Origin: Alphaproteobacteria bacterium
GTDB lineage: Bacteria; Pseudomonadota; Gammaproteobacteria; Burkholderiales; Burkholderiaceae_C
Reading direction: 5' to 3'
Length of the DNA stretch: 64,000 nt
Assembly (NCBI GenBank): GCA_030054175.1
Contig: JASGCM010000003.1
Coordinates: forward strand, 1 to 64,000
Shown here: piece after piece, positions 1 through 64,000 of the stretch
Position numbering within the stretch: position 1 is the first letter of the stretch
How the letters are laid out: each line of letters opens with the position of its first letter
Position numbers and translations under genes: made by a program
Notes under the pieces: generated by a model
The model's input: only the letters and a program-made list of their open reading frames with translations
Told to the model about the DNA's origin: nothing
The model's database searches: none

Positions 1-826
1 CCGTAGCCCCTGCGGTCAAGGCCCCAATCGGCACTCCGTTGCCCGCGCCAAAGAGGATGGACTCGTTGGTCTTCCAGCGAATCGAGTCAGCTACCTTTTC
101 GGGCAGGTAGCTCGTGAGAGCGTTGGCGTCATCCAGCAACTCGTCGGTCGTGGGCACCAGGGCCATGAGCTTTTTGAGCCGCAGGGTTGAGAGACCCAGT
201 ACAGGCTTGGTGGCGACGGCCGAGGCAGCCTCTCCCTGCCAGTAGGCACGAATGCCATTGGTCCCCCAGGGCGTGGTCTCGTCCTTGGGGAAGGCCATGC
301 TGTTACCACTGATCTCTACGTTGTCAGTCAGTGGCAGCAGGGAGTCCTCGCCCAGGGAAAGACGGAAGATCTGCTGCGAGAACTCCGGAGGCACCAGGAA
401 GCCACCGTCCTGACCAGACCCTTCGTTACCGTAGGTGCTGGGGGCTGCTGCGCCACGGCCGCCGCCAATCAGGAGTCGCTCATCGACTGACTTGCCGGGC
501 TTTTCTGCCTGGAAAACGGCCTGCATGAATTCACCCACGGTCTTGAAGCCGTGCTTGGGATCGGCTTCGCGGTTGTCGGTGACGGTGATGAAGTTGCCTG
601 CCGACGCATCGACCGTCATGGCTATTTGTGCCTCCTCGGCAATCAGGGCCGCCTCGCGGTCAATAGCCGCAGAAGCCGACTCGATTCGGGTCTTCAGCGC
701 ATCAAAGGCCGAAGTCTCCTCATCATTCATGTCGCGGCTCTCGGCCGCTGCGCGGTCGGTCAGCGCACGGGCTTCCTTGATGAGGCCAGCTTTGCGGGCC
801 TGCAGTTCGCGGAGTTGCTTACTCAT
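1..826 (-). CDS. HK97-family major capsid protein (3' end outside window)
   Basis: This forms the shell of the phage head. The first 100 or so residues are charged and rich in Ala, Glu and Lys, as in the scaffold-like delta domain that the head protease removes. After it come a Gly-rich linker, a segment reading SGQDGGFLVPPEFS, and the N-arm and E-loop region with WGTNGIRAYWQGEAA, a pattern typical of HK97-type capsids. The ATG at 824-826 is preceded by a GGAGA ribosome site. The gene follows portal and protease as in HK97-like phages. The C-terminal third lies outside the window. Confidence 0.9.
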   Translation of the reverse strand, partial: MSKQLRELQARKAGLIKEARALTDRAAAESRDMNDEETSAFDALKTRIESASAAIDREAALIAEEAQIAMTVDASAGNFITVTDNREADPKHGFKTVGEFMQAVFQAEKPGKSVDERLLIGGGRGAAAPSTYGNEGSGQDGGFLVPPEFSQQIFRLSLGEDSLLPLTDNVEISGNSMAFPKDETTPWGTNGIRAYWQGEAASAVATKPVLGLSTLRLKKLMALVPTTDELLDDANALTSYLPEKVADSIRWKTNESILFGAGNGVPIGALTAGAT

Positions 827-849
827 TTGAATTCTCCAGAAATGAAAAT

Positions 850-877
850 GCCGCCTGACACCTCGCGGTGTGGCGGC
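850..877 (-). other. Hairpin between protease and capsid genes
   Basis: GCCGCC at 850-855 and ACACC at 858-862 pair with GGTGT and GGCGGC at 867-877 around a TCGC loop, with a two-base bulge. The hairpin lies in the 131-bp gap before the capsid gene and has no T-run after it, so it is not a simple terminator. It could be an RNA-processing or stabilising structure for the highly expressed capsid message. That role is inference. Confidence 0.35.
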
Positions 878-957
878 TCGGATGGAATGAAAAGGGTAAC
901 GACCTTCGGGTCGTATTCGGACCTGGGACAACTCGATGGAGCAGCCCCGGGGTTGGG

Positions 958-1884
958 TTAAAGCAAGGCCAGGGCGTCCCTGGCTTGCCTCAGGCGCGTA
1001 GCTCCTGGCTTACTCAGTTGCCGAGCGTTGCGCCGCATCTTTTTGATGACGTCATCCAGGGTGGCAACGCCGTCGACCATGTTCTGAGCCAGTGCGGCAT
1101 CGGCACCAAGAACGCGCCCCTGGCCCATGCCTTCGCGGACCTGGGAGATCGGCACCCCGCGGCCACGGGCCACGGCCTTGGTGAAAGCAGCGTAGTAATC
1201 GTCAACTCTGGACTGCATGAAGGACTGGGCCTCTGCATCCAGAGGGCTGTAGGGGTTACCTTCAACCTTGAATCTGCCCGCTGAGATCAGGGTGGTTTTT
1301 ACGCCTGCCTCTTCGAGCGCCTTGCTGTAGTCCTGGTGGGCTTGCCAAACACCGATGGAGCCGACTTCTCCACCAGGAGTGACATAGAACTCGGACGCCG
1401 AGCAACCGATCCAGTAGGCGGCCGAGGCTGCCAGCGAGTTGGCGACGGCGATGATCGGCTTTTGGCTGCGGGCGGACTGGATTTCTTCGGCAAGTTCGGC
1501 CACCCCATAGACACTGCCACCCGGGCTGTCGATGTCGATCAGGATCTGGCCCACCGTATCGTCTGCAAGTAACTGGCGCAGCGCCGCAGAGAACTGCTGT
1601 GTGCTCGTGCTACCTGGGCCGGAAACATCGTCCACCATGTTCCCGCGCTGGGTGACCACCCCATAAAGAGGCAGCACCGCGATCCCGCCTGAGGACTGCA
1701 CCGCCGCAGCCTGACGGCGCGATTCACGGATTACGCGGTCGGCCTGGATGCGGATCATGTTCTCGGACTCGGCAGGAATACCCGCAGACCAGCGCATGAC
1801 CACTGCCGCCAGGGCATTGAGTCGTTCGGGCATCAAGGCCCAGGGAGTCGCCAGAAACTCGGCGACCAGCAATTGGTGATTCAT
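958..1884 (-). CDS. Phage head maturation protease, S49 (SppA/ClpP-like) family
   Basis: A 308-residue serine peptidase that would cut the capsid delta domain during head maturation. The pattern IDIDSPGGSVYG is the S49 signature. The likely catalytic Ser lies in NSLAASAAYW and the likely general-base Lys in GRFKVEGNPYSPL, giving the Ser-Lys dyad of SppA and SohB. The start at 1884 was chosen because the ATG overlaps the portal stop by four bases (ATGA), which implies translational coupling. Position between portal and capsid agrees with the role. S49 proteases replace the U35 type in many phages of proteobacteria. Confidence 0.9.
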   Translation of the reverse strand: MNHQLLVAEFLATPWALMPERLNALAAVVMRWSAGIPAESENMIRIQADRVIRESRRQAAAVQSSGGIAVLPLYGVVTQRGNMVDDVSGPGSTSTQQFSAALRQLLADDTVGQILIDIDSPGGSVYGVAELAEEIQSARSQKPIIAVANSLAASAAYWIGCSASEFYVTPGGEVGSIGVWQAHQDYSKALEEAGVKTTLISAGRFKVEGNPYSPLDAEAQSFMQSRVDDYYAAFTKAVARGRGVPISQVREGMGQGRVLGADAALAQNMVDGVATLDDVIKKMRRNARQLSKPGATRLRQARDALALL

Positions 1885-3362
1885 GATTTTGTTCCAAGTT
1901 GGATCAATGATTGACGAAGGTCCGGCTCTGTCACAGTCAGACCGTCTTGTTCTTGCGCCCATTGCTCGACAACTGACACCGGTACGGCCAAAGCATCTGC
2001 AATGAGGCAGATCTCTTTTTCTTCAATCGAGCCGGAGCGGCTGATGCGCCTCGCCCAACGGTCAGCCGCGCTTGCCAGCACGGCATTTAGCCTTGCTCGG
2101 GCTTGCTCCTCGACCGGAGCCTGTGGCTCGCTTTCGTTGTCGGTCCCGACATCGTTTGGCTCGGCCTCTTCGGCGTCACCTTCCTCCACCATGTTGAGCG
2201 GCCGCAGGGGCTCATCCAGGCCTTCCAGCGGGTTGAGGTTTTCCGCCACACGCGCTTCGTTGCGGGTGAGCCAGCCGTTTTGAATGCCACTTTGGTAGTA
2301 GGCGGAGCGGCTGGCTGCGTCGCCACGCATCAGGTTCGCAAAGTCGAACTCAACCTCCAGATCGTCGCCATCGAGCAATAGCTGAGAGCCGATCGAGGCT
2401 TCCCAGCGCTCGGCCCAAGGCGTCATCGTGTGCATCACGAACTCGAGAGATTGCTGCTCAATGTTCGAGAACGTGGCGCGGTCCAAGTCCGCAATCATGT
2501 GTGGCGGCACCCGGAAGATCCGGGCGATGTCCGTGATCTGAAACTTGCGAAGCTCAAGGAACTGCGCGTCCTTGTTGGTCACGCCCACTTCGTGGAACTT
2601 CATGCCGTTTTCCAGGACCAGCACCTTGCCGCGGTTGGCGCCAGACTGCGCCGCCTGGTAGGACTCGCGAAAGACTTTCTTGGCCTCGGCATCCTTAAAC
2701 GACCCAGGAAACTCGATCCACCCGCCGGTAGGCTTGGCGTCGTTGGCAAAAAAGCGTGATCCATAGTCCTGCGCAGCCAGCGCCATTCCCAGGCTCTCGC
2801 GCGCCAACTCTATGGGGCTCATGCCCATCAGACCATCAGAAGACAAACCTCGTAGATGCCAGACGTCCCCACGGGGTAAGACTGTCTCGTCGCCAAATCG
2901 GTCTGTCACCCGGTAGCGAAACTCTCCTGATCTCAGCAGTTCCATCCGCACCCGGTCGGGGTGGATGGGTACCAACTCCGCGATCTCACCTCGTGGGTTG
3001 GTGATGATTTGGCAGTACGCATTACCGCGCAGGGCTACATGGCCTTGCAGCATCTCTCGCCACTCGAAAGGGTTCTGGTAGCGGTTGGGCCGGCGACAAA
3101 GTAAGGTGTGCAACCAGTGGTCGGTGACCCGATCCTTTCCGCCATCGGCCCGCTTTCGATAGAGCACGATGGGAAGGGACGCCATAGTCTCAGACAGGAT
3201 CCGAACGCAGGCATAGACCGCAGAGAGCCGAAGAGAGGCATCCGGGGTGACGCGCACACCGCTAGATGTGCGGGCTGATACGGGCTCAAACCAGAAGTCT
3301 CCCCAGGAGGAACGGTCATCGCTGGATGCCCTGAATCGATCAAAGAAGCTAAGTAGTCCCAT
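1881..3362 (-). CDS. Phage portal protein, HK97 family
   Basis: A 493-residue protein that forms the dodecameric portal through which DNA enters and leaves the head. The region SAVYACVRILSETMASLPI, the following RPNRYQNPFEW and the later stretch FRVPPHMIADLDRATFSNIEQQ are the usual landmarks of this family, and the length is typical. It lies four bases downstream of the large terminase gene and overlaps the protease start, so the three genes form one transcription unit. The acidic C-terminal part is less conserved. Confidence 0.93.
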   Translation of the reverse strand: MGLLSFFDRFRASSDDRSSWGDFWFEPVSARTSSGVRVTPDASLRLSAVYACVRILSETMASLPIVLYRKRADGGKDRVTDHWLHTLLCRRPNRYQNPFEWREMLQGHVALRGNAYCQIITNPRGEIAELVPIHPDRVRMELLRSGEFRYRVTDRFGDETVLPRGDVWHLRGLSSDGLMGMSPIELARESLGMALAAQDYGSRFFANDAKPTGGWIEFPGSFKDAEAKKVFRESYQAAQSGANRGKVLVLENGMKFHEVGVTNKDAQFLELRKFQITDIARIFRVPPHMIADLDRATFSNIEQQSLEFVMHTMTPWAERWEASIGSQLLLDGDDLEVEFDFANLMRGDAASRSAYYQSGIQNGWLTRNEARVAENLNPLEGLDEPLRPLNMVEEGDAEEAEPNDVGTDNESEPQAPVEEQARARLNAVLASAADRWARRISRSGSIEEKEICLIADALAVPVSVVEQWAQEQDGLTVTEPDLRQSLIQLGTKS

Positions 3363-3366
3363 CAGT

Positions 3367-5151
3367 TCAGAGCAGCATCAATTCATAGTCGGATCCCAGC
3401 ACCACGTTCTCACCGGGCTTGATCGCCCGGGAGATCGCCATGATCAGTGCCACGATGCCGTCGATCTTGTTCTCTGCTCGCTCCTTGCGTGGGTAAATGT
3501 TGTCTTTGACGTCCAGGTGCGCCACCACGTTACTGGCCATCCAGGTAAGTACCGGGTCGCCGTCATGGGTGAGCTTTTTCTGAAGCACCAGAGCTTCGAG
3601 CGTCTTCATCGGCTCGCTGAAATTCAGCACCGTAGGACGCACTTCGATCATTGGCAGCCCCTCGGACAGCATCCGGGTTGACAGTTGGGTCGCCTGAAAG
3701 GGATCGAAGGCCACCGCCTGCACCTCAAATCGTGAGGCCATCTCCAGGAGGTCTGCCTCGATCCAGCCGAAATCGATCACATTGCCTGGCGTCACGGTCA
3801 GGCGACCGGTGCGCATCCAGCCTTCGTACTGACTGTTCCCTGCGGCGCTGACCGTGTCCTCAGGCAGGTAGTACTTGCCAAAGACGGCGTAAGCGTCTGC
3901 GATCTCCGGGTGCGGGAAGACCAGTACCAATGCGGCGATGTCTGTCTTGCTGGCCAGATCCAGTCCGATCCAGCAGAGCTGTCCAATGAAGACCTCGATG
4001 TCGAGTGTTGAGTCGGCACAAGCATCCCAAGCCCGCATGTCCATCCAGGCGGTGTCTGCATTGACCCACTCGTTCAAGTGCTTGGTCTTGAAGTTATTGA
4101 CCGCACTGGGCAGCTGCATTGCCTTAGCCTGTAATGGCAGCAGCACTTCCGGCTTTACCGAAATGCCCCAATTAGGGTTCGCCTTGATCAGCGCACTCTC
4201 GGCGGTCCAGTCATCGCCGTCGTCCAAGCCATAGATGATCCCGAACTGGGAGTCATCCTCGAACACGCCGTCCAGCAATTTTGTTACGAAGGTTCGGACC
4301 TCGTAGCAAATGCCAGCGCGGTTGCTGCCTGCCGTGGTGATTACCCAAAGCAGCGAGTTGTCACGCTTGCCAGTCCCGGTCTCGACCACGTCGTACACGG
4401 TGCGCGTCTTGTGCGCATGCAACTCGTCTACGCAACCGAAGTGGATGTTTAAGCCGTCGAGGGTCGAACCCTCGGCCGAGAGCGCCTCAAACTTTGAGCC
4501 CGATGCGAGCACATGCATGTTGTGCGCACCCACCTCAACCGAGAAGCGACGCCGAAATCCTGGGCTGCGCCTGGCCATAGTTTGCGCGTCGCCAAAGACT
4601 ATCCTCGCCTGATCGCGGGTCGTCGCCAGGGAATACACCTCGGCACCTCCCTCACGGTCGGCAGCCAACATGTACAGAGCCACCGCCGACGACAAGGTCG
4701 ACTTGGCGTTACCCCGCGGCACCTCAATGTAAGAGCGCCGAAACCGGCGTGTGCCATTAGGTTTGACCCATCCGAAGACCGTCGTCAGGATGAAGGCCTG
4801 CCAAGGCTCCAACTGGATCAGTTCGCCAGCCAGCGGCCCCTTCACATGGGGTAGCCGCTCAATTAAAGCGCACAGGTTGTCGGCTGGCTGGAAGCTCCTG
4901 CCGTCCTTGTCCGAGAGCTTGGGGTTAAACAGGTAGGGGCTCGCCTTGCCTTTGAACTTGGCGAGGTCATCCAGTTGTCTTTGGCAGGCTCGCTTCACCC
5001 ATCGGCAGGCAAGGATTTCTCCCGCCACAACTTGCTCGGCGTAACGATTCGCCAACTCTGAATATGAACCTTTTTCGGACAATTGATAACCCGCGGAGTA
5101 AACGACTTCTTGCCGACTGATTGGGACGGGCTCATAAAGCTGCACTACCAT
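3367..5151 (-). CDS. Terminase large subunit
   Basis: A 594-residue DNA packaging motor. The ATPase half has a Walker A in EVPRGNAKST (about residue 146) and an acidic Walker B followed by a His-rich coupling motif in CVDELHAHKT. The nuclease half has WIGLDLASKTDIAAL, whose Asp is the expected first metal ligand of the RNase H fold. Length and order fit HK97-type large terminases. Its ATG (5149-5151) lies 29 bp from the divergent start of the cargo gene at 5181, so the small subunit gene is separated from it by that insertion. Confidence 0.95.
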   Translation of the reverse strand: MVVQLYEPVPISRQEVVYSAGYQLSEKGSYSELANRYAEQVVAGEILACRWVKRACQRQLDDLAKFKGKASPYLFNPKLSDKDGRSFQPADNLCALIERLPHVKGPLAGELIQLEPWQAFILTTVFGWVKPNGTRRFRRSYIEVPRGNAKSTLSSAVALYMLAADREGGAEVYSLATTRDQARIVFGDAQTMARRSPGFRRRFSVEVGAHNMHVLASGSKFEALSAEGSTLDGLNIHFGCVDELHAHKTRTVYDVVETGTGKRDNSLLWVITTAGSNRAGICYEVRTFVTKLLDGVFEDDSQFGIIYGLDDGDDWTAESALIKANPNWGISVKPEVLLPLQAKAMQLPSAVNNFKTKHLNEWVNADTAWMDMRAWDACADSTLDIEVFIGQLCWIGLDLASKTDIAALVLVFPHPEIADAYAVFGKYYLPEDTVSAAGNSQYEGWMRTGRLTVTPGNVIDFGWIEADLLEMASRFEVQAVAFDPFQATQLSTRMLSEGLPMIEVRPTVLNFSEPMKTLEALVLQKKLTHDGDPVLTWMASNVVAHLDVKDNIYPRKERAENKIDGIVALIMAISRAIKPGENVVLGSDYELMLL

Positions 5152-5180
5152 TTAGTAGTACCGAGCAACTGGGAGACAAC

Positions 5181-5927
5181 ATGGACAAAGGCTTTTCATC
5201 CGACACCGTCGATCTGGCCGAGGCATGCAAGGTGCTTGCAAAAAGTCGCTCGGTTCAGGCCCATCTGAAAGAAGAGGTTGGCAGCGCGCATTACCGCGAA
5301 GCACTTCAAATGATGAAGTCTGGAAATCTCAATGGCGACCTCGGCGCATCAGTCCATGATCTGCTTGCAAACATGATCGACAGTGATGCGGACACGGTAT
5401 GGTCCGGATTCATTTATCAAGACCACGAGAAATGGACTGTCCGTGTCAATGAGTGCCACGGCGTCTTTTGGGTCTGGGCAGTCGAATCTGATCCTGTCGG
5501 CTACTTTCTAGACAAGGCTTCAGCGATTTCTTTCGCCCGCACGAACTGGGACAACGTCTACGAAGACGGCGAAGAACCAGACGATGAGGACGGCGAGGTC
5601 CATTGCCCCTACTGCGATACGACGGAAAGCTGCGACCATCTCCTACTGGTAGTGGATAAAACTTTCCGTCACGCTGAGGGAGGGTTGCTTTACGAGGCCT
5701 TCAATACCAGTTGGGCGGAAATCATTGAAGATGCTGATGATCCAGATTTTGATGAATCAGACCCTTTCTATGAGCTCCTTCAAAGGGTTGAATCTCTGGC
5801 TGACGCTAAAAAGCAATCATCGCAAGACAGTGCGCCAGGCATGTCGTCTGCATATGATCTTTACTTCTGTAGTTCAAAAAAGAGGGGGCAAGTTGCTCTC
5901 AAAAAATTTATTTCAGGTGAAATTTAG
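5181..5927 (+). CDS. Unknown cargo (moron-type) protein with possible zinc site
   Basis: A 248-residue acidic protein on the strand opposite to the flanking terminase genes. I do not recognise the family. A CPYC-x7-CDH pattern near residue 140 could bind zinc; the region before it is very acidic (DGEEPDDEDGE), and a second acidic stretch (DADDPDFDESDP) follows. The ATG at 5181 has GGGAGA upstream. The stop overlaps the end of the small terminase gene by four bases. The gene is more AT-rich towards its 3' end than its neighbours. An independently expressed gene between terL and terS is the usual pattern for phage morons, which often alter host behaviour or defence. Confidence 0.7.
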   Translation: MDKGFSSDTVDLAEACKVLAKSRSVQAHLKEEVGSAHYREALQMMKSGNLNGDLGASVHDLLANMIDSDADTVWSGFIYQDHEKWTVRVNECHGVFWVWAVESDPVGYFLDKASAISFARTNWDNVYEDGEEPDDEDGEVHCPYCDTTESCDHLLLVVDKTFRHAEGGLLYEAFNTSWAEIIEDADDPDFDESDPFYELLQRVESLADAKKQSSQDSAPGMSSAYDLYFCSSKKRGQVALKKFISGEI

Positions 5928-6385
5928 CCTGCAATATCTGCCCAAGGATCGAAAGCATCCTCGGCAGACTCAATTGGCAAGGCGACCCTTGAGCGCGAGG
6001 CCGGGGTGAAGCCCATCTCTGTAGCTGCCTTGGTCATGATCTGAGCCTGCTTGTTGGCAATGGCCAGATAAGGTGACTGCATCGGAACGCCGGTGTTGGG
6101 TGCTTTGACCAGCAAGCCGGTCTTGGCAATGCCTGTCTGAGCCTTGCGATATAGGTCTGCAGCACAGGCCCAGATCTCCAGCACCGACATGTCCAACCGC
6201 TTGAGCAGATGGGGCGGCGCGCATTCCAGCGCGTAGCGCCAGGCGGCCTTGGCCCCCTCGGGCATGTAATCCGGCGGATCGACCAGGTCCCCTTGCGGTT
6301 TGGGTTCCCGCAGGTTCGTGCGGCACTTCTGGAGCGTTCCTTTGATCTGCTTGACCTTGGTCGGCAGCGGCTTACGGCCGGCCAT
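5924..6385 (-). CDS. Terminase small subunit, P27 family
   Basis: A 153-residue DNA-recognition subunit of the terminase. It begins MAGRKPLPTKVK, a common start for P27-family small terminases, followed by a basic region, PPDYMPEGAKAAW and a helical domain containing AIANKQAQIMTKAATEMGFTPASRSRV, the usual C-terminal signature in this family (given here only as a landmark). The start at 6385 was preferred over an upstream in-frame ATG at 6397 because homologues start with MAGRKP. It lies between the cargo gene and the candidate cos region plus HNH gene. Confidence 0.88.
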   Translation of the reverse strand: MAGRKPLPTKVKQIKGTLQKCRTNLREPKPQGDLVDPPDYMPEGAKAAWRYALECAPPHLLKRLDMSVLEIWACAADLYRKAQTGIAKTGLLVKAPNTGVPMQSPYLAIANKQAQIMTKAATEMGFTPASRSRVALPIESAEDAFDPWADIAG

Positions 6386-6399
6386 GTATGTCCTCATCC

Positions 6400-6500
6400 G
6401 GGGGGATCCCCCCCTGTTTCAATTTGCACGCGGAAAAATTTGGGCAGGCGCGCGCATCTTTGGCCGCCGTCTGTAGAGATTCAGACCCCCCCGGGGGTGG
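6400..6500. other. Candidate cos (packaging) region
   Basis: The 115-bp gap between terS and the HNH gene holds two unusual GC palindromes: GGGGGGATCCCCCC at 6400-6413 and CCCCCGGGGG at 6488-6497. In HK97-like phages the cos site lies beside the HNH and terS genes, and HNH takes part in cos cleavage. The exact nicking positions cannot be read from the sequence, so this is a position-based inference. Confidence 0.4.
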
Positions 6501-6866
6501 TCAGCCTCGCCTTGCGGTCTCTCGTGCCGTCTTTCGGTTGTGACATGAGACGCACAGGCCTTGCAGATTGACCCAGTCAAAGCGCTCACCGCCGTCCTTG
6601 AGCGGCCTGATGTGGTCAGCAACCTTGGCTGCCACCACCAGACCCGCCCCCTTGCACGCCACACACAACGGGTGTTCGCGCAGGAAGGCCGCACGCACCT
6701 CACGCCAGCGCACCGACTGGTAGAAGCCCACCTCGGCATCAAAGCCACGCCTGGCACGCCCGTAGTCCCGGTGCACCTGGGTACGGTGTTGATCGCAATA
6801 GCCCGGCTTGTCCAGCACCAACGCACAGGCGGGATGTCGGCATGGTGTCGGAGCACTGCGGGGCAT
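6501..6866 (-). CDS. HNH endonuclease, phage packaging type
   Basis: A 121-residue HNH nuclease. Zinc-type cysteine pairs occur in CVAC and CVSC, the first His in ADHIRP, and the N and final H in NLQGLCVSCHNRK, giving a full HNH motif in the C-terminal half. The N-terminal half has an extra Cys/His cluster (CRHPAC, CDQH). Such proteins next to the terminase genes support specific cleavage at cos by the terminase in HK97-type phages. Start at 6866 gives the usual length. Confidence 0.9.
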   Translation of the reverse strand: MPRSAPTPCRHPACALVLDKPGYCDQHRTQVHRDYGRARRGFDAEVGFYQSVRWREVRAAFLREHPLCVACKGAGLVVAAKVADHIRPLKDGGERFDWVNLQGLCVSCHNRKTARETARRG

Positions 6867-6919
6867 AGCGGCTTATTCCCCACTCATTCAAAAAACTAAT
6901 CGGATTTGATGCGGGTATT

Positions 6920-6950
6920 GCTTGGCTTCACTGGGGTTCAGAGCGTTCAT
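6920..6950 (+). promoter_or_regulatory. Copy 1 of the 31-bp shared upstream motif
   Basis: Reads GCTTGGCTTC, ten variable bases, AGAGCGTTCAT. It ends 34 bp before the ATG at 6985. TTGGCT and GTTCAT are 17 bp apart, the right spacing for -35 and -10 boxes. Five further copies exist at 22067, 36601, 36901, 37593 and 43281, each before a gene. Confidence 0.6.
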
Positions 6951-6984
6951 AGGAACGTCATCAACAACCCAAGGAGCTTTGCAA

Positions 6985-7191
6985 ATGACCTACACCACAC
7001 AGTTCACCGTCGACGAGGTCGGGTTCATCCAGATCGCGCTCACCAAGGTGCTGGCAGCCGCCGCACGCGGTGAACTTGACCTCAACCTGCTGGCCCGCGA
7101 AGAGATGGCCTCACGCGGCCTTGACACCCAAGGCGAGTGGGTCGGCTTTGACCGCGCCCGACAGATCCACCAAGTGCGGGGAGCCAAGTGA
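6985..7191 (+). CDS. Small unknown protein in plus-strand cargo cassette
   Basis: A 68-residue protein of unknown function with a predicted helical core (IALTKVLAAAARGELDLNLLAREEMASRGLD). The ATG has AAGGAGC seven to eight bases upstream and the gene starts 34 bp after the shared 31-bp motif. Its TGA overlaps the next start codon (TGATG), so it is coupled to the DUF6900-like gene. No signal peptide or membrane segment is visible. It is the first gene of a three-gene plus-strand cassette in a minus-strand phage region. Confidence 0.65.
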   Translation: MTYTTQFTVDEVGFIQIALTKVLAAAARGELDLNLLAREEMASRGLDTQGEWVGFDRARQIHQVRGAK

Positions 7192-7379
7192 TGAACGCTA
7201 AGCAACTGGAGCGTCTGCTCAACCAAATCGCCGCAGAGCATCTGCACATCGACACGCTGGCAACACGCAGCAGGGACCACCTGGACTTTCATGAAGTCAG
7301 CGTCTGGGGCCTCAAAGAAGCCCTGCAAGCCGCCTTCACGGCTGGCCAGCAATCCAAACAAACAACCCAATCAAACTGA
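7191..7379 (+). CDS. DUF6900-like small protein
   Basis: A 62-residue protein with the core LDFHEVSVWGLKEALQAAF, which matches the pattern of DUF6900 (function unknown). A close relative lies at 36665-36874 in element B with the equivalent LDFHDVAVW core. In both places the next gene downstream is a DUF3489 protein. The start overlaps the stop of the gene before it. The family is usual on plasmids and phages of proteobacteria, but no activity is known to me. Confidence 0.75.
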   Translation: MNAKQLERLLNQIAAEHLHIDTLATRSRDHLDFHEVSVWGLKEALQAAFTAGQQSKQTTQSN

Positions 7380-7393
7380 TACCGGAGATCAAC

Positions 7394-7870
7394 ATGAAAC
7401 TCACACCCAGCCAAACCTTGCTTCTCAACGCCGCTGCCATCCATCCTCAGCATGTGCTGACCGACTTCCCGCCCAACCTCAAAGGTGGCGCGTTGATCAA
7501 GGTGCTGACCAGCCTTGGTAATGAAGGTCTAATCCGGCCCCACAGCAAAGGCGCTTCGGGCTCGACCCGCTTTGCCATCACCGTCGCAGGGTTGCAGGCG
7601 ATCGGCATTAAGCCACCCGCCAAATCTAAACGCGAAGGTAGCAAGCAGTCGGTGCTCATCGATCTGATGAAACGCCCGGAAGGTGCAACCCTTCCGCAAA
7701 TGGTGGAGGCCACAGGCTGGCAGGCGCACACCGTGCGCGGCTGCATGGCCGGGGCCTTGAAAAAGAAACTGGGACTGACCATCGACTCCGTCAAGGAGAG
7801 CGGTGGTGAGCGGGTCTACAGGGTCTCACCCTCCAGCTCGCTCCCCACAGCATCATCTAAAACCGACTGA
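7394..7870 (+). CDS. DUF3489 protein
   Basis: A 158-residue protein with a winged-helix-like N-terminal half and the DUF3489 core near the C-terminus (SVLIDLMKRPEGATLPQM, then TGWQAHTVRGCMAGALKKK). The Trp-Gln-Ala-His-Thr-Val-Arg-Gly string is the family hallmark. Function is unknown; the fold suggests nucleic acid binding. Its last 55 bp overlap in antisense with the end of the methyltransferase gene. A paralogue stands at 36962-37531 in element B, again after a DUF6900 gene. Confidence 0.85.
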   Translation: MKLTPSQTLLLNAAAIHPQHVLTDFPPNLKGGALIKVLTSLGNEGLIRPHSKGASGSTRFAITVAGLQAIGIKPPAKSKREGSKQSVLIDLMKRPEGATLPQMVEATGWQAHTVRGCMAGALKKKLGLTIDSVKESGGERVYRVSPSSSLPTASSKTD

Positions 7871-9102
7871 CCTTGCGGCGAAAGATCCGCAAATGCTGAG
7901 CCATCCGATTCACGGGTGGCTTTCTGTCCTGTGAAGTCCTCCCAGCGCTTGACGATCACGTCCACGTACTTGGGGTCCATCTCCATGAGGCGCGCCTGGC
8001 GATTGGTTTTCTCGCAGGCAATGAGCGTGGTGCCGGAGCCGCCAAACAAGTCGATCACGATGTCGCGCGTCTTGGATGAGTTTTTAATCGCACGCTCAAC
8101 CAACTCCACCGGCTTCATCGTCGGGTGCAGGTCGTTGACATGGGGCTTTTTGTAGTTCCAGATGTCCGACTGGTCACGATCACCGCACCAGAAGTGTTTT
8201 GCGCCTTCCTTCCATCCGTAGAGGATGGGCTCGTACTGGCGCTGGTAGTCGGCGCGACCGAGCGTGAAAGTGTTCTTGGCCCAGATCACAAACGTGGACC
8301 ACTTGCCACCGGCATCCAGCCACGCCTTTTGTAAGGTGTGCAACTCAGAGGAGCTCATGCAAACGTAGCAGGCACCTTTGGTCACTACCAACAAGTTGAC
8401 GCAGGCGTCGTAGAGGAACTTGTAGAAGCCGTCTCCGAGCGCATCGTTCATGATGCGGCGGTCCTTGCCGCGCATCTTGTCTTTGGCGTTGTTGCCGTAG
8501 TCCACGTTGTAGGGTGGATCGGTGAAGGCCATGTCGGCGAGCTGACCGTTCATCAGGCGCTCGACATCGGAGAGCACAGTGGAGTCGCCGCACAGCAAAC
8601 GGTGCTGACCCAGGACCCACACATCGCCTGTTTTGGAGACAGGGTCAGCTGGCACATCGGGTACTGCATCGTCTTCGGTCAGACCCGTGGTGTCGCCGTC
8701 GCCATTGAGCAAGCGCTCGAGTTCTTCGTCACCAAAGCCCATCAGTTCCAGATTGAAGTCAGCCTCATCGAGTTCGGCAATCTCAAGCTTGAGCAACTCT
8801 TCGTCCCAGCCAGCGTTGGCAGCGATGCGGTTGTCGGCCAGGATGTAGGCTTTCTTTTGAATTGCGGTGAGGTGACCCAGTTCAATCACGGGCACTTGCG
8901 TCAGTGCAAGTTTGCGCGCGGCAGCCAAGCGGCCATGCCCTGCGATCACGCCTTTGTCGCCGTCGGTGAGGATCGGATTGGTGAAACCAAACTCAGCAAT
9001 GGATGCGGCAATCTGTGCCACCTGGTCTTCGCTGTGGGTGCGGGCGTTTCGCGCATACGGGATGAGCGAATCCACCGCGATCATTCGGATCTCGGGTGTC
9101 AT
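7816..9102 (-). CDS. ParB-like nuclease domain fused to DNA adenine/cytosine methyltransferase
   Basis: A 428-residue fusion. Residues 1 to about 120 are a ParB/Srx-like domain (the motif GVIAGHGRLAAARKL is typical). Residues from about 180 are a type II methyltransferase with DPPY near residue 194 and the AdoMet motif DLFGGSGTT near residue 352, so DPPY comes first as in beta-class enzymes. Such fusions are frequent in prophages and probably modify phage DNA against host restriction or change gene expression. No partner nuclease gene is adjacent, so it looks like an orphan enzyme. The 3' end overlaps the convergent DUF3489 gene. Confidence 0.92.
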   Translation of the reverse strand: MTPEIRMIAVDSLIPYARNARTHSEDQVAQIAASIAEFGFTNPILTDGDKGVIAGHGRLAAARKLALTQVPVIELGHLTAIQKKAYILADNRIAANAGWDEELLKLEIAELDEADFNLELMGFGDEELERLLNGDGDTTGLTEDDAVPDVPADPVSKTGDVWVLGQHRLLCGDSTVLSDVERLMNGQLADMAFTDPPYNVDYGNNAKDKMRGKDRRIMNDALGDGFYKFLYDACVNLLVVTKGACYVCMSSSELHTLQKAWLDAGGKWSTFVIWAKNTFTLGRADYQRQYEPILYGWKEGAKHFWCGDRDQSDIWNYKKPHVNDLHPTMKPVELVERAIKNSSKTRDIVIDLFGGSGTTLIACEKTNRQARLMEMDPKYVDVIVKRWEDFTGQKATRESDGSAFADLSPQGQSVLDDAVGSELEGETL

Positions 9103-9189
9103 AGGGAAGCTTTCGGGTTGGTGCGCGGCGTGCAGGTCAACCAGCGAGGGCTGCTTTCAAGCGCGATAGATGCGGGGAAGTGAAGACCC

Positions 9190-9226
9190 AAACAAAACGC
9201 CCACAAGGCGGGAACCGTGTGGGCGT
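9190..9226 (-). terminator. Hairpin with T-run downstream of higA
   Basis: ACGCCCACA at 9197-9205 pairs with TGTGGGCGT at 9218-9226. On the minus strand the stem is followed by TTTTGTTT, so it fits a rho-independent terminator for the higBA transcript. It lies between higA and the methyltransferase gene, and downstream of a possible promoter at 9246-9275, so it might instead act as an attenuator for the methyltransferase gene. Confidence 0.65.
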
Positions 9227-9245
9227 AATTTGAGTGATTAGCAGA

Positions 9246-9275
9246 ATGCTACCGCTTCGATATATACCCCGTCAA
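9246..9275 (-). promoter_or_regulatory. Possible promoter for the methyltransferase gene
   Basis: On the minus strand TTGACG (9275-9270) and TAGCAT (9251-9246) are 18 bp apart. The -35 box is good and the -10 box moderate. A transcript from here would pass the hairpin at 9190-9226 before reaching the gene. Confidence 0.4.
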
Positions 9276-9298
9276 GGGGTTTTCGTACGATTTATAAA

Positions 9299-9607
9299 TC
9301 AGGCCATCGCCACGGACTCAAGTCGTTTCATCTGACCCAGTTCATCGTGCAGTTTGGCCTCCGCTTGCCACAGGTCAAACTTGGTCTGCATGTCCAGCCA
9401 GAGTTGTGCGCCATTGCCAAGCAGCGTTCCAAGACGCAGCGCCATCTCGGCTGATACGCCGCTGCGTTCGGCCAGCACCGAGTGCAAGGTCTGGCGGGAA
9501 ACGCCCAAGCTACGAGCGAAGGCGCTGACGGACATGCCCGGCAAGCTGGGCAACACATCTTCCCGAAGGATGGCTCCGGGATGGGTCGGTACACGTTTAC
9601 GCATCAT
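9299..9607 (-). CDS. higA: HigA-type antitoxin (XRE family)
   Basis: A 102-residue HTH antitoxin. It begins with the typical THPGAILREDVL pattern of HigA/VapI proteins, followed by the helix-turn-helix VSAFARSLGVSRQTLHSVL and a C-terminal part (AQLWLDMQTKFDLW) that is conserved in the family. It lies six bases downstream of the toxin gene, the reversed gene order (toxin first) that characterises higBA. HigA neutralises HigB and represses the shared promoter. A second Met two codons in could be the start. Confidence 0.93.
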   Translation of the reverse strand: MMRKRVPTHPGAILREDVLPSLPGMSVSAFARSLGVSRQTLHSVLAERSGVSAEMALRLGTLLGNGAQLWLDMQTKFDLWQAEAKLHDELGQMKRLESVAMA

Positions 9608-9613
9608 TCACTC

Positions 9614-9889
9614 CTAGTGATAATTCTCAAAATCAAGCTTGACGGCGTTCTCACCCTGCCACTCAAAGGTGATGCACCACGGACCGTTGACATGCACGCT
9701 GTAGCGCTTTGGTTTGCCCTGCAGTCCATGAAAATCAAAACCTGGAACATTCAAAGCCTCTGGCGTCTTGGCAATGTCAATGGCATCGAGCCGACGAAGC
9801 GCCCGCTCAGCCAAGGCCTTTTGCAGCTTAGCGCTGGTGCCTTTCTCAAAAAGCTCCTGAAGTCCTTTGTGCTTGAACGACTCAATCAT
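9614..9889 (-). CDS. higB: HigB-type toxin (RelE/ParE-like killer protein)
   Basis: A 91-residue toxin whose family cuts mRNA on the ribosome. It begins MIESFKHKGLQELFEKG and ends with the conserved NGPWCITFEW and a short basic-acidic tail, both hallmarks of the plasmid maintenance killer family. The length is normal. The ATG at 9889 falls almost at the predicted transcription start of the promoter at 9897-9925, so the message may have a very short leader or none. It probably stabilises the prophage. Confidence 0.92.
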   Translation of the reverse strand: MIESFKHKGLQELFEKGTSAKLQKALAERALRRLDAIDIAKTPEALNVPGFDFHGLQGKPKRYSVHVNGPWCITFEWQGENAVKLDFENYH

Positions 9890-9896
9890 GGATAAA

Positions 9897-9925
9897 AGTG
9901 TAAAGGATTTATTTACACCTTGCAA
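9897..9925 (-). promoter_or_regulatory. higBA promoter with overlapping operator
   Basis: On the minus strand TTGCAA (9925-9920) and TACACT (9902-9897) are 17 bp apart. A perfect inverted repeat, GTGTAAA at 9898-9904 and TTTACAC at 9912-9918, covers the -10 box and spacer. This is the expected arrangement for autorepression by HigA. Confidence 0.7.
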
Positions 9926-9934
9926 GGAGGTTGT

Positions 9935-10456
9935 TTACCGGGCGTAGCCGTAGTGAACAGCCAACACCCCTAAAGCGCCAACCAAAATGCCCTTAGCCTC
10001 GTACTGATTGAGCGTGCGTCCGTTCCACCCCTCTTGGGCAGACCACTCCCTCACGCTCTGACCCAAACCCGCCACATGCCAGACCGCGCAGCCGCCGGGA
10101 CTGCCGATGCCACCCACCGCATCGAGCGCCTCGCCCAGGCGCTTTCTGGCCCAGGCACAGCGCTCAGTCATCGTGTCCTGCCAATGACCGCCGGGGATGC
10201 GATCAAGCGGCGGTGAGCCCGCAGAACTTAGCTGCGCAAAGACAAAGGTGCGAGAGAAATCCTGACCCGCGTCGTGCATCTGCGCCGTGATCGCGCCGTT
10301 GCGCATTAAAAGCCCGAGCGAGTCCACGGTCCGGAAATGCTCGGTGCGGTAGCTGGTGCCCTCTTCTGCCTCGCTCACCCACTCACCAACCCGACCGCCG
10401 GGCAGACTCACCAGAGCGCCATGGGTCAGTGGCTGTGCGACTTGCTTTTTAGCCAT
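9935..10456 (-). CDS. Conserved phage protein of unknown function
   Basis: A 173-residue protein that I cannot assign. After a basic start (MAKKQVAQ) it has a compact C-terminal helical domain ending ILVGALGVLAVHYG. No metal site or membrane segment is evident, although the last hydrophobic stretch is long. The ATG at 10456 overlaps the last eight bases of the resolvase gene, which points to coupling. Position at the end of the replication operon suggests an accessory or late-regulation role, which is inference. Confidence 0.6.
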   Translation of the reverse strand: MAKKQVAQPLTHGALVSLPGGRVGEWVSEAEEGTSYRTEHFRTVDSLGLLMRNGAITAQMHDAGQDFSRTFVFAQLSSAGSPPLDRIPGGHWQDTMTERCAWARKRLGEALDAVGGIGSPGGCAVWHVAGLGQSVREWSAQEGWNGRTLNQYEAKGILVGALGVLAVHYGYAR

Positions 10457-10973
10457 GGCGCACCTCCTTGCCCAAGGCGGGATCCGCACCCTGCGCCAGC
10501 GCCCAGTGCAAGAGCGCAAGAGCATCCGCTTCGTTGTCGTCGGTGACCGGGTGGCCCAACGCCTTCATGGCCGCAATCACCTCAGCCTTGCCCGCATTTC
10601 CCTTGCCGGTGGCATGGCGTTTGATGGTGCCCACGGGCACGCCCTGGTACGGGATCTGGTGGTGCTCGCACCAGGCGGTCAGCGTGGCCAGCAGGCCGCC
10701 GTAGACGTGCGCGGCGTCTACGCCGAGGTGACGGCGCACCTCCTCAAAGTAAATGGCTCCAATGCCCGCTAAATTGGTCTGTGAGCCAGTCTGTGATCCG
10801 CTCAAGGCCAGCATGTCAGCGAGCCACCGCCCAAAGCGCAGGTAGCGCATGCCACCGCCCTCAAAGCGCTGGGACTTGAAGCTCACAAAGCCATGCGCCA
10901 CAGGGCCGTTGGCCGAGCGCAATGCCCAGCCGGTGGTGGTGCCCAGGTCGAGGGCAAGAATCGTTGAAGTCAT
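10449..10973 (-). CDS. RuvC-like Holliday junction resolvase / RNase H-fold nuclease
   Basis: A 174-residue protein with the RuvC-like fold: the first acidic residue in ILALDLGTTTGWA (Asp9), a Glu pair in IYFEEVRRH, and a C-terminal Asp in DNEADALALLHWAL. The Lys-rich TIKRHATGKGNAGK segment matches phage RuvC-type nucleases. It would resolve branched DNA made during phage replication and before packaging. The start at 10973 was taken because the catalytic strand follows directly. A 13-bp inverted repeat lies just upstream. Confidence 0.85.
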   Translation of the reverse strand: MTSTILALDLGTTTGWALRSANGPVAHGFVSFKSQRFEGGGMRYLRFGRWLADMLALSGSQTGSQTNLAGIGAIYFEEVRRHLGVDAAHVYGGLLATLTAWCEHHQIPYQGVPVGTIKRHATGKGNAGKAEVIAAMKALGHPVTDDNEADALALLHWALAQGADPALGKEVRHG

Positions 10974-10996
10974 GGTCACGGTCCCTTTCTTTGACG

Positions 10997-11105
10997 GGAC
11001 TGACGGATCGGACGGGTTCTGTCGAAACTGCCCATGAGGCGCGCGCGTATGCGCGTATAGGGGGTTACGAGGAACTGCGTCAGATCCGTCAGTCCGATGT
11101 ATTGA
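10997..11105. repeat. 13-bp inverted repeat enclosing an alternating GC/GT tract
   Basis: GGACTGACGGATC at 10997-11009 is the exact reverse complement of GATCCGTCAGTCC at 11093-11105. The loop holds 21 bases of strict purine-pyrimidine alternation at 11039-11059, which favours Z-DNA. The structure fills the gap between the primase-helicase and the resolvase genes and could extrude as a cruciform or act as a regulatory stem. Confidence 0.6.
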
Positions 11106-11114
11106 CATAGGCTT

Positions 11115-13397
11115 TCAGTTGTCCGAGTACGGGGTGTAGCTGGGTACCGTCGGGTGCTTGAGACCCAATCCGCGAAACCCTCTCAACCCAGTTGTGTTGC
11201 GCCATTTCTCGATCCCACGGGTGAGCAGGAGATCCGAGAAGCGCTTCTGCGAGCCGATGAATTCGCCTGCCGAATCGGCCCATTGCTTCCAGTCGGTAAA
11301 GAGCTCGGCAGTGAGTGACTTCGCATTGGGTTCGCTCACGCAGCGCTCCTCCAACCAACGCCCGAGGGCATCCTCGGCCTCGAAGTACTCCTCGGTGGCA
11401 TCGAGAACCTGCTTGGGTGGATCCAGCCTGCCAATGCGCTGCCACTCCAGGCATCCCTGAACCGCCCATGCGAGGATGCCGTCGCGCTCAGCCAGAAGTT
11501 TTTGTTGCAGGTGCTTGTCGCGCTTCTCAGGCGGTACCGTGATCGTGAAAGGGATCAGGTGCAGGCGGCGCTTCATGGCCTCGTCGATATTGCGGATCGC
11601 CGGCTTGTGGTTTCCTGCCACGAAGAGCTTGAACTGCGGGAAAAACTCGAAGAAGTCCTGACGCATGAAGCGCGCGGCGATCTTGTCGCCACCAGTCAGG
11701 TTCTTGACTTTGGACTCTGCCCAGCGCCGTCCCTGTTCGGTTTCGATGGCTGCCACAAAGCGCGCGCCACGCAACCCGGCCATATCGGTGGGGTGCCGGT
11801 CTGTGCGGGTCTCCATGAAGGTGTCCATCGGCGCATTGGTCGCGTAATCCCCGAGGATCGTGGCCAAGGTGTTCACGAACACCGACTTGCCGTTGGCACC
11901 GGTGCCGTAGAGGAAGAACAAGGCGTGCTCGCGGGTCGATCCAGTCAGCGCATAGCCGACCATGCGCTGCAGGTAGGCCTGCAGTTCCTTGTCGCCGCCC
12001 GTCACCTCATCGAGAAATTGCAGCCAGATCGGGCACTCCCCGCCAGGCGTCGCCGTGGTGATCTTGGTCATCCTGTCGGCCCGGTCATGCGCACGCTTTC
12101 GACCTGACCGGAGGTCAGTCACGCCACCCGGCGTATTGAGCAGCCAAGGATCGGCGTCCCACTCGTCGGTCGTCGCCGCATGCCTGCGGTCAGCTCGGGC
12201 CAGCCGCTCAACGCCGCTTACCGTACTGGCGCTTGCCAGCTTGGCTGCAACCTTTGGATTGGCGGCCTTCAGTGCGGCGTGACGACAGACGCTGCGGATC
12301 AGATCTGTCGCCGCAAGCGTGTCCTCGGTACGCCAGCGACAGCCGTCCCAGACCAGCCATCGACCCCAGGTGGCGACGTAACGCCAGTCCCGGTGAAAGC
12401 GGCGCGTGAAGGCCAGCGCCAGTGCATCTTCCGTACCCCAGACCGACTCGTCGGTACTCGCCACAGGTTCATCGTCGGCGGTGACGTCGTGCATCTGCAG
12501 ACGTGGGCCGTGGGCTAGGAAGGCGCCTACGTCGAACCCTTCTACGATGGCATCCGCCGCATCCCATCCCTCCGCAGCCTCCTCCGGCGGATAGAGGATG
12601 TGGCAGGTCCGCGCACCGGCTGACAAGATGGCCTGAGCCGCCTGCGCCGCGTACTCCCAGCCCGGTTTGTCGCGGTCAGGCCAAATGAGGACAGCCTTAC
12701 CCGCAAGCGGCGTCCAGTCGGTCTTTTCAACCGGAGCATTGGCGCCATGCATCGCGGTAGTGGCGACGATGCCGGCGTCGATGAGCGCCTGCGCACACTT
12801 TTCACCCTCGACCAATACCACCTGGCTGGTGCCCACCAGTCCAGGCTGGTTGTAAAGCGGTCGCGGGTCAGGCGGGGCCATCTTGCGACGCTTCGCATCC
12901 CATGGTCGGAACTCCTTTTTCCGCCCCTGGGGGTCGTAGCGATACACGACAGCAATCAGACTGCCAGCCGCATCCAGGTAATCCCACTTGGCAGTCGCAG
13001 GCCCAAGATCGTCGACCGGCGCTTCCTTCCGACTCTTGCGTGTGGGCGTTGGCGGTGCACGTCCAACCAGGTCAGCAGCCGCATCCAGTACCCGTGGGAA
13101 GTCTGCGTGGACGTCAACGCCGCCGTGAGCTGCGATCAGGTCAAAGATGTCACCACCGTCCCCTGTGGCGCGATCGGTCCAGAGGCCCGCCTTCTCGCCT
13201 TCAAGAACAACCTCCAGACTGTCACCGGGACTGCCCAGTACATCACCGATCAGGAATTTGCCGCGCCGCTTCTTGCCGGCGGGGAACATCGAAAACAGGA
13301 CCGACTCCAGCCGTGAAATCAGGTCAGACCGAATCTGGTCTCGCTGAGCCTGTCGATCGACGTCTGACGATATAGGGGTGTCATTGAAGTCAATCAT
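11115..13397 (-). CDS. Phage primase-helicase (Toprim plus D5/SF3 helicase)
   Basis: A 760-residue replication protein. The N-terminal part has a Toprim-like region with VVLVEGEKCAQAL (about residue 198) and the Asp-x-Asp of WPDRDKPG. The C-terminal part has the D5 N domain and an SF3 helicase with Walker A FLYGTGANGKS (about residue 499), a sensor with KLFVAGNHKP and the arginine finger area MKRRLHLIPF. It would prime and unwind the phage origin. It overlaps the HTH gene upstream by four bases. Length and layout match phage/plasmid P4-type primases without the zinc domain. Confidence 0.93.
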   Translation of the reverse strand: MIDFNDTPISSDVDRQAQRDQIRSDLISRLESVLFSMFPAGKKRRGKFLIGDVLGSPGDSLEVVLEGEKAGLWTDRATGDGGDIFDLIAAHGGVDVHADFPRVLDAAADLVGRAPPTPTRKSRKEAPVDDLGPATAKWDYLDAAGSLIAVVYRYDPQGRKKEFRPWDAKRRKMAPPDPRPLYNQPGLVGTSQVVLVEGEKCAQALIDAGIVATTAMHGANAPVEKTDWTPLAGKAVLIWPDRDKPGWEYAAQAAQAILSAGARTCHILYPPEEAAEGWDAADAIVEGFDVGAFLAHGPRLQMHDVTADDEPVASTDESVWGTEDALALAFTRRFHRDWRYVATWGRWLVWDGCRWRTEDTLAATDLIRSVCRHAALKAANPKVAAKLASASTVSGVERLARADRRHAATTDEWDADPWLLNTPGGVTDLRSGRKRAHDRADRMTKITTATPGGECPIWLQFLDEVTGGDKELQAYLQRMVGYALTGSTREHALFFLYGTGANGKSVFVNTLATILGDYATNAPMDTFMETRTDRHPTDMAGLRGARFVAAIETEQGRRWAESKVKNLTGGDKIAARFMRQDFFEFFPQFKLFVAGNHKPAIRNIDEAMKRRLHLIPFTITVPPEKRDKHLQQKLLAERDGILAWAVQGCLEWQRIGRLDPPKQVLDATEEYFEAEDALGRWLEERCVSEPNAKSLTAELFTDWKQWADSAGEFIGSQKRFSDLLLTRGIEKWRNTTGLRGFRGLGLKHPTVPSYTPYSDN

Positions 13398-13636
13398 GCT
13401 GACTCCCCACCGTCAGATTCGCTCCGATGCAGAACGGCAGAGCTTTGCGTCGCCCACACCGAGAGTTCTGACAGCCGATACCGGACCAGCCCTCCCATCA
13501 GGTAATGGGGGATCCGGTACTTTGTTCGCATGGCGTGGTCGGCGAACCAGTAGTACGGAAGGCGTAAAGCGGCAGCCGCCTGCTTGGCATCAATCATCGG
13601 CTCCACTTGTTCAATGGGCACTTTCTTGCTGTTCAT
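13394..13636 (-). CDS. Small AlpA/excisionase-like DNA-binding protein
   Basis: An 80-residue protein. MIDAKQAAAALRLPYYWFADH looks like the helix-turn-helix of MerR/AlpA-type regulators, followed by RIPHYLMGGLVRYRLSELSVWA, the usual wing that ends in a Trp. It overlaps both neighbours by four bases, so it is part of the replication operon. It may regulate the operon or help the initiator bind; no direct evidence separates these. Confidence 0.65.
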   Translation of the reverse strand: MNSKKVPIEQVEPMIDAKQAAAALRLPYYWFADHAMRTKYRIPHYLMGGLVRYRLSELSVWATQSSAVLHRSESDGGESA

Positions 13637-14370
13637 GGCTCAGCCCTCCAGCACCAGTCCTGCCACGAGCACATCCGGCATTCGAAATGGGTGGAGTCGT
13701 GATACGCCCGAGGCAGCAGCTCACCGGCATCGGTAGCCGAGATCACCTTGATCGCCCGGTCCGACATGCGCTGGGCAAGTGCAGCATCGAACGGCACGAG
13801 CTCCGTGTAGATCTCCATCGTGTCGGCGTTGATCGCTGTGAAGATCGCCGGATGTTCGTGCAGCTGCAGGTAAGCCTGGTAGAGCACTACCTGCGCGTGG
13901 TAGACCGGTTTGGAGACCGCGAGCTTGTTCTTCTCCAGGTCCCGCCATGACTTGGAGCCGAGGCACTTGCACTCCCAGAGCGCGGGATACGCAAAGCCAT
14001 CCGGCCCGCCGACCATCACACCGTCGATATGGCCCTGAAGCCTTCCATCGATCGCCGAGAAGCCGAACTGCTCTCCGTTGGCTTTGCGCGTGCGCAGGTC
14101 GAACCCGCCAGCCCGCAGCCACGCGACCATGCAGTCTTCCATCACGTGGCCACGCTCGAAGATCCGCAGGATCCGGCCGTCGGTCTCGCGACCTGGGTCG
14201 ACCGGCGCCCTGGCGAACTCGTATTGCAGTGCGCGCTCGCAGGACACCCCAAGCCGGGAGGCGCCGAGGTATTCCCGGGGTGATTGCGACGATCGCATCC
14301 GTTGCAGGCCGGCATCGACCAGCGAGGTGACCTGGCCCGGGATGCTTGTTGAGGAGTTGAAGTCGATCAT
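13633..14370 (-). CDS. Cas4/RecB-like PD-(D/E)XK nuclease with Fe-S-type cysteines
   Basis: A 245-residue nuclease of the Cas4/AddB exonuclease group. The active-site strand is GHIDGVMVG with the following ALWECKCLG (Asp then Glu-x-Lys). One Cys near the N-terminus (LGVSCERAL) and three at the C-terminus (FECRMCSWQDWC) have the spacing of the Cas4-AddB iron-sulfur cluster. It lies next to the SSB-like and Sak4-like genes, so it probably resects DNA ends for phage recombination. There are no CRISPR genes nearby. Start at 14370 (MIDF) was chosen because an upstream ATG lacks a ribosome site. Confidence 0.85.
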   Translation of the reverse strand: MIDFNSSTSIPGQVTSLVDAGLQRMRSSQSPREYLGASRLGVSCERALQYEFARAPVDPGRETDGRILRIFERGHVMEDCMVAWLRAGGFDLRTRKANGEQFGFSAIDGRLQGHIDGVMVGGPDGFAYPALWECKCLGSKSWRDLEKNKLAVSKPVYHAQVVLYQAYLQLHEHPAIFTAINADTMEIYTELVPFDAALAQRMSDRAIKVISATDAGELLPRAYHDSTHFECRMCSWQDWCWRAEP

Positions 14371-14855
14371 CGCTTCGCCCCCTTGCCGTCTTCCCATGGC
14401 AGGTCGTCCTCCAGATCGGCGAACGGGTTGTCCATGGGATCCGCCGTTGGCGCCATGCCGCGCACCGGCGGAAACTTGGTCGTCTCATGGTGCTCGACCA
14501 TCGCCTCGGTGTAGCAGGTGACGATGGCGTCGACCACCTGCAGCGCCTCGGCTTCGGAGTAGTGCCCCAGGGGCTTATCGAACCCGATTTCACTGGCCGC
14601 ATCGCCAAAGGACTTGAGGCACTTCCTCACGGCGCCCAGTTCGATGTCAGACGGATCGATCATGGCAACCTCCGTCTTGTCCTTGACGCCGTCCATGACC
14701 CGCGTCCAGTTGCCGTAGAGCGCGTGGAACGCATCCTGGCACCGGCGCGAGCAGAACACCCAGTCGATGGGGTAACGCCGCGGGTGGCCGATGCCATGAC
14801 GGTTGTCCGTATGGCCATACCCGCGCGCCTGTCGTGTGCAGACCCAGCATTTCAC
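14367..14855 (-). CDS. DUF6511-like zinc-finger protein
   Basis: A 162-residue protein starting with GTG, which has GAGGGG five bases upstream; the nearby ATG is out of frame. The first 45 residues carry MKCWVCTRQARGYGH and later WVFCSRRCQDAFH, two CxxC-type pairs that form a treble-clef-like zinc site as in DUF6511. The C-terminal half is acidic. It overlaps the nuclease gene downstream by four bases. Function is unknown; the context suggests a DNA-processing partner. Confidence 0.75.
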   Translation of the reverse strand: MKCWVCTRQARGYGHTDNRHGIGHPRRYPIDWVFCSRRCQDAFHALYGNWTRVMDGVKDKTEVAMIDPSDIELGAVRKCLKSFGDAASEIGFDKPLGHYSEAEALQVVDAIVTCYTEAMVEHHETTKFPPVRGMAPTADPMDNPFADLEDDLPWEDGKGAKR

Positions 14856-14864
14856 CTATCCCCC

Positions 14865-15500
14865 TCACTGAGCCCAGGCCGGTTTCCCGGGCGCTGTGGG
14901 GCGCTGTGCGGGCGCCACTGCCGGAGGTGCGGCCGTGGAGACCTGCGGGGCGAATGACGCTGCCGTAGGGCGCGTGGGAGCGCCAGTGGCGCCCGATGCG
15001 CTGGTGCCCCGCGCATAATCGGGATGGTCCGGCTCGACCGCGAGCTTCACGACGTTCTTCAGCTCGCCGCGGCCGTCCTTCTCGACGTCGATGCGTGCGA
15101 CAAACTCGAGCCCATCTAGCTCATGAAAGCCGGCAATGCGGCGGGCGGCTGCGGCCTGCGGCGAGTTGTCCTGCGGCCGGATGTTTCGGGCGCTATTGAG
15201 CGCGGCCCGCACGAAGGTGCGACCCATACTCCCCCAGTTCGGACCCTTGGGGCTGTGAAGGCCAATGTTTGACCACATCTTGCGACGGGCGAATTCGCCC
15301 TCGAGGATCACAAATTCGCAGGACAGGTAGACCGAGCCGGTCTCGAAGCTCTGCGTTGCGTAGCCGCCGCTCCAGCCCTGCGCCGGGTCGTCAAAGCCAC
15401 CGGGTTTGATGGTCATGCGGACACGAGCGACCGTGCCCTTGGGAATCAGATCGAAAGATTGCTGCTGTTCGGCATCGTTGAAATCGTTCCAGGCGGACAT
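14865..15500 (-). CDS. SSB-like protein of phage recombination module (DUF669-like)
   Basis: A 211-residue protein. The N-terminal 140 residues form a beta-rich domain (GTVARVRMTIKPGG, SVYLSCEFVILEGEFARRKMW) and the C-terminal 60 residues are low complexity, rich in Ala, Pro and Thr, ending in a Trp. This layout resembles phage single-strand DNA-binding proteins found beside Sak4-type annealing or recombination ATPases. The gene starts four bases after the Sak4-like gene ends. The exact family is inferred from pattern and context. Confidence 0.65.
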   Translation of the reverse strand: MSAWNDFNDAEQQQSFDLIPKGTVARVRMTIKPGGFDDPAQGWSGGYATQSFETGSVYLSCEFVILEGEFARRKMWSNIGLHSPKGPNWGSMGRTFVRAALNSARNIRPQDNSPQAAAARRIAGFHELDGLEFVARIDVEKDGRGELKNVVKLAVEPDHPDYARGTSASGATGAPTRPTAASFAPQVSTAAPPAVAPAQRPTAPGKPAWAQ

Positions 15501-15504
15501 GGGG

Positions 15505-16323
15505 TTACTCCTTGCTTGATTGGGTTTGGGTAGCGGCGGCGCACTTGTCGATGAGCGCCCGCAGATCGGGGGGCTCCAGCAAGTCGAGCTGGCCGGAGCG
15601 GTCCTTGGCCGGGAAGCCATAGGGATTGATGGTTTGCGTGACGAAGGCGCGGTAGGACGAGCCGTCCTCAGCCTTGATCTCGGCAAGCGTCACGACCTCA
15701 TCGACGATGCCGGGCAACTCAGCTGAGGTCTTGGCGCCTTCGATCTGCGGCACGAACACCTTGCGGTTGAAGTCGTCCGTACGCTCGTCGAGAATCGAGA
15801 CGAACACGACGTGCTTGCCGCGTGCGTGCTGCAGGTGCATGAGTGCGCCCAGCATCTCGGTGCCGAGCAGGCCATAGGCACCACGCGTGTCCGGCTTGCC
15901 GGTGCGATCGGACATCGCTTGCGGCTGGGTCTTGGCCCAGATCAGCGCCAGGCGCGCAAGAACCGTGATGCTGTCGACGAAGTAGGTGTCGTACTTGGCA
16001 AGCTGAGCCGGATCGCCATAGCGCTCGCAGACATGCTGGTAGTGCGCCTCCGAATACGGTGACTCGGATGGCAGCGCCAGATTGGGGCCGGCCAGGAACA
16101 CCACCAGGTCGCGGAACTCGGGCCAGGTGGCCGGACGCACGCAGTCGCCACGCCAGTCCTTGACCGCAAGATCGCCGGCTTCGAGATCGACGAAGAGCGT
16201 GGTTGCCTCAGGCAGTGTCTTGAGCTGAGTGGTCTTGCCGATGCCGCTTTTGCCGAGCAGCACCAGCTTGACGCCTTTCTTCTCGCGCAGCCGTTGGTCG
16301 GCAGTAATGATCGGCAGTGCCAT
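15505..16323 (-). CDS. RecA-fold ATPase, Sak4-like phage recombinase
   Basis: A 272-residue ATPase with Walker A GKSGIGKTT at residues 24-32, a short loop TTLFVDLEAGDLA, and a Walker B strand KYDTYFVDSITVLA near residue 100. This is the single RecA core of Sak4 proteins, which anneal or exchange phage DNA with the help of an SSB. The ATG at 16323 overlaps the stop of the upstream BRO gene. Neighbouring SSB-like and Cas4-like genes complete a recombination module. Confidence 0.82.
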   Translation of the reverse strand: MALPIITADQRLREKKGVKLVLLGKSGIGKTTQLKTLPEATTLFVDLEAGDLAVKDWRGDCVRPATWPEFRDLVVFLAGPNLALPSESPYSEAHYQHVCERYGDPAQLAKYDTYFVDSITVLARLALIWAKTQPQAMSDRTGKPDTRGAYGLLGTEMLGALMHLQHARGKHVVFVSILDERTDDFNRKVFVPQIEGAKTSAELPGIVDEVVTLAEIKAEDGSSYRAFVTQTINPYGFPAKDRSGQLDLLEPPDLRALIDKCAAATQTQSSKE

Positions 16324-17081
16324 CACGCCACCTCCCTAAGCTGCTCGACGACCGCCGGATTCCAGAGAATCTGGTAGCCGCTGTGGCCGTTGCGCGAAAA
16401 CGGCATGGCTTCGGCCCACGCCTTGCCGGCATCGGTGAGTTCCCATTCGTCGCGTTCGTTGCGGTACTGGAAGCCGAGGGTTGCGAGGCGCTGGTTGGTG
16501 GCTTTGGCGGAGGATCCGGCCTGCTTCCCCAACTGCGTCGCGTTGTGCGAGCAGGTCGGCTCGTTGGCTGCCGGCAGCGCACGGCGCAGGGTCTCGATCA
16601 CCAGCCCGGTGTTTTCCTGGATGCAGGTGAGCGTGGCCGCCATGGCGATGCCGGCCTTCACCCCAGGCACCTTGGCAACGGCGTCACCGATCAACAGGAG
16701 GGAGGAGACCCGGTCCTGAGTCGGGGCCGGCAGGGCAGCCACCGGGGTCGCTGAGTAGGCGCCGGTCTTGCGGATCGAAGGCAGCACTTCGCTGGTGACC
16801 CAGCGCTTGAATCGCTTTGCGGCGTCCTTGGTACTGCCGAGGATCAGCGCGTACAGGCCGGACTCGTTGACGTGGTTGGATCGCTGGGTCCGGCCGAGGC
16901 TGTCGATGGCGTCCAGTTTTTGGACGTCATCGCTGTCCACGTGGGTGTCGATAGCCTGCCTGGCGTTGCCAAGTTCGAGGGCAGCGCAGACATCGCTGGC
17001 GTTGAACCACGGCTGGCCGACTTCATCAACCTGCACGCGCAGAGCGTGCGATTCGAACTGGAAGGGAATGAGAGTGCTCAT
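16323..17081 (-). CDS. BRO-N family antirepressor
   Basis: A 252-residue protein. The first 110 residues are a BRO-N domain: HALRVQVDEVGQPWFNASDVCAALEL, then LYALILGSTKDAAKRFKRWVTSEVLPSIRKTGAY, split here only as landmarks. The C-terminal part ends with a winged-helix-like segment (NQRLATLGFQYRNERDEWELT). Such proteins act as phage antirepressors or regulators. Of three close start codons, 17081 has the best spaced site (GGAAGGA six bases upstream). The stop overlaps the next gene. Confidence 0.88.
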   Translation of the reverse strand: MSTLIPFQFESHALRVQVDEVGQPWFNASDVCAALELGNARQAIDTHVDSDDVQKLDAIDSLGRTQRSNHVNESGLYALILGSTKDAAKRFKRWVTSEVLPSIRKTGAYSATPVAALPAPTQDRVSSLLLIGDAVAKVPGVKAGIAMAATLTCIQENTGLVIETLRRALPAANEPTCSHNATQLGKQAGSSAKATNQRLATLGFQYRNERDEWELTDAGKAWAEAMPFSRNGHSGYQILWNPAVVEQLREVA

Positions 17082-17083
17082 AG

Positions 17084-17365
17084 TCATTCCTTCCATGCGA
17101 TATCGGTCATCCGGTCCACACCGAGCGCTCCGGACTTGCGGGCGTTCTGGTACAGATCCTCGATCGCCGAGCGACGACGGCTGACGATGGACTGCTCCTC
17201 GGATGCCAGTTGGAGGGCAAACGCCAACTCATCGACGGTTGTGTTCTCAATGGGGACGGAGACCTCCTCACCGGCGCGGTTGCGATAGCGGATTTCGTCG
17301 GGCAGGTGATCCGCGTAGAAAGAGCCGACGCGTTTACGCAGCACAAGCTTGTTCAGAAATTTCAT
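17084..17365 (-). CDS. Unknown small phage protein
   Basis: A 93-residue charged protein with no recognised family. It has a strand-rich N-terminal half (RVGSFYADHLPDEIRYRNRAGEEVSVPI) and a helical C-terminal half rich in Arg and Glu. It sits between two genes of the same operon with a two-base gap upstream and with its stop next to the BRO start. Codon use resembles that of its neighbours. Confidence 0.6.
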   Translation of the reverse strand: MKFLNKLVLRKRVGSFYADHLPDEIRYRNRAGEEVSVPIENTTVDELAFALQLASEEQSIVSRRRSAIEDLYQNARKSGALGVDRMTDIAWKE

Positions 17366-17367
17366 GA

Positions 17368-17847
17368 TTAAGTCTCGGAGTCGGCGGTCAGGTCATAGGA
17401 GGCCTTGCCGGGTTTGACGGTGCGGGCGGAGGCGAACTGCTCGCGCAACGCCGTGGGCCAGTTGGTGAAGCGGGATTCCGGGACGCTGAACTCGACGTCC
17501 AGGTAGTCCTCCACGCGATCGCCGCTGCCCGCAATGCGCTTGGCCATCTCGGCAAGTCGCGTCTGATCCCAGGAGACGCGTTTTGGCGTGTCGACCGTGA
17601 CGCGGATCGGGCCGTCCTGGAAATGGACGGTGCCGAAGTCCTTGCCAGCCTCGGCGCGCGCAGCCCGTTCTTGCTCGCCGTACCGCCGCTTCATCGCGTT
17701 GTGGGTTTTGGCCTGGGCTTTCCTGACCCACTCGACCAGCTGCGCGAGATTGAAATGAATTTCGCGCAGCTGTTCAGCGGGCAACGCTGCCAGGTCGGCT
17801 TCCGTCATCGCGGTCAGCCGGTCGGGGAAAATGGTGATATCGGTCAT
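17368..17847 (-). CDS. Unknown phage protein with coiled-coil N-terminus
   Basis: A 159-residue protein. Residues 10-75 form a long charged helix (LAALPAEQLREIHFNLAQLVE onwards), and the C-terminal half has a compact domain with PIRVTVDTPKRVSWDQTRL. I do not recognise the family with certainty; similar proteins occur in early regions of proteobacterial phages. The ATG at 17847 was preferred over an ATG five codons upstream because GAGGGGA lies at normal spacing. Confidence 0.6.
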   Translation of the reverse strand: MTDITIFPDRLTAMTEADLAALPAEQLREIHFNLAQLVEWVRKAQAKTHNAMKRRYGEQERAARAEAGKDFGTVHFQDGPIRVTVDTPKRVSWDQTRLAEMAKRIAGSGDRVEDYLDVEFSVPESRFTNWPTALREQFASARTVKPGKASYDLTADSET

Positions 17848-17858
17848 GACCATTCCCC

Positions 17859-18128
17859 TCACTGGTACGCACGAGCGAAGCTCGAGTAACGCGAGACGCG
17901 GCGCTCGAAGGCTTCGATTTCGTGCAGGAGGTAGGTGACCCGGCGACCGAGCTTGCAGTAGATCGGACCGAGCTGCTCTTGACGCCAGCGGCGCAGAGTC
18001 TTGACTGACAGTCCCCAGCGGCAGGCGAGCTCGAATTCGTCGAGCGCGATGCGAGTCTGGTTAGGACCGCCGGGGCTTGGTGAGCGCGGGTCGCGCCCTT
18101 GTGTAACGAGGGGGGTTGGATTTCCCAT
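17859..18128 (-). CDS. AlpA/MerR-like helix-turn-helix regulator
   Basis: An 89-residue DNA-binding protein. The segment LDEFELACRWGLSVKTLRRWRQ is a helix-turn-helix and PIYCKLGRRVTYLLHEIEAFE is the wing seen in AlpA and excisionase-type proteins. It is the first gene of the early operon and starts 11 bases before the next gene. AAGGAGC lies at good spacing from the ATG at 18128. Four TCCGGA repeats stand directly upstream, so it may control its own operon. Confidence 0.8.
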   Translation of the reverse strand: MGNPTPLVTQGRDPRSPSPGGPNQTRIALDEFELACRWGLSVKTLRRWRQEQLGPIYCKLGRRVTYLLHEIEAFERRVSRYSSFARAYQ

Positions 18129-18179
18129 TTGCAGTGCTCCTTTGAAAAAAGTGGGCACTGCTTATTCTTCGAATACACC

Positions 18180-18220
18180 TCCGGATCAGGTCCGGATGAA
18201 CATCCGGATGAAGCTCCGGA
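18180..18220. repeat. Four spaced TCCGGA repeats before the early operon
   Basis: TCCGGA occurs at 18180-18185, 18191-18196, 18203-18208 and 18215-18220, with steps of 11, 12 and 12 bp. Each is itself a palindrome, so this is an array of small operators or iteron-like sites on one face of the helix. It lies between the unknown gene 18224-19147 and the HTH gene that begins the replication operon. Confidence 0.65.
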
Positions 18221-18223
18221 AAA

Positions 18224-19147
18224 TCACGAGACCAGTCGACGGCTACGGATGCGGTACCGAGCAAAAGCGGTCTTCTCGATCCACTCGTTCCAGCCGGACC
18301 CGAGGGCGCTGTCAGGATCCTTGCTGCAGCGTGTCTGCGTAACGACGTCGGACCACTTGATGCTGGCCTGGTCTCGTGCCTTCCAGAAGGTCGCGATGAC
18401 TGCTTTCTGCTTTCCCTTAAACACCCTCGGCGCAGCCATGTGAACGAGTTTGAGCTCGCCGGTTCGTTCGTCGAACCATTCGTCAGTGTCCGCTGCGTTC
18501 GCTGGCACGCCGCGCAGCAGACGACCTAGCACCTCAATGTCGCAGGCGATGCCGTCACCACTTGCGATCAGCAGATCGTCGATGCCACATCGTTGGTGAC
18601 CATTAGGCCAGTCCACATCGACTTCACCCGCAGTGAGCACGATGCCGTGACTGGGCCGCAGAGTGTCGATCAACTGCTTTCTCCAATCGTCTGCGCATTG
18701 CGTGAGGCGGCGCGCCACATATATGGGAGCGAAATGGTGTGTACGGCCGACTCGAAGATTTCCGAGGTGCCAGAGATGACCGTCGATGACGAGGCGCCTC
18801 CTGGCGCGATGCGCGTTCTCGAATTCAAATGCGTCAGCAATCGCGTCCAGCCAAGCATCGACGTCGAAGGCATAGATGGCGATCTCGTCCAGCGATCTCG
18901 TGAGGACTCGTCTCGGTTGTGCAGGGCTGCGGTACCGGAAGGTTCCGCGCTCCTGGTCAACGACGACATCCACCTCCTCTTCACAATTAAGCACCGGCGC
19001 GAGGATCGATGTCTGATAACCATCGGGCACGATCCACCGCCTCGCGGCGAACGGCGACGCGCAGCCACGCAACTCGGCCGATATCACACGCGCATCGATG
19101 CTTCGGGCGTGCTCCAGGCAGTTCAGGAACTCGGCGTACACATTCAC
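18224..19147 (-). CDS. Unknown protein, last gene of the XRE-ImmA operon
   Basis: A 307-residue protein with a GTG start, which lies seven bases after the stop of the 465-residue gene. I do not recognise it. It contains an acidic strand pair (NCEEEVDVVVDQERGTFRYR) and a Trp-rich segment before the C-terminus. Its base use is somewhat less GC-biased than that of the replication genes. Because it follows the XRE regulator, the peptidase and the 465-residue protein on one strand, it probably belongs to the same functional unit. Confidence 0.6.
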   Translation of the reverse strand: MNVYAEFLNCLEHARSIDARVISAELRGCASPFAARRWIVPDGYQTSILAPVLNCEEEVDVVVDQERGTFRYRSPAQPRRVLTRSLDEIAIYAFDVDAWLDAIADAFEFENAHRARRRLVIDGHLWHLGNLRVGRTHHFAPIYVARRLTQCADDWRKQLIDTLRPSHGIVLTAGEVDVDWPNGHQRCGIDDLLIASGDGIACDIEVLGRLLRGVPANAADTDEWFDERTGELKLVHMAAPRVFKGKQKAVIATFWKARDQASIKWSDVVTQTRCSKDPDSALGSGWNEWIEKTAFARYRIRSRRLVS

Positions 19148-19154
19148 GGCGAAC

Positions 19155-20552
19155 TCAATATTGGCGCGCGCAGTCGAGGCGCATCAATTGGGCGAACACC
19201 AGCTCGCTGTCGTCCTTTGTCAGGCGGCTGTCGGAGAAGCCGTTGGGAGCGGTGATCTGGACCGACACGTTGTGGGCTTTTCGGTGCAGCGTCTTGGCGA
19301 TCCGGATCGTCAGCTTCACCTGCTGGACGGCGTACTCGGTGAGGTCGGGAAGGGAATGAGTCTCGCGGGCAACAAGGTAGATGTCGCGCTCCTCAAATCG
19401 ATGCCGCCGGATGAGCAGCGCGTTTTCCACGCGACGCTCGACGGTCTTCCCACTCAGATTCACCTGCCGCAACTCCGGCTTGGCCACGACGAGGTGGCGA
19501 ATCTCGATGCCGTCGATGCCCTCAATACGGTCCTTTTTGAAGCGCTTGAGCATGGCCGGCGTGCTGAATCCCATCAAGTCAAACTCGCGCATTGGCATTG
19601 ATCGAATGTCACCATCGCCGCCGAGCACGACATCGCGGAACAACGCGGCCAGTTCTGGACGGACCTCGACGTCGTCGCAGTACACGGAAAGCTCTCCCGT
19701 GACCGCGTTCCACGAGTAGCGCACATCGGTGACGGCTGGGGATTCAACGTCCAATACCTCGCCATTCGTAATTCGCTGATAGTGGACTTCTGTTCCGTTG
19801 AACTTGGCCGTCAGTGTGAACAGGGCAACGGGGTTGCCGGCCTGCATGGGATCGCGATGTTCGAAGTGCTCGATCAGAATGTCGCCAGGGTCGATCTTTG
19901 GGAACAACTCGGTGAGCCGTCGCCGCAGCACCTGATTTGCATCTACTGCAAGCGTGGGTTGCGCACCTTTGGGCCCGATGTAGTGGCTGGAGTGCCGGTC
20001 ACTCTGTGACTGCTGCAGCATCTCTTGCTGCCGCTCGGCATGATCGAATCGGTCGTCGGATGCTTCTCCTTCGGCCGGAAACTCCTGTCTCAGGAAGAGA
20101 TAGAGCGCGCGGCTGAACTTGTCGGTTGGCGATTCAAGAACCTCGGCATCCTCCGGGTTGCTCGCCTCGAGTAGTGTCCCGGCGGCCAGCGTTCCGTACT
20201 CGTCGCACAGCAGGTTCACACGTTCTGCCGCACGCTCGATGCGGGTGTGATCAGCGTGAGCGATCCCAGCGACAACGGCGAACACCGCATTTCGCGAAGG
20301 TATCGGCATGGGGCCAGTCACATCCTCTGTCAGTTCGCGCAGCGGAGCCAGCGCCTTTCCGATCACTCCTTCGACGAGGGCGCGAAGTAATGCCGGGCGA
20401 TGCACCCGGCGCGTGAGCTGGACGAAGTGTTCAAGGCGCGGCAGGATTTCCGGCCCCTTGTCTTTGCTCCTGGTGCGAGGCTGCTTGTTGGCTGGCTCGG
20501 CGGCAGCCTTCTTGCGAGTTGGCTTCGCATCTTGTTGTTTGACTGCCGTCAT
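19155..20552 (-). CDS. Unknown 465-residue protein in XRE-ImmA operon
   Basis: A large protein without a family I can name. The first 35 residues are Lys-rich and disordered (KQQDAKPTRKKAAAEP), followed by a helical region and a beta-rich C-terminal half with VNLSGKTVERRVENALLIRR. AAGGAGTAG precedes the ATG by six bases. It lies 101 bp after the ImmA/IrrE-like gene and seven bases before the 307-residue gene. It may be the effector or the substrate of the peptidase-regulator pair; this is inferred only from gene order. Confidence 0.6.
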   Translation of the reverse strand: MTAVKQQDAKPTRKKAAAEPANKQPRTRSKDKGPEILPRLEHFVQLTRRVHRPALLRALVEGVIGKALAPLRELTEDVTGPMPIPSRNAVFAVVAGIAHADHTRIERAAERVNLLCDEYGTLAAGTLLEASNPEDAEVLESPTDKFSRALYLFLRQEFPAEGEASDDRFDHAERQQEMLQQSQSDRHSSHYIGPKGAQPTLAVDANQVLRRRLTELFPKIDPGDILIEHFEHRDPMQAGNPVALFTLTAKFNGTEVHYQRITNGEVLDVESPAVTDVRYSWNAVTGELSVYCDDVEVRPELAALFRDVVLGGDGDIRSMPMREFDLMGFSTPAMLKRFKKDRIEGIDGIEIRHLVVAKPELRQVNLSGKTVERRVENALLIRRHRFEERDIYLVARETHSLPDLTEYAVQQVKLTIRIAKTLHRKAHNVSVQITAPNGFSDSRLTKDDSELVFAQLMRLDCARQY

Positions 20553-20653
20553 TCGAACTACTCCTTCGCCAAAAGTGCGCGATTGCGCGTGTTGTTAATT
20601 CATCCGTCCAAAAAATGCCGACACGAAGTCGGCTGCGCGTGTCATTGAACCTG

Positions 20654-21484
20654 TCAGCTGATGGAGCCTGCCTGCTTGAGCAGGCCATAGCGTTCCATCC
20701 TCACCCCAGCAAACCGGGGTGTAACGTTGAAGCGTTTGGCGACCGCGCGCTTGAGCGTCTCAAGGTAGAAGAAGCCAAAGTCACCCTCGGTCTGCAGCGT
20801 CAGACCAACGCCCGGATAGTCGGGATCAAGTGACGGACCGCGAACAATCTTCACATCGTTTTCCGGCGCCAACTCTTCAATCGCGGCATACAAGCGCTGG
20901 CGTGGCACCAGGAGCGACCCCATGAATTCATTGGCGCGCAACTCGGCGAAGTACTCCTCAGTCCGAGCAGCAGGCGCCACGCCATCTATAGCGCTCGTTG
21001 ATTTCGCGAGGTGGTCACCGTCGCGCGTGGTGGTGCGGTAGACCTTGCGCGCACCGTCATCGATGGCATCGAACAGGCCTGGACCACGGCTGGCATCAAC
21101 GATCCAGCCGGGGCTGTCAAATACTGCATGGCCGATTTCATGCGCAAGGGTGCTCAGCACAAGTTCATCGCCGGCGCCTTCGCCAACCGGTGAAACCGAA
21201 ACCATCGCGGTATCCGGCACCCCAGGGTCGTACTCACAGATCCCCAGGACGGGGTTACCGCCCTCGTCGTGAACCGTGTTCTGGGTATCGACCACCAGAT
21301 CGAAAGCGACGCCGTTGATTTTCAGGCGCGTCACGTCGCGAAGCAGCGCCAGCGAAAGTGCATCGATGGTCGAAGCGACGAGTTGCTGCCGAGCCATCAG
21401 CGCAATGGCCTCGACTTCCGAGTGTTTGATGAAACGGGGACGCTTACGGTCGCAATGCCGGTAGTCCAATGTCAGTGCCGGCAT
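20654..21484 (-). CDS. ImmA/IrrE-type zinc metallopeptidase
   Basis: A 276-residue peptidase with the zinc motif HEIGH in LSTLAHEIGHAVFD (about residue 113) and a downstream glutamate region (EEYFAELRANEFMGSLLVPR) that is typical of COG2856. Members cut phage-type repressors to trigger induction. It is directly preceded by an XRE repressor gene with no gap, the standard pair in phages and integrative elements. N-terminal 60 residues are a basic strand region. Confidence 0.9.
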   Translation of the reverse strand: MPALTLDYRHCDRKRPRFIKHSEVEAIALMARQQLVASTIDALSLALLRDVTRLKINGVAFDLVVDTQNTVHDEGGNPVLGICEYDPGVPDTAMVSVSPVGEGAGDELVLSTLAHEIGHAVFDSPGWIVDASRGPGLFDAIDDGARKVYRTTTRDGDHLAKSTSAIDGVAPAARTEEYFAELRANEFMGSLLVPRQRLYAAIEELAPENDVKIVRGPSLDPDYPGVGLTLQTEGDFGFFYLETLKRAVAKRFNVTPRFAGVRMERYGLLKQAGSIS

Positions 21485-21763
21485 TCACTTGTTCTCCGTG
21501 CCTTGTCTGCGGTACATGCGGACTAGGTCGCCCACGTTTTCGCGCATGTCGGGTGGCAGGCGGCTGGCCTCGACGAAAGCGTCGTCCACATCGAGGCCGA
21601 GGTGCTCGGCAGCCTTGCGGATCAATTCGTCCTTGGGGGGCCTCTCCAGCTCGCGCTCAATGCGAGACCAGTACGCGGGGGAGATATCCAGCAGCTTTGC
21701 GAAGTCGTTGAGCTGGATGTCCTTCTCTTCGCGCTTCTTACGGATGTACGCGCCGAATGCCAT
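21485..21763 (-). CDS. XRE-family repressor
   Basis: A 92-residue regulator with a Cro/C1-type helix-turn-helix in IQLNDFAKLLDISPAYWSRIE. The start MAFGAYIRKKRE was chosen over longer forms because the promoter -10 box at 21802-21807 would otherwise lie within the gene. The stop abuts the start of the ImmA-type gene. It is transcribed away from the recombinase module, so it could control both directions as a phage repressor does. Confidence 0.9.
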   Translation of the reverse strand: MAFGAYIRKKREEKDIQLNDFAKLLDISPAYWSRIERELERPPKDELIRKAAEHLGLDVDDAFVEASRLPPDMRENVGDLVRMYRRQGTENK

Positions 21764-21781
21764 GTTTGTGACCTGATTGCG

Positions 21782-21830
21782 TGATTGGTTAATTTGGGTC
21801 AATCATAGCGGCTGATCGGGTGCCGGTCAA
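21782..21830 (-). promoter_or_regulatory. XRE promoter with TGATTG operator half-sites
   Basis: On the minus strand TTGACC (21830-21825) and TATGAT (21807-21802) are 17 bp apart, a near-consensus promoter. TGATTG at 21782-21787 and CAATCA at 21800-21805 form an inverted repeat that touches the -10 box, and another TGATTG stands at 21774-21779. These fit an autoregulatory operator. The rest of the gap to 22126 holds the small ORF at 21936 and the 31-bp motif. Confidence 0.7.
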
Positions 21831-21935
21831 CTGTTTACTAAACGCGCAATTTGGTTGTCTGATTGCCCGGAATTGCCATCCGCTTCGGAAGTTCGGTCAC
21901 ATCATCTGTGACGGTTGCAATTCCCCGGAGCCGTC

Positions 21936-22127
21936 ATGAAGAACCTCAAACTCGCCTCTCCCGCGGAGATGGCCCCCAGCGCCCGCGCAGGCGAAATCAC
22001 TACGATCCTTACGGCGGCCATCGTCCGCGCCCAAGTCACCGACGAGCCACGCCAAAGCGAAGTTCGGCTTGGCTTCTTGCCCAACCAGAGCGTTCATACA
22101 ACCCCCTATCAAAAGGAGAAGTTGTGA
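21936..22127 (+). CDS. Small leader protein of the recombinase module
   Basis: A 63-residue protein starting MKNLKLASPAEMAPSARAGE and ending PNQSVHTTPYQKEKL. CGGAG lies upstream of the ATG, and its TGA overlaps the start of the DUF2924 gene by one base (TGATG), so translation is probably coupled. I recall similar short proteins before DUF2924-recombinase pairs but cannot name a family. Its C-terminal codons contain copy 2 of the 31-bp motif, so some of this conservation might be due to DNA rather than protein function. Confidence 0.5.
   Translation: MKNLKLASPAEMAPSARAGEITTILTAAIVRAQVTDEPRQSEVRLGFLPNQSVHTTPYQKEKL
22067..22097 (+). promoter_or_regulatory. Copy 2 of the 31-bp shared upstream motif
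   Basis: GCTTGGCTTC, ten variable bases, AGAGCGTTCAT. It ends 29 bp before the DUF2924 start at 22127. Here the motif lies inside the small ORF, whereas in copies 3, 4 of the plus-strand element B genes and at 43281 an in-frame stop precedes it. Confidence 0.55.
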
Positions 22128-22576
22128 TGAACGAGAAGCAAGCGTCCGTAGCTGCGCGGATCGCCGAACTGTCCTGCCTGCCAATGGCAGATCTCTGGAC
22201 CGTGTGGGATCGGTACTTCCCCCGCCGGCCGGACTACCCGAACCGTACCCACGTCGAGTCCCGCATTGCCTACAAGCTGCAAGAAGAGGTCTTTGGCGGG
22301 CTGGCGCCCGAGATCAAGCAGCGGCTTGAAGCCATCGGCGCAAAGCATTCCAAGATCAAGCTTCGCGCCGCTCCACGCGAGTTCGAGTTCGCGCCAGGCA
22401 CCGTCCTGCTGCGCGAATGGGGCGAGCGAGAACACCGGGTGACGGTCACCGCCGAAGGGCTGTTCGAGTACGAGGGACAGCCCTTCAAGAGCCTGACCTC
22501 AGTGGCTCGCCAGATCACCGGATCGCATCGGTCTGGGCCGATGTTCTTTGGCTTGGGCAAGGGAGGTGCGCGATGA
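22127..22576 (+). CDS. DUF2924 protein, recombinase partner
   Basis: A 149-residue protein of the DUF2924 family. Landmarks are LPMADLWTVWDRYFPRRPDYPNR, RIAYKLQEEVFGGL and the C-terminal SLTSVARQITGSHRSGPMFFGL, all shared with the copy at 43340-43822. The C-terminal part resembles a small domain that occurs with DNA-binding proteins. It overlaps the recombinase start by four bases, so it probably acts with it in integration or excision. GGAGAAG precedes the ATG. Confidence 0.88.
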   Translation: MNEKQASVAARIAELSCLPMADLWTVWDRYFPRRPDYPNRTHVESRIAYKLQEEVFGGLAPEIKQRLEAIGAKHSKIKLRAAPREFEFAPGTVLLREWGEREHRVTVTAEGLFEYEGQPFKSLTSVARQITGSHRSGPMFFGLGKGGAR

Positions 22577-23952
22577 ACGAGATTGCCGCAAATCGCAGCC
22601 GCAAACGCTGCGCCGTCTACTGCCGGGTGTCTTCCGACGAACGACTCGACCAGGAGTTCAACTCCATCGATGCTCAGAAGGAGGCGGGCCAGGCTTACAT
22701 CGCAAGCCAGCGGACCGAGGGCTGGATCCCGGTGGCCGACGATTACGACGACCCCGGATACTCAGGCGGGAACACCGATCGGCCTGGACTCAAGCGACTG
22801 ATGGCGGACATCGATCGCGGCCAGATCGACATCGTCGTGGTCTACAAAATCGACCGTCTTACCCGCAGCCTCGCCGACTTCGCCAAGATGGTCGAGATCT
22901 TCGACCAGCATGGAGTGAGTTTCAGCGCGGTCACCCAGCAGATCAACTCCGCGACCTCGATGGGGAGGCTGATGCTGAACGTGCTGCTGTCCTTCGCACA
23001 GTTCGAGCGTGAGGTCACCGGCGAGCGCATCCGAGACAAGATCGCAGCGGCCAAGCGCAAAGGGATGTGGATGGGCGGCGTCCCGCCCCTTGGCTACGAC
23101 GTCGACAACCGACTTCTGGTCATCAACGAAAGCGAGGCAGCAGTCGTGCGCCGCATCTTCGAGGAGATGCTGACCATCGGCTCGCCGACGCAGATCGCCG
23201 CCAACCTGACCGCGGAGGGAATCACGACGAAGGCGTGGACGACGCAGGAGGGACAGACCCGCAGCGGCGCGCGCATCGACAAGAAGTACCTGCACAAGCT
23301 ACTGCGCAACCGCATCTACCTTGGAGAGCTGTCGCACAAGGGAAGCTGGTATCCCGGCGCGCATCCGCCGATCATCGATTCGCCCCTGTGGGAGAAGGTT
23401 CACAGCATCTTGGCCCGCGATGGGCATGCGCGGTCGGTGGAGACCAAGATTCGCTCCCGTACCGATGCGTTGCTGCGCGGCCTGCTGTATGCCCCCTCGG
23501 GCGAGCGCATGTACCCGACCTACTCGCGCAAGAACGGTCGCAAGTACTTCTACTATGTCTCCAAGTCGGAAAGCCGGTTTGGCGCTCCGGGCAAGGGCTA
23601 TGACCGCTTGCCAGCGCCGGAGATCGAGGCAGCGGTCGTGGCGCAGATCCGGACGGTCCTCACCAGCCCGGAATCCATTGCATCAGTGGTACGCCACATC
23701 CAGCGCACCGGCGCGCAGATAGACGAGGCCACCACTGTGATGGCGATGGGCCGGCTGAACGATGTGTGGGATCAGTTGTTCCCAGTCGAACGCCACCGGA
23801 TCGCCAACCTCATGATCGATCGCATCGACCTCGTCCACGTCGGCGAGGTGCAAGGCATCAAGGTGAAGTGGCGGGAACTGGGATGGGACGCCCTGATCGG
23901 TGAATTCGCTCCGAGGGAGATCGGCGCCGAACTCTTGGAGATGGAGGCCTGA
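22573..23952 (+). CDS. Large serine recombinase (integrase) of element A
   Basis: A 459-residue site-specific recombinase. The resolvase domain starts with CAVYCRVSSDERLDQ, with the likely nucleophile Ser20, followed by the helix signature SFAQFEREVTGERIRDKIAAAK. Then come a recombinase domain (PPLGYDVDNRLLVIN) and a C-terminal region. There is no clear zinc ribbon with four cysteines, so it belongs to the shorter branch of the large serine recombinases. The start at 22573 overlaps the DUF2924 stop. It is at the right end of element A, as expected for an integrase beside its attachment site. Confidence 0.93.
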   Translation: MNEIAANRSRKRCAVYCRVSSDERLDQEFNSIDAQKEAGQAYIASQRTEGWIPVADDYDDPGYSGGNTDRPGLKRLMADIDRGQIDIVVVYKIDRLTRSLADFAKMVEIFDQHGVSFSAVTQQINSATSMGRLMLNVLLSFAQFEREVTGERIRDKIAAAKRKGMWMGGVPPLGYDVDNRLLVINESEAAVVRRIFEEMLTIGSPTQIAANLTAEGITTKAWTTQEGQTRSGARIDKKYLHKLLRNRIYLGELSHKGSWYPGAHPPIIDSPLWEKVHSILARDGHARSVETKIRSRTDALLRGLLYAPSGERMYPTYSRKNGRKYFYYVSKSESRFGAPGKGYDRLPAPEIEAAVVAQIRTVLTSPESIASVVRHIQRTGAQIDEATTVMAMGRLNDVWDQLFPVERHRIANLMIDRIDLVHVGEVQGIKVKWRELGWDALIGEFAPREIGAELLEMEA

Positions 23953-24323
23953 TGGACGACTCCCTGGAAACCTTTGTGCCGCTGACTTTCCGCCGCCGGG
24001 GCTCTCGACGGGTAGCCGCCGACGATCGGGACGTTCACGACGTCACCTTGCTGGAGGGAATCGCGCGCGGCTTCTACTGGCAGCACCTTGTCGACAGCGG
24101 CGCCATAAAGAGCGGCTCGGACATCGCTCGGGCAGAAGGGCTGCATCCCTCGGTGCCCAACGAGCTGATGCGTCTGACCCTGCTCGCGCCTGACATCCTG
24201 GACACGCTGATGTCGGGACGGCAACCGCGTCGGATGAACCTGATCTGGTTCCAGCGCAACCCTCTGCCCGTGGACTGGGAAGCTCAGCGGCAGATCGTGC
24301 GGCGATTCGAGGAGGCGGCATGA
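23952..24323 (+). CDS. HTH-like protein downstream of recombinase (copy 1)
   Basis: A 123-residue protein with a KorB/ParB-like helix-turn-helix: SGSDIARAEGLHPSVPNELMR, followed by LTLLAPDILDTLM. It ends with WFQRNPLPVDWEAQR, a signature shared with the protein at 45156-45608. It overlaps the recombinase stop (TGATG). The constant link to the recombinase suggests a DNA-binding accessory, possibly a directionality factor; this is inference. Confidence 0.75.
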   Translation: MDDSLETFVPLTFRRRGSRRVAADDRDVHDVTLLEGIARGFYWQHLVDSGAIKSGSDIARAEGLHPSVPNELMRLTLLAPDILDTLMSGRQPRRMNLIWFQRNPLPVDWEAQRQIVRRFEEAA

Positions 24324-24793
24324 GCAAGAAACACCGGGGTCGATTCAAGGGCGATCCGGTCACTTACCAACTTCCGAATCCGGCTGGCGGCGTGCGACTG
24401 GAGACCTTCGTACCCTGGACCCTGGTGAAGCGGGGGATCAAGAAGCAGGTCATCACGCCGCTTGATGCCCCGCAGCAGTTCCTGTCAGAGGCAACGAGGG
24501 AGCGCGAAGCTCGGGCCACGGCGCAGGACACTTCGCTGATGCGGGCGCTCGGGTTGGCGCACCACTGGCAGCGCCTGCTGGACGAGCAGCGAGCCGCGTC
24601 GGTGGCCGAAATCGCGCGAGCCGAGGGGATGGACGTGACGCAGGTGCGTCGGTTGCTACGCCTGACCCTGCTGGCACCGGAGGTGTTGGAACGGCTCACG
24701 GAATCGCCAGAAGCGGTGCTGGAGCACGTGATGCGGCGGCCTTGGCCGCACGGCTGGAGCGACCAAATGCGAGTGCTCGGGCCGCCTGCCTGA
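24320..24793 (+). CDS. HTH-like protein downstream of recombinase (copy 2)
   Basis: A 157-residue paralogue of the protein before it: SVAEIARAEGMDVTQVRRLLR then LTLLAPEVLERL, with an extra basic N-terminus (MSKKHRGRFKGDP). It lacks the WFQRNPLPVDW tail. It overlaps the upstream gene by four bases. Tandem duplication within the module is seen only in element A; element B has a single version at 45156-45608. A terminator follows at 24816. Confidence 0.7.
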   Translation: MSKKHRGRFKGDPVTYQLPNPAGGVRLETFVPWTLVKRGIKKQVITPLDAPQQFLSEATREREARATAQDTSLMRALGLAHHWQRLLDEQRAASVAEIARAEGMDVTQVRRLLRLTLLAPEVLERLTESPEAVLEHVMRRPWPHGWSDQMRVLGPPA

Positions 24794-24815
24794 GCGCGTT
24801 GAGCCTGACGCGAGC

Positions 24816-24836
24816 ACCGCCTTCGGGCGGTTTTTT
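24816..24836 (+). terminator. Terminator of the element A recombinase operon
   Basis: ACCGCC (24816-24821), TTCG loop, GGCGGT (24826-24831) followed by a run of six T. A standard rho-independent terminator 22 bp after the stop at 24793. Confidence 0.85.
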
Positions 24837-24952
24837 GCGCTTTCTCATCGGTCGGTCGCCTTCTCTACAGGGGTTGCCAACCACAACCGACCGCGTCTAA
24901 ACCCTTGATGGAAAAGGAAGTGACCTCGAGAACGCTCTCGAGACCACCAGAG

Positions 24953-24970
24953 AAAACAGAGAATAGAGAC
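24953..24970. repeat. 18-bp repeat, candidate attachment site (left copy)
   Basis: AAAACAGAGAATAGAGAC differs in one base from 45706-45723. It lies 160 bp after the recombinase operon of element A; the other copy lies 98 bp after that of element B. The 389-bp gap 24794-25182 contains otherwise only the terminators at 24816 and 25053 and the imperfect palindrome CTCGAGAACGCTCTCGAG just before this repeat; no gene is seen. Confidence 0.5.
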
Positions 24971-25052
24971 GTCTGGACGGAGGCGAGAAAACCGAGTTTG
25001 GGGCGGTCACGCTCGCGAGGCAGCGGTGCGTTTCAGGGGGGAACGGGCAAAA

Positions 25053-25084
25053 AAAATCCCAACCGGATAAGGGTTGGGATTTTG
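25053..25084. terminator. Bidirectional terminator
   Basis: AAAATCCCAACC at 25053-25064 pairs with GGTTGGGATTTT at 25072-25083, with A and T runs on both sides, so it can end transcription in either direction. It separates the recombinase operon from the end of the defence operon. Confidence 0.8.
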
Positions 25085-25182
25085 AGTATTGGTGGCGGAC
25101 CGTTGACTGTCTCAGTCACCAATTTCTGAGCCAAATAGCAATGGAGAGTAATGCTGCGGGCTGGCGGGGGACTCCGAAATTT

Positions 25183-26733
25183 TCAACTTGCGCTCCTGCT
25201 GGAATGCGTCTCCAACCAGCGTTGCCCGAGGGTGGTCAGGCGATAGCGCTGGTTGCTACTGCGTGGCTTGTTGGGCAGTGTCATCTCGATCACACCAAGG
25301 ACCAAAGCCGGTTTAAGGTAGGCATTCCGGAAATGATCCTCATGCTTGAGCGCCAGCGCATCCTGAATCTGCTGCCGAGGCATTTCACCGTCCAGAACGC
25401 GTAGCAGACGCTCAACTTCCCCGGTGACTTCCCCGGTGACTTCCCCGGTAGCTTGCTCGGTGGGCGTGATTCTCCCCATGGCCAGTGGATGGCTCGGCAA
25501 GCGGATCACAAACGAAAGTCGGTCGTCATCCGTTTCAAACAGCGGTGCGGGCGAGCCATTGGCGGCCATCACCTTAAGGATTTTTGGGATGCCCGTCGAG
25601 CGGCCTTCCGTCAGGTCAAGTTCTTTCAGGAACTCGCCAATCCGCCGGTTGCGGTAGCGGCGGCTGACTGCCCGACCAGCCCGAAGGTCCTCCAGTCGGA
25701 TGGATCGATCGGGCCCGGGGAAGCTGACGACGACCAACTCGTTGTGGCTGATGCGCACCTCGATAGGCTCGCGTTCTTCGTAGGACCGGTGATAGACCGC
25801 GTTGACCACGGCTTCCTCGATGGCCGCATAGGGAAAGTTCCAGACCCGCGTGGCCTCAGCGCGGTCCGGGTGTTTGAGCACGGTTTCGATCAGAAAATTG
25901 CGCTGGATATAACTCAGGGCCTCACGCGTCATCCGCGCCAGTGACCCCTTGAAAATCTTTTCCTCGAAGCGATCACCGCCCGCACCGTCGGGAAACCAGA
26001 CCACATCAATCTGCACGCCGGGGAAAAACCGCTCCGGTGTCTCATTGAAAAACAGCAAGCCCACGTTCTTGGGCCACGGCGACTCGGCAGGCCCGCCCGC
26101 CAGGTTCATTTGCCGTGCCAATGCATCGACCGACAGCCCGGTCGCATCCGCCGCCAATGCGCTGTCGACCTCCTGCAAAAAAGCCTGCATCAGCGGTTTG
26201 GACAAGTCGCTCAGCTTTGCCTGCTGGTTAAAGCGATCATCCCACGGCACCTGTGCGGTCAGGCTGAGCAACTCCTGTTCGGTACCGCCTTTCGCCTCGA
26301 CCGTGCTGCTGTAGCGACGGATGTAGTAATGCCAGGTTTTGTGCTTCGCGCTGACCGAGGCCGGTGCCTTGTAAGGACGATGCATCCCACCCGGAGCCCA
26401 CAGTACGATCAGCTTGCGCCCCTCAACTTCCTGAACGCTCAATGCCGGGAAATAAGGCGGCTGAATCAACTGGCAGGCAGCCAATAACTCCTGCTGAATC
26501 TTGTCCAACTGGTTGTCCAGCAAACCCACTGGCGGAAAAACGGGCTGACCATTGGCATCACAATCCTGCCCGATCACCACGTAACCGCCGCCGAGGTTTT
26601 CAAAATCGTTGGCAAAGGCGCACAGAGTGCGGATGATCGCGTCCGGGTTCCATCCGGCCTTGTACTCGATGCGTTCGCCCTCGACCGTGCGTTGACGCAG
26701 AAGGTCGGTGAGGTTGATAGGAAGTTTGGTCAT
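25183..26733 (-). CDS. AlbA_2 (Schlafen-type) ATP-binding protein, COG2865
   Basis: A 516-residue protein, last gene of the defence operon. The N-terminal AlbA_2 domain starts with EGERIEYKAGWNPDAIIRTLCAFAN and includes GGGYVVIGQD. The middle is a GHKL/RecG-like C domain (YAAIEEAVVNAVYHRSY). Then follow the repeats TGEVTGEVTGEV and a winged-helix C-terminus. COG2865 proteins are common in defence islands and next to restriction systems; the molecular role is not settled. It overlaps the mcrC gene by four bases, so it is co-translated with the restriction genes. Confidence 0.88.
   Translation of the reverse strand: MTKLPINLTDLLRQRTVEGERIEYKAGWNPDAIIRTLCAFANDFENLGGGYVVIGQDCDANGQPVFPPVGLLDNQLDKIQQELLAACQLIQPPYFPALSVQEVEGRKLIVLWAPGGMHRPYKAPASVSAKHKTWHYYIRRYSSTVEAKGGTEQELLSLTAQVPWDDRFNQQAKLSDLSKPLMQAFLQEVDSALAADATGLSVDALARQMNLAGGPAESPWPKNVGLLFFNETPERFFPGVQIDVVWFPDGAGGDRFEEKIFKGSLARMTREALSYIQRNFLIETVLKHPDRAEATRVWNFPYAAIEEAVVNAVYHRSYEEREPIEVRISHNELVVVSFPGPDRSIRLEDLRAGRAVSRRYRNRRIGEFLKELDLTEGRSTGIPKILKVMAANGSPAPLFETDDDRLSFVIRLPSHPLAMGRITPTEQATGEVTGEVTGEVERLLRVLDGEMPRQQIQDALALKHEDHFRNAYLKPALVLGVIEMTLPNKPRSSNQRYRLTTLGQRWLETHSSRSAS
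25415..25450. repeat. Three tandem 12-bp repeats within the AlbA_2 gene
   Basis: ACTTCCCCGGTG occurs at 25415-25426 and 25427-25438, and with one change at 25439-25450. On the coding strand it encodes three TGEV units. The repeat marks the hinge between the ATPase-like and winged-helix parts, where copy number varies in related proteins, and could change length by slippage. Confidence 0.8.
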
Positions 26734-28103
26734 ATCAAGGCAACTTCTTTGGGCTGGATGGCAGGTTCAGGGCTCACACTCTCCACTGGCGACCGGGGAA
26801 TAAAGCATGCATCGAGACTGCCACAAACCGGCAGAAGCAAGCTTTTGTCCCGTAAACAAAACGGCAGCACCCACAGACGTAACCCATCAGATTTTGGAAA
26901 CTCGAACACGGGCAACGCCTTATCGAAGGCATCCGTTTTTGGGTAGATCAGTACCACATCACTCGGACCATCGAGATAGCATTGCCCGTAGGCGTGCATC
27001 TGGTAGAAGTCAGACTGCGCCAGACCGTATTTGTCTGTTCCGTTCGCTCTGGTTCCATCAATTAGCTTCCACTTGGTGTCCAATACCAATTTGTTGCTCA
27101 CCGACTCTCGAACCAATAAATCAGGCTTTAGCCAAAACCAGTTCTGCCCTTGGTGACTGACGAGGGAAAAACTACGCGCCTGCGTCTTTAGGGTGAAAGG
27201 TTGCGCAAGTTGCCTAGCCAGATGCTTGGCCACGAAGGCTTCGAAAACAGCCTCCATTGGAAAAAGTAGCGACGGTGCGCGGTTGCCACCGGTGCCAGTC
27301 AGTGGTGATTCGTCTTCCAGAATCAGGCGTGCCCACGCCAGTGAATCTGCATAGTGCCCCATGCCCCGATCCAACCGTACCCGCTGGAAATCCAGTCCGA
27401 ACTGGCTGGAAGTCGGAACTTCGGCAAAGACAAAACAGAGTTCACGTGCGAGTTGCTGATTCGCTTGCGATGCCGACAATAACAGCACGCAACGCAATGC
27501 CGAATGCAGCAACCGGTTCTCGGGACGGTTGGTCGAAAACTCGTCGCGTTCAGTAAAAAACCGATCCGCCCGACATAGATTCTGATGCAGGTGCTGAGAC
27601 ACCATCAGCTTGCCACGTAGCGCAAACAAGTTGTCTTGACGGCTCGTGTAATCGCTGCGCAGACCACGCTTGACGATATGTTCCACCGACCGCAAAAACT
27701 CCCCGATGAAGACCTCCAGCAAGGGCATTCGCGCGGCGGCAAGCTTGGCGCTGTCGGTCTGGATATGGCGGAAACCGCCCAGGCAGCGCAACATTTCGAT
27801 CAGCAGTTGCCTTGCCTCCTTGTCACCGCCGCCGATGGCCTTGCCCACCTTGGGCAACACTTCGATCTGGTATCCGTCGGGCGCACGTATGACACCCACA
27901 AAACTCGTCACCTGAACAGAAAGGCGTCCACGCCGCTGAGTCAGTCGCAACCAGGCGGCTTCACCTTGCTCGGCGGTGCGCAAGCACTGCAATACCAGCC
28001 AACTAAACACAGGAGCCGGAACGCAGCGCAAACCTTCTGTCTCGCTGAACCCCAGCACACTCGGCACCAGAGCATCGAATTCGTAGATCGTGATGCCGCT
28101 CAT
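26730..28103 (-). CDS. mcrC: McrC-type nuclease subunit (type IV restriction)
   Basis: A 457-residue protein of the McrC family. The N-terminal part carries the usual GVIRAPDGYQIEVLPKVG segment that contacts the McrB ring. The C-terminal PD-(D/E)XK nuclease has LKPDLLVRESVSNKLVLDTKWK as active site (Asp, then Asp-x-Lys). With McrB it cuts DNA that carries modified cytosines or similar marks. It lies 17 bp after mcrB and overlaps the next gene, as expected for an operon. Confidence 0.92.
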   Translation of the reverse strand: MSGITIYEFDALVPSVLGFSETEGLRCVPAPVFSWLVLQCLRTAEQGEAAWLRLTQRRGRLSVQVTSFVGVIRAPDGYQIEVLPKVGKAIGGGDKEARQLLIEMLRCLGGFRHIQTDSAKLAAARMPLLEVFIGEFLRSVEHIVKRGLRSDYTSRQDNLFALRGKLMVSQHLHQNLCRADRFFTERDEFSTNRPENRLLHSALRCVLLLSASQANQQLARELCFVFAEVPTSSQFGLDFQRVRLDRGMGHYADSLAWARLILEDESPLTGTGGNRAPSLLFPMEAVFEAFVAKHLARQLAQPFTLKTQARSFSLVSHQGQNWFWLKPDLLVRESVSNKLVLDTKWKLIDGTRANGTDKYGLAQSDFYQMHAYGQCYLDGPSDVVLIYPKTDAFDKALPVFEFPKSDGLRLWVLPFCLRDKSLLLPVCGSLDACFIPRSPVESVSPEPAIQPKEVALI

Positions 28104-28120
28104 TCGTGTTCCCTTGGCTG

Positions 28121-30640
28121 TCAGGAGATCGGCATCTGGTAGATGCCGATGTAGGCATCGGGCTTCGAAAATGCGATTTCTTGCACGGCATAACGCCGCT
28201 TGGTGCCATATGCGTCCAAGCCATGATCGCTGCCAAACAGACTATTCAAGTCTTGCTCGTGATCCTGGCTTTCGCGGATGAAGTGCGTCTGCTTGTCGTC
28301 CTTCTTCTGATTGTCACCAAGCACCAGCCGAATCTTCTGCCAGTCCTCGAAAAAGTACTCCTCCAGCAGGGGCACGATGCGGTTGCGAAATACCTGCTTG
28401 AGGGCTGCAAACCTTTCAACGCCATCGGGCACTTTTTCCAATGCCATAAAGTAAGAGTGACCAATGCAGTGATCGCGGTCGTAAAGCGCCTCGATCCGTT
28501 GATTGATTCGATGCAGCATCTCCCGCACGTCGATGACCCCGGATTCGAGCGTGACCACCAGACCGGCGAGTGGAGCGCTGTCCGGGTCGGCGGGGTCTTT
28601 TACAGGTCGGGTGTCGGGCATCAAAGCCACGAAGTCGAAGCGCCGTCGCAGAGCTGTATCCAGCAAGGCCAGCGAGCGATCCGCCGTGTTCATCGTGCCT
28701 ATGATGTCTACATTGGCAGGTACGGAAAACTTATCGCCAGAGTATGCCAGCGTGACTTCGGCGGGTGGCCTGCTGCCATCGAGTGGATCGCGCTTGTCGG
28801 CTTCGATCAGCGTAATCAGCTCACCGAGGATTTTGCTGATATTGCCGCGATTGATCTCGTCGATCACCATCGCAAAACGTTGATCTGGTGCAAGGCGCGC
28901 CTTGCGGCACAGCTCCTTGAATACCCCCGGGCGAATCTCGTACTGGATTTCACCGGCCTCGGCATCGTCATTCAGCACCGGGCGCAAACCCTCGACGAAC
29001 TCCTCATACCCGTAGGACTGGTGGAAGGTGACAAAGCTATAGCGCTGCACCGCTCCCGCATTCTGGTGGCCAGCCTTCATCTGCTCGACGAGTGCGATCA
29101 GATCCTCGCACGCGTCCTGCCAGTCACCGGCAAATTGCCACACCGATTCAGCGGACTTGTCAAACACTGCGGGGCTTAGTCGCTTCTTCATCTTTACCGT
29201 GGTCGACTCATCCACCGTGTGATTCTGCAATGTGCGCCACAGTGTTTGCCGCACATTGCGATTCGAGCCATTGGCCGAGACGATGGCGTGGATAAACGGG
29301 TGTTCGGCGATTTCACTCACCTTGGCCTTGCCACCGAGGTCATAGAGTGCCGCTGCTGCGCACTCCCACCATTTGAGTACGGCAATCTTTTCTGCGATGA
29401 CCTGGCTGCGCCATTCTTCAGGAGATACCGATTGCATCGCCTGCTCATAATTCTGTTTCAACAAGCGGGTGAGAGTGTAAGTTTTTCCGGTGCCGGGCGG
29501 ACCATAGTAGATGCGATTCAGGGCCGTGTCGATTGGCTTAGACGCGGTGACTGGAACTGGTGCAGTGGCGATAGATGGGGGATTAGTTTTCAGACTGGTT
29601 GCTTCAATTGGCTCTCCAGCCAGACCGGCCAATTCGGCCAAATCGGTATCAAAGAATGGCTTGAGCAAGGTGTTTTCAAACTCGGGCAGGTCGTGTGCAC
29701 CGACCATCTTGAATGTGGACCGGTAATTCGGCGTCCATCCTTTCTGGCCGCCCTGATAGCCGCCTTTCTTAACCGCAGTTTTCAGGACACGATAGCCGCG
29801 TTGCAGCCAGCCATCACCCTTGTCACATGGCACGGCATCAGAAGTGAACTGCCCAACAAGCGGCAGACTTTCGTTGCCATGACACAGATAGAACAACGTG
29901 CCAATCGGAATTTTCTTGAACTCCGCGCCTTGACCTTTTGCCGTATCGCCGTGCATGACCCCCAATTCAGCCTGAACGTAGTGCTGCCTTTCTTCTACCG
30001 AAAAGTCATTGACGCCATGCGATAGTTTCCAGATCGCCATATTTTTCTTACTCCATGCATCCCAAATTTGCCGCCCGAATTCCAGGATGCCTAGCTTTAC
30101 AGGGAGTTTTGCCACCGCCGCCTTCTGCAAAACCGCCATGCTGCGGGCCGCCGTATCGCCCACGAAGACCGCCAGCGGTGCCTTCTTGAAAATATCGACG
30201 ATGACAGGCGATTGTCGATTTTGATAATGGAAGGCGATCTTCCACTTGTAGGCTTCGCCAAGATGCTCAAATTTCTCGATGCCATCGAGATAGCATTGAG
30301 CGGCCAAGGTGGCCACTTGCGCCACGTGGCTGCGCACCTGCAGGAAGGCTTCTTCCGCCGATGCGCCCAACGAGGAATACCAGCCGTGCGTATCGGAATA
30401 GCTCAGCTTGGCATCACTCGTTTTGTCGTCGGTATCCTTGCGCGAGAACACGCCGAACTTGAACGACGAGCCGCCCCATATGCTGCCCAGTTCGTCTAGC
30501 CGCGATTCAATCCAATAGGTAAAGCTATCTTTCGACCCGGCCTGGGTGTATTCGTCCAACGTCATCGTGGACAGACGCGCCAACGGCCAGACGTTGAGGA
30601 ACTCATCCCATAGTTCGTATTGCTTCTTCAAATCACTCAT
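28121..30640 (-). CDS. mcrB: McrB-type GTPase/AAA+ subunit (type IV restriction)
   Basis: An 839-residue protein. The N-terminal 350 residues are a DNA-recognition region unlike that of E. coli McrB, with a PrimPol-independent domain of the kind found in long McrB proteins. The AAA+ part has Walker A YYGPPGTGKTYTL (about residue 380), the family hallmark AMVIDEINRGNISKILGE (about residue 590) and IGTMNTADRSLALLDTALRRRF. The start was set at 30640, where the ATG has better spacing than a GTG nine bases upstream. It is fourth in the operon, 46 bp... after res, with no terminator between. Confidence 0.92.
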   Translation of the reverse strand: MSDLKKQYELWDEFLNVWPLARLSTMTLDEYTQAGSKDSFTYWIESRLDELGSIWGGSSFKFGVFSRKDTDDKTSDAKLSYSDTHGWYSSLGASAEEAFLQVRSHVAQVATLAAQCYLDGIEKFEHLGEAYKWKIAFHYQNRQSPVIVDIFKKAPLAVFVGDTAARSMAVLQKAAVAKLPVKLGILEFGRQIWDAWSKKNMAIWKLSHGVNDFSVEERQHYVQAELGVMHGDTAKGQGAEFKKIPIGTLFYLCHGNESLPLVGQFTSDAVPCDKGDGWLQRGYRVLKTAVKKGGYQGGQKGWTPNYRSTFKMVGAHDLPEFENTLLKPFFDTDLAELAGLAGEPIEATSLKTNPPSIATAPVPVTASKPIDTALNRIYYGPPGTGKTYTLTRLLKQNYEQAMQSVSPEEWRSQVIAEKIAVLKWWECAAAALYDLGGKAKVSEIAEHPFIHAIVSANGSNRNVRQTLWRTLQNHTVDESTTVKMKKRLSPAVFDKSAESVWQFAGDWQDACEDLIALVEQMKAGHQNAGAVQRYSFVTFHQSYGYEEFVEGLRPVLNDDAEAGEIQYEIRPGVFKELCRKARLAPDQRFAMVIDEINRGNISKILGELITLIEADKRDPLDGSRPPAEVTLAYSGDKFSVPANVDIIGTMNTADRSLALLDTALRRRFDFVALMPDTRPVKDPADPDSAPLAGLVVTLESGVIDVREMLHRINQRIEALYDRDHCIGHSYFMALEKVPDGVERFAALKQVFRNRIVPLLEEYFFEDWQKIRLVLGDNQKKDDKQTHFIRESQDHEQDLNSLFGSDHGLDAYGTKRRYAVQEIAFSKPDAYIGIYQMPIS

Positions 30641-30695
30641 TTGTGCCACACCTTCACAACGAGAAACGAGGCGGAAGTCTGGGTTTGATCTGGCG

Positions 30696-33401
30696 TCATC
30701 TCAAATGCTCCTCAATCCAGTCCCACCGCTTGTCCTTGACCATCACGAACCGGCATCGCCCATCGGACAGGTTCGCCCACAGACCGCCAATCAATCGGTC
30801 ATCCTCGGCAGATAACCAGCGGTCGGCCCCTTTGTATTCTACTGCGAGAACCGTTCCAGGATTGCCATCCTTTCCGGAAAGCTGGCACAAGAAGTCCGGA
30901 TAGAAACGCCCATCCGCCTTTTGCAGGAAGAACGAACTCCCTTCGCGCCGCACCAGATTACGCACCCAGAACTGAACACGACCCTGCTGTGCCTGAATAT
31001 CCAGCCAGCAAGCGCACTCGAATTCCTCCTTGCTGTCGAAATCGCCAATGCGGCCGTAGAAATGCTTCCTAAAATCGAAGTGACCGAAGCGGCCGTCATA
31101 GTCGCGGCTAGGCGCATAAGCATGCGGGTGAAAATCGAAGGCGTATTGATCGGTCACCGCGACGCGGGATGCAGCGTCGTCACCGAATAGCGTTTGCTGG
31201 AATGCCTTGCCCACTGCCTGTTTGCGCAAGTCCCGGATACGCGCCTCAAGGCGATTGCGGATCAAGAATTTTTGCAGATTGGCGCGTGCCAGCGTGACAT
31301 CGACTCGGCGCAGCAGTTCGGTCAGCCACGCGGCGACAAAGGTCTGCTTGCTCGCGTGGGTGAGTGATTGCTCTGGAAGATTGCGGCAAAGCCAGGTGGC
31401 GAGGCGAATTTCATCCCAGTTCTCAGGTTGGTACACCAGGCCCAAGTCGCGTTGCAGATCGGGCAAGAAACGTGATATGACACGACCAGAGGTGTCGTCC
31501 ACGTCGATCTCACCACCTTCCGAGACCTTAAAACCCGCACCAAGTGCAGAGAGGTCATCGGCCGTTGGCGCTGCATCGTAAGGCGAGAGGTCCCACGGGT
31601 ACTCCAGCACCTCTGGGTCGTCGAATAATTGCAACTCACCCTGAAGGCGCAACGTCAATTGTGGAACGTAGAAGCGTTCACCCAGTTCGGCAGGTGTCTG
31701 GAAAAATTCGATGGCCGTGGTACGGCTGACTTCGGCGGCTTCAACAATGGCCGCTGCTGCGGTTTCTGACTTGACTGATGCCTTTAGTGTTTCGGCTTCG
31801 TCCTCGGTCAGCGGGGTACTGATGGTTAGTGTATTTAGCTTGCCATCCCAACTTACCTTGTCGCGGATCGTCTTGGGCACGCTCTTGAGATCGGGCTTCT
31901 CAGACAAAGTAATCGCCACTGGTCGAACGACAACGCGTCCGGCATGGCCCTCCATATCCAGCCGCGATTGTTCGGCCTTGGCAGCGGTCACGAACTCGTT
32001 CACTTCGCGCCGCTCGAAGCCTGCCCCAGCTACCAATCGATCACGCAAGGCGCTGGCGGTTTCGGCAAAGTTGCGCGAGACGACGAAGGCGTAGGACTGA
32101 TTCAGCGCTCGAGCCTGCCGATGACTCGCCCCCGGTTGCCGCAATACCCGCCCGAGCAACTGCTCTACCGTCGTGGCGGAATGTAGTGATGCCATGCTGA
32201 CCAGGATGTAGGCAAAGGGGCAGTCCCAGCCTTCGGCAAGCGCCTTCTGAGTGATGACGAATTTCACCGGGCAGCTTGGGTCGGCAATGCCCAGCTTGTA
32301 GTCCGCATCGATCTGCTCCAGCCCTTTTTCTTCGCCGGTGGCTACGATGATCTCGCTGGCCGGAATGCCGTGGTTGCTAATCAGCTCGTTGCGCACACGC
32401 TCGAAATCCAGCGTATCCACACCGGCCCGGCGCGGCTCTGATTGAATCAACACTAGCGGCCGCAAGTAGGCGGCACCCGCCCGGCGTTCATCATCGGCCA
32501 ATTTGTGCAGGGCATCGCGGCGGCCTATGGCGTCGGCCAGACACTGTTGCCAGTTCGGCTCCGTTTCGAGCACCACCGGTAGTTTGATCATTTCTTCCGC
32601 CTTCAATTCGGCGGCGGATACGCTGTGCAATACGTTACTGGGCGTGCGCTCCAGATCGGGCGTTGCGGTCAGTTCCATCACCCCGCTGGGGCGGAAGCGC
32701 GCCAACATGTCGAAGGCCAGTTCGGTCCGGTTGTTGTGCGCTTCGTCGACAACCACGAAGGGTCGGCGCAGACGCAGCACGTTGGCCAGTGAATAGGGCG
32801 TGATCCGTTCCGTGCCTTCGCCCTCGCTTAACAACTCGTGCCGCTGCGTGGGTGATAGATTGTCGAAATGGTGCATCAGCGCGCCGCTGGACTGGTACAC
32901 CTTGCGGCATTCTTCCTCTTCCACCTGAAACGCCTGCCGGGTGGCGACGATGATGGTCGTCGACGTATCCAGCGTGGCGCGAGTGACGCTCTTGGCTTCT
33001 TCCAGATCCAGCACGGTGATCGTGCCGGTTTCACGTAATGCCGTATGGTAGGGGTGCTGGCGGTCGCGCAAGGCACGCAAAGTCTGCTCGCGGATCGGCT
33101 TGCTCGGCACCAGCCACAGGATGACGCTGTGCTCGCAACGTAGCAGGTGTGTGTTTACCAACGCCACGCTCTTCGCGGCCAACCAGGTTTTGCCACCACC
33201 AGTGGGCACGCGCAGGCAGAAGTACGGCATGTCGGACGGGAAGCCCGACAGCGGGTTATAGGTATTGCCACGGCCCCACAGGCGCTCCGTGGTGGCGGTG
33301 AAGGCAATCGACGGTGATGGCAGCTCGTGGCAGGCCTTGAAGTAGGCTTCCACACTGTCGAGGACTTGCGACTGGTAGGTTTTTGCGGCGAATGTGGTCA
33401 T
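30696..33401 (-). CDS. res: Type III restriction enzyme, Res subunit
   Basis: A 901-residue SF2 helicase-nuclease. Walker A is in VPTGGGKTWLAAKS (about residue 67), the DEAH-like box in FVVVDEAHNNRT (about residue 215), and motif VI in QLLGRVLRQPG. The C-terminal nuclease has GRFYPDFLCQL and VLAVEYKGAD, the PD-(D/E)XK site near residues 832-855. It works only with Mod, whose gene ends three bases upstream. All motifs seen are intact. Confidence 0.95.
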   Translation of the reverse strand: MTTFAAKTYQSQVLDSVEAYFKACHELPSPSIAFTATTERLWGRGNTYNPLSGFPSDMPYFCLRVPTGGGKTWLAAKSVALVNTHLLRCEHSVILWLVPSKPIREQTLRALRDRQHPYHTALRETGTITVLDLEEAKSVTRATLDTSTTIIVATRQAFQVEEEECRKVYQSSGALMHHFDNLSPTQRHELLSEGEGTERITPYSLANVLRLRRPFVVVDEAHNNRTELAFDMLARFRPSGVMELTATPDLERTPSNVLHSVSAAELKAEEMIKLPVVLETEPNWQQCLADAIGRRDALHKLADDERRAGAAYLRPLVLIQSEPRRAGVDTLDFERVRNELISNHGIPASEIIVATGEEKGLEQIDADYKLGIADPSCPVKFVITQKALAEGWDCPFAYILVSMASLHSATTVEQLLGRVLRQPGASHRQARALNQSYAFVVSRNFAETASALRDRLVAGAGFERREVNEFVTAAKAEQSRLDMEGHAGRVVVRPVAITLSEKPDLKSVPKTIRDKVSWDGKLNTLTISTPLTEDEAETLKASVKSETAAAAIVEAAEVSRTTAIEFFQTPAELGERFYVPQLTLRLQGELQLFDDPEVLEYPWDLSPYDAAPTADDLSALGAGFKVSEGGEIDVDDTSGRVISRFLPDLQRDLGLVYQPENWDEIRLATWLCRNLPEQSLTHASKQTFVAAWLTELLRRVDVTLARANLQKFLIRNRLEARIRDLRKQAVGKAFQQTLFGDDAASRVAVTDQYAFDFHPHAYAPSRDYDGRFGHFDFRKHFYGRIGDFDSKEEFECACWLDIQAQQGRVQFWVRNLVRREGSSFFLQKADGRFYPDFLCQLSGKDGNPGTVLAVEYKGADRWLSAEDDRLIGGLWANLSDGRCRFVMVKDKRWDWIEEHLR

Positions 33402-33404
33402 GGC

Positions 33405-35066
33405 TTACACCTCCAGCGCGTAAGGGGTTTGCTTGAAGGTGATGCCTTCACGCGCAGCACGGCCGCCTATCCGGTTGGCTGCGGCGTAGATCACTTTTGA
33501 ACCAGAAAATTTCGGCAGCACATCAAACACCGGCCCGGTGAGCACATTGCCACCGGCGATGGATTTATCCTTAAGAATTCCGTTGTAGAGCAGGTAGAGG
33601 CCGCGCCCCTCGTGCACGCCCAGAAGCGGCGAATCGCCCTGGCCTGTGTAGCCGGAACCGGTTTCTGCAAACCAAACGAACTCGGCCAGTTGGGCAAAAG
33701 TGACATCAGAGCGAATCCGCCCCTCGGCTGTGAACAGCGGCTCGGCGGACAGACGGCAGAATTGGAAGCCTCCGCCCAAACCTTCGACGGCGTTGCCCTT
33801 AACGTTGGTGTAGCCGGTGGCAACGCGCTTGACCCGTTCAGCGGTGAGGCTGCGAGCGATGCCCTCATCCATTTCAACCAAGATGTATCGACGGTGACCG
33901 CCATCCTCGGAGTTCTGCTTTAGTACTGCATGGGCCGTGGTGCCGGAGCCTGCGAAAGAGTCCAGCACAAGGAAATCCTTGCCTTCGATCATGGAAATCA
34001 GATATCGGATTAAGTCCACAGGCTTTGGAAAGGGAAAACTAAAACCCATTTCCGTCAATGCGGCGGACTGGGATTGGGTGCTCCCAACGCCGCTAATGAC
34101 TGTAATTACGTGGCTTGCTTGTTCACGATCCTTTACGGATTCGATTGCACCAGTCCCCGTTACTACAAATCGTGTACGTTGCCCTTTCGAGTCAAGAACG
34201 GGTTGAAAGCCTGAATCTATGAATTCCTGAAGAATCGACTTCGATGACCAGCCACTGGATATCGTCACCTCATTTGTCAGCTCACCATTTATAATAGTTG
34301 CGTCCGACAGGTAGTGTGGCCAAGCGCTCGTACGTGCTGGTATTTGCGCCTCCTGCACACTTGCAGGAAATCCAATGGGCATAACAACCTCGCTGATCGG
34401 ATTCTTAGGGCCGTTTTTGACAATCGTATTCTGAATGTGAGCGCGGTTTAGTTTGCTCCCAGCGCCGACCGATGGATCAATCACCTTGGGATGGGGAAAA
34501 AGGTCCGGGTTAATTGCGTACGCGAGCACGTATTCATGGCAATTCTTTATTTTGGCTTGATTGTCGAAATTCCCGTCAGTACGCCACACAAAAGTGGCCA
34601 GACGACGCTTTACGCCAAAGATTTCGTCCAGCAAACTGCGCATGTGGTGTATTTCGTCATCATCTATCGAAATGAAAATCACCCCATCGTCGCTGAGAAA
34701 CTGCTTCAACAACACGAGGCGTGGATACATCATCGACAACCAGCGATCGTGCCGATCCAGCGTCTCGCCTTCTTTGCCGACTACTTCGCCCAGCCAGCGG
34801 CGGATTTCCGGGCTGTTGACGTTGTCGTTGTAGATCCAGCCCTCATTGCCAGTGTTGTACGGCGGGTCGATGTAGATGCACTTCACCTGCCCCGCGTAAC
34901 GCGGCAACAGCGCCTTGAGTGCGTGCAAGTTGTCGCCCTGAACGATCAGGCTATCGCCCGGCGCGTCGCCGCAGGACAACTCCGGCACAGGTTCCAACAG
35001 ACGAAACGGAACTTCCTTGTGGTGTTTCACGACGGCTTCTTTGCCGATCCAGTTCAATGTTGGCAT
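33405..35066 (-). CDS. mod: Type III DNA methyltransferase, Mod subunit
   Basis: A 553-residue adenine methyltransferase. DPPY occurs in CIYIDPPYNTGN (about residue 65) and the AdoMet motif in LDSFAGSGTTAHAVL (about residue 370), so it is a beta-class enzyme with the target-recognition domain between them (about residues 180-340). That central region has lower GC and less regular codon use than the flanks, as usual for swapped recognition domains. It starts 12 bases after the HTH gene. No simple repeat tract that would cause phase variation is seen. Confidence 0.95.
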   Translation of the reverse strand: MPTLNWIGKEAVVKHHKEVPFRLLEPVPELSCGDAPGDSLIVQGDNLHALKALLPRYAGQVKCIYIDPPYNTGNEGWIYNDNVNSPEIRRWLGEVVGKEGETLDRHDRWLSMMYPRLVLLKQFLSDDGVIFISIDDDEIHHMRSLLDEIFGVKRRLATFVWRTDGNFDNQAKIKNCHEYVLAYAINPDLFPHPKVIDPSVGAGSKLNRAHIQNTIVKNGPKNPISEVVMPIGFPASVQEAQIPARTSAWPHYLSDATIINGELTNEVTISSGWSSKSILQEFIDSGFQPVLDSKGQRTRFVVTGTGAIESVKDREQASHVITVISGVGSTQSQSAALTEMGFSFPFPKPVDLIRYLISMIEGKDFLVLDSFAGSGTTAHAVLKQNSEDGGHRRYILVEMDEGIARSLTAERVKRVATGYTNVKGNAVEGLGGGFQFCRLSAEPLFTAEGRIRSDVTFAQLAEFVWFAETGSGYTGQGDSPLLGVHEGRGLYLLYNGILKDKSIAGGNVLTGPVFDVLPKFSGSKVIYAAANRIGGRAAREGITFKQTPYALEV

Positions 35067-35078
35067 TCAGCCCATCTC

Positions 35079-35297
35079 TCAATCTTTGCGCGATGGCGGC
35101 TGGCCATCGCTGCGTTGTTCTTCGTCCGCACCACCCGCGCGCACCCATTCATCGATCTCAGACAACTGGAATTTCCACAGTCGCCCTACACGGTGCGCTG
35201 GCAGGCCCTGGCGCTCCCGCCAGCGGTACACAGTGTCCTTGACCACGCCTAGATGTTGAGCGACTTGCTCAGCAGTTACCCACGGTTCAGTAGTCAT
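35079..35297 (-). CDS. HTH_17 (AlpA-like) regulator, first gene of defence operon
   Basis: A 72-residue DNA-binding protein. VTAEQVAQHLGVVKDTVYRW is the helix-turn-helix and LPAHRVGRLWKFQLSEIDEW the wing, the classic excisionase-family pattern. Such proteins head many restriction-modification operons and control their expression. The ATG at 35297 touches a perfect 12-bp palindrome. The C-terminal 20 residues are polar and probably disordered. Confidence 0.85.
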   Translation of the reverse strand: MTTEPWVTAEQVAQHLGVVKDTVYRWRERQGLPAHRVGRLWKFQLSEIDEWVRAGGADEEQRSDGQPPSRKD

Positions 35298-35309
35298 AGT
35301 TCGCGAACT
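35298..35309. promoter_or_regulatory. Palindrome at the start of the defence operon
   Basis: AGTTCGCGAACT is a perfect 12-bp palindrome directly next to the start codon of the HTH gene. Its position would block transcription or translation of the operon if bound, so it is a candidate operator for the HTH protein. Confidence 0.5.
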
Positions 35310-35422
35310 TGATTAAAAGTGGATCGGAATCGGTTTAAGTCGGTCAAAGTCTAGCAGACGAAGGAAGTTGCCAAGAGTCCAACTTCCGGCAAATTTACCG
35401 AAAGTACCGTTGGACGCCAGAC

Positions 35423-35503
35423 ATGCAAATTTGTACATCTGTGAACCATCATCTGCAAAATTTTTGGAAGGTTGCGCGCAATCATTAATTGTGCAAATTT
35501 GCA
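35423..35503. repeat. Two GCAAATTTG palindromes upstream of the defence operon
   Basis: ATGCAAATTTGTACAT lies at 35423-35438 and TGCAAATTTGCA, a perfect palindrome, at 35492-35503. A longer relative, TGCGCAAATTTGCGCA, stands at 37550-37565 in element B. They lie in the 217-bp region between the HTH gene start and the IS30 left end, where the operon promoter should be. Confidence 0.5.
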
Positions 35504-35514
35504 TCTTTAAAAAG

Positions 35515-36575
35515 GGCGGATTCAAGTACGAAGTGCAACGTTGACTAACCGCAAGAAGGAGGCTGAGGATGTTTAGCATTCAAGGCTTCCTGACCTGCAA
35601 GTCGAAGTTGCCCGATGAATTACAAACACCTCAGCCAGATTGAAAGATATCAGATTCACAGCCTTATGAAAGCCCAGCACAACATCACGCAGATTGCCCA
35701 ACTGCTTGGACGAGACAAGTCCACGATCAGTCGCGAGCTGCGCCGTAATGCCGGGTGTCGAGGCTACCGAGCCAAACAAGCCTGTGAACTTGCCTGCAAA
35801 CGCTCTGGCTCGAGCCGCAATGCCAGCACGCTTGCGCCCTGGGTGAAAGAGCAGGCCAGCGAGCTTTTGCGGCTGCAATGGAGTCCCGAGCAGATCGCCG
35901 GCAAACTGCCAGTGAGCCATGAATCGCTGTACCTGCATGTTTATGCAGACAAGGCGCATGGCGGCACCTTGTGGAAGAACCTGCGTTGCCAAAAGCAAAA
36001 GAGAAAGCGCTACGCCAGTGGTCGAGACCGCAGGGGACAGATCCCCAACCGCAGACCGCTGAGCGAGCGCCCAGCGCACATTGACAAGCGCTTGCAAGTG
36101 GGTCATTGGGAATGTGACACCGTCATTGGTGCCAACCACAAGCAGGCCATCGTCACGGTGGTGGAGCGCAAAAGCGGGTACGCGGTCATGGCCAAGGTTT
36201 CAAACAAAACAGCTGATCTGGTTGGCGCGGCGATCATCGAAGCGCTCAACCCGTTGAAGGCTAGGGTCAAGACCCTGACCTATGACAACGGCAAAGAATT
36301 TAGCGGGCACGCCAGGATTGATGAAGCGCTGGGTAGCACGGGCTACTTTGCCCGACCCTTTGCCAGTTGGGAGCGAGGCTCCAACGAGAACTTCAATGGC
36401 CTGCTGCGGCAATACGTGCCCAAGAAGCGGCAGATGGCAAATATAACGGACGAGGAACTTAAGATGATCGAAAACAGATTGAATAACCGCCCCCGCAAAC
36501 GATTGGGATTTAGAACGCCTGCAGAGGTGTTTCATCAATCGTTATCCCGTGTTGCACTTCGTGCTTGAATCCGCC
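35515..36575 (+). mobile_element. IS30-family insertion sequence, complete
   Basis: A 1061-bp element. The left end (35515-35539, starting GGCGGATTCAAG) and the right end (36551-36575) are 25-bp inverted repeats with one mismatch. The sequence AAG directly flanks both ends (35512-35514 and 36576-36578), a 3-bp target duplication. The transposase gene between them is intact. It landed between the regulatory region of the defence operon and the first 31-bp motif of element B. Confidence 0.93.
35615..36568 (+). CDS. IS30-family transposase
   Basis: A 317-residue DDE transposase. The N-terminal helix-turn-helix is ITQIAQLLGRDKSTISRELRR. The catalytic residues are visible as Asp in VGHWECDTVIG, Asp in TLTYDNGKEF and Glu in RGSNENFNGLLRQY. 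The C-terminal NNRPRKRLGFRTPAEVF is the standard end of the family. The full length and the intact IS ends suggest that it may still be active. Confidence 0.96.
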   Translation: MNYKHLSQIERYQIHSLMKAQHNITQIAQLLGRDKSTISRELRRNAGCRGYRAKQACELACKRSGSSRNASTLAPWVKEQASELLRLQWSPEQIAGKLPVSHESLYLHVYADKAHGGTLWKNLRCQKQKRKRYASGRDRRGQIPNRRPLSERPAHIDKRLQVGHWECDTVIGANHKQAIVTVVERKSGYAVMAKVSNKTADLVGAAIIEALNPLKARVKTLTYDNGKEFSGHARIDEALGSTGYFARPFASWERGSNENFNGLLRQYVPKKRQMANITDEELKMIENRLNNRPRKRLGFRTPAEVFHQSLSRVALRA

Positions 36576-36600
36576 AAGAATCAAAATTTGATCGAAATTG

Positions 36601-36631
36601 ACTTGGCTTCTCAATCAAACAGCGTCTTACT
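36601..36631 (+). promoter_or_regulatory. Copy 3 of the 31-bp shared upstream motif
   Basis: ACTTGGCTTC, ten variable bases, AGCGTCTTACT. It ends 33 bp before the DUF6900-like gene. A TGA directly precedes the CTT, so the motif is not part of a longer reading frame here. Confidence 0.6.
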
Positions 36632-36664
36632 GGAGGCCTCGCAACACACCAACCGGAGATTGAC

Positions 36665-36874
36665 ATGAGCACCACCATCGACCAGATTTTTTTCCTGATC
36701 GCCCAAAAGCACCTCTTTATCGAGACCCTGGAAACCCGCCACTCCGACCGCCTTGACTTCCACGATGTCGCCGTCTGGAGCGTGCGCGATGCACTGGAGG
36801 CCGCGTTCAAGGCGGGTGTCGAGTTGGGCGCATCCATGCCAAAAGCCACGGAAGCAGAAATCGCGCAAGACTGA
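36665..36874 (+). CDS. DUF6900-like small protein (element B copy)
   Basis: A 69-residue protein with RLDFHDVAVWSVRDALEAAF, clearly related to the 7191-7379 protein (RDHLDFHEVSVWGLKEAL). The N-terminal part (IDQIFFLIAQKHLFIETLETRHS) forms a helix. CCGGAG precedes the ATG. It is first in the plus-strand block of element B and is followed after 26 bp by another 31-bp motif and a DUF3489 gene, the same pair as in the prophage. Confidence 0.78.
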   Translation: MSTTIDQIFFLIAQKHLFIETLETRHSDRLDFHDVAVWSVRDALEAAFKAGVELGASMPKATEAEIAQD

Positions 36875-36900
36875 TTTGTTGTGCAAGCCAAGCAATTAGA

Positions 36901-36931
36901 GCTTGGCTTCACTGCCAAACAGCGCGTTCAT
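36901..36931 (+). promoter_or_regulatory. Copy 4 of the 31-bp shared upstream motif
   Basis: GCTTGGCTTC, ten variable bases, AGCGCGTTCAT, the copy closest to the consensus. It ends 30 bp before the ATG at 36962 of the DUF3489 gene. Confidence 0.6.
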
Positions 36932-36961
36932 CACTATCCCGAAACCAATCAGGATCACATC

Positions 36962-37531
36962 ATGACCAACCAACTCAGCCTCACCCAGCACACCGTTCTG
37001 GCCCATGCCGCCCAAAACACCAACGGCAAGATCACTTGGTTCCCTGACAACGTCAAAGGCGGGGCCCGCCACAAAGTGCTCACCGGCCTGTTCAACCGCG
37101 CCCTGATCACCAGCAACGGTGCCGAACATTTTGTCGCCGCCGAGGGCTACGATGCACTTGGGCTCACGCGGCCAACGGCCGCAATTGCGCCAGAGGTGGC
37201 ACCCTTGGACGCAGACCCAGAACTGGAGGCCACCGTGGCCAACGTCGAGGCCCAGTGGGCGCAAGCCTCACAACAGCCTGTGACAGCACCAAAAGCTCAC
37301 CGCCAGCGTGAGAACAGCAAACAAGCCACCATCATCGCAATGCTGCGCCGCCCGGAGGGTGCGACGGTTGCGCAAATTTGTGCATGCACTGGCTGGCAAG
37401 CCCACACAGTGCGAGGCACGTTTGCCGGAGCGTTCAAAAAGAAGCTGGGGCTGACCATTACATCGGCAAAACTCCATGGTGGCGAGCGCAGCTACCACGT
37501 TGTGACATCGGCAGACGAATTGCAGACTTGA
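36962..37531 (+). CDS. DUF3489 protein (element B copy)
   Basis: A 189-residue protein. The C-terminal domain has MLRRPEGATVAQICACTGWQAHTV, then RGTFAGAFKKKLGLT, the DUF3489 hallmark also seen at 7394-7870. The N-terminal domain (KVLTGLFNRALITSNGAEHF) is winged-helix-like, and an Ala-rich linker joins the two. It is longer than the prophage copy because of the linker. The ATG at 36962 was chosen because the 31-bp motif and a ribosome site precede it; an in-frame upstream extension would start within the motif region. Confidence 0.85.
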   Translation: MTNQLSLTQHTVLAHAAQNTNGKITWFPDNVKGGARHKVLTGLFNRALITSNGAEHFVAAEGYDALGLTRPTAAIAPEVAPLDADPELEATVANVEAQWAQASQQPVTAPKAHRQRENSKQATIIAMLRRPEGATVAQICACTGWQAHTVRGTFAGAFKKKLGLTITSAKLHGGERSYHVVTSADELQT

Positions 37532-37549
37532 TTGCATGCACGGACAGGG

Positions 37550-37565
37550 TGCGCAAATTTGCGCA
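37550..37565. repeat. 16-bp perfect palindrome with GCAAATTTGC core
   Basis: TGCGCAAATTTGCGCA at 37550-37565 lies between the DUF3489 gene and copy 5 of the 31-bp motif. The same core occurs before the defence operon at 35492 and, in half form, inside the DUF3489 gene at 37370-37380. Confidence 0.6.
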
Positions 37566-37592
37566 TCCAAGTTGATTCAAACGCCACAAATA

Positions 37593-37623
37593 GCTTGGCT
37601 TCCGTCTTGAACAGCGTCTTACT
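37593..37623 (+). promoter_or_regulatory. Copy 5 of the 31-bp shared upstream motif
   Basis: GCTTGGCTTC, ten variable bases, AGCGTCTTACT. It ends 36 bp before the ATG at 37660. A TAG directly precedes the CTT. Confidence 0.6.
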
Positions 37624-37659
37624 ACGGGTGTCGACACAATCAATCCACCGGAGAAAATC

Positions 37660-38025
37660 ATGAACGCAACCACCAGCATTCCCGCAGCCACCGTGACCGA
37701 CTTTGGTTTTTGGGGCACCATGCAAAAGCATGCATCCGCTGCTTGGGCCATCGCCCTGCCAGCCATTGCCAACGCCACCGGGTGCGAACCAGCGCAAGTC
37801 AGGGCATTTTTGGACAGTCGCCACGGTCGCCATTTTGCAGACGATGTCCAAAATGCACTTTTCGTCGGTGCCACCCTCAAGGACGCGATTGACCAAGCGA
37901 CCGTCAAGTGGATGGGCTGGACGATTGGCCGCAACACCGCCCGCGAAACTGGCATCCCTCGCGGCATGGCCTACTTGACCGGGTTTGTGGTGCAAGCCGC
38001 CATCGACGACGAAATTTATATCTGA
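37660..38025 (+). CDS. Unknown 121-residue protein of element B
   Basis: A small protein without a family I can name. It has a helical N-terminal half (WAIALPAIANATGCEPAQVR) and a C-terminal helix (WMGWTIGRNTARETGIPRG). A mild hydrophobic character is seen, but no clear membrane segment. CCGGAG lies at good spacing from the ATG. It has its own 31-bp motif and is followed by hairpins, so it may be a single-gene unit. Confidence 0.65.
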   Translation: MNATTSIPAATVTDFGFWGTMQKHASAAWAIALPAIANATGCEPAQVRAFLDSRHGRHFADDVQNALFVGATLKDAIDQATVKWMGWTIGRNTARETGIPRGMAYLTGFVVQAAIDDEIYI

Positions 38026-38089
38026 CCGGTCGCGCCAACTGCCATCACTGGCGGTGACCTCCAAATGCTGGAGGTCATCTCTGCCACAA

Positions 38090-38118
38090 GGGTGTCCACT
38101 TAACGGACACCCATTTTC
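38090..38118 (+). terminator. Hairpin, weak terminator after the 37660 gene
   Basis: GGGTGTCC (38090-38097) pairs with GGACACCC (38105-38112), followed by ATTTTC. The T-run is weak, so termination is only probable. Confidence 0.5.
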
Positions 38119-38395
38119 TTCGCCAGCACATTTTTCACCGCATTAAATGCGGCGAATCTGCCACTTTATCTCCGCATGACCCGCCAGCCGCGTCGGCAAA
38201 GGGTGTGAATTGAATTCCCCCCCTTTGCGCCCAAGGTGCAAACCCGCTGTGGTGCAAACCCCTGCAAACCTTGGTTTGCACGCTGACTGTAGGCGACGCG
38301 TGCGCTGTTGCCCCCCTCATAGGATTTTGGCCAGGAAGGACCCCTTTTATCTGGGGCATGTATCCGTGCGGCGACCATAACAATGGGCAACCACC

Positions 38396-38475
38396 ACCAT
38401 CACAACCGTCACAACCATCACACGGCGCATCGATTCCGGCGGTGCCTGTGATGGTGGTGATGATCGTGATGGTTG
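38396..38475. repeat. CCATCACAA-type repeat array, first copy
   Basis: A 27-bp stretch at 38396-38422, made of the units CCATCACAA and CCGTCACAA, is repeated exactly at 39590-39616. It is followed at 38447-38475 by an inverted arm with GTGATGGTGG-type units. The spacing of the units is 9 bp. Such iteron-like arrays bind replication initiators; here it lies 75 bp before the gene at 38550. Confidence 0.7.
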
Positions 38476-38549
38476 TTTCATACTGTCAAGATCCAAAAAG
38501 GTATACCCCGTCGCTAGACTTACCTCATTTCAATCTTTCGGAAAACGCC

Positions 38550-39164
38550 ATGCCTGCACCAAGTGTCACCAATTGCCTGCGCTATTGGGATTTAGCCGAC
38601 CATATCCAACTCGCCGATGCGATTGCACTGTGGTGCGGTGTCGAGCCAGCAGAACTGGTCAAACTGAACTTTGAGACCCAGTGCATGAGTGCAAAACGGG
38701 CGGCGTTGGTCACCGGATTGCGCGATGGCAGATTGGAATATGAAGACCTCGGACTGGTCACAAACCATGGCAAAGTCTTCAAAGGCGCACCGATTGATGA
38801 GCTACTGGAAAAAGGTCGTCTCGTCATCAACAAGACAAGCCTGCGCCGATGGTTCGAGCAGTTGCCATTTGAAGACAGACCAGAGTTCTTGTTTGACGAA
38901 TCCCGCCAACCCGTCCTGCCAGATGGCAGCGACGTGGCCGAGATGAATAGCCTGCGGGCCATTGCTGTCATGGCACATATGTTGGCTAACGCATCACCCA
39001 AGTACAGACATGGAGACAAGCCAAACTCAGATGCCATTGGCAAAGCGGTACTTGAAATGGCAGAACAAGTTCTGGGCAACTCCCGCAGTCTTGCATCGTT
39101 TCACAAAAAGATTGCTGACGCATTGCGCCAATACGGCCCGGAGATCAAAGTCAAGCGAATTTGA
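38550..39164 (+). CDS. Unknown 204-residue protein before the helicase gene
   Basis: A protein starting MPAPSVTNCLRYWDLADHIQL. I do not recognise the family. It has a helical character with IALWCGVEPAELVKL near the N-terminus and a C-terminal basic end (GPEIKVKRI). The ATG at 38550 was chosen because the coding signal starts there; the frame is open upstream but runs through the repeat array. It is the first gene of a co-directional trio with the AlpA-like and helicase-like genes, so a role in replication is possible. Confidence 0.65.
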   Translation: MPAPSVTNCLRYWDLADHIQLADAIALWCGVEPAELVKLNFETQCMSAKRAALVTGLRDGRLEYEDLGLVTNHGKVFKGAPIDELLEKGRLVINKTSLRRWFEQLPFEDRPEFLFDESRQPVLPDGSDVAEMNSLRAIAVMAHMLANASPKYRHGDKPNSDAIGKAVLEMAEQVLGNSRSLASFHKKIADALRQYGPEIKVKRI

Positions 39165-39265
39165 TCGAAGTTCTGAAAATCAGAATACCTTTCTGAAAAT
39201 AGGTGACCCCAAAAAGCATACGACCGACCATCTGGCATTCCAAATGAACCAGAAGGAATGCCGAA

Positions 39266-39544
39266 ATGCCCAAACGGGTCCAAATACCAAAGCTTGCCAG
39301 CACTGCCGATCTACGCAATGAATTCTGGCGTGCTCCAGACCAAGCTCTCCTCAATCGTCAAACCACTGCCGTTGGCCTTGGCTACACCGTAGGCTGGCTG
39401 GAATGGGCTGCCACCAGCGGCGGTGGCCCTGTGCTGACCAAAATCGGGCGCAGTGTTCGCTATCGCAAGGCGGATGTTCTGGCTTGGCTGCAAGCCAATA
39501 GCCGTCGTATCTCCAGCACAGCCGAACTGGCTGACAAGGTGTGA
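39266..39544 (+). CDS. AlpA-like DNA-binding protein of element B
   Basis: A 92-residue protein. GPVLTKIGRSVRYRKADVLAWLQAN is the wing and C-terminal helix of AlpA/HTH_17 proteins (landmark given in part), preceded by a variant helix-turn-helix region (GLGYTVGWLEWAATSGG). The stop overlaps the start of the helicase-like gene. In P4-like satellites an AlpA-type regulator controls the integrase or primase genes, and the position here agrees. Confidence 0.7.
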   Translation: MPKRVQIPKLASTADLRNEFWRAPDQALLNRQTTAVGLGYTVGWLEWAATSGGGPVLTKIGRSVRYRKADVLAWLQANSRRISSTAELADKV

Positions 39545-39546
39545 CG

Positions 39547-41358
39547 ATGGTGAGCACTATCCCTTCCCAAGCCTCGACAGTAGGGAACGACCATCACAAC
39601 CGTCACAACCATCACAGCGGTGACCTTGGTGATGGTCGTGATGGTGAATCTCCACTGGTGGACGTTGACCAGACAGCGTCATCAACCGATCAACCCACCG
39701 TCACGCCGCCGCAAAACCCGGTCGAGGTGATCGAGGCAGCGCTCATCCGACTCAAAGACGATGTCGGTGTCCTGGCTGAAGAGGCGGTGGTGCAGGCGTT
39801 TTCTGTTTTGCGCGTCACCGACATGTCGGCCTACCTGCGCCTTCGCCATCAAGCCAAGGGTGCCAACCGCGATTGCTCGGTCACCATGCTTGACAAACTG
39901 GTGCAGCAGGAACTGCCCGGTGGTGGCGAGGAACGCTCGCCCATGGACGCGCTGGTTGAAATGGCCCGTGCCCAGTGCCATTTGCACCACGATGCTGACC
40001 GTACTGCGGTGGCCATCATCCCCCTGCCCAGTTGCCAAGAGGTCTGGCGGGTGCAGTCCACTGGTTACGAGGCTTGGCTGCGCGCTGCCTATTGGCGTGC
40101 GACTGAGACCGGCATACCTGACATGACCATGCGCGCCGCCCTGGCCACCCTGTGCGCCGCCGGTGTCAATGATGGACGCGAGGTCGAGATTTATCTGCGC
40201 GCCGCCGCCCATGCCAAGGGCTACTTGATTGATATGTGTGACGCGCAGTGGCGCGCCATTCACGTCACCTGCAACGGCTGGCGCGTGCTGGATGCCTCAC
40301 CGCTGCTGTTCACCCGCAACCAGTCGATGCGGCCATTGCCCATGCCCGAGCGCGGCGGTCAGATCGACACCCTTTGGCAGCACGTCAATGTTCCAGCCGA
40401 CCGGCGCTTGATGGTGCTGACCTGGCTGCTGGACTGCTTTCGGCCAGAAACGCCATTCCCGGTGCTGGAGCTGGTGGGTGAGCAAGGGTCGGCCAAGTCA
40501 ACCACCCAGTCGGTGTTGCGCAGCTTGATTGACCCCAACAAGGTGATGTTGCGTGGCAGGCCCAAGACGGTTGAAGACATCTTTGTCGCCGCCAACAACA
40601 ACTGGCTGGTCTCTTACGAAAACCTCTCCGGCCTGACAGCCGAACAGCAGGACGCCTTTTGCACACTGGCTACCGGTGGTGGGTTTGCTGCGCGCCAGTT
40701 GTACACAAACGGCGAAGAGCATGTCATGGAAACCAAGCGGCCGGTGGTGCTCAACGGTATCGCCGTTGTGGCCAGTCGCCCAGACCTGATCGACCGCGTG
40801 ATTCACGTGGACATGCCGGTGATCAGCGCAGGTGCCCGCAGGGATGATGCCGACACCCATGCGCAGTGGGAGCGTGACCGACCCATGGTGTTTGGCGCAT
40901 TGCTGGATTTGTTTGCCCGGGCCTTGCTGATTCTGCCCAGCGTGCGTCTGACCCATAAGCAGCGCATGGCCGACTACGAACGCTTTGGCGAAGCCGTTGC
41001 TCGCGCCCAGGGTCACGCAGCCGGTGTGTTTCAGCAGCAATACGCAGAGTTGATCAGTGCGGGCATCGACCGTGCCCTGGAAGGCAATGCGGTGGCACAG
41101 GCGTTGGACAAGGCATTGGGCCACGGTGGTTTCCCATGGCGCTGGAATGGCACCGCCGGTCAACTTTACGACTTTCTGAGCGTGCACAGCAATGGCGACC
41201 GCACCAGTTGGCCGCGCTCTCCCAAGGGCCTGTCTGACCAGTTGCGCCGTATTGCACCGGCGTACCGGGCCAAAGGCATCGAGATTGCCGCCGCTGGCCA
41301 CAGCCGCGAAGGTGCGCTGTGGCGCATCGCACCCATCAAACCCAATGATTTTTTATGA
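39547..41358 (+). CDS. AAA+ ATPase, putative replicative helicase of element B
   Basis: A 603-residue ATPase. Walker A is in ELVGEQGSAKSTTQS, Walker B in WLVSYENLSGL, and a sensor-like motif in VLNGIAVVASRPDLIDRVI. The C-terminal 150 residues carry a winged-helix-like part (LSDQLRRIAPAYRAKGIEI). No Toprim or primase motif is seen, so it is not the D5-type protein of element A. The first 45 residues are His- and Asp-rich because the DNA repeat at 39590-39646 is translated there; a GTG two codons upstream is an alternative start. Confidence 0.8.
   Translation: MVSTIPSQASTVGNDHHNRHNHHSGDLGDGRDGESPLVDVDQTASSTDQPTVTPPQNPVEVIEAALIRLKDDVGVLAEEAVVQAFSVLRVTDMSAYLRLRHQAKGANRDCSVTMLDKLVQQELPGGGEERSPMDALVEMARAQCHLHHDADRTAVAIIPLPSCQEVWRVQSTGYEAWLRAAYWRATETGIPDMTMRAALATLCAAGVNDGREVEIYLRAAAHAKGYLIDMCDAQWRAIHVTCNGWRVLDASPLLFTRNQSMRPLPMPERGGQIDTLWQHVNVPADRRLMVLTWLLDCFRPETPFPVLELVGEQGSAKSTTQSVLRSLIDPNKVMLRGRPKTVEDIFVAANNNWLVSYENLSGLTAEQQDAFCTLATGGGFAARQLYTNGEEHVMETKRPVVLNGIAVVASRPDLIDRVIHVDMPVISAGARRDDADTHAQWERDRPMVFGALLDLFARALLILPSVRLTHKQRMADYERFGEAVARAQGHAAGVFQQQYAELISAGIDRALEGNAVAQALDKALGHGGFPWRWNGTAGQLYDFLSVHSNGDRTSWPRSPKGLSDQLRRIAPAYRAKGIEIAAAGHSREGALWRIAPIKPNDFL
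39590..39646. repeat. CCATCACAA-type repeat array, second copy (inside the helicase gene start)
   Basis: The 27 bp at 39590-39616 are identical to 38396-38422, and GGTGATGGTCGTGATGGTGA at 39627-39646 forms the inverted arm. The two copies are 1194 bp apart. In this copy the units encode a His-rich segment of the helicase-like protein. Confidence 0.75.
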
Positions 41359-41417
41359 CGTCACGCCGCCCGATGTCACCACTTCTGTAGTGGGCGGCAA
41401 ATTTTAAGGAAACCCTC

Positions 41418-41777
41418 ATGACCCAACCTGTCAATCCGAACCTTCACCCTATCTGGCACGACATCCTCGGCATCAAGTCGGTTCAAGTGCCAGCAGCCAG
41501 CGCTGATAGCAACGCCGCTGCGAACTATCTGATGGCGCAGGCTTACGCACCGATGGCAACTGCTGCGCCATCGCCTATGGCTGTAACCATCGCTGCGCCA
41601 AGTATCCAAGTCAGCCAAGACTGGCAAATCAACTCGGCAAATCCGGTTGCCGGTCGACCCGTGGGCATCAAACGTCAAGTTGGCCCGAATCTGTTTGTCA
41701 GCACCACCGTCCATCCGGGTGACCCGCGTTACCCAGGATTCATCACCCAGCACAACCCTTTACCCGTCAACCTTTGA
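41418..41777 (+). CDS. Unknown 119-residue protein
   Basis: A protein rich in Ala, Pro and Ser in its first half (PMATAAPSPMAVTIAAPS), with a compact C-terminal part (GIKRQVGPNLFVSTTVHPGD). No family is recognised. TAAGGAAA precedes the ATG. It lies 59 bp after the helicase-like gene and 10 bp before the coiled-coil gene, so the three may be one operon. Confidence 0.55.
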   Translation: MTQPVNPNLHPIWHDILGIKSVQVPAASADSNAAANYLMAQAYAPMATAAPSPMAVTIAAPSIQVSQDWQINSANPVAGRPVGIKRQVGPNLFVSTTVHPGDPRYPGFITQHNPLPVNL

Positions 41778-41787
41778 AAGCATCACC

Positions 41788-42630
41788 ATGAAACTCAATC
41801 CATTTCGCAAGAAAACCAACCGCTACGTTGAAGCAACCCAAGTCCAGTTCAATGCATTGAGTCACGAACTGAATGGTCTGAATAAAGAGTACGCCATCGT
41901 CAAGGCCGAACTCGACCGTGAAAAAGCTGTCCGCCAGCAAATGGACGACCGAACATCGCACTTGGCGTTGCGACCAACGAATGCACAAAATGAACAGTGG
42001 CACATCGTCATGGAAGTCAGTAGACGTGAACAGACGCTGGGAGACGAAATCAGTTCGTTGGAAAACAGGATGAAGCCGCTGCGCCAGATCGTTGATGCGC
42101 CCAAGAATTTTGATGATGCACAGGCGGAACTTCAGACGCTGCTCGCAGAGCGCCAGGGTATCAACCAGGAAGTCGCCCAGTTAGATGCCAGTATTGGCAA
42201 GATCAATAAACGCGTCACTGACGTGCAAGCCAAGATTGCGACCGAGACCGCAGCGGCCTCAAAACAAATGATAGCAGCGGAAGATGATTTTGTGGTGCCG
42301 GACTCGCTCACCCGACTGGAACTGCAAGTGCGACTGGCCAACACCTCGCTGGCAGACTTGCAGCGCCAACGTTCGGACTTGGCCGAGCAACTGAAAGAGA
42401 TGCCGGAGCAGATCAGATCAGCCCAGCGAAGTTTTGAATATGCCCGGGCAAAGCTGGCTGAAGTGGACATCTACGATCAGATGCTGCCCTTCATGAAGCA
42501 GCTCAGCCGTGCTTCGGTGACGCGCCACCAAACCGGCTATCGCCATGAAGAAGCCACATTCAAGTTTGAAATTCCGTGGGATTTGATCGAGTCCACCAAA
42601 GCCGAACTGGCGGCTGAACTCGTCGACTGA
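41788..42630 (+). CDS. Coiled-coil protein of element B
   Basis: A 280-residue protein with long heptad-rich helices: LSHELNGLNKEYAIVKAELDR in the first third and LQVRLANTSLADLQRQRSDLA in the last third. It has no signal peptide and no enzyme motif. The ATG at 41788 was chosen because it follows the upstream stop by 10 bp and the frame upstream shows no coding character. Coiled-coil proteins in satellites may act in structure or in interference with helper phage; here that is open. Confidence 0.65.
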   Translation: MKLNPFRKKTNRYVEATQVQFNALSHELNGLNKEYAIVKAELDREKAVRQQMDDRTSHLALRPTNAQNEQWHIVMEVSRREQTLGDEISSLENRMKPLRQIVDAPKNFDDAQAELQTLLAERQGINQEVAQLDASIGKINKRVTDVQAKIATETAAASKQMIAAEDDFVVPDSLTRLELQVRLANTSLADLQRQRSDLAEQLKEMPEQIRSAQRSFEYARAKLAEVDIYDQMLPFMKQLSRASVTRHQTGYRHEEATFKFEIPWDLIESTKAELAAELVD

Positions 42631-42831
42631 CGTTGTTCAACCACGTCATGGCCGCGCTGAACTGACGCGGTTGCTCGGCTCCCATGCAGCGGCCCACCAC
42701 GGGCCGTGTTCTTCACCTTTACGCACCCTTACGAGCCCAAGAAAACGTCGTGATGAAAAAGCACGTCGTACACGTCGGCACTGAATTGCACCACCGGCGC
42801 ACCTGTTCAACCCAAACACGAGGATTACGCA

Positions 42832-43266
42832 ATGAATGCTTCTCAAAATCCAAATTACCAGTGGGTCAACCACCCCAGCGCCGATGACAGCATGATGCGC
42901 CGGGTACAGGCTTGGCTCGATCAGGACAAGTCCATGGTCTGGTTCCCAATCCTGAATTCGCAGAACTTTCCTGATGTTTCGCCTGCAATTCTGCTCCAAG
43001 CCAACCAGTCGCACCGCTGCTTTGCTTGGTCGATTGAGGAAGCCGAAGACCTATTGCACATCCCCGAGGGCGTAACTGGCTGGTTGTTACCCATCGATCA
43101 GCCCGACACCGACGTGGTGGTTGGCGTGTGGGAGGGTGAGCTTCACTTTGTCACCGCAGTAGACCAAGGCACTGACCAGCCACAGACTCTCCTGAGCAGC
43201 AAGGGGATCACTGCAATTGCTGTCGATAGTCAAGACGAGCGTCCGAACGATGCGACAGGTTCTTGA
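42832..43266 (+). CDS. Unknown 144-residue acidic protein
   Basis: A soluble acidic protein with aromatic-rich segments (KSMVWFPILNSQNFPD, RCFAWSIEEAEDLL). No family is recognised. GAGGATTACGC precedes the ATG. The 201-bp gap upstream contains only a GC-rich hairpin (GGCCCACCACGGGCC) and no gene. Its end lies just before copy 6 of the 31-bp motif. Confidence 0.6.
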   Translation: MNASQNPNYQWVNHPSADDSMMRRVQAWLDQDKSMVWFPILNSQNFPDVSPAILLQANQSHRCFAWSIEEAEDLLHIPEGVTGWLLPIDQPDTDVVVGVWEGELHFVTAVDQGTDQPQTLLSSKGITAIAVDSQDERPNDATGS

Positions 43267-43280
43267 AAGAGACAGGTTTG

Positions 43281-43311
43281 ACTTGGCTAATGCTCGCCAC
43301 AGCGCGTTCAT
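43281..43311 (+). promoter_or_regulatory. Copy 6 of the 31-bp shared upstream motif
   Basis: ACTTGGCTAA, ten variable bases, AGCGCGTTCAT. It ends 28 bp before the DUF2924 gene at 43340. TGA precedes the CTT and a TAA is inside, so it is not translated in this frame. The equivalent gene in element A has copy 2 at nearly the same distance. Confidence 0.6.
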
Positions 43312-43339
43312 TGATCCGTCTCAACCAACAGGAATTTCA

Positions 43340-43822
43340 ATGACGACTGACATCAAAACCCAAGGCAGCGTGAGTGCCCAAATCGCCGCGCTGCCTGCTT
43401 TGAGCATCAAGGAACTGTGGTCGCTGTGGGATGCCCATTTTGCGCGTCGGCCAGCCCATACCAACCGCAGCTACGTCGAGTCCAGGCTGGCGTACAAGTT
43501 GCAGGAACTGGCCTACGGCGGCCTGCCCGATGGCGTGCGCAAGTATCTGGCCGACTGCGGTGCCAAGCACTCCAAGATCACTATTGCAAACAAAGGCCGT
43601 GGCAATGAGGTGCATCTGATGCCCGGAACGCAACTGCTGCGGGAATGGGATGACCGGGAATACCGGGTCACGGTCACGCCCGATGGTCAGTACGACCTTG
43701 ATGGGCTGCGTTTCAAGAGCCTGTCGGCGGCGGCGCGCCACATCACTGGCACGCCATGGTCAGGGCCGAAGTTCTTTGGTTTGCGTGAAGGCAACACCGG
43801 AAATTCTGGAGGTGGCCGATGA
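43340..43822 (+). CDS. DUF2924 protein of element B
   Basis: A 160-residue relative of the 22127-22576 protein. Shared landmarks are LWSLWDAHFARRPAHTNRSYVE, RLAYKLQELAYGGL and the C-terminal SLSAAARHITGTPWSGPKFFGL (each given in part). The N-terminus differs. It overlaps the recombinase start by four bases. The ATG at 43340 was chosen by homology to the element A copy and by the motif spacing. Confidence 0.88.
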   Translation: MTTDIKTQGSVSAQIAALPALSIKELWSLWDAHFARRPAHTNRSYVESRLAYKLQELAYGGLPDGVRKYLADCGAKHSKITIANKGRGNEVHLMPGTQLLREWDDREYRVTVTPDGQYDLDGLRFKSLSAAARHITGTPWSGPKFFGLREGNTGNSGGGR

Positions 43823-45159
43823 ATGCACCCCTGCTTGTGCCGCCCAAACGCTGTGCGGTTTATTGCCGGGTCTCCAGTGACGAGCGACTCGACCAGTCGT
43901 TCAATTCCATTGATGCCCAGAAGGAGGCTGGACAGGCCTTCATCAAAAGCCAAGCCCGTGAAGGCTGGATCGCGGTGCCCGATGATTATGAAGATGGTGG
44001 TTTCTCTGGTGGCAACATGGACCGCCCTGCTCTCAAACGCCTGATGGCCGACATCGAGGCTGGTAAGGTTCACATCGTGGTGGTCTACAAAATCGACCGG
44101 CTGTCACGGTCACTGGCTGACTTCGCCCGGATGGTGGAAACCTTTGACCGCTGCAAGGTGAGTTTCAGTGCAGTCACGCAGCAAATCAATTCGGCCACGT
44201 CGATGGGGCGCCTGATGCTCAACGTGCTGCTGTCCTTCGCCCAGTTCGAGCGGGAAGTCACTGGCGAGCGCATCCGCGACAAGATCGCCGCCAGCAAGGC
44301 CAAAGGCATGTGGATGGGCGGGCCACTGCCACTGGGCTATGACGTGGTCAGTCGGTTGCTGGTGGTCAATGAAACTGAAGCGGCAACGGTACGCCGGATT
44401 TATGACGACTTGGTGCAGGAACGCTCGGCCACCATGATGGTGCGCCAGTTGGCCATCGATGGCATGACCACCAAAACGGGCCGCAAGTTTTGCAAGCAGG
44501 CCATCTACAAAATCCTGCACAACCGGATGTATCTGGGCGAGATCAACCACAAAGGCAAAAACTACCCTGGTGCCCACTTGCCCATCATCACCCAGAAACA
44601 GTGGGACGATGCCCATGCGGTGCTGGATTCCGACCGGCGAGAACGCTGGCGCGACACCAAGGCCAAGGATGCACCTGCCTCCTTGCTGCGCGGCCTGATC
44701 TTTGCACCCGATGGCGAACGCCTGATGCCAACCTACACCATCAAGAAGGGCAAGACCTACCGGTATTACGTGCCCAACCGGGTCGGACACTTCGGTGCCG
44801 GTGCCAGCAAGATTTGCACAATTCCGGCTGAACCCATCGAGGCACTGGTGGTGGCGCAGGTGGTGGATGCCTTGTCATCGCCCATGGTGGTGCAGGCAGT
44901 GTGGGAACAGGCATGCAAATCGTCGCCGCAAATATCTGAACCTGAAGTAGTTTTGCCGATGCGGCGGCTGGCATCGATGTGGCCGAACCTGTTTGCCGCC
45001 GAGCAACAGCGGCTGGTGCGACTGCTGATTGAAAAGGTGGTGCTGAGTGACTCTGGGCTGGAAATTGTCTGGTGCGATGCGGGTTGGCACGCCCTCAGCG
45101 CCGAACTCAGTCCAGGCACCATTGGTGCGGAATTGGCAGAACTGGAGATGGCAGCATGA
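43819..45159 (+). CDS. Large serine recombinase (integrase) of element B
   Basis: A 446-residue recombinase, clearly related to the one at 22573. The resolvase domain has CAVYCRVSSDERLDQ with likely nucleophile Ser19 and SFAQFEREVTGERIRDKIAASK. The recombinase domain follows (PLPLGYDVVSRLLVVN). The C-terminal halves of the two proteins differ more than the catalytic domains, as expected if they recognise partly different sites. It is the last large gene before ssrA. Confidence 0.93.
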   Translation: MNAPLLVPPKRCAVYCRVSSDERLDQSFNSIDAQKEAGQAFIKSQAREGWIAVPDDYEDGGFSGGNMDRPALKRLMADIEAGKVHIVVVYKIDRLSRSLADFARMVETFDRCKVSFSAVTQQINSATSMGRLMLNVLLSFAQFEREVTGERIRDKIAASKAKGMWMGGPLPLGYDVVSRLLVVNETEAATVRRIYDDLVQERSATMMVRQLAIDGMTTKTGRKFCKQAIYKILHNRMYLGEINHKGKNYPGAHLPIITQKQWDDAHAVLDSDRRERWRDTKAKDAPASLLRGLIFAPDGERLMPTYTIKKGKTYRYYVPNRVGHFGAGASKICTIPAEPIEALVVAQVVDALSSPMVVQAVWEQACKSSPQISEPEVVLPMRRLASMWPNLFAAEQQRLVRLLIEKVVLSDSGLEIVWCDAGWHALSAELSPGTIGAELAELEMAA

Positions 45160-45608
45160 CGCAAATACGGGTGACCGGGTCGCCGGTGGCGATGCAACGC
45201 ACCGAGGGTAAAACGGTCAGACTGGTGACATTCATCCCCCTGAAGATCAAAAAACGTGGTGGGCGCAAGGTGATCGTTCGACCGGATTCAATGGCACCCA
45301 CCGACACATTGAAGCCAATTGTCCAGCACGACACGCCCATGCAGGTGGCTCTGTCCAAGGCGTTTCATTGGCAGCGGTTGCTGGAACAAGGGCTGGCCAA
45401 GAGTGGCACCGAGATCGCACAGCGGGAGGGATTGCACCATTCGATGGTCAATGAGATGCTGCGCTTGACGTTGTTGGAGCCCGCCATCATCCAGAGCATC
45501 CTGGCCGGAAAGCAGCCCCGGTGCATGAGCCTGTTGTGGTTCCAGCGCAATCCGCTGCCCGTTGACTGGCTGGCGCAACGTGAGTTGGTGGCGCGTTTTG
45601 ATGCGTGA
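45156..45608 (+). CDS. HTH-like protein downstream of recombinase (element B)
   Basis: A 150-residue protein with SGTEIAQREGLHHSMVNEMLR and LTLLEPAIIQSIL, then WFQRNPLPVDWLAQRE. It matches the proteins at 23952 and 24320. The start overlaps the recombinase stop by four bases. The N-terminal basic part (PLKIKKRGGRKVIVR) resembles that of copy 2 in element A. It is a probable DNA-binding partner of the recombinase. Confidence 0.78.
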   Translation: MTQIRVTGSPVAMQRTEGKTVRLVTFIPLKIKKRGGRKVIVRPDSMAPTDTLKPIVQHDTPMQVALSKAFHWQRLLEQGLAKSGTEIAQREGLHHSMVNEMLRLTLLEPAIIQSILAGKQPRCMSLLWFQRNPLPVDWLAQRELVARFDA

Positions 45609-45705
45609 CGGGTTTGTTTTGGGCGACTGGTGTGCATGACATAAAACAGAAAGGCCGCGCTAACCCGTTGAAAAACCAAGGGTTGAGGCCGAAAGTACCC
45701 GCCGC

Positions 45706-45723
45706 AAAACAGAGAAAAGAGAC
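45706..45723. repeat. 18-bp repeat, candidate attachment site (right copy)
   Basis: AAAACAGAGAAAAGAGAC, with one mismatch to 24953-24970. It lies 98 bp after the recombinase module and 136 bp from the 3' end of ssrA. The gap 45609-45858 contains no other feature except the ssrA terminator. Confidence 0.5.
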
Positions 45724-45823
45724 AGGGTTGAGCGAAAAATCAGGCGTTTTGGTCCCTTCTGGCAGGTTGGTACCCGCCGCCTCAATGCCCGCAACCCCGC
45801 GTGGATTGGGGATTTCAGGCACA

Positions 45824-45850
45824 AGAAAAGGCCCGGAGATTTTCCGGGCC
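45824..45850 (-). terminator. ssrA terminator
   Basis: On the minus strand GGCCCGGA, a five-base loop and TCCGGGCC are followed by TTTTCTTGT. It lies nine bases after the tmRNA 3' end. Confidence 0.9.
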
Positions 45851-45858
45851 CTCTTATA

Positions 45859-46235
45859 TGGTGGAGCTGGCGGGAATTGAACCCGCGTCCACAAGCCTTC
45901 TCCGAGCAGTTCTACATGTGTAGCCGTCTGATTGGTGTCTCGCCAATTGTGCTGCGCAGCGGCACGCCACACAACCGGCCAGCCCCCTTGAATCTCGTAC
46001 GGCACCAAGGAGCACGGTGCCATACCAGCCAATATGAGTTCCCTCGCAGTCAGGACAGTTTTTCAACCACCCTGACCCAGCCTATCGGCCAACTGTTGCG
46101 AGGCTCACCGGATTAAGCGGCGAGTGCGAAACGTTCGTCGTTTGCAGTTACTTTTTTTCTGCGGTTTTACGAGGTGACAGAACCTCGACATGCCCTGCTG
46201 CGTGCCCGAACCCATGTCGAAACCAATGCAGCCCC
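45859..46235 (-). ncRNA. ssrA: Transfer-messenger RNA (tmRNA)
   Basis: A 377-nt tmRNA. The 5' end GGGGCTG pairs with CAGCTCC near the 3' end, which closes with A and an encoded CCA. The T-arm reads GGGTTCAATTCCC-like around 45880. The tag reading frame at 46145-46113 encodes ANDERFALAA followed by TAA, with GCA as resume codon, a typical betaproteobacterial tag. tmRNA rescues stalled ribosomes and marks their products for proteolysis. Its 3' end faces the mobile elements, a well-known integration hot spot. Confidence 0.97.
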
Positions 46236-46246
46236 AGACCTCTATT

Positions 46247-46909
46247 TTAGGCGCTTTCCAGTTTTTTCAATACCCCCTGCGGATGATCGATGGCGGCATC
46301 TGCCCCCCAGGCCTGCCAATCGGCCACCGCGCCCAGGTAACCATAGGTGGCGGCGCAGGTCAGCATGCCTGCCGCCCGACCAGCGACGATGTCGCGCTCG
46401 TCGTCGCCCACATACCAGCACTGATCGGTGTTGAGTTGCAGGCGCCGGGCCGCCTCGAACAGGGGCTCGGGGTGGGGTTTGGCGTGTGGTGTGGTGTCGC
46501 CGCTGATCACCACCGCCGCCGGGTTCAGCAATGCCATCTGGCGCACCAGCGGGTCGGTGAAGCGGCTGGATTTGTTGGTCACGATACCCCAGGCCAGGCC
46601 GCGTTGTTGCAAGGATTGGAGCATCTGGGCGACGCCGTCAAAGGCGCGGGTGAGCTGCGTCAGCCGACGCTCGTAGTTGCGAAAGAACTCTTCCTTGTAA
46701 TCGCCAAACTGGGGGTGCTCGGGTGTCATGCCAAAGGCGATGCCCAGCATGCCCCGGGCCCCGGCACCGGCCATGTGGCGGTAGCCTTCCAGTGGCAGCG
46801 AGGGTAGGCCCCGGTCAACGCGCATCTGGTCGGCGGCAGCACCCAGGTCGGGCGCGCTGTCGATCAGCGTGCCGTCCAGGTCAAACAAAATCGCGTGCGG
46901 CACGGCCAT
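46247..46909 (-). CDS. gph: HAD phosphatase, phosphoglycolate phosphatase-like
   Basis: A 220-residue HAD hydrolase. Motif I is ILFDLDGTLIDS, motif II lies in WGIVTNKSS, the motif III Lys is in HAKPHPEPLF and motif IV is in YVGDDERDI. The family dephosphorylates 2-phosphoglycolate or, in the related MupP type, MurNAc-6-phosphate. Both are possible here. The ATG at 46909 lies three bases into the overlap with ubiG, so the two genes are co-translated. It stops 11 bp before ssrA. Confidence 0.85.
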   Translation of the reverse strand: MAVPHAILFDLDGTLIDSAPDLGAAADQMRVDRGLPSLPLEGYRHMAGAGARGMLGIAFGMTPEHPQFGDYKEEFFRNYERRLTQLTRAFDGVAQMLQSLQQRGLAWGIVTNKSSRFTDPLVRQMALLNPAAVVISGDTTPHAKPHPEPLFEAARRLQLNTDQCWYVGDDERDIVAGRAAGMLTCAATYGYLGAVADWQAWGADAAIDHPQGVLKKLESA

Positions 46910-46911
46910 GG

Positions 46912-47625
46912 TCACAGGGGGCGGCGGGTCGCCACCAGATAGTTGACCGAGGTGTCGTCGTTCATCCAGTAACGACGGGTGAGAGGGTTGTACGACAGAC
47001 CGCGCATGGATTGCACATCCAGCCCCGCCTGGCGGGCGTCGCTTGCCAGTTCGCTGGGCTGGATGAACTTGGCGTACTCATGGGTGCCGCGCGGCAGCAT
47101 ATTCAGCACGTATTCGGCGCCCACGATGGCGAACAAAAACGACTTCGGGTTTCGGTTCAAGGTCGAGAAAAACACCCAACCACCCGGTTTGACCAAGGTA
47201 GCGCAGGCGCGCACCACCGAGGCCGGATCGGGCACGTGCTCCAGCATTTCCATGCAAGTGACGACATCGAACCGACCGGCTTGCTCGACAGCCAGCGCTT
47301 CGGCACTGATGCTCCGGTACTGAACCCTCGGGGTCTGCGCCTCTAAGGCATGGAGTTGGGCCATTTTCAGGGCCTTTTCAGCCAGGTCGATGCCCAGCAC
47401 ATGACCACCGGCGCGGGCCATGGCATCGGCCAATATGCCCCCGCCGCATCCCACGTCCAACACCTGGCTGTCTTGCAAGGGCGCCCGCTCTTTGATCCAC
47501 TCCAAACGCAGTGGGTTGATCTGGTGCAAGGGCTTGAATTCACTCTCGGGATCCCACCAGCGGTGGGCGAGTTCGGAGAATTTGGCCAGCTCGGCCGGAT
47601 CGGCATTGGTGTAGGCAGTGCTCAT
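46912..47625 (-). CDS. ubiG: UbiG O-methyltransferase of ubiquinone synthesis
   Basis: A 237-residue SAM-dependent methyltransferase that catalyses both O-methylations in ubiquinone synthesis. Landmarks are [21 protein letters not shown], the AdoMet site [12 protein letters not shown] and [12 protein letters not shown]. Length is normal. The start at 47625 ([13 protein letters not shown]) was chosen by homology; the frame stays open upstream through the ompA terminator but this is not coding. It is followed directly by the gph gene, a common order in Burkholderiales. Confidence 0.95.
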
Positions 47626-47651
47626 AGGAGTTAGATTATCGCCGCCAGCAG

Positions 47652-47674
47652 AAATTGGGGTCTGACCCCAATTT
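47652..47674. repeat. AAATTGGGGTC palindromic repeat
   Basis: AAATTGGGGTC, T, GACCCCAATTT: two 11-bp arms around one base, between ompA and ubiG. The same arm occurs five times at 57627-57693. It is a repetitive extragenic element. Confidence 0.8.
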
Positions 47675-47683
47675 GAAACAGGC

Positions 47684-47710
47684 AAAAAAAACCCCGGCGA
47701 GCCGGGGTTT
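47684..47710 (-). terminator. ompA terminator
   Basis: On the minus strand ACCCCGGC, a two-base loop and GCCGGGGT are followed by seven to eight T. It lies 21 bp after the porin gene stop. Confidence 0.92.
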
Positions 47711-47731
47711 CTTCGATAGGCCAGAGGCCGA

Positions 47732-48379
47732 TCAGCGGTTGGCGCGGGTGCCGACCACTTCGATCTCAACGCGGCGGTTCTTGGCGCGACCTTCTTTGGT
47801 GCGGTTATCAGCGATGGGCTGCTTTTCACCCTTGCCTTCGGTGTAGATGCGGTTCTTCTCGATGCCCTTGCTGACCAAGTAGGCCTTCACGGCTTCAGAG
47901 CGACGCACCGACAGTTTCTGGTTATAGGCATCGGTACCGATGGAGTCGGTATGACCAACAGCGATGATCACTTCCAGATTGATGGCTTTGACCTTGTTGA
48001 CCAGATCGTCAAGCTTGGCTTTGCCTTCGGGCTTGAGCACCGACTTGTCAAAGTCAAAGAAGGTGTCAGCGGCGTAGGTCACTTTGGAAGCGGCGGCCGG
48101 TGCGGGTGCTGGAGCGGGTGCCGGGTCAGGCGCCGGGGCCGGTGGAGGAGTAACAGCGCGAGCAACCGGAGCAGGTGCGGGTGCCGGTGGAACGATGGCA
48201 CCATCACAACCAAGAGCGGCGGTGGCAGGGGTCCAGGTGCCCGAACGCCAGCATTGGCCAGCCGAGTTTTTCCAGACTTCACTCGAGGCGTTGCGCCAGT
48301 TTTGGATGTCTTGGGCGCTAGCGACAGAGGCCAGGCCAGCGGCTGCAACGATCAGAGCCAATTTGTTGAGTTTCTTCAT
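47732..48379 (-). CDS. ompA: OmpA-family outer membrane protein
   Basis: A 215-residue protein. Residues 1-22 are a signal peptide ([22 protein letters not shown]). Then come a short Trp-containing segment ([14 protein letters not shown]), a Pro-Ala-rich linker ([19 protein letters not shown]) and a C-terminal OmpA peptidoglycan-binding domain with [22 protein letters not shown] and the NRRVEIEV end. It lacks the eight-stranded barrel of E. coli OmpA. GAGGAG lies six bases before the ATG. Such proteins in Comamonadaceae are abundant. Confidence 0.92.
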
Positions 48380-48440
48380 GGTTCTCCTCAGGGGGACAAA
48401 AGACTGAAAAAAGAGCGGGTAAAACAATGCTCGCATGAGG

Positions 48441-48470
48441 ATTATTGTGCCACATGACCCCACTTGGCAA
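48441..48470 (-). promoter_or_regulatory. ompA promoter
   Basis: On the minus strand TTGCCA (48470-48465) and AATAAT (48446-48441) are 18 bp apart, with a leader of about 55 nt before the ATG. Confidence 0.6.
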
Positions 48471-48581
48471 GCCGATCCATCTTGGAGCAGTGTTCGCAAA
48501 CAGACTGACACCCCTTCGAATGTTGCGGCCAAACCACAGACATTGTTCATCTCTAGGGTTTTGACTGACCAGGATCGGCCG

Positions 48582-48610
48582 CTCAAAGGGGGATCGGCAC
48601 CCCCTACAAT
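48582..48610 (+). promoter_or_regulatory. Possible gyrA promoter
   Basis: TACAAT at 48605-48610 is a good -10 box. The -35 candidate 17 bp upstream (CTCAAA) is poor. The leader would be about 25 nt. Confidence 0.35.
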
Positions 48611-48642
48611 CGGCGGTTTAGCCCTTTTTTCGGCACCGCTCC

Positions 48643-51288
48643 ATGACTTCATTTGCCAAAGAAACCCTGCCCATCAGCCTCGAGGAGGAGATGCGCCGCA
48701 GTTACCTCGATTACGCCATGAGCGTGATCGTGGGCCGCGCCCTGCCCGATGCGCGCGATGGCCTCAAACCCGTGCATCGACGCGTACTCTACGCCATGCA
48801 TGAATTGAACAACGATTGGAACCGTCCCTACAAGAAGTCGGCCCGCATTGTGGGTGACGTGATTGGTAAATACCACCCTCACGGCGACAGCGCGGTGTAC
48901 GACACCATCGTTCGCATGGCGCAAGATTTTTCTTTGCGTCACATGCTGGTCGACGGACAGGGTAACTTTGGCTCGGTCGACGGCGACAGCGCAGCGGCCA
49001 TGCGTTACACCGAAATCCGCTTGTCCAAAGTGGCCCACGAGATGTTGGCCGACATTGACAAGGAAACCGTCGACTTTGGGCCCAACTACGATGGCTCCGA
49101 GCAAGAACCGCTGGTGTTGCCCACCCGATTGCCTAATTTATTGGTCAACGGCTCAGCCGGCATTGCCGTGGGCATGGCCACCAACATTCCACCGCATAAC
49201 CTCAATGAAGTGGTGGATGCGTGTCTGCACATGTTGCGCCACCCCGGCGCCAGCGTTGATGATCTGATGGAGATCATCCCCGCGCCTGACTTCCCCACCG
49301 CCGGCATCATCTACGGCATTCAAGGGGTGAAAGATGGCTACCGAACGGGCCGTGGACGGGTGGTGATGCGCGCGCGTTGCCACTTTGAGGACATTGACAA
49401 AGGACGGCGCCAATCGATTATTGTCGACGAATTGCCCTACCAGGTGAACAAAAAGACGCTGCTAGAGCGCATCGCCGAGTTGGTTCACGAAAAGAAAATC
49501 GAGGGCATCAGCCACATTCAGGACGAGTCTGACAAGTCGGGCATGCGGGTGGTGATCGAGCTCAAACGGGGCGAAGTGCCCGAAGTGGTGCTGAACAATC
49601 TGTACAAACAGACCCAGTTGCAAGACACCTTTGGCATCAACATGGTCGCCTTGATCGACGGCCAGCCCAAGCTGTGCAATCTGAAAGACCTGGTGGTGGT
49701 CTTCCTGGAGCACCGCCGCGAAGTAGTGACCCGCCGCACGGTGTTCAATCTGCGCAAGGCGCGCGACCGTGGCCATGTCCTGGAAGGTCTGGCTGTGGCT
49801 TTGGCCAACATTGATGAATTCATCTCCATCATCCGCAACGCCCCCACGCCGCCGGTTGCCAAGGCCGAATTGATGACGCGTTCGTGGGACAGCAAGCTGG
49901 TGCGCGAGATGTTGACGCGCTCGCGCGCTGATGGTGCCAAGGTGAATGCGGACGATTACCGCCCTGAAGGTCTGCTGTCAGAGTTTGGCATGCAAGATGA
50001 CGGCCTGTACCGCCTGAGCGAGACGCAAGCGCAAGAGATTTTGCAGATGCGCTTGCAACGCCTGACCGGCTTGGAACAAGACAAGATCGTCAACGAGTAC
50101 AAAGAGGTAATGGCCGAGATCGACGACCTGCTCGATATCCTCTCCAAACCCGATCGGGTCTCGACCATCATTTCTGACGTGCTCACTGCGCTGCGCCAAG
50201 AGTTTGGCCAGACCAAGCTGGGCGCGCGCCGCAGCCAAATCGAGCACAACGCCCAAGACCTGGCCACGGAAGACCTGATCACGCCCACCGACATGGTGGT
50301 CACACTGTCGCACAGTGGTTACATCAAGAGCCAACCCTTGTCCGAGTACCGCTCGCAAAAACGGGGCGGACGGGGCAAGCAAGCGGCTGCGACCAAAGAG
50401 GACGACTGGATCGACCATCTCTTCATCGCCAATACGCACGATTACATTTTGTGCTTCTCAAATCGGGGGCGTCTGTATTGGCTGAAGGTCTGGGAAGTGC
50501 CGTCGGGCTCGCGTAACTCGCGCGGCCGCCCCATCGTCAATATGTTCCCGCTGCAAGAGGGTGAGAAGATCAATGTGGTGCTGCCACTGACCGGCGACTT
50601 CCGCAGCTTCCCGGCTGACCACTTCGTGTTCATGGCGACCTCGATGGGCACGGTGAAAAAAACCGCCCTCGATGAATTTTCGAACCCGCGCAAAGCCGGA
50701 ATCATTGCGGTTGACCTGGACGAAAGCGACTTCCTGATTGGCGCGGCCCTGACCGACGGCAAACACGATGTGATGCTGTTCTCAGACGGTGGCAAGGCTG
50801 TGCGCTTTGACGAAAACGACGTGCGCCCCATGGGCCGCAACGCCCGGGGAGTGCGCGGCATGATGCTCGAAGAAAGCCAGAGCGTGATTGCCATGTTGGT
50901 GGCCGAAGACGAGCAGCAGTCGGTGCTGACCGCCACCGAAAATGGCTACGGCAAGCGCACCTCGATCGAGGAGTACACCCGTCATGGCCGTGGCACCAAG
51001 GGCATGATCGCCATCCAGCAGTCAGAACGCAACGGCAAAGTAGTGGCCGCCACTTTGGTGCACACCGACGATGAAATCATGCTGATCTCCGACACCGGTG
51101 TGTTGGTGCGCACCCGCGTGGCCGAAATTCGCGAAATGGGTCGCGCCACGCAAGGCGTGACGCTGATCAATATGGACGAAGGCGCCAAGCTCAGCGGCTT
51201 GCAGCGGATCGTGGAGAACGATGCCAACGAGGGTGGCGACGATGCACCTGAGGGCGAAGATGGCCCCGCGGACGCCGGGGGCGTTTGA
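48643..51288 (+). CDS. gyrA: DNA gyrase subunit A
   Basis: An 881-residue subunit of DNA gyrase, which adds negative supercoils. The active Tyr122 is in [12 protein letters not shown]. Residues 83 (Ser) and 87 (Asp) in [11 protein letters not shown] are the quinolone-sensitive forms. The GyrA box QKRGGRGKQ lies at the start of the C-terminal beta-pinwheel. The acidic tail ([13 protein letters not shown]) is usual for betaproteobacteria. It is the first gene of a run with serC, pheA, tyrA and aroA-cmk with gaps of 0-7 bp. Confidence 0.98.
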
Positions 51289-51291
51289 GAC

Positions 51292-52383
51292 ATGCAAGAG
51301 CGCGCTTGGAATTTTTCTGCAGGTCCGGCGGCGATGCCGCTGGAAGTGCTGCAGCAAGCCGCCGCAGAGATGAGCAATTGGCAAGACAGCGGCATGGGCG
51401 TGATGGAGATGAGCCATCGGGGCCGTGAATTCATCAGCATCTATGAGCAGACTGAAGCCGATCTGCGCGAACTGCTGGCGGTGCCTGCGAACTTCGAGAC
51501 CCTTTTCATGCAAGGCGGCGGCATCGCTGAAAACGCAATCGTTCCCCTGAACCTGTGTCGTGGCGCCACGGTGGATTTCGTGGTCAGCGGCAGTTGGAGC
51601 CAAAAGTCGCTGAAAGAAGCCGCGCGCTACGCCACTACCCATGTGGCGGCCAGCACCGAGGCCGAAGGCCATCTGCATTTTCCGGCTGCGGCCGGCTGGA
51701 ACCTGTCTTCCAAACCCGCCTACGTGCACGTGTGCACCAACGAGACGATCCACGGCGTGGAATGCCACACCCTGCCCGATCTGAAGGCCTTGGGTTGCGA
51801 GGCGCCGCTGGTCATCGACTTCTCATCCCACGTGCTCTCACGCCCGGTCGACTGGTCGCGCGTGGGCTTGGCCTTTGGTGGCGCTCAAAAAAACATTGGG
51901 CCAGCGGGTGTCACCCTGGTGGTGGTGCGCGAAGACCTGTTGGGACACGCACTCAGCGTGTGCCCCAGTGCCTTTGACTACGCCTTGGTGGCCAAGAACG
52001 ATTCGATGTACAACACCCCTCCCACCTACGGCATTTACATGGCCGGGCTGACATTTCAATGGCTCAAGCGCCAAGGGGGCGTGGCTGAGATGGAGCGGCG
52101 CAACATCGCCAAGGCTCAACTGCTTTACGATTTTCTGGATCAGTCGGCTTTGTATGAAAATCGAGTCGCCAAGGCCGACCGCTCGCGCATGAATGTGCCT
52201 TTCTTTTTGCGTGATGAGTCGCTCAACGACGCCTTTTTGGCCGGCGCCAAGGCGCGTGGTCTGCTGCAACTGAAAGGACACAAATCGGTGGGCGGCATGC
52301 GTGCAAGCATTTATAACGCCATCCCCTTGGCGGGCGTGCAGGCGCTGGTGGATTACCTGCGCGAGTTTGAACAAAAGGCTTGA
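51292..52383 (+). CDS. serC: Phosphoserine aminotransferase
   Basis: A 363-residue PLP enzyme that converts 3-phosphohydroxypyruvate to phosphoserine and also acts in pyridoxal synthesis. The PLP Lys is Lys200 in [12 protein letters not shown]. Other landmarks are [11 protein letters not shown] at the N-terminus, EMSHRGREF and [13 protein letters not shown] near the C-terminus. It follows gyrA after three bases. Confidence 0.97.
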
Positions 52384-53486
52384 TGATGAGCAAAACACCA
52401 GTTCAGTCCGACGCCCTGGCTGCGTTGCGGGTCAAGATCGATAGCCTGGATCAGCAACTGCTGAGCCTGCTCAACCAACGCGCACAGGTGGCGCAGGATG
52501 TGGGCGAGATCAAACGCGCCGAAGGCTCGCCATTTTTCAGGCCAGACCGGGTGGCGCAAGTCATCCAAAAAATCACCGCCAGCAACCCAGGCCCCTTGCT
52601 CAACGACCATGTGGCCGCCATTTGGCGCGAAATCATGTCGGCCTGTTTAGCGCTCGAATCCCCGCAACGGGTGGCGGTGCTGGGTCCTCAAGGCACATTT
52701 TGCGAGCAAGCAGCACTTGAGTTTTTTGGCGGTGCCGCCGAGTTGATTTACTGCGCCAATTTTGACGAAGTGTTCCACGCCACCGCTGCTGACACGGCCC
52801 AGTATGGCGTGGTGGGCATGGAGAACTCGACCGAGGGCGTGGTTGCCCGTTCGCTCGACCTGTTCTTGCGCTCGCCGGTGCATGTGGTGGGCGAAGTCAG
52901 CCTGCTGGTGCGACACAATTTGTTGCGGCAATCCAATTCACTGGAAAAGATCGAGGTGGTGTTGGCGCATCCCCAAGCGCTGGCGCAGTGCCAAGGATGG
53001 CTCAGTCAACACCTGCCCGGTGCCGAGCGTCGCGCCGTCAGTTCCAATGCTGAAGGCGCACGACTGTCCGCCACGAACCCGGCTTGGGCGGGCATCGCCA
53101 GTGAACGTGCCGCCGCCCAGTTCGCCCTGCACACGGTTGCGCACGCCATCCAAGACGAAGCCTACAACCGCACTCGCTTTGCCGTGATCTGCCTGCCGCA
53201 GACCATGGCCACGCCACCGGCCTCGGGCAAAGACTGCACCAGCTTGGTGGTATCGGTCCCCAACCGCCCGGGTGCCGTGCACGATTTGCTGGTGCCGTTG
53301 AAAAATCATGGCGTGTCCATGACCCGCTTTGAGTCGCGTCCGGCCAAATCGGGGCAGTGGGAATACTATTTTTACATCGACATCCAGGGGCACATCACCG
53401 ACGAACCGGTCGTGGCCGCGTTGAAAGAACTGCAAGGCCTGTGCGCCTTCTACAAGGTGCTGGGCTCCTACCCGGTGACCGATTGA
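52383..53486 (+). CDS. pheA: Chorismate mutase / prephenate dehydratase (P-protein)
   Basis: A 367-residue bifunctional enzyme of phenylalanine synthesis. Residues 1-95 form the chorismate mutase (LRVKIDSLDQQLLSLLNQRA), about 100-280 the prephenate dehydratase (YNRTRFAVI is its catalytic Thr-Arg-Phe motif), and the remainder an ACT domain with TRFESRPAKSGQWEYYF for feedback control. The start at 52383 overlaps the serC stop by one base; a Met codon directly after it is an alternative. Confidence 0.97.
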   Translation: MMSKTPVQSDALAALRVKIDSLDQQLLSLLNQRAQVAQDVGEIKRAEGSPFFRPDRVAQVIQKITASNPGPLLNDHVAAIWREIMSACLALESPQRVAVLGPQGTFCEQAALEFFGGAAELIYCANFDEVFHATAADTAQYGVVGMENSTEGVVARSLDLFLRSPVHVVGEVSLLVRHNLLRQSNSLEKIEVVLAHPQALAQCQGWLSQHLPGAERRAVSSNAEGARLSATNPAWAGIASERAAAQFALHTVAHAIQDEAYNRTRFAVICLPQTMATPPASGKDCTSLVVSVPNRPGAVHDLLVPLKNHGVSMTRFESRPAKSGQWEYYFYIDIQGHITDEPVVAALKELQGLCAFYKVLGSYPVTD

Positions 53487-53493
53487 GGCGGAC

Positions 53494-54378
53494 ATGACGC
53501 AAGTCTTGGTCGAACGCTTGGCGGTGATCGGTTGCGGTCTGATGGGTGGCTCCTTCGCCCTGGGTCTTCGCCAGCGCGGCTTGGTGGGCCATGTGCGCGG
53601 CTATAGTTCGCGCGACTCCACCCGGCAAAAGGCCGTGGCCTTGGGTGTGATTGACGAAGCCTGCGAAAGCGTGGCTCAAACCGTGACTGGCGCCGACCTG
53701 GTGTTGTTGGCAGTGCCAGTGCAAGCCACCGAATTGACCCTGAGCGCCCTCGCGCCACACCTCGGCACCCACACCCTGCTGATGGACGTGGGTTCGACCA
53801 AGTGTGACGTGATTGAAGCCGCCCGACATACCTTGGGCTTGGCTTTGCCGCGATTCGTGCCTGCACATCCGATTGCCGGCAAAGAGGTCGCAGGTGTGGA
53901 GCATGCAGATGCCCAGCTCTATCAACGTCGACAGGTTTATTTGACGCCGATGGCCGAGACCGATCCGAGTTTGACCGCCCGCGCCCAAGTGCTTTGGCAG
54001 TCGTTGGGCTCTAAAGTCAATTTGCTCGGTGCCGAATTTCACGACCAGGCATTCGCCGCTGTCAGCCATCTGCCTCATCTGCTGGCCTTCGGCTTCATGA
54101 ATGGTTTGTCAGCACAGGAAGGTGGCGCCGAACTGGTGGCCATGGGGGGGCCGGGGTTTCGGGATTTTTCTCGCATCGCCGCCAGCGACCCGACGGTGTG
54201 GCGCGATATTTTGTTGGCCAACCGCTTGCAGGTGCTGGCTCAGTTGCAGCACACCCAAACGGCGCTGGCTGAATTGGAGCAGACCATGCGGGATGGCAAC
54301 GGCCTGCGGTTGCATGAGCTGATCGAGGCTTCGCGTCTGGCACGCAGCGGCTGGCGCTTGTTGGGCGACACCGAATAG
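53494..54378 (+). CDS. tyrA: Prephenate dehydrogenase
   Basis: A 294-residue NAD(P)-dependent enzyme of tyrosine synthesis. The Rossmann motif is VIGCGLMGGSFALGL, and the catalytic His lies in PAHPIAGKEVAGVEHA. There is no ACT or mutase domain, so control must rest on the partner enzymes. It follows pheA after seven bases in the same run. Confidence 0.96.
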   Translation: MTQVLVERLAVIGCGLMGGSFALGLRQRGLVGHVRGYSSRDSTRQKAVALGVIDEACESVAQTVTGADLVLLAVPVQATELTLSALAPHLGTHTLLMDVGSTKCDVIEAARHTLGLALPRFVPAHPIAGKEVAGVEHADAQLYQRRQVYLTPMAETDPSLTARAQVLWQSLGSKVNLLGAEFHDQAFAAVSHLPHLLAFGFMNGLSAQEGGAELVAMGGPGFRDFSRIAASDPTVWRDILLANRLQVLAQLQHTQTALAELEQTMRDGNGLRLHELIEASRLARSGWRLLGDTE

Positions 54379-54384
54379 GACTGA

Positions 54385-56373
54385 ATGCACATGTACAAGA
54401 CCCCATTTCTGGATTTGCCCGCCTTGTCATCGGCTGCTGGAGAGGTGACACTACCTGGGTCCAAAAGCATTTCCAATCGGGTATTGTTGCTGGCCGCGCT
54501 TTGCCAAGGCACGACCGTGGTGCGCGATCTGCTTGACTCGGACGACACCCGAGTGATGCTGCAAGCCTTGCGCCAACTGGGCTGTGGCGTGCTGGTCGAA
54601 GGCACCAGCGTGACGGTTTCGGGCTTGGGTGGTCGGTTGGCACACTCTCAAGCGATCGAGTTTTTCATGGGCAATGCAGGCACCGTCATGCGGCCCCTGA
54701 CTGCCGCCCTCGCAGTACTGGGGGGTGACTTCATTTTGAAGGGTGTGCCGCGCATGCACGAGCGCCCCATAGGCGACTTGGTCGATGCCTTGCGTGCCTT
54801 GGGTTGCCGCATCGATTACCTGGGCCAAGAGGGCTATCCGCCTTTGCGCATCGGCACACCGCAAATCCGCATCGACGCGCCCATCCCGGTGCGAGGCGAT
54901 GTGTCCAGCCAATTCCTGACCGCCTTGCTGATGGCCTTGCCCTTGGCAGCAGGTCAGCAAGACATCACCATTGAGGTGGTGGGTGAGTTAATTTCCAAAC
55001 CTTACATCGACATCACGCTGAACCTCTTGCAGCGTTTTGGCATCGAGGTGCGGCGTGAAGCATGGTCACGCTTCACCATTGCGGCAGGTTGTCGCTATCA
55101 ATCTCCTGGCGAGATCCATGTTGAGGCCGATGCATCCTCGGCCAGCTATTTCATCGCCCTGGGTGCACTGAGCGCGGGGCCGGGCATGCGGGTGTTGGGC
55201 GTGGGGGCCGATTCGATCCAGGGTGACATCCGCTTTGTCGAGGCTGCCCAAGCCATGGGCGCCGAGGTCGAGAGTGGCCCCAACTGGCTACATATCCGGC
55301 GGGGCGCTTGGCCTCTGCGCGGTCTGACACTCAATGGCAACCACATTCCCGATGCCGCCATGACCCTGGCGATCATGGCCCTGTATGCCGATGCGCCCAC
55401 CACGCTGACCGATATCGGAAGTTGGCGGGTCAAGGAAACCGATCGCATCGCTGCCATGGCCACAGAATGCCGCAAACTGGGGGCGACGGTTGAGGAAGGC
55501 CCAGACTGGATTCGCGTTCATCCTTTGCCTACCGGGCAATGGCGACGCGCCAGCATCCACACCTATGACGACCATCGGGTGGCGATGTGCTTTTCGCTGG
55601 CCGCATTGAACCCCGATGGGGTAATGGTACGCATCGAAGATCCCGCATGTGTGGCCAAGACTTTCCCCGATTATTTTGAGACCTTGTTCGAAGTGGCCCG
55701 ACCTTTGGATGTGCCAGTGATTTGCATCGATGGCCCGACAGCTTCAGGCAAAGGCACCTTGGCGTCCCGAGTGGCAGCGGCGCTGGGTTACCACTACCTC
55801 GACTCGGGCGCTTTATACCGTGTCACGGCGCATGCCGCCGTGCAAGCCGGTCTGGCTCTGGACGCGGCGAACGAGAAGAACATCGCCGAATTGGCGCGCC
55901 AACTGCCGGTACGCTTTGAAGGCGATCGAATCTGGCTGGCAGACCTGGACGTCACCGACGAGATCCGCAGCGAGGCCGGTGGCATGCGAGCCAGTCTGGT
56001 GTCGGCGCTGCCAGCCGTGCGCGAGGCCTTGGTGGATTTGCAGCACAGCTTTGCCCGACTGCCCGGCCTGGTGGCCGATGGGCGCGACATGGGCACGGTG
56101 ATTTTCCCGGCCTCGCCTTTGAAGGTGTATTTGACCGCCAGCGCCGAAACACGGGCTCAGCGCCGCCATGCACAGGTACTGCAACGTGGACAAGCCGCAG
56201 ATTACTCAGCCTTGTTGGCCGACTTGCAAGCCCGCGACGCCCGCGATATTCAACGCAGTGCAGCGCCTTTGCGTGCCGCAGCCGACGCGCTGGACTTGGA
56301 CAACACCGGCCTGTCGATAGACGACAGCGTCAATCAGTTGCTGGCTTGGTGGGAAGAGCGCTTGCAGCGCTGA
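54385..56373 (+). CDS. aroA-cmk: Fused EPSP synthase and cytidylate kinase
   Basis: A 662-residue fusion. Residues 1 to about 440 are 5-enolpyruvylshikimate-3-phosphate synthase ([37 protein letters not shown]). From about residue 444 it is cytidylate kinase with the P-loop [13 protein letters not shown], then [10 protein letters not shown] and the lid region [13 protein letters not shown]. The join shows no stop or linker of note. It is known for some Comamonadaceae, where aroA and cmk are separate genes elsewhere. rpsA, which often follows cmk, is absent here. An alternative ATG lies two codons in. Confidence 0.96.
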
Positions 56374-56379
56374 TCGGTC

Positions 56380-57597
56380 CTATCCGATCTGGGCCGGCTG
56401 ACGCAATAAATCGGCCAATGTCATCTTGTCCCATCCCTGCCAAATCAATTGCGTCGCCTGATAGAGCGACAAGAGCAGCTGCCGCAACAAAACCGCAACA
56501 GGTGTTTGCTCGGGTTGCACCACCAACACCAATCGATCGTCACCGTCGAGTTGAGCCACCCAACCCAAATCCATGAGTTGGCGCATAGTGCCTTCGAGTT
56601 CGGCCGGATCAAACCGCAGTTGACGGGCCAACTCGGCCAAGGTCAATCCAACATGGTTGTCGGCTCGGGCTTGCTCCAACAAGCGCAGCGTCTCGATCGA
56701 TTGGGCCAGCACCCAGCCGGGCCCATCGGCCACGCGCACGCGACGCAGCAACACGCCAGGCAAGAGTGACACCAGCACCGCCCCGGACAACACGATGACC
56801 CATGCAGTGTAAATCCAAATCAGCAAAATCGGCAAGGTGGCCAAGGCGTCATAAATTTTCGAGATCGCTGGCATGGCGCTAAGGTACCAGGTCAACACTC
56901 GGCGGGCGATCTCGATGACCACCGTCACTCACAAGCCACCAGCCAGGGCATGCGTCCAGCGGACATGCACATTGGGGAGGTACTTGAACAAGGCCCCCAC
57001 ACCGATGACCAACAAAGACCATTCCAGCGCGTCGATGGCCAGGTGCAGGCTTTGCGGCCAAGCCTGCGCCATGCCACGCGATACAGAGACCACATGCGAC
57101 ATGGTTGCCACGCTCAGGCTCATCATGACCGGTCCCAGCGTCATCGCCGCCCAATAGACCAAAATGCGCTGCGCCAGCGGACGTGATTTGGTGATGCCCC
57201 AAATGGCATTGAAGGCCCGATCCCGGGTGAAAACCAGCGTCAGGGCCGACAAGACCAGCACCATCATGCCGGCCAAGCCCAGCCGACTGGCCTTGGTGGT
57301 GAATAGGGTCACGTAGCTCAGCACTTGGCGGGAAATTTCCTCGGACATCAGACTGTCGATCAACCAGCGCTGAACCAGGGTTTGAATGTCGGCGAATTGC
57401 GGGAATATGGTGAAGATCACAAGACTGATCGTCAGCAAGGGAACCAATGCAATGGTGGTGGTGAAGGTCAAGCTGCCCGCCGCCTGTCCCAGGCGCACCT
57501 CGACGAAGCGCTGCCGCACACGGCGCAACAACTGGCCCCAGGGCATGTCGCGCCAGCGACCTGCGACCGAGGTTTTCGATAGAGCCAAAGACTTCAT
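56380..57597 (-). pseudogene. yihY: YihY/BrkB-family inner membrane protein with in-frame TGA
   Basis: Two frames that are in phase (57597-56929 and 56928-56380) together give a complete YihY/UPF0761 protein of about 405 residues. The break is a TGA at 56931-56929 within a membrane segment: AHALAGGL-like WTHALAGGL, stop, VTVVIEIARR, where relatives have Phe or another residue. Everything else is conserved, with membrane segments, the RDRAFNAIWG motif and a soluble C-terminal domain with a winged helix (LTLAELARQL). It might be a recent nonsense mutation, a read error or a real readthrough site. Confidence 0.8.
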
Positions 57598-57626
57598 GGG
57601 GGTTTTTCTACGAAAATCAGTTGCAG

Positions 57627-57693
57627 AAATTGGGGTCACAGAAATTGGGGTCTGACCCCAATTATTTGACCCCAATTATTATGACCCCAATTA
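57627..57693. repeat. Cluster of five AAATTGGGGTC repeats
   Basis: AAATTGGGGTC at 57627-57637 and 57642-57652, and the reverse form GACCCCAATTA at 57654-57664, 57669-57679 and 57683-57693. It lies between the divergent yihY and DUF2069 genes. The same unit is at 47652-47674. Confidence 0.85.
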
Positions 57694-57702
57694 TTTGAAT
57701 GG

Positions 57703-58119
57703 ATGACGATGGAAGACGCGATTCAAGAGCGCCCAGTCCTGGCCAAAGCCTTGGCGTTGACACGGACCTTGGCGGTGGGCAGCCTGATCGGCCTGGTGGT
57801 GTTGTCGCTGGGCTGGGAGCTTTGGTGGGCGCCCTTGCGCCCAGAGGGCAGCTGGTTGGCGCTTAAGGCGCTGCCGCTGTGCCTGCCACTGGCGGGTCTG
57901 CTGAAAAACAAGATGTATACCTACCGCTGGCTGAGTTTGCTGGTGTGGTTGTATTTCACCGAGGGTGTGGTGCGGGCCACGTCCGACCGCGCGCCCAGCA
58001 GCCATTTCGCCATCCTTGAGGTGGTCTTGTGCCTGGTGCTGTTCACCGCCTGTGCCTTGCACGTTCGTCATCGTTTTCGCCACGCGGCCGAGTTGGGCTT
58101 GCGCTCTGACAACCCTTGA
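57703..58119 (+). CDS. DUF2069 membrane protein
   Basis: A 138-residue protein with four predicted membrane helices (VGSLIGLVVLSLGWELWWAP is the first). The motif AGLLKNKMYTYRWLSLLVWLYF is typical of DUF2069, of unknown function. Its order, divergent from yihY and before the FAD-linked oxidase gene, is common in the family. ATG at 57709 is an alternative start. It ends 12 bp before the next ATG. Confidence 0.9.
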   Translation: MTMEDAIQERPVLAKALALTRTLAVGSLIGLVVLSLGWELWWAPLRPEGSWLALKALPLCLPLAGLLKNKMYTYRWLSLLVWLYFTEGVVRATSDRAPSSHFAILEVVLCLVLFTACALHVRHRFRHAAELGLRSDNP

Positions 58120-58131
58120 TTGGATTTGAAC

Positions 58132-59538
58132 ATGGCTTTACTGGACAGATTGCGTCGCATCGTGAGTGATGCAAATGTATTGACCGAAGACATTGACGGT
58201 TTTGTCACCGATTGGCGCAAACGCGCCAAGGGCAATGCCTTGTGCGTGGTTCGACCGGGCAATTCAACCGAGGTGTCGGCGGTGGTCAAGGCCTGCGCTG
58301 CAGCCGGGGTGAGCATCGTGCCCCAAGGCGGCAATACCGGTCTGGTGGTGGGATCCATCCCCGACGAGTCGGGCACGCAGGTGCTGATGAGTTTGCAGCG
58401 CATGAATGCGGTTCGCGCCATCGACGGCGATAACCTGACCATCACAGTGGAGGCCGGTTGCGTGCTGCAAAACCTGCAAGCCGCCGCCGCGCAGGCAGGC
58501 TTTCTTTTTCCGCTCAGCCTGGGCTCTGAAGGCAGTTGCACCATTGGCGGGAATTTGTCGACCAATGCCGGCGGCACGCAGGTGGTGCGCTATGGGAACA
58601 CGCGCGAGTTGTGCTTGGGGTTGGAAGTGGTCACCGCCGAGGGCGAGGTGATGAATGGCTTGGTGGGCCTGCGCAAGGACAACACCGGTTACGACCTGCG
58701 GGATGTATTCATAGGCGCCGAGGGCACACTGGGCATCATCACCGCCGCGACCATGAAATTGTTCCCCCTGCCCGCAGCCACCTTGACCGCCTGGGCCGCC
58801 GTGCCCAGCATGGACGAGGCGGTCAGATTTTTAGGTTTGGCGCACCATCACCTTGGTCCTGGTTTGACAGGCTTTGAGGTGATGAACCAGTTCTCGCTGA
58901 GTTTGGTCGACAAGCATTACCCGCAGTTGCGCGTCCCGCTGTGGAAGGAGACGCCGTGGTGCGTGCTGCTGGAAAACGCCGACAGCGAATCGGAAGCGCA
59001 CGCCAGATCGCGCTTTGAGGCCTTGATGGAAGCCGCAATGGAGGCGGGTTGCGTGACCGACGCGGTGGTGGCCGAGAGCTTGGCTCAGGCCCGCAATTTG
59101 TGGCATATCCGCGAGAGCATCACCTTGGCGCAAGCCGAGGAAGGCTTGAACATCAAGCACGATATTTCGATCCCGATTTCGGCCATTCCGGAGTTCGTTC
59201 GCATCACCGATGCCGAATTGGCGGCGCACATCCCCGGTGCGCGCTTCGTTGACTTTGGTCATTTGGGTGACGGCAACCTGCACTACAACGTGCAAAGCCC
59301 CGAGGAACAGGATTACCGCGAGTTCCAGCGCTTGTACGAGGACAAGATCAACGACATCGTCTATGAAAGTGTGCGCCGCTTCGGTGGCTCGATCTCGGCC
59401 GAGCACGGCGTGGGTGAGATGAAAGTGGATCGACTGCCCGACTTTAAGGACCCGGTGGCACTGGAGATGATGCGGCGAATCAAACGCGCCTTCGATCCCC
59501 ACAACACCCTGAATCCGGGACGGGTGGTTCGGGTCTGA
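58132..59538 (+). CDS. FAD-linked oxidase (D-2-hydroxyacid dehydrogenase, GlcD-like)
   Basis: A 468-residue flavoenzyme. The FAD_binding_4 domain has IVPQGGNTGLVVGSIP and SLGSEGSCTIGGNLSTNAGG. The C-terminal FAD-oxidase domain has FGHLGDGNLHYNVQ and the final SAEHGVGEMK. Relatives oxidise D-2-hydroxyglutarate, D-lactate or glycolate; the exact substrate cannot be told. The ATG at 58132 was chosen by homology. Confidence 0.93.
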   Translation: MALLDRLRRIVSDANVLTEDIDGFVTDWRKRAKGNALCVVRPGNSTEVSAVVKACAAAGVSIVPQGGNTGLVVGSIPDESGTQVLMSLQRMNAVRAIDGDNLTITVEAGCVLQNLQAAAAQAGFLFPLSLGSEGSCTIGGNLSTNAGGTQVVRYGNTRELCLGLEVVTAEGEVMNGLVGLRKDNTGYDLRDVFIGAEGTLGIITAATMKLFPLPAATLTAWAAVPSMDEAVRFLGLAHHHLGPGLTGFEVMNQFSLSLVDKHYPQLRVPLWKETPWCVLLENADSESEAHARSRFEALMEAAMEAGCVTDAVVAESLAQARNLWHIRESITLAQAEEGLNIKHDISIPISAIPEFVRITDAELAAHIPGARFVDFGHLGDGNLHYNVQSPEEQDYREFQRLYEDKINDIVYESVRRFGGSISAEHGVGEMKVDRLPDFKDPVALEMMRRIKRAFDPHNTLNPGRVVRV

Positions 59539-59580
59539 ACGAAATCCATGCTAGCTCTGCATTGCAGATGTTTGCATGGG

Positions 59581-60657
59581 TCAGCGACGCGGCGCACAAA
59601 CCAGCATGCCGGGGTCGTTGTGCGCGATGTCCAGGTAGTTCTTGGCCTGGGCCACATCCATCTCGCGCGGTAGGGGCACATTGTTTTTCACGGCCAGGAT
59701 CTCAGCCATGATGCTGACCGCGATCTCGGAAGGCATTTTGCTGCCGATGTAGATGCCGATTGGACCGCGCAAGCGCTGCAGGCTTTGGTCGGTCTGGTCG
59801 AAGTACTCTTTCATGCGGGCTCGGCGGGCATCGTTGTTGCGACGCGAACCGATGGCCCCGACATAAAAGGCAGCTGTTTCAAGCGTCTCGATCAAAGCCA
59901 AGTCGTCGAGCTTGGGATCGTGCGTGAGGGCAACCACGCAACTGCGTCGATCGGGCCGGAACGATTGCACGACATCGTCGGGCATCTCGCGTGTCAGGGT
60001 GACCTGTGGCACCGACCAGGCCCCGCTGTACTCGGGGCGTGGATCGCAAACGGTAACAGCGAAGCCGTTGAACAGAGCCATGGTGGCCAGGTACTCGGAC
60101 AACTGGCCAGCACCGATCAAAAGCATGCGGTACTCAGGGCCAAAGGTATTGATCAGACGCTGTTCGTTGATCTGCAGCTCTTGCGGGTTTTGCGCTTGGC
60201 TGACAGTGACTGCACCAGTGGTCAAATCAACCTCGCGTTGCATCAACTCACCGTTCTCTAAGGCACCCACCAACTGGGCCAGCAAAGACTCGTCGGGGTC
60301 GAATTCAAGCACCAACTCGAGAGTGCCACCGCAGGGCAGGCCAAATCGGTGGGCCTCATCGGCGCTGATGCCGTACTTTACCTGCTGTGGCGCTCCGCTG
60401 GGAATGACTCCCGGCTCTTCGGCAGTGGTGCCTTGAGTGTGCACATAGGCTTGGGTGAATCGATAGATCAGATCGTCTTCGATGCACCCCCCCGAGACCG
60501 AGCCCAACACGGCACCGTCTTCACACAGGGCCATGATGGAGCCGACCGGACGGGGAGAAGAACCCCAGGTTCGAACCACTGTGGCCAGCAGGGCGCGTCG
60601 GCCTGCCACGCGCCAATCGCGCAAACCGCGCAAAACCATGACGTCTATGTTTTCCAT
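59581..60657 (-). CDS. XdhC/CoxI-family protein
   Basis: A 358-residue protein of the XdhC family, which handle molybdenum cofactor insertion or sulfuration for xanthine dehydrogenase-like enzymes. The N-terminal XdhC_CoxI domain has TVVRTWGSSPRPVGS and SGGCIEDDLI. The C-terminal Rossmann domain has RMLLIGAGQLSEYL. No xanthine dehydrogenase genes are in the window. The start at 60657 (MENIDVMVL) was chosen over an upstream ATG because of homology. The adjacent monooxygenase gene runs in the same direction. Confidence 0.9.
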   Translation of the reverse strand: MENIDVMVLRGLRDWRVAGRRALLATVVRTWGSSPRPVGSIMALCEDGAVLGSVSGGCIEDDLIYRFTQAYVHTQGTTAEEPGVIPSGAPQQVKYGISADEAHRFGLPCGGTLELVLEFDPDESLLAQLVGALENGELMQREVDLTTGAVTVSQAQNPQELQINEQRLINTFGPEYRMLLIGAGQLSEYLATMALFNGFAVTVCDPRPEYSGAWSVPQVTLTREMPDDVVQSFRPDRRSCVVALTHDPKLDDLALIETLETAAFYVGAIGSRRNNDARRARMKEYFDQTDQSLQRLRGPIGIYIGSKMPSEIAVSIMAEILAVKNNVPLPREMDVAQAKNYLDIAHNDPGMLVCAPRR

Positions 60658-60716
60658 GCTGTGTCTTTCAAGCCCAGAGGCCACCCTGTTCAGGGGTTGT
60701 GATTCAAAGGCTGATT

Positions 60717-61934
60717 TTAGGCTTGGGGCAGAGTCAGTTCAACCGCGAGGGGATCGTACTCAAACAGCCAGTCGTAGCGGGTGCGAACCTTGTCGGCTTG
60801 CCACTCGGCGCTGATGTAGGCCTGGGCTTGACTGGCATCGGCCAGCACAGGGTTGTGAAAGCGTGAGGCATTGTCCAGCGAGCGTTGGACGATCTGGGTG
60901 GTGCGTTGCAAGCGCAAACGCTCAAAGGCAAGCAAGGCTAGGGGTACTGGCGCATTGGCCAGGCAACGGGCCATGATGGCACCATCTTCGATGGCCATGT
61001 TCGCCCCTTGTGCCCAAAAAGGCAAGGTTGGGTGGGCAGCGTCTCCCATCAAGCACAAGCGACCTTGAGCATAAGCGCTCAACGGAGCTCGCCCTAGCAA
61101 AGCCCATTTATAGGGTTGCTCGATGCTGCGCATCAGCTCTCGCACATCGTCGTGCCAAATGGCAAAGTCGGCCAACAGCTCTTCATGACTGCCCGTCTGG
61201 TTCCAAGACTCATGGTGCCAATCGTCACGCTCCAAAATACCCACCACATTCATCAACTGGGCACGGCGCAGCGGGTAGGTGATGACGTGGCCACCCGGCC
61301 CAACCCAGTTGGTGCCCAAGGCATGCTCTGCGGTGACTCGCAGGTGCGCGGGCAAACGGGCCATGGGCACGACACCGCGCCAAGCCATCAAGCCGGTGAA
61401 CTGAACCGGGTCGTTCGGCACCATGGCGCTGCGCAAGCGGGAACGTACACCGTCGCTGGCCAACAATCCGCTGGCGTGGACTGAGCGTCCATCGCTGAGT
61501 TGCACGCTGATGTGATCACCTTGGTCTTGGACCGATTGGACGCCTATGCCCACCTGTAAGGCGTGCGGCGCACGATCACGCAAAGCGGTCAGCAAGACCT
61601 GCTGGAAGTCGCCTCGGTGAATGAACCAATAAGGTGCGGCAAAGCGCATGCGGCAATCTTCGCCCAAGTCAAACAGCTTCCAGGTTTGTCCACTAAGCCC
61701 ATGACGGACTTCCTTGCGCTCGGCCTCGCAGACCACCTGTCGCATTGCATCATCCAAGCCCAGATCGATGAGCACGCGAGTGCCGTTGGGCGACAACTGC
61801 AAGCAGGCCCCCACCTCGCTGAGTTGTGCAACCTGCTCGTAGACCTGAAAAGGGATGCCATGTCGGTGCAGGGACAGGGCGGTGATCAAACCCGCCACAC
61901 CCGCACCGGCGATGACGATGGGCGCACTCGACAT
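60717..61934 (-). CDS. FAD-dependent aromatic monooxygenase
   Basis: A 405-residue flavoprotein monooxygenase of the salicylate hydroxylase / 3-hydroxybenzoate 6-hydroxylase type. The FAD motif is IVIAGAGVAGLITALSL and the second FAD motif is CLMGDAAHPTLPFWAQGANMAIEDG (given in part: GDAAHP). The substrate is not predictable, but such genes usually serve aromatic acid degradation. It lies two bases after the truncated Bug gene. Length is full. Confidence 0.92.
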   Translation of the reverse strand: MSSAPIVIAGAGVAGLITALSLHRHGIPFQVYEQVAQLSEVGACLQLSPNGTRVLIDLGLDDAMRQVVCEAERKEVRHGLSGQTWKLFDLGEDCRMRFAAPYWFIHRGDFQQVLLTALRDRAPHALQVGIGVQSVQDQGDHISVQLSDGRSVHASGLLASDGVRSRLRSAMVPNDPVQFTGLMAWRGVVPMARLPAHLRVTAEHALGTNWVGPGGHVITYPLRRAQLMNVVGILERDDWHHESWNQTGSHEELLADFAIWHDDVRELMRSIEQPYKWALLGRAPLSAYAQGRLCLMGDAAHPTLPFWAQGANMAIEDGAIMARCLANAPVPLALLAFERLRLQRTTQIVQRSLDNASRFHNPVLADASQAQAYISAEWQADKVRTRYDWLFEYDPLAVELTLPQA

Positions 61935-61936
61935 GC

Positions 61937-62728
61937 TCAGTTGGCGGTGATCTGGTTGGCGCGGGCCACGCCAGTCCAGAGTTCGATCTCGGCTGCGATG
62001 GTGCGGGCCATGTCGGCAGGCATGCCGCCTATGGGTCGGATATCGAGTTTGTTCATGCGCTCAATGACGTCAGGCATGGCCATGATGCGGGCGACTTCTG
62101 TCTGCACCCGAATGATGATTGCTCCTGGCGTCCCAGCTGGGGCGAGCAAGCCACTCCAGAGGTTGACCGACAAATCAATGCCTTGCTCTTTGAGGGTAGG
62201 CACTTGGGGGTAATTGGCCAGGCGCTGATCAGAGGTGACCGCCAAGGCGCGTATGCGACCGGCTTGCAACATGGGCGCGATAGGTCCGGTGTCGATCAAG
62301 GTCATCTGAACTTCGCCAGTCAGCACGGCATTGACCGAGGGGGCACTGCCCTGATAGGGCACATTGATGCCCTTGAGACCAGTGCGAGCTTTAAGCATCT
62401 CCATGATCAACTGGAACGATGTGGTGGGGTGGGAGTAAGCGCTTTGATTGCTGTTGGCCTGACTGTATTGAACCAAGTCTTTCAGGCTGCGGGCAGCAAA
62501 ATCGTCGCGCACGCCCAAGACCAGGGGGAATGAGCCGACGATGGACACTGGGGCCAAATCGCGCAGCGGGTTGTAACTGAGCTTGGACATGAGTGCCGGG
62601 TTGAAGACGATGGGGCCACTGGCGGCCATCAGAAAGGTATAGCCGTCCGGGGCGGAACGCACCACATGCTCGGTTCCCACCACGGCACCTGCGCCGGGAC
62701 GATTCTCGACCACCACCGGCCGCCCCAA
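61937..62728 (-). pseudogene. Bug-family solute-binding protein, N-terminus lost
   Basis: The remaining 263 residues run from GRPVVVENRPGAGAVVGTEH to the normal C-terminus, which matches tripartite tricarboxylate transporter receptors (Bug family) of Burkholderiales. The signal peptide and the first 50 or so residues are missing and the sequence joins at 62728 to a different gene, the thiamine-diphosphate enzyme, in another frame. Such a protein could not be exported, so it is most likely non-functional. An apparent TTG start at 62728 is unconvincing. Confidence 0.85.
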
Positions 62729-64000
62729 TCAGGGTACCAGGCCAGGTTCGGGGGATGTGCTGCAACACATGAGTACTGTTGCGGATGCCTTCGTTGACCA
62801 CCACATCCTGGGGTTCTAGAGCAGCATGGATTTGGGCACAGACCCAGGCCGCGTTCAGCGCACCATCCGGCCCCGGCTCAGCCACCTGGGCTTTGAGTTG
62901 CAGCTGGCGCTGGATTCGCCAAGCATCCATGCGCAGGCGGCGCTCTTGGACACGCTGGCTCAGGCCCGAGTCTGCCAAGTCACGCACGGCGGCGATGACT
63001 TGACGCAAAGCGGTGGCGACATCGGCTTGCTGACGGATGTCGGTGGCAAAGCCCCACATAGGAAAATCGGTTTTGAGCGGATCCACATCAATGTGCGCCC
63101 AATGGCTGTCAGCGGCGGGCTGACCCGCCTGCGGCAACCAGGGCACATCGACATCAAGCAAAAATCCAAAATCGGTCTCGGGTAGCCAGGGGGCCGCATC
63201 GAAACCACCAAACCAAGGGTGATCGGGCGAGAGGCACACTTGGTGCGGGTTGTGGGCGACAACGACCACTCCGCACAGCTCAGCCAGCTCGGCCAGTGCA
63301 GCCACGGCTTCGGTTTTACGCCCGGCGTAGGCGATCACTACCAAGGGTTGCCGTGCCTCGATCAGTGAGCGCGCAATTTGAGGCGCCAGCCCATCGGGCA
63401 GGGCACCTGCCAGACCAGAACCATAACGCGACGCAGGATAACTGCGCAGGGCATCTTCGGGCACGGACTCGGCCAGGGTCTCGCGTGGCAGCGTCAGGTA
63501 GACCGGGCCGGCGGGTTCGTTGTGCATGATGCTGTGGGCGCGGCGCAGCACCTCTTTGGCCACGCGGCCAGAAGTCAGGTTGTATTCCCAGCGGACATAG
63601 GGCCTCACCAGGGAGCCGATGTCAAAGGGGTCTTGCACATAGTGTGTGCATAGTTGTCGCGGGCACCGGGCAACTCGCCATGCAAGGCATAGGGGGTTTT
63701 GCCCGACATCAAGAGCACAGGCAGCCGAGCGCGCAGAAGATTGTGCAGGCCCATGACGGCATTGGCGGTGCCGGCGTCGACGTGTACCAGCACGCCCTGC
63801 CCTTGGCCGCTGATTGCGGCATAACCACCGGCCATGTGAATGGCGACATTCTTGTGTGGACACAGCACGATGCCGGGCATGGACCGTCCCTGGGTTTCGG
63901 CCAGGGCGAGTTCTTCGATCAGGGTGGCGTGATCGGTGCCCAAATTGCAAAACAACCAGTCGATACCAGCTTCGAGTAAGCCATCGAGGAAGACGCGGGC
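62729..64000 (-). pseudogene. Thiamine-diphosphate enzyme (acetolactate synthase-like), broken
   Basis: From the right edge the sequence reads FCNLGTDHATLIEELA and AGTANAVMGLHNLLRARLPVLLMSGKTP, the N-terminal half of a ThDP enzyme, in one frame. At 63642-63648 it changes frame within GTGTGTG; removal of one GT would restore NYAHYVQDPFDIGSLVRPYV. The reading goes on to VLQHIPRTWPGTLIG, then meets the Bug remnant at about 62728. The C-terminal ThDP-binding third is lost. The start lies outside the window. Confidence 0.85.

Follow-up and report, generated by a model that had tools for sequence, protein, structure and literature searches.

The window, i.e. the whole stretch of 64,000 nucleotides that was analysed, contains two mobile elements, element 1 (about 1-24.8 kb) and element 2 (36.6-45.2 kb), which carry six copies of a 31-bp motif, each upstream of a gene (Table 1). 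Copy 1, at the head of a small-gene module, sits between a divergent putative reading frame starting at 6883 and the gene that it precedes, and copy 2 precedes the integrase operon. Element 1 has methylase, primase and S49 protease genes common to all 13 virus records and AcaML1, and its recombinase is common to 11 of the 13 and AcaML1; it thus has both the early block and the DUF2924-recombinase operon of the AcaML1-like phages. The terminase and portal of AcaML1 match all 13 virus records but not element 1, which has its own, different terminase and portal genes. Judged from its gene content, element 1 is a mosaic AcaML1-like phage. Element 2 shares the module genes and the DUF2924-recombinase operon with these phages, and has no methylase, primase or protease, that is, no AcaML1-like core block. 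A search for element ends, made with the last 40 bases of the tmRNA, found no copy of at least 12 of these bases elsewhere in the window.

Table 1. Motif copies and associated genes in the window. Predicted -35, -10 and +1 coordinates were set by register to the motif alignment; distances run from the end of the 31-mer to the ATG.
Feature	Position	Strand	Remarks
Motif copy 1	6920..6950	+	Score 33.6; predicted -35 6922-6927, -10 6945-6950, +1 6957; 34 nt to ATG
68-aa gene, PHROG 22970	6985..7191	+	First of small-gene module
DUF6900 match	7206..7355	+	No motif copy of its own
DUF3489 gene	7394..7870	+	No motif copy of its own
Motif copy 2	22067..22097	+	Score 42.1; predicted -35 22069-22074, -10 22092-22097, +1 22104; 29 nt to ATG
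DUF2924 gene	22127..22576	+	First in integrase operon of element 1
Large serine recombinase	22417..23952	+	Coordinates are those of the reading frame; 5' part overlaps DUF2924
Two small PHROG 14161 proteins	23952..24793	+	Helix-turn-helix-like; end of integrase operon
Motif copy 3, CTTACT type	36601..36631	+	Score 36.8; predicted -35 36603-36608, -10 36626-36631, +1 36638; 33 nt to ATG
DUF6900 gene	36665..36874	+	
Motif copy 4	36901..36931	+	Top score, 47.4; predicted -35 36903-36908, -10 36926-36931, +1 36938; 30 nt to ATG; upstream inverted arm AAGCCAAGC
DUF3489 gene	36962..37531	+	Predicted double winged-helix DNA-binding protein
Motif copy 5, CTTACT type	37593..37623	+	Score 36.0; predicted -35 37595-37600, -10 37618-37623, +1 37630; 36 nt to ATG
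121-aa gene, PHROG 8020	37660..38025	+	Usually last in module
Motif copy 6	43281..43311	+	Most diverged, score 20.7; predicted -35 43283-43288, -10 43306-43311, +1 43318; 28 nt to ATG
DUF2924 gene	43340..43822	+	Element 2; weak RAMA-domain match
Large serine recombinase	43819..45159	+	Element 2

The original prediction of six copies on the + strand, in both elements, held for every copy, as did the distance of 28-36 bp to the start codon and the 17-bp gap between TTGGCT and the last hexamer. The RCTTGGCTTC pattern given for them describes five copies and fits the copy at 43281, which has ACTTGGCTAA in that place, less well. A stop codon had also been placed directly before three copies: the letters TGA or TAG do abut the copies at 36601, 36901 and 43281, but the reading frames upstream end 14-32 bp earlier, at 36568, 36874 and 43266, respectively. 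When the window was scored with a matrix derived from 267 external sites (those of its own genome being excluded), the positive scores were exactly the six copies (20.7-47.4), and no score above zero was obtained on the opposite strand; the best score in 100 dinucleotide shuffles of the window was 5.4. The original pattern, shortened to 24 positions and with 3 mismatches, gave 22 matches compared to a shuffle mean of 14.8, a count only slightly above chance since 5 of the 100 shuffles reached 22.

Distribution of the motif and of the genes behind it

In the genome from which the window comes, the 30-mer with up to 3 mismatches has 17 matches, versus 1 for the reversed pattern. Fifteen of these precede the same gene families and the two lying elsewhere look like chance matches; the sites are on five contigs and look as though they belong to several elements with the same motif. 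Beyond this genome, the motif recurs in well over 100 virus and genome records (the best 80 of 166 and the best 80 of 411 relatives were taken), and its carriers are AcaML1-like prophages and related serine-recombinase elements of Beta- and Gammaproteobacteria, Acidithiobacillus and Nitrospira. Gene-guided loci yielded 349 unique sites, versus 0 in the reversed and complemented controls; of the loci located by the pattern alone, 79 stretches from at least 120 viral ones and 80 from at least 115 genome ones were read. For the alignment, the site contexts were thinned, 277 being kept of 746. The genes behind the motif, mostly small, fall into 37 clusters, 27 of which have two or more members; DUF6900, DUF3489 and the DUF2924-integrase pair are among them, and a candidate defence operon (DUF499-DUF3780-DUF1156) follows it in one genome and likely in a second.

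A search of 10 whole motif genomes gave 26 matches, versus 0 for the reversed pattern, and all 26 neighbours were a large operon, DUF2924, a 96-aa gene beside DUF2924 or the DUF3489 module. The original prediction had named random scatter outside mobile elements as an outcome that would speak against its reading; no such scatter was seen in these genomes. Conversely, among the 40 unique DUF6900 upstream stretches that were found by one signature only, three have no copy (one of the three has a copy just too near), and in a Burkholderia plasmid relative a family member has no copy either. Orientation is uniform in every pair tested: module sites are opposite to the methylase in 534 of 534 cases, to the primase in 74 of 74, to the window-type terminase in 28 of 28 and to the portal in 18 of 18. 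Sequence, spacing, confinement to elements and orientation are observed properties of the motif.

Promoter-like anatomy

The motif has general promoter geometry: its conserved blocks lie at positions 2-7 (-35) and 25-30 (-10), 17 bp apart, with CTTGGCTTC at the -35 and GTTCAT (variants GTTACT, CTTACT and GTCAAT) at the -10. Conservation had been said to be wider than the two boxes need. Indeed, the 277 thinned sites hold 43.5 bits, with more bases fixed than sigma70 requires; positions 1-8 are near 2 bits and positions 10-16 hold 0.05-0.6 bits. Upstream of the motif, the frequency of A peaks at 0.4-0.6 around motif positions -26, -15.5 and -4.5, with troughs near 0.1 and a base level near 0.2; in promoter numbering, these A-tracts lie near -63, -52 and -41. 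Downstream, the predicted +1 is motif position 37, and a pyrimidine-purine step occurs at 36/37 in 81% of the 277 sites (pyrimidine 98%, purine 82%). Note that a second such step, at 39/40, is nearly as common (72%), and that another at 30/31 (77%) includes the invariant -10 T.

The site ends typically 33-35 nt before an open reading frame across records and, among the matches listed for the pattern alone, the frame starts 27-42 nt after the 32-position site at 151 of 174 viral and 110 of 123 genome sites. From the predicted +1, the leader would be about 29 nt long; it is C/A-rich ahead of a Shine-Dalgarno-like core, which starts 9-13 nt before the ATG in 231 of 260 cases, and is partly common within gene families.

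An upstream inverted arm (at least 8 of 10 pairs) is present at 71 of the 277 sites, versus 12 in shuffles and 3 further upstream; the promoter model leaves this arm unexplained. A terminator was considered and dropped, a T-run being absent at the sites inspected. The periodicity of the A-tracts is also present in the 206 sites without the arm.

Candidate recognisers

The -10 departs from that of sigma70: position 26 (-11) is T in about 99% of the sites and position 30 (-7) is T in all of them. Since the -10 thus comes without the -11A of sigma70 and the motif carries so much information, a dedicated recogniser, an activator or a sigma factor, most likely reads it, and the elements themselves probably encode it. 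The candidates are DUF3489, a predicted double winged helix, and DUF2924, which is RAMA-like. Their predicted folds suggest DNA binding, although they are supported by weak matches only (lowest E 0.017 and 0.092) and a PDB sequence search returned one match for DUF2924 (E 0.89) and none for DUF3489. DUF3489 is found in 42 of the 49 motif genomes (which represent 50 of the 80 listed genome loci), versus 65 of 398 in a phylum sample, and DUF2924 in 46 of the 49, both figures being biased because the motif sits in front of these very genes. The seven motif genomes without DUF3489 include the complete genome HdN1; DUF3489 therefore cannot be the sole recogniser, if the sites in those genomes work, and was dropped as such. 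DUF2924 is absent from three. An element-borne sigma factor was also looked for, and sigma region-4 domains exceeded the cut-off in only 3 of 50 virus records (7 at E 0.01).

Seven DUF3489 genes of more distant genomes carry another leader, GGCTTGGSSTCGTAGAAG. In 12 genomes, seven of the eight matches with at most one mismatch adjoin a DUF3489 gene and one does not. A second regulon was nevertheless rejected, as all matches in these genomes (23) are not far above the control (14).

Alternative explanations and the proposed regulon

Taken together, sequence features argue that the motif is probably a promoter, through which AcaML1-like prophages and related serine-recombinase elements would switch on their accessory genes as one regulon. 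A plain sigma70 promoter of the host, read without any special factor and conserved through the recent spread of one promoter-leader block among phages, is an unlikely substitute. TTGGCT does match the -35 consensus at 4 of 6 positions, the spacing is ideal, the A-tracts and the start step are compatible with the sigma70 polymerase and the leader is partly shared within families, but the best -10 hexamers (GTTCAT, GTTACT, GTCAAT) reach 3 of 6 and have T instead of A at -11. Besides, the drift at positions 10-16, as opposed to positions 1-8, means that recency alone does not explain the conservation. There is also a slim chance that the promoter is overlapped by the operator of a prophage repressor, which would silence the accessory genes and the integrase in the lysogen. 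In L5-type mycobacteriophages, asymmetric stoperators act as repressor-bound silencing sites; two proteins reading one site could account for the 43.5 bits, and about a quarter of the sites have the inverted half upstream. However, none of the neighbouring lytic genes tested runs in the same direction as the module sites, and the presence in one genome of sites on five contigs, apparently several elements sharing the motif, would be odd for an immunity operator.

A leader element acting in the RNA, as a riboswitch or as a signal for processing or translation, at the 5' end of each gene would fit the near-fixed distance to the start codon and the C/A-rich stretch before the Shine-Dalgarno; it is very unlikely and was rejected, because RNAalifold finds 0 pairs in 40 sites (drawn from the thinned set, one without a clear gene being swapped for a window copy) and the Rfam matches, in the window and five own-genome loci, are to tmRNA only. 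Moreover, the divergent reading frame adjoining copy 1 leaves little room for a promoter upstream of it. The original prediction had also offered the exchange of cassettes by recombination at the motif. For such a site, where cassettes of a single gene would be swapped, the gene orders examined gave no specific evidence, and it now appears highly improbable. Accessory families do sit as insertions among the anchor genes and bring copies of their own, and both orders occur for 10 family pairs, in small numbers, but DUF6900 precedes DUF3489 120 times and follows it twice, and no same-family neighbours occur in 473 adjacencies. Furthermore, the motif lacks the symmetry typical of a recombinase core site, lies at an almost constant distance from the start codons of unrelated genes and also precedes the integrase operon and the candidate defence operon. 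The repeated promoter and leader could still provide homology for ordinary recombination. Identity with the BisDC-dependent transfer-competence motif of ICEclc-type elements is extremely improbable. In the part of PMC9286271 available, that motif is likewise common to eight promoters of an integrating element, the integrase promoter being among nine bimodal ones. However, it is reported to be 27 bp long, and in PinR, the one promoter for which the distance is given, 152 bp separate it from the mapped start; the motif described here ends no further than 42 nt upstream of the start codon at most sites among the matches listed. In addition, element 1 and AcaML1 carry phage genes. The comparison with the ICEclc motif covered its reported length and distance.

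We therefore retain the promoter reading. The A-tracts would dock the alpha C-terminal domains of host RNA polymerase; further positioning would come from CTTGGCTTC (-36 to -28) and from ACAGCGC together with GTTCAT, GTTACT or CTTACT (-19 to -7). Transcription would start near +1, giving an mRNA with the short leader and its Shine-Dalgarno. Specificity would most likely come from a dedicated factor (activator or alternative sigma), probably element-encoded, given a -10 that suits sigma70 poorly and a number of fixed bases beyond what sigma70 requires. The integrase and many small genes, often each with its own copy, would be expressed as a group, without dependence on the lytic genes, which face the opposite way. 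Promoter activity, start site, recogniser and time of expression are all deduced from sequence here. The promoter half of the original proposal, a promoter read by a shared element-encoded regulator, is well supported by the phased A-tracts, spacing, pyrimidine-purine step, near-constant leader, Shine-Dalgarno and confinement to elements, while the element-encoded regulator is the half that we only infer.

Dedicated factors coordinate several promoters in other phages, as lambda CII (int promoter included) and the Ogr/Delta proteins of P2/P4 do, and the T7 promoters form a phage-specific set with excess information. Unlike in these sets, no symmetric or direct-repeat dimer site was recognised in the core motif, and the hosts range from Betaproteobacteria to Nitrospira. 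As far as the excerpts of PMC3203893 go, the SAS/ESAS of Cluster K mycobacteriophages resemble the motif in being short, asymmetric and repeated at a fixed start-codon distance before unrelated non-structural genes, about half of them having inverted repeats upstream. By contrast, SAS are 13 bp long, lie typically 3-7 bp from the start codon and contain the Shine-Dalgarno core, a role in translation being proposed, whereas the present motif ends about 33-35 nt upstream with promoter geometry and has the Shine-Dalgarno downstream of it. In ICEclc, a conjugative element, one motif is common to several promoters and the activator, BisDC, is element-encoded, according to the available parts of PMC9286271 and PMC7423338; the likeness lies in one motif serving several promoters of an integrating element. 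Finally, phage morons, as defined in the portion of PMC5567305 at hand, are small accessory genes with their own sigma70 promoters and terminators; the genes described here are likewise small, accessory, separate from the phage core genes and provided with their own promoter, but this promoter is nearly invariant, not sigma70-like and also used by the integrase. No account of the motif was found in the literature searched by gene family, phage, motif letters and topic.

A tentative and rather doubtful extension is that a new type of element-encoded recogniser (DUF3489, DUF2924 or both) steers host polymerase towards one promoter common to several co-resident prophages, to defence operons and to a core-less element, perhaps a satellite of these prophages. 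The mobile elements of one cell would thereby be wired into a single accessory regulon, which would span two phyla. Should the elements encode the recogniser, this would add a new specificity factor, provide a tool for orthogonal expression and show mobile elements within one cell using a common promoter. For most small genes of temperate phages, neither the function nor the timing of expression is known, and the motif makes timing and activator directly testable. Promoter specificity would let the genes of one regulon be listed from sequence alone across many phages, the list here comprising the 37 mostly uncharacterised clusters together with the integrase operon and the candidate defence operon.

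The motif in the window and in its own genome

The six copies of the motif, a sequence of about 31 bp preceding genes, were found where the original prediction had placed them (6920, 22067, 36601, 36901, 37593 and 43281), all on the + strand and, as it also stated, 28–36 nt upstream of ATG codons. A loose pattern by itself would not have proved the motif: with 3 mismatches, it matched the window 22 times, against 14.8 expected. A scoring matrix of 32 positions was built from 267 thinned sites, all outside this genome. Exactly six window positions scored above 0, and they are identical to the reported copies (47.4, 42.1, 36.8, 36.0, 33.6 and 20.7); none did so on the minus strand, and the top score among 100 dinucleotide shuffles of the window was 5.4.

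In the 3.1-Mb assembly, a 30-mer allowed up to 3 mismatches gave 17 matches, and the reversed pattern 1. Of the 17 matches, 15 precede the same gene families. Six of them are the window copies; the other nine, on contigs C11, C17, C23 and C30, stand before DUF2924 (three), DUF6900 (two) and single DUF3489, 121-aa, 68-aa and 86-aa genes. The other two (C10:32991 and C38:47016) look like chance matches. A more diverged copy precedes a 121-aa gene at C30:52844. The genome holds six DUF3489 and five DUF6900 genes; DUF6900 is present in 1 of 60 other genomes of the same sample (many incomplete) and was not found in 35 of 36 others called the same genus (many incomplete). Contigs C10, C11, C17, C23 and C30 bring together sites of what look like several related elements in one 3.1-Mb genome; on C10, C11, C17 and C30, 14–16 kb separate the site of the small-gene module from that of the integrase operon (DUF2924 and a large serine recombinase).

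Anatomy of the proposed promoter and candidate recognizers

Anatomy was derived from 277 sites, thinned to less than 70% upstream identity out of 746 unique contexts. Conservation is strong at positions 1–9 (CTTGGCTTC) and 18–30 (ACAGCGCGTTCAT) and weak at positions 10–16 (0.05–0.6 bits), with a total information of 43.5 bits. With TTGGCT as the −35 and the last hexamer as the −10, a 17-bp spacer separates the two, and position 37 is the predicted +1. The 36/37 step is pyrimidine–purine in 81% of the sites (Y 98%, R 82%), which is, at the level of sequence, independent agreement with the promoter register; further such steps occur at 39/40 (72%) and at 30/31 (77%), the latter inside the −10. 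Upstream, A content shows three peaks spaced by 11 bp and centered near motif positions −26, −15.5 and −4.5 (peaks 0.4–0.6, troughs near 0.1, about 0.2 further upstream). In the promoter register, they lie near −63, −52.5 and −41.5, the region where the alpha C-terminal domains of the polymerase dock. An inverted copy of GCTTGGCTTC is found directly upstream of 71 of the 277 sites, about a quarter (versus 12 in shuffles and 3 in a stretch further upstream), and the A peaks persist in the 206 sites left once these are removed. An ATG lies 25–45 nt downstream in 260/277 sites, with a Shine–Dalgarno-like core starting 9–13 nt before it in 231 of those 260. The copy at 6920 is flanked by a putative divergent reading frame starting at 6883 and by its own gene at 6985. 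Note that in the DUF2924 leader (window 22097–22126, ACAACCCCCT...AGGAGAAGTTGT), which is almost identical in Acidithiobacillus phage AcaML1, ACAAC can pair with GTTGT around the Shine–Dalgarno, a pairing that could possibly serve translational control.

No RNA pair was predicted in 40 sites and, in the window and five further loci of this genome, no Rfam family matched except tmRNA, which argues against the motif being an RNA leader element. The alternative originally offered, in which the motif would be a specific site for the exchange of cassettes, found no support, although repeated promoter–leader blocks could help homologous exchange. As regards the promoter reading, a dedicated factor is suggested because the −10 carries T instead of A at −11 in about 99% of the sites, because bases are also conserved at −20 to −13 and −29/−28, of which sigma70 has no need, and because the information is more than twice the approximately 19 bits that we estimate to be enough to pick 15 sites out of this genome. 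The −10 variants are GTTCAT, GTTACT, CTTACT and GTCAAT, the T at −7 being kept.

Of 50 virus records, only 3 had sigma region-4 domains above the cut-off. The predicted DUF3489 structure, of good local confidence (pLDDT 86.9, pTM 0.46), contains two winged-helix-like blocks; its top PDB matches include DNA-bound structures of the regulators MepR and RovA (E 0.017 or worse). For the DUF2924 model (pLDDT 82.2, pTM 0.41), the best structural match is an MPND–DNA complex (E 0.092); this agrees with the weak match of the sequence to Pfam RAMA, a domain that MPND contains. DUF3489 occurs in 42 of 49 motif genomes versus 65 of 398 in a phylum sample, and DUF2924 in 46 of the 49. In five of the seven motif genomes without DUF3489 the site precedes DUF2924; of the remaining two, one has sites before DUF2924 and a 96-aa gene, the other before a candidate defense operon. 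DUF3489 and DUF2924 are thus no more than candidate recognizers, and a host factor is possible as well.

Reach of the motif

DUF6900 and DUF3489 queries gave 158 further IMG/VR loci (the best 80 of 166 and the best 80 of 411 relatives). The matrix score exceeded 30 in 37 of 40 unique stretches upstream of DUF6900, and scanning the gene-guided set gave 349 unique sites, with 0 above the same threshold in reversed and complemented copies of those loci. Because loci collected through their genes are a biased set, we also ran pattern-only scans (at least 120 viral and at least 115 genome stretches), which yielded 174 unique matrix sites in 79 viral stretches and 123 in 80 genome stretches. An ORF starts 27–42 nt past the 32-position site in 151/174 and 110/123 cases, respectively; 5 viral and 2 genome sites have no ORF by the rule used, six of these seven lying within 175 nt of the locus end. 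The downstream proteins form 37 clusters, some small ones being out-of-frame or unclear ORFs; the largest are DUF3489 (50), DUF2924 (47), DUF6900 (45), the 121-aa family (44) and a 120-aa family (19). Across all loci the count is also 37, with at least two members in 27.

Record titles place the motif in Beta- and Gammaproteobacteria as well as in Candidatus Nitrospira defluvii. In the annotated phage AcaML1, four copies lie within the 40,195 of 59,363 bases that were scanned. Among the 398 phylum-sample genomes, 18 have a match with at most one mismatch, exact among those listed in three, this genome included. In one single-mismatch genome (G339) the site adjoins DUF3489; several of the other matches recur with identical letters among relatives, as would be expected of coding DNA. 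Ten motif genomes searched whole gave 26 matches versus 0 for the reversed pattern and, contrary to the random scatter that would have weakened the prediction, every one of the 26 adjoins DUF2924, a DUF3489 module, a single 96-aa gene or a large operon. DUF6900 relatives without the motif occur, for example on a Burkholderia plasmid. In more distant genomes (loci L465, L466, L468, L469, L471, L472 and L481), the start codon of DUF3489 genes is preceded by a conserved leader of a different kind, close to GGCTTGGSSTCGTAGAAG.

Gene order, carriers and cargo

The module usually begins with DUF6900 followed by DUF3489 and ends with the 121-aa gene, with optional accessory genes before the latter. 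Over 473 adjacencies, DUF6900 precedes DUF3489 120 times and follows it twice, DUF3489 is followed directly by the 121-aa gene 71 times (with other families between them in further cases), and the median spacing between neighboring copies is 462 bp; ten family pairs are seen in both orders. Module neighbors often, not always, have a copy each: in element 1, a single copy serves the 68-aa, DUF6900 and DUF3489 genes. Within 16 kb, related phages included, module sites are oriented opposite to the methylase in 534/534 unique contexts, the primase in 74/74, the window-type terminase in 28/28 and the portal in 18/18; for integrase sites, the opposite orientation holds in 7/7 cases for the methylase and in 17/21 for the primase.

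When the gene content of both window elements is set beside that of 13 long virus records and of two thirds of AcaML1, the carriers come out as one related phage group. Element 1 is a mosaic, since its terminase and portal differ from those of the other records. Element 2, which adjoins the tmRNA gene, may be a satellite of the neighboring prophage. A listing in PMC3826726 places the AcaML1 insertion at 'srrA', which we read as ssrA. The four element 2 frames had no informative match in Pfam, PHROGs, NCBIfam or PADLOC, except the 327-aa frame, which shows coiled-coil similarity (SMC/LmuB-like).

Mobile elements and neighboring loci of the window
Feature	Coordinates	Strand	Remarks
Element 1	~1–24.8 kb		prophage of AcaML1-related group; protease, methylase, primase, antirepressor-like gene, serine recombinase
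Defense-like operon	25183–35066	−	between elements 1 and 2
Argonaute-type model match	25183–26733	−	same operon; best E 4e-17
McrC-like gene	26730–28103	−	same operon
McrB-like gene	28121–30649	−	same operon
Type III restriction gene	30696–33401	−	same operon
Type III methyltransferase gene	33405–35066	−	same operon
Element 2	36.6–45.2 kb		only small-gene module and integrase operon in common; core absent
Four element 2 frames	38271–43266	+	297, 605, 327, 144 aa
ZorB/MotB and mads_2 matches	46912–48652	−	one gene each; past tmRNA gene

The ZorB/MotB and mads_2 matches suggest a second defense locus. In a proteobacterial MAG (L503, 6370–13565), the motif stands at its usual distance before a DUF499, DUF3780 and DUF1156 methyltransferase operon (PADLOC models). 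In N. defluvii (L499, 6955–14121), a site whose spacer letters are identical precedes an operon of similar gene sizes, which is on these grounds probably of the same DUF499–DUF3780–DUF1156 type.

No description of the motif was found in the literature searched, mostly judged at title level. Its kind is already known, that of a phage promoter common to a regulon; what is new here is its reach, the number of genes without assigned function that it precedes, and the missing recognizer.
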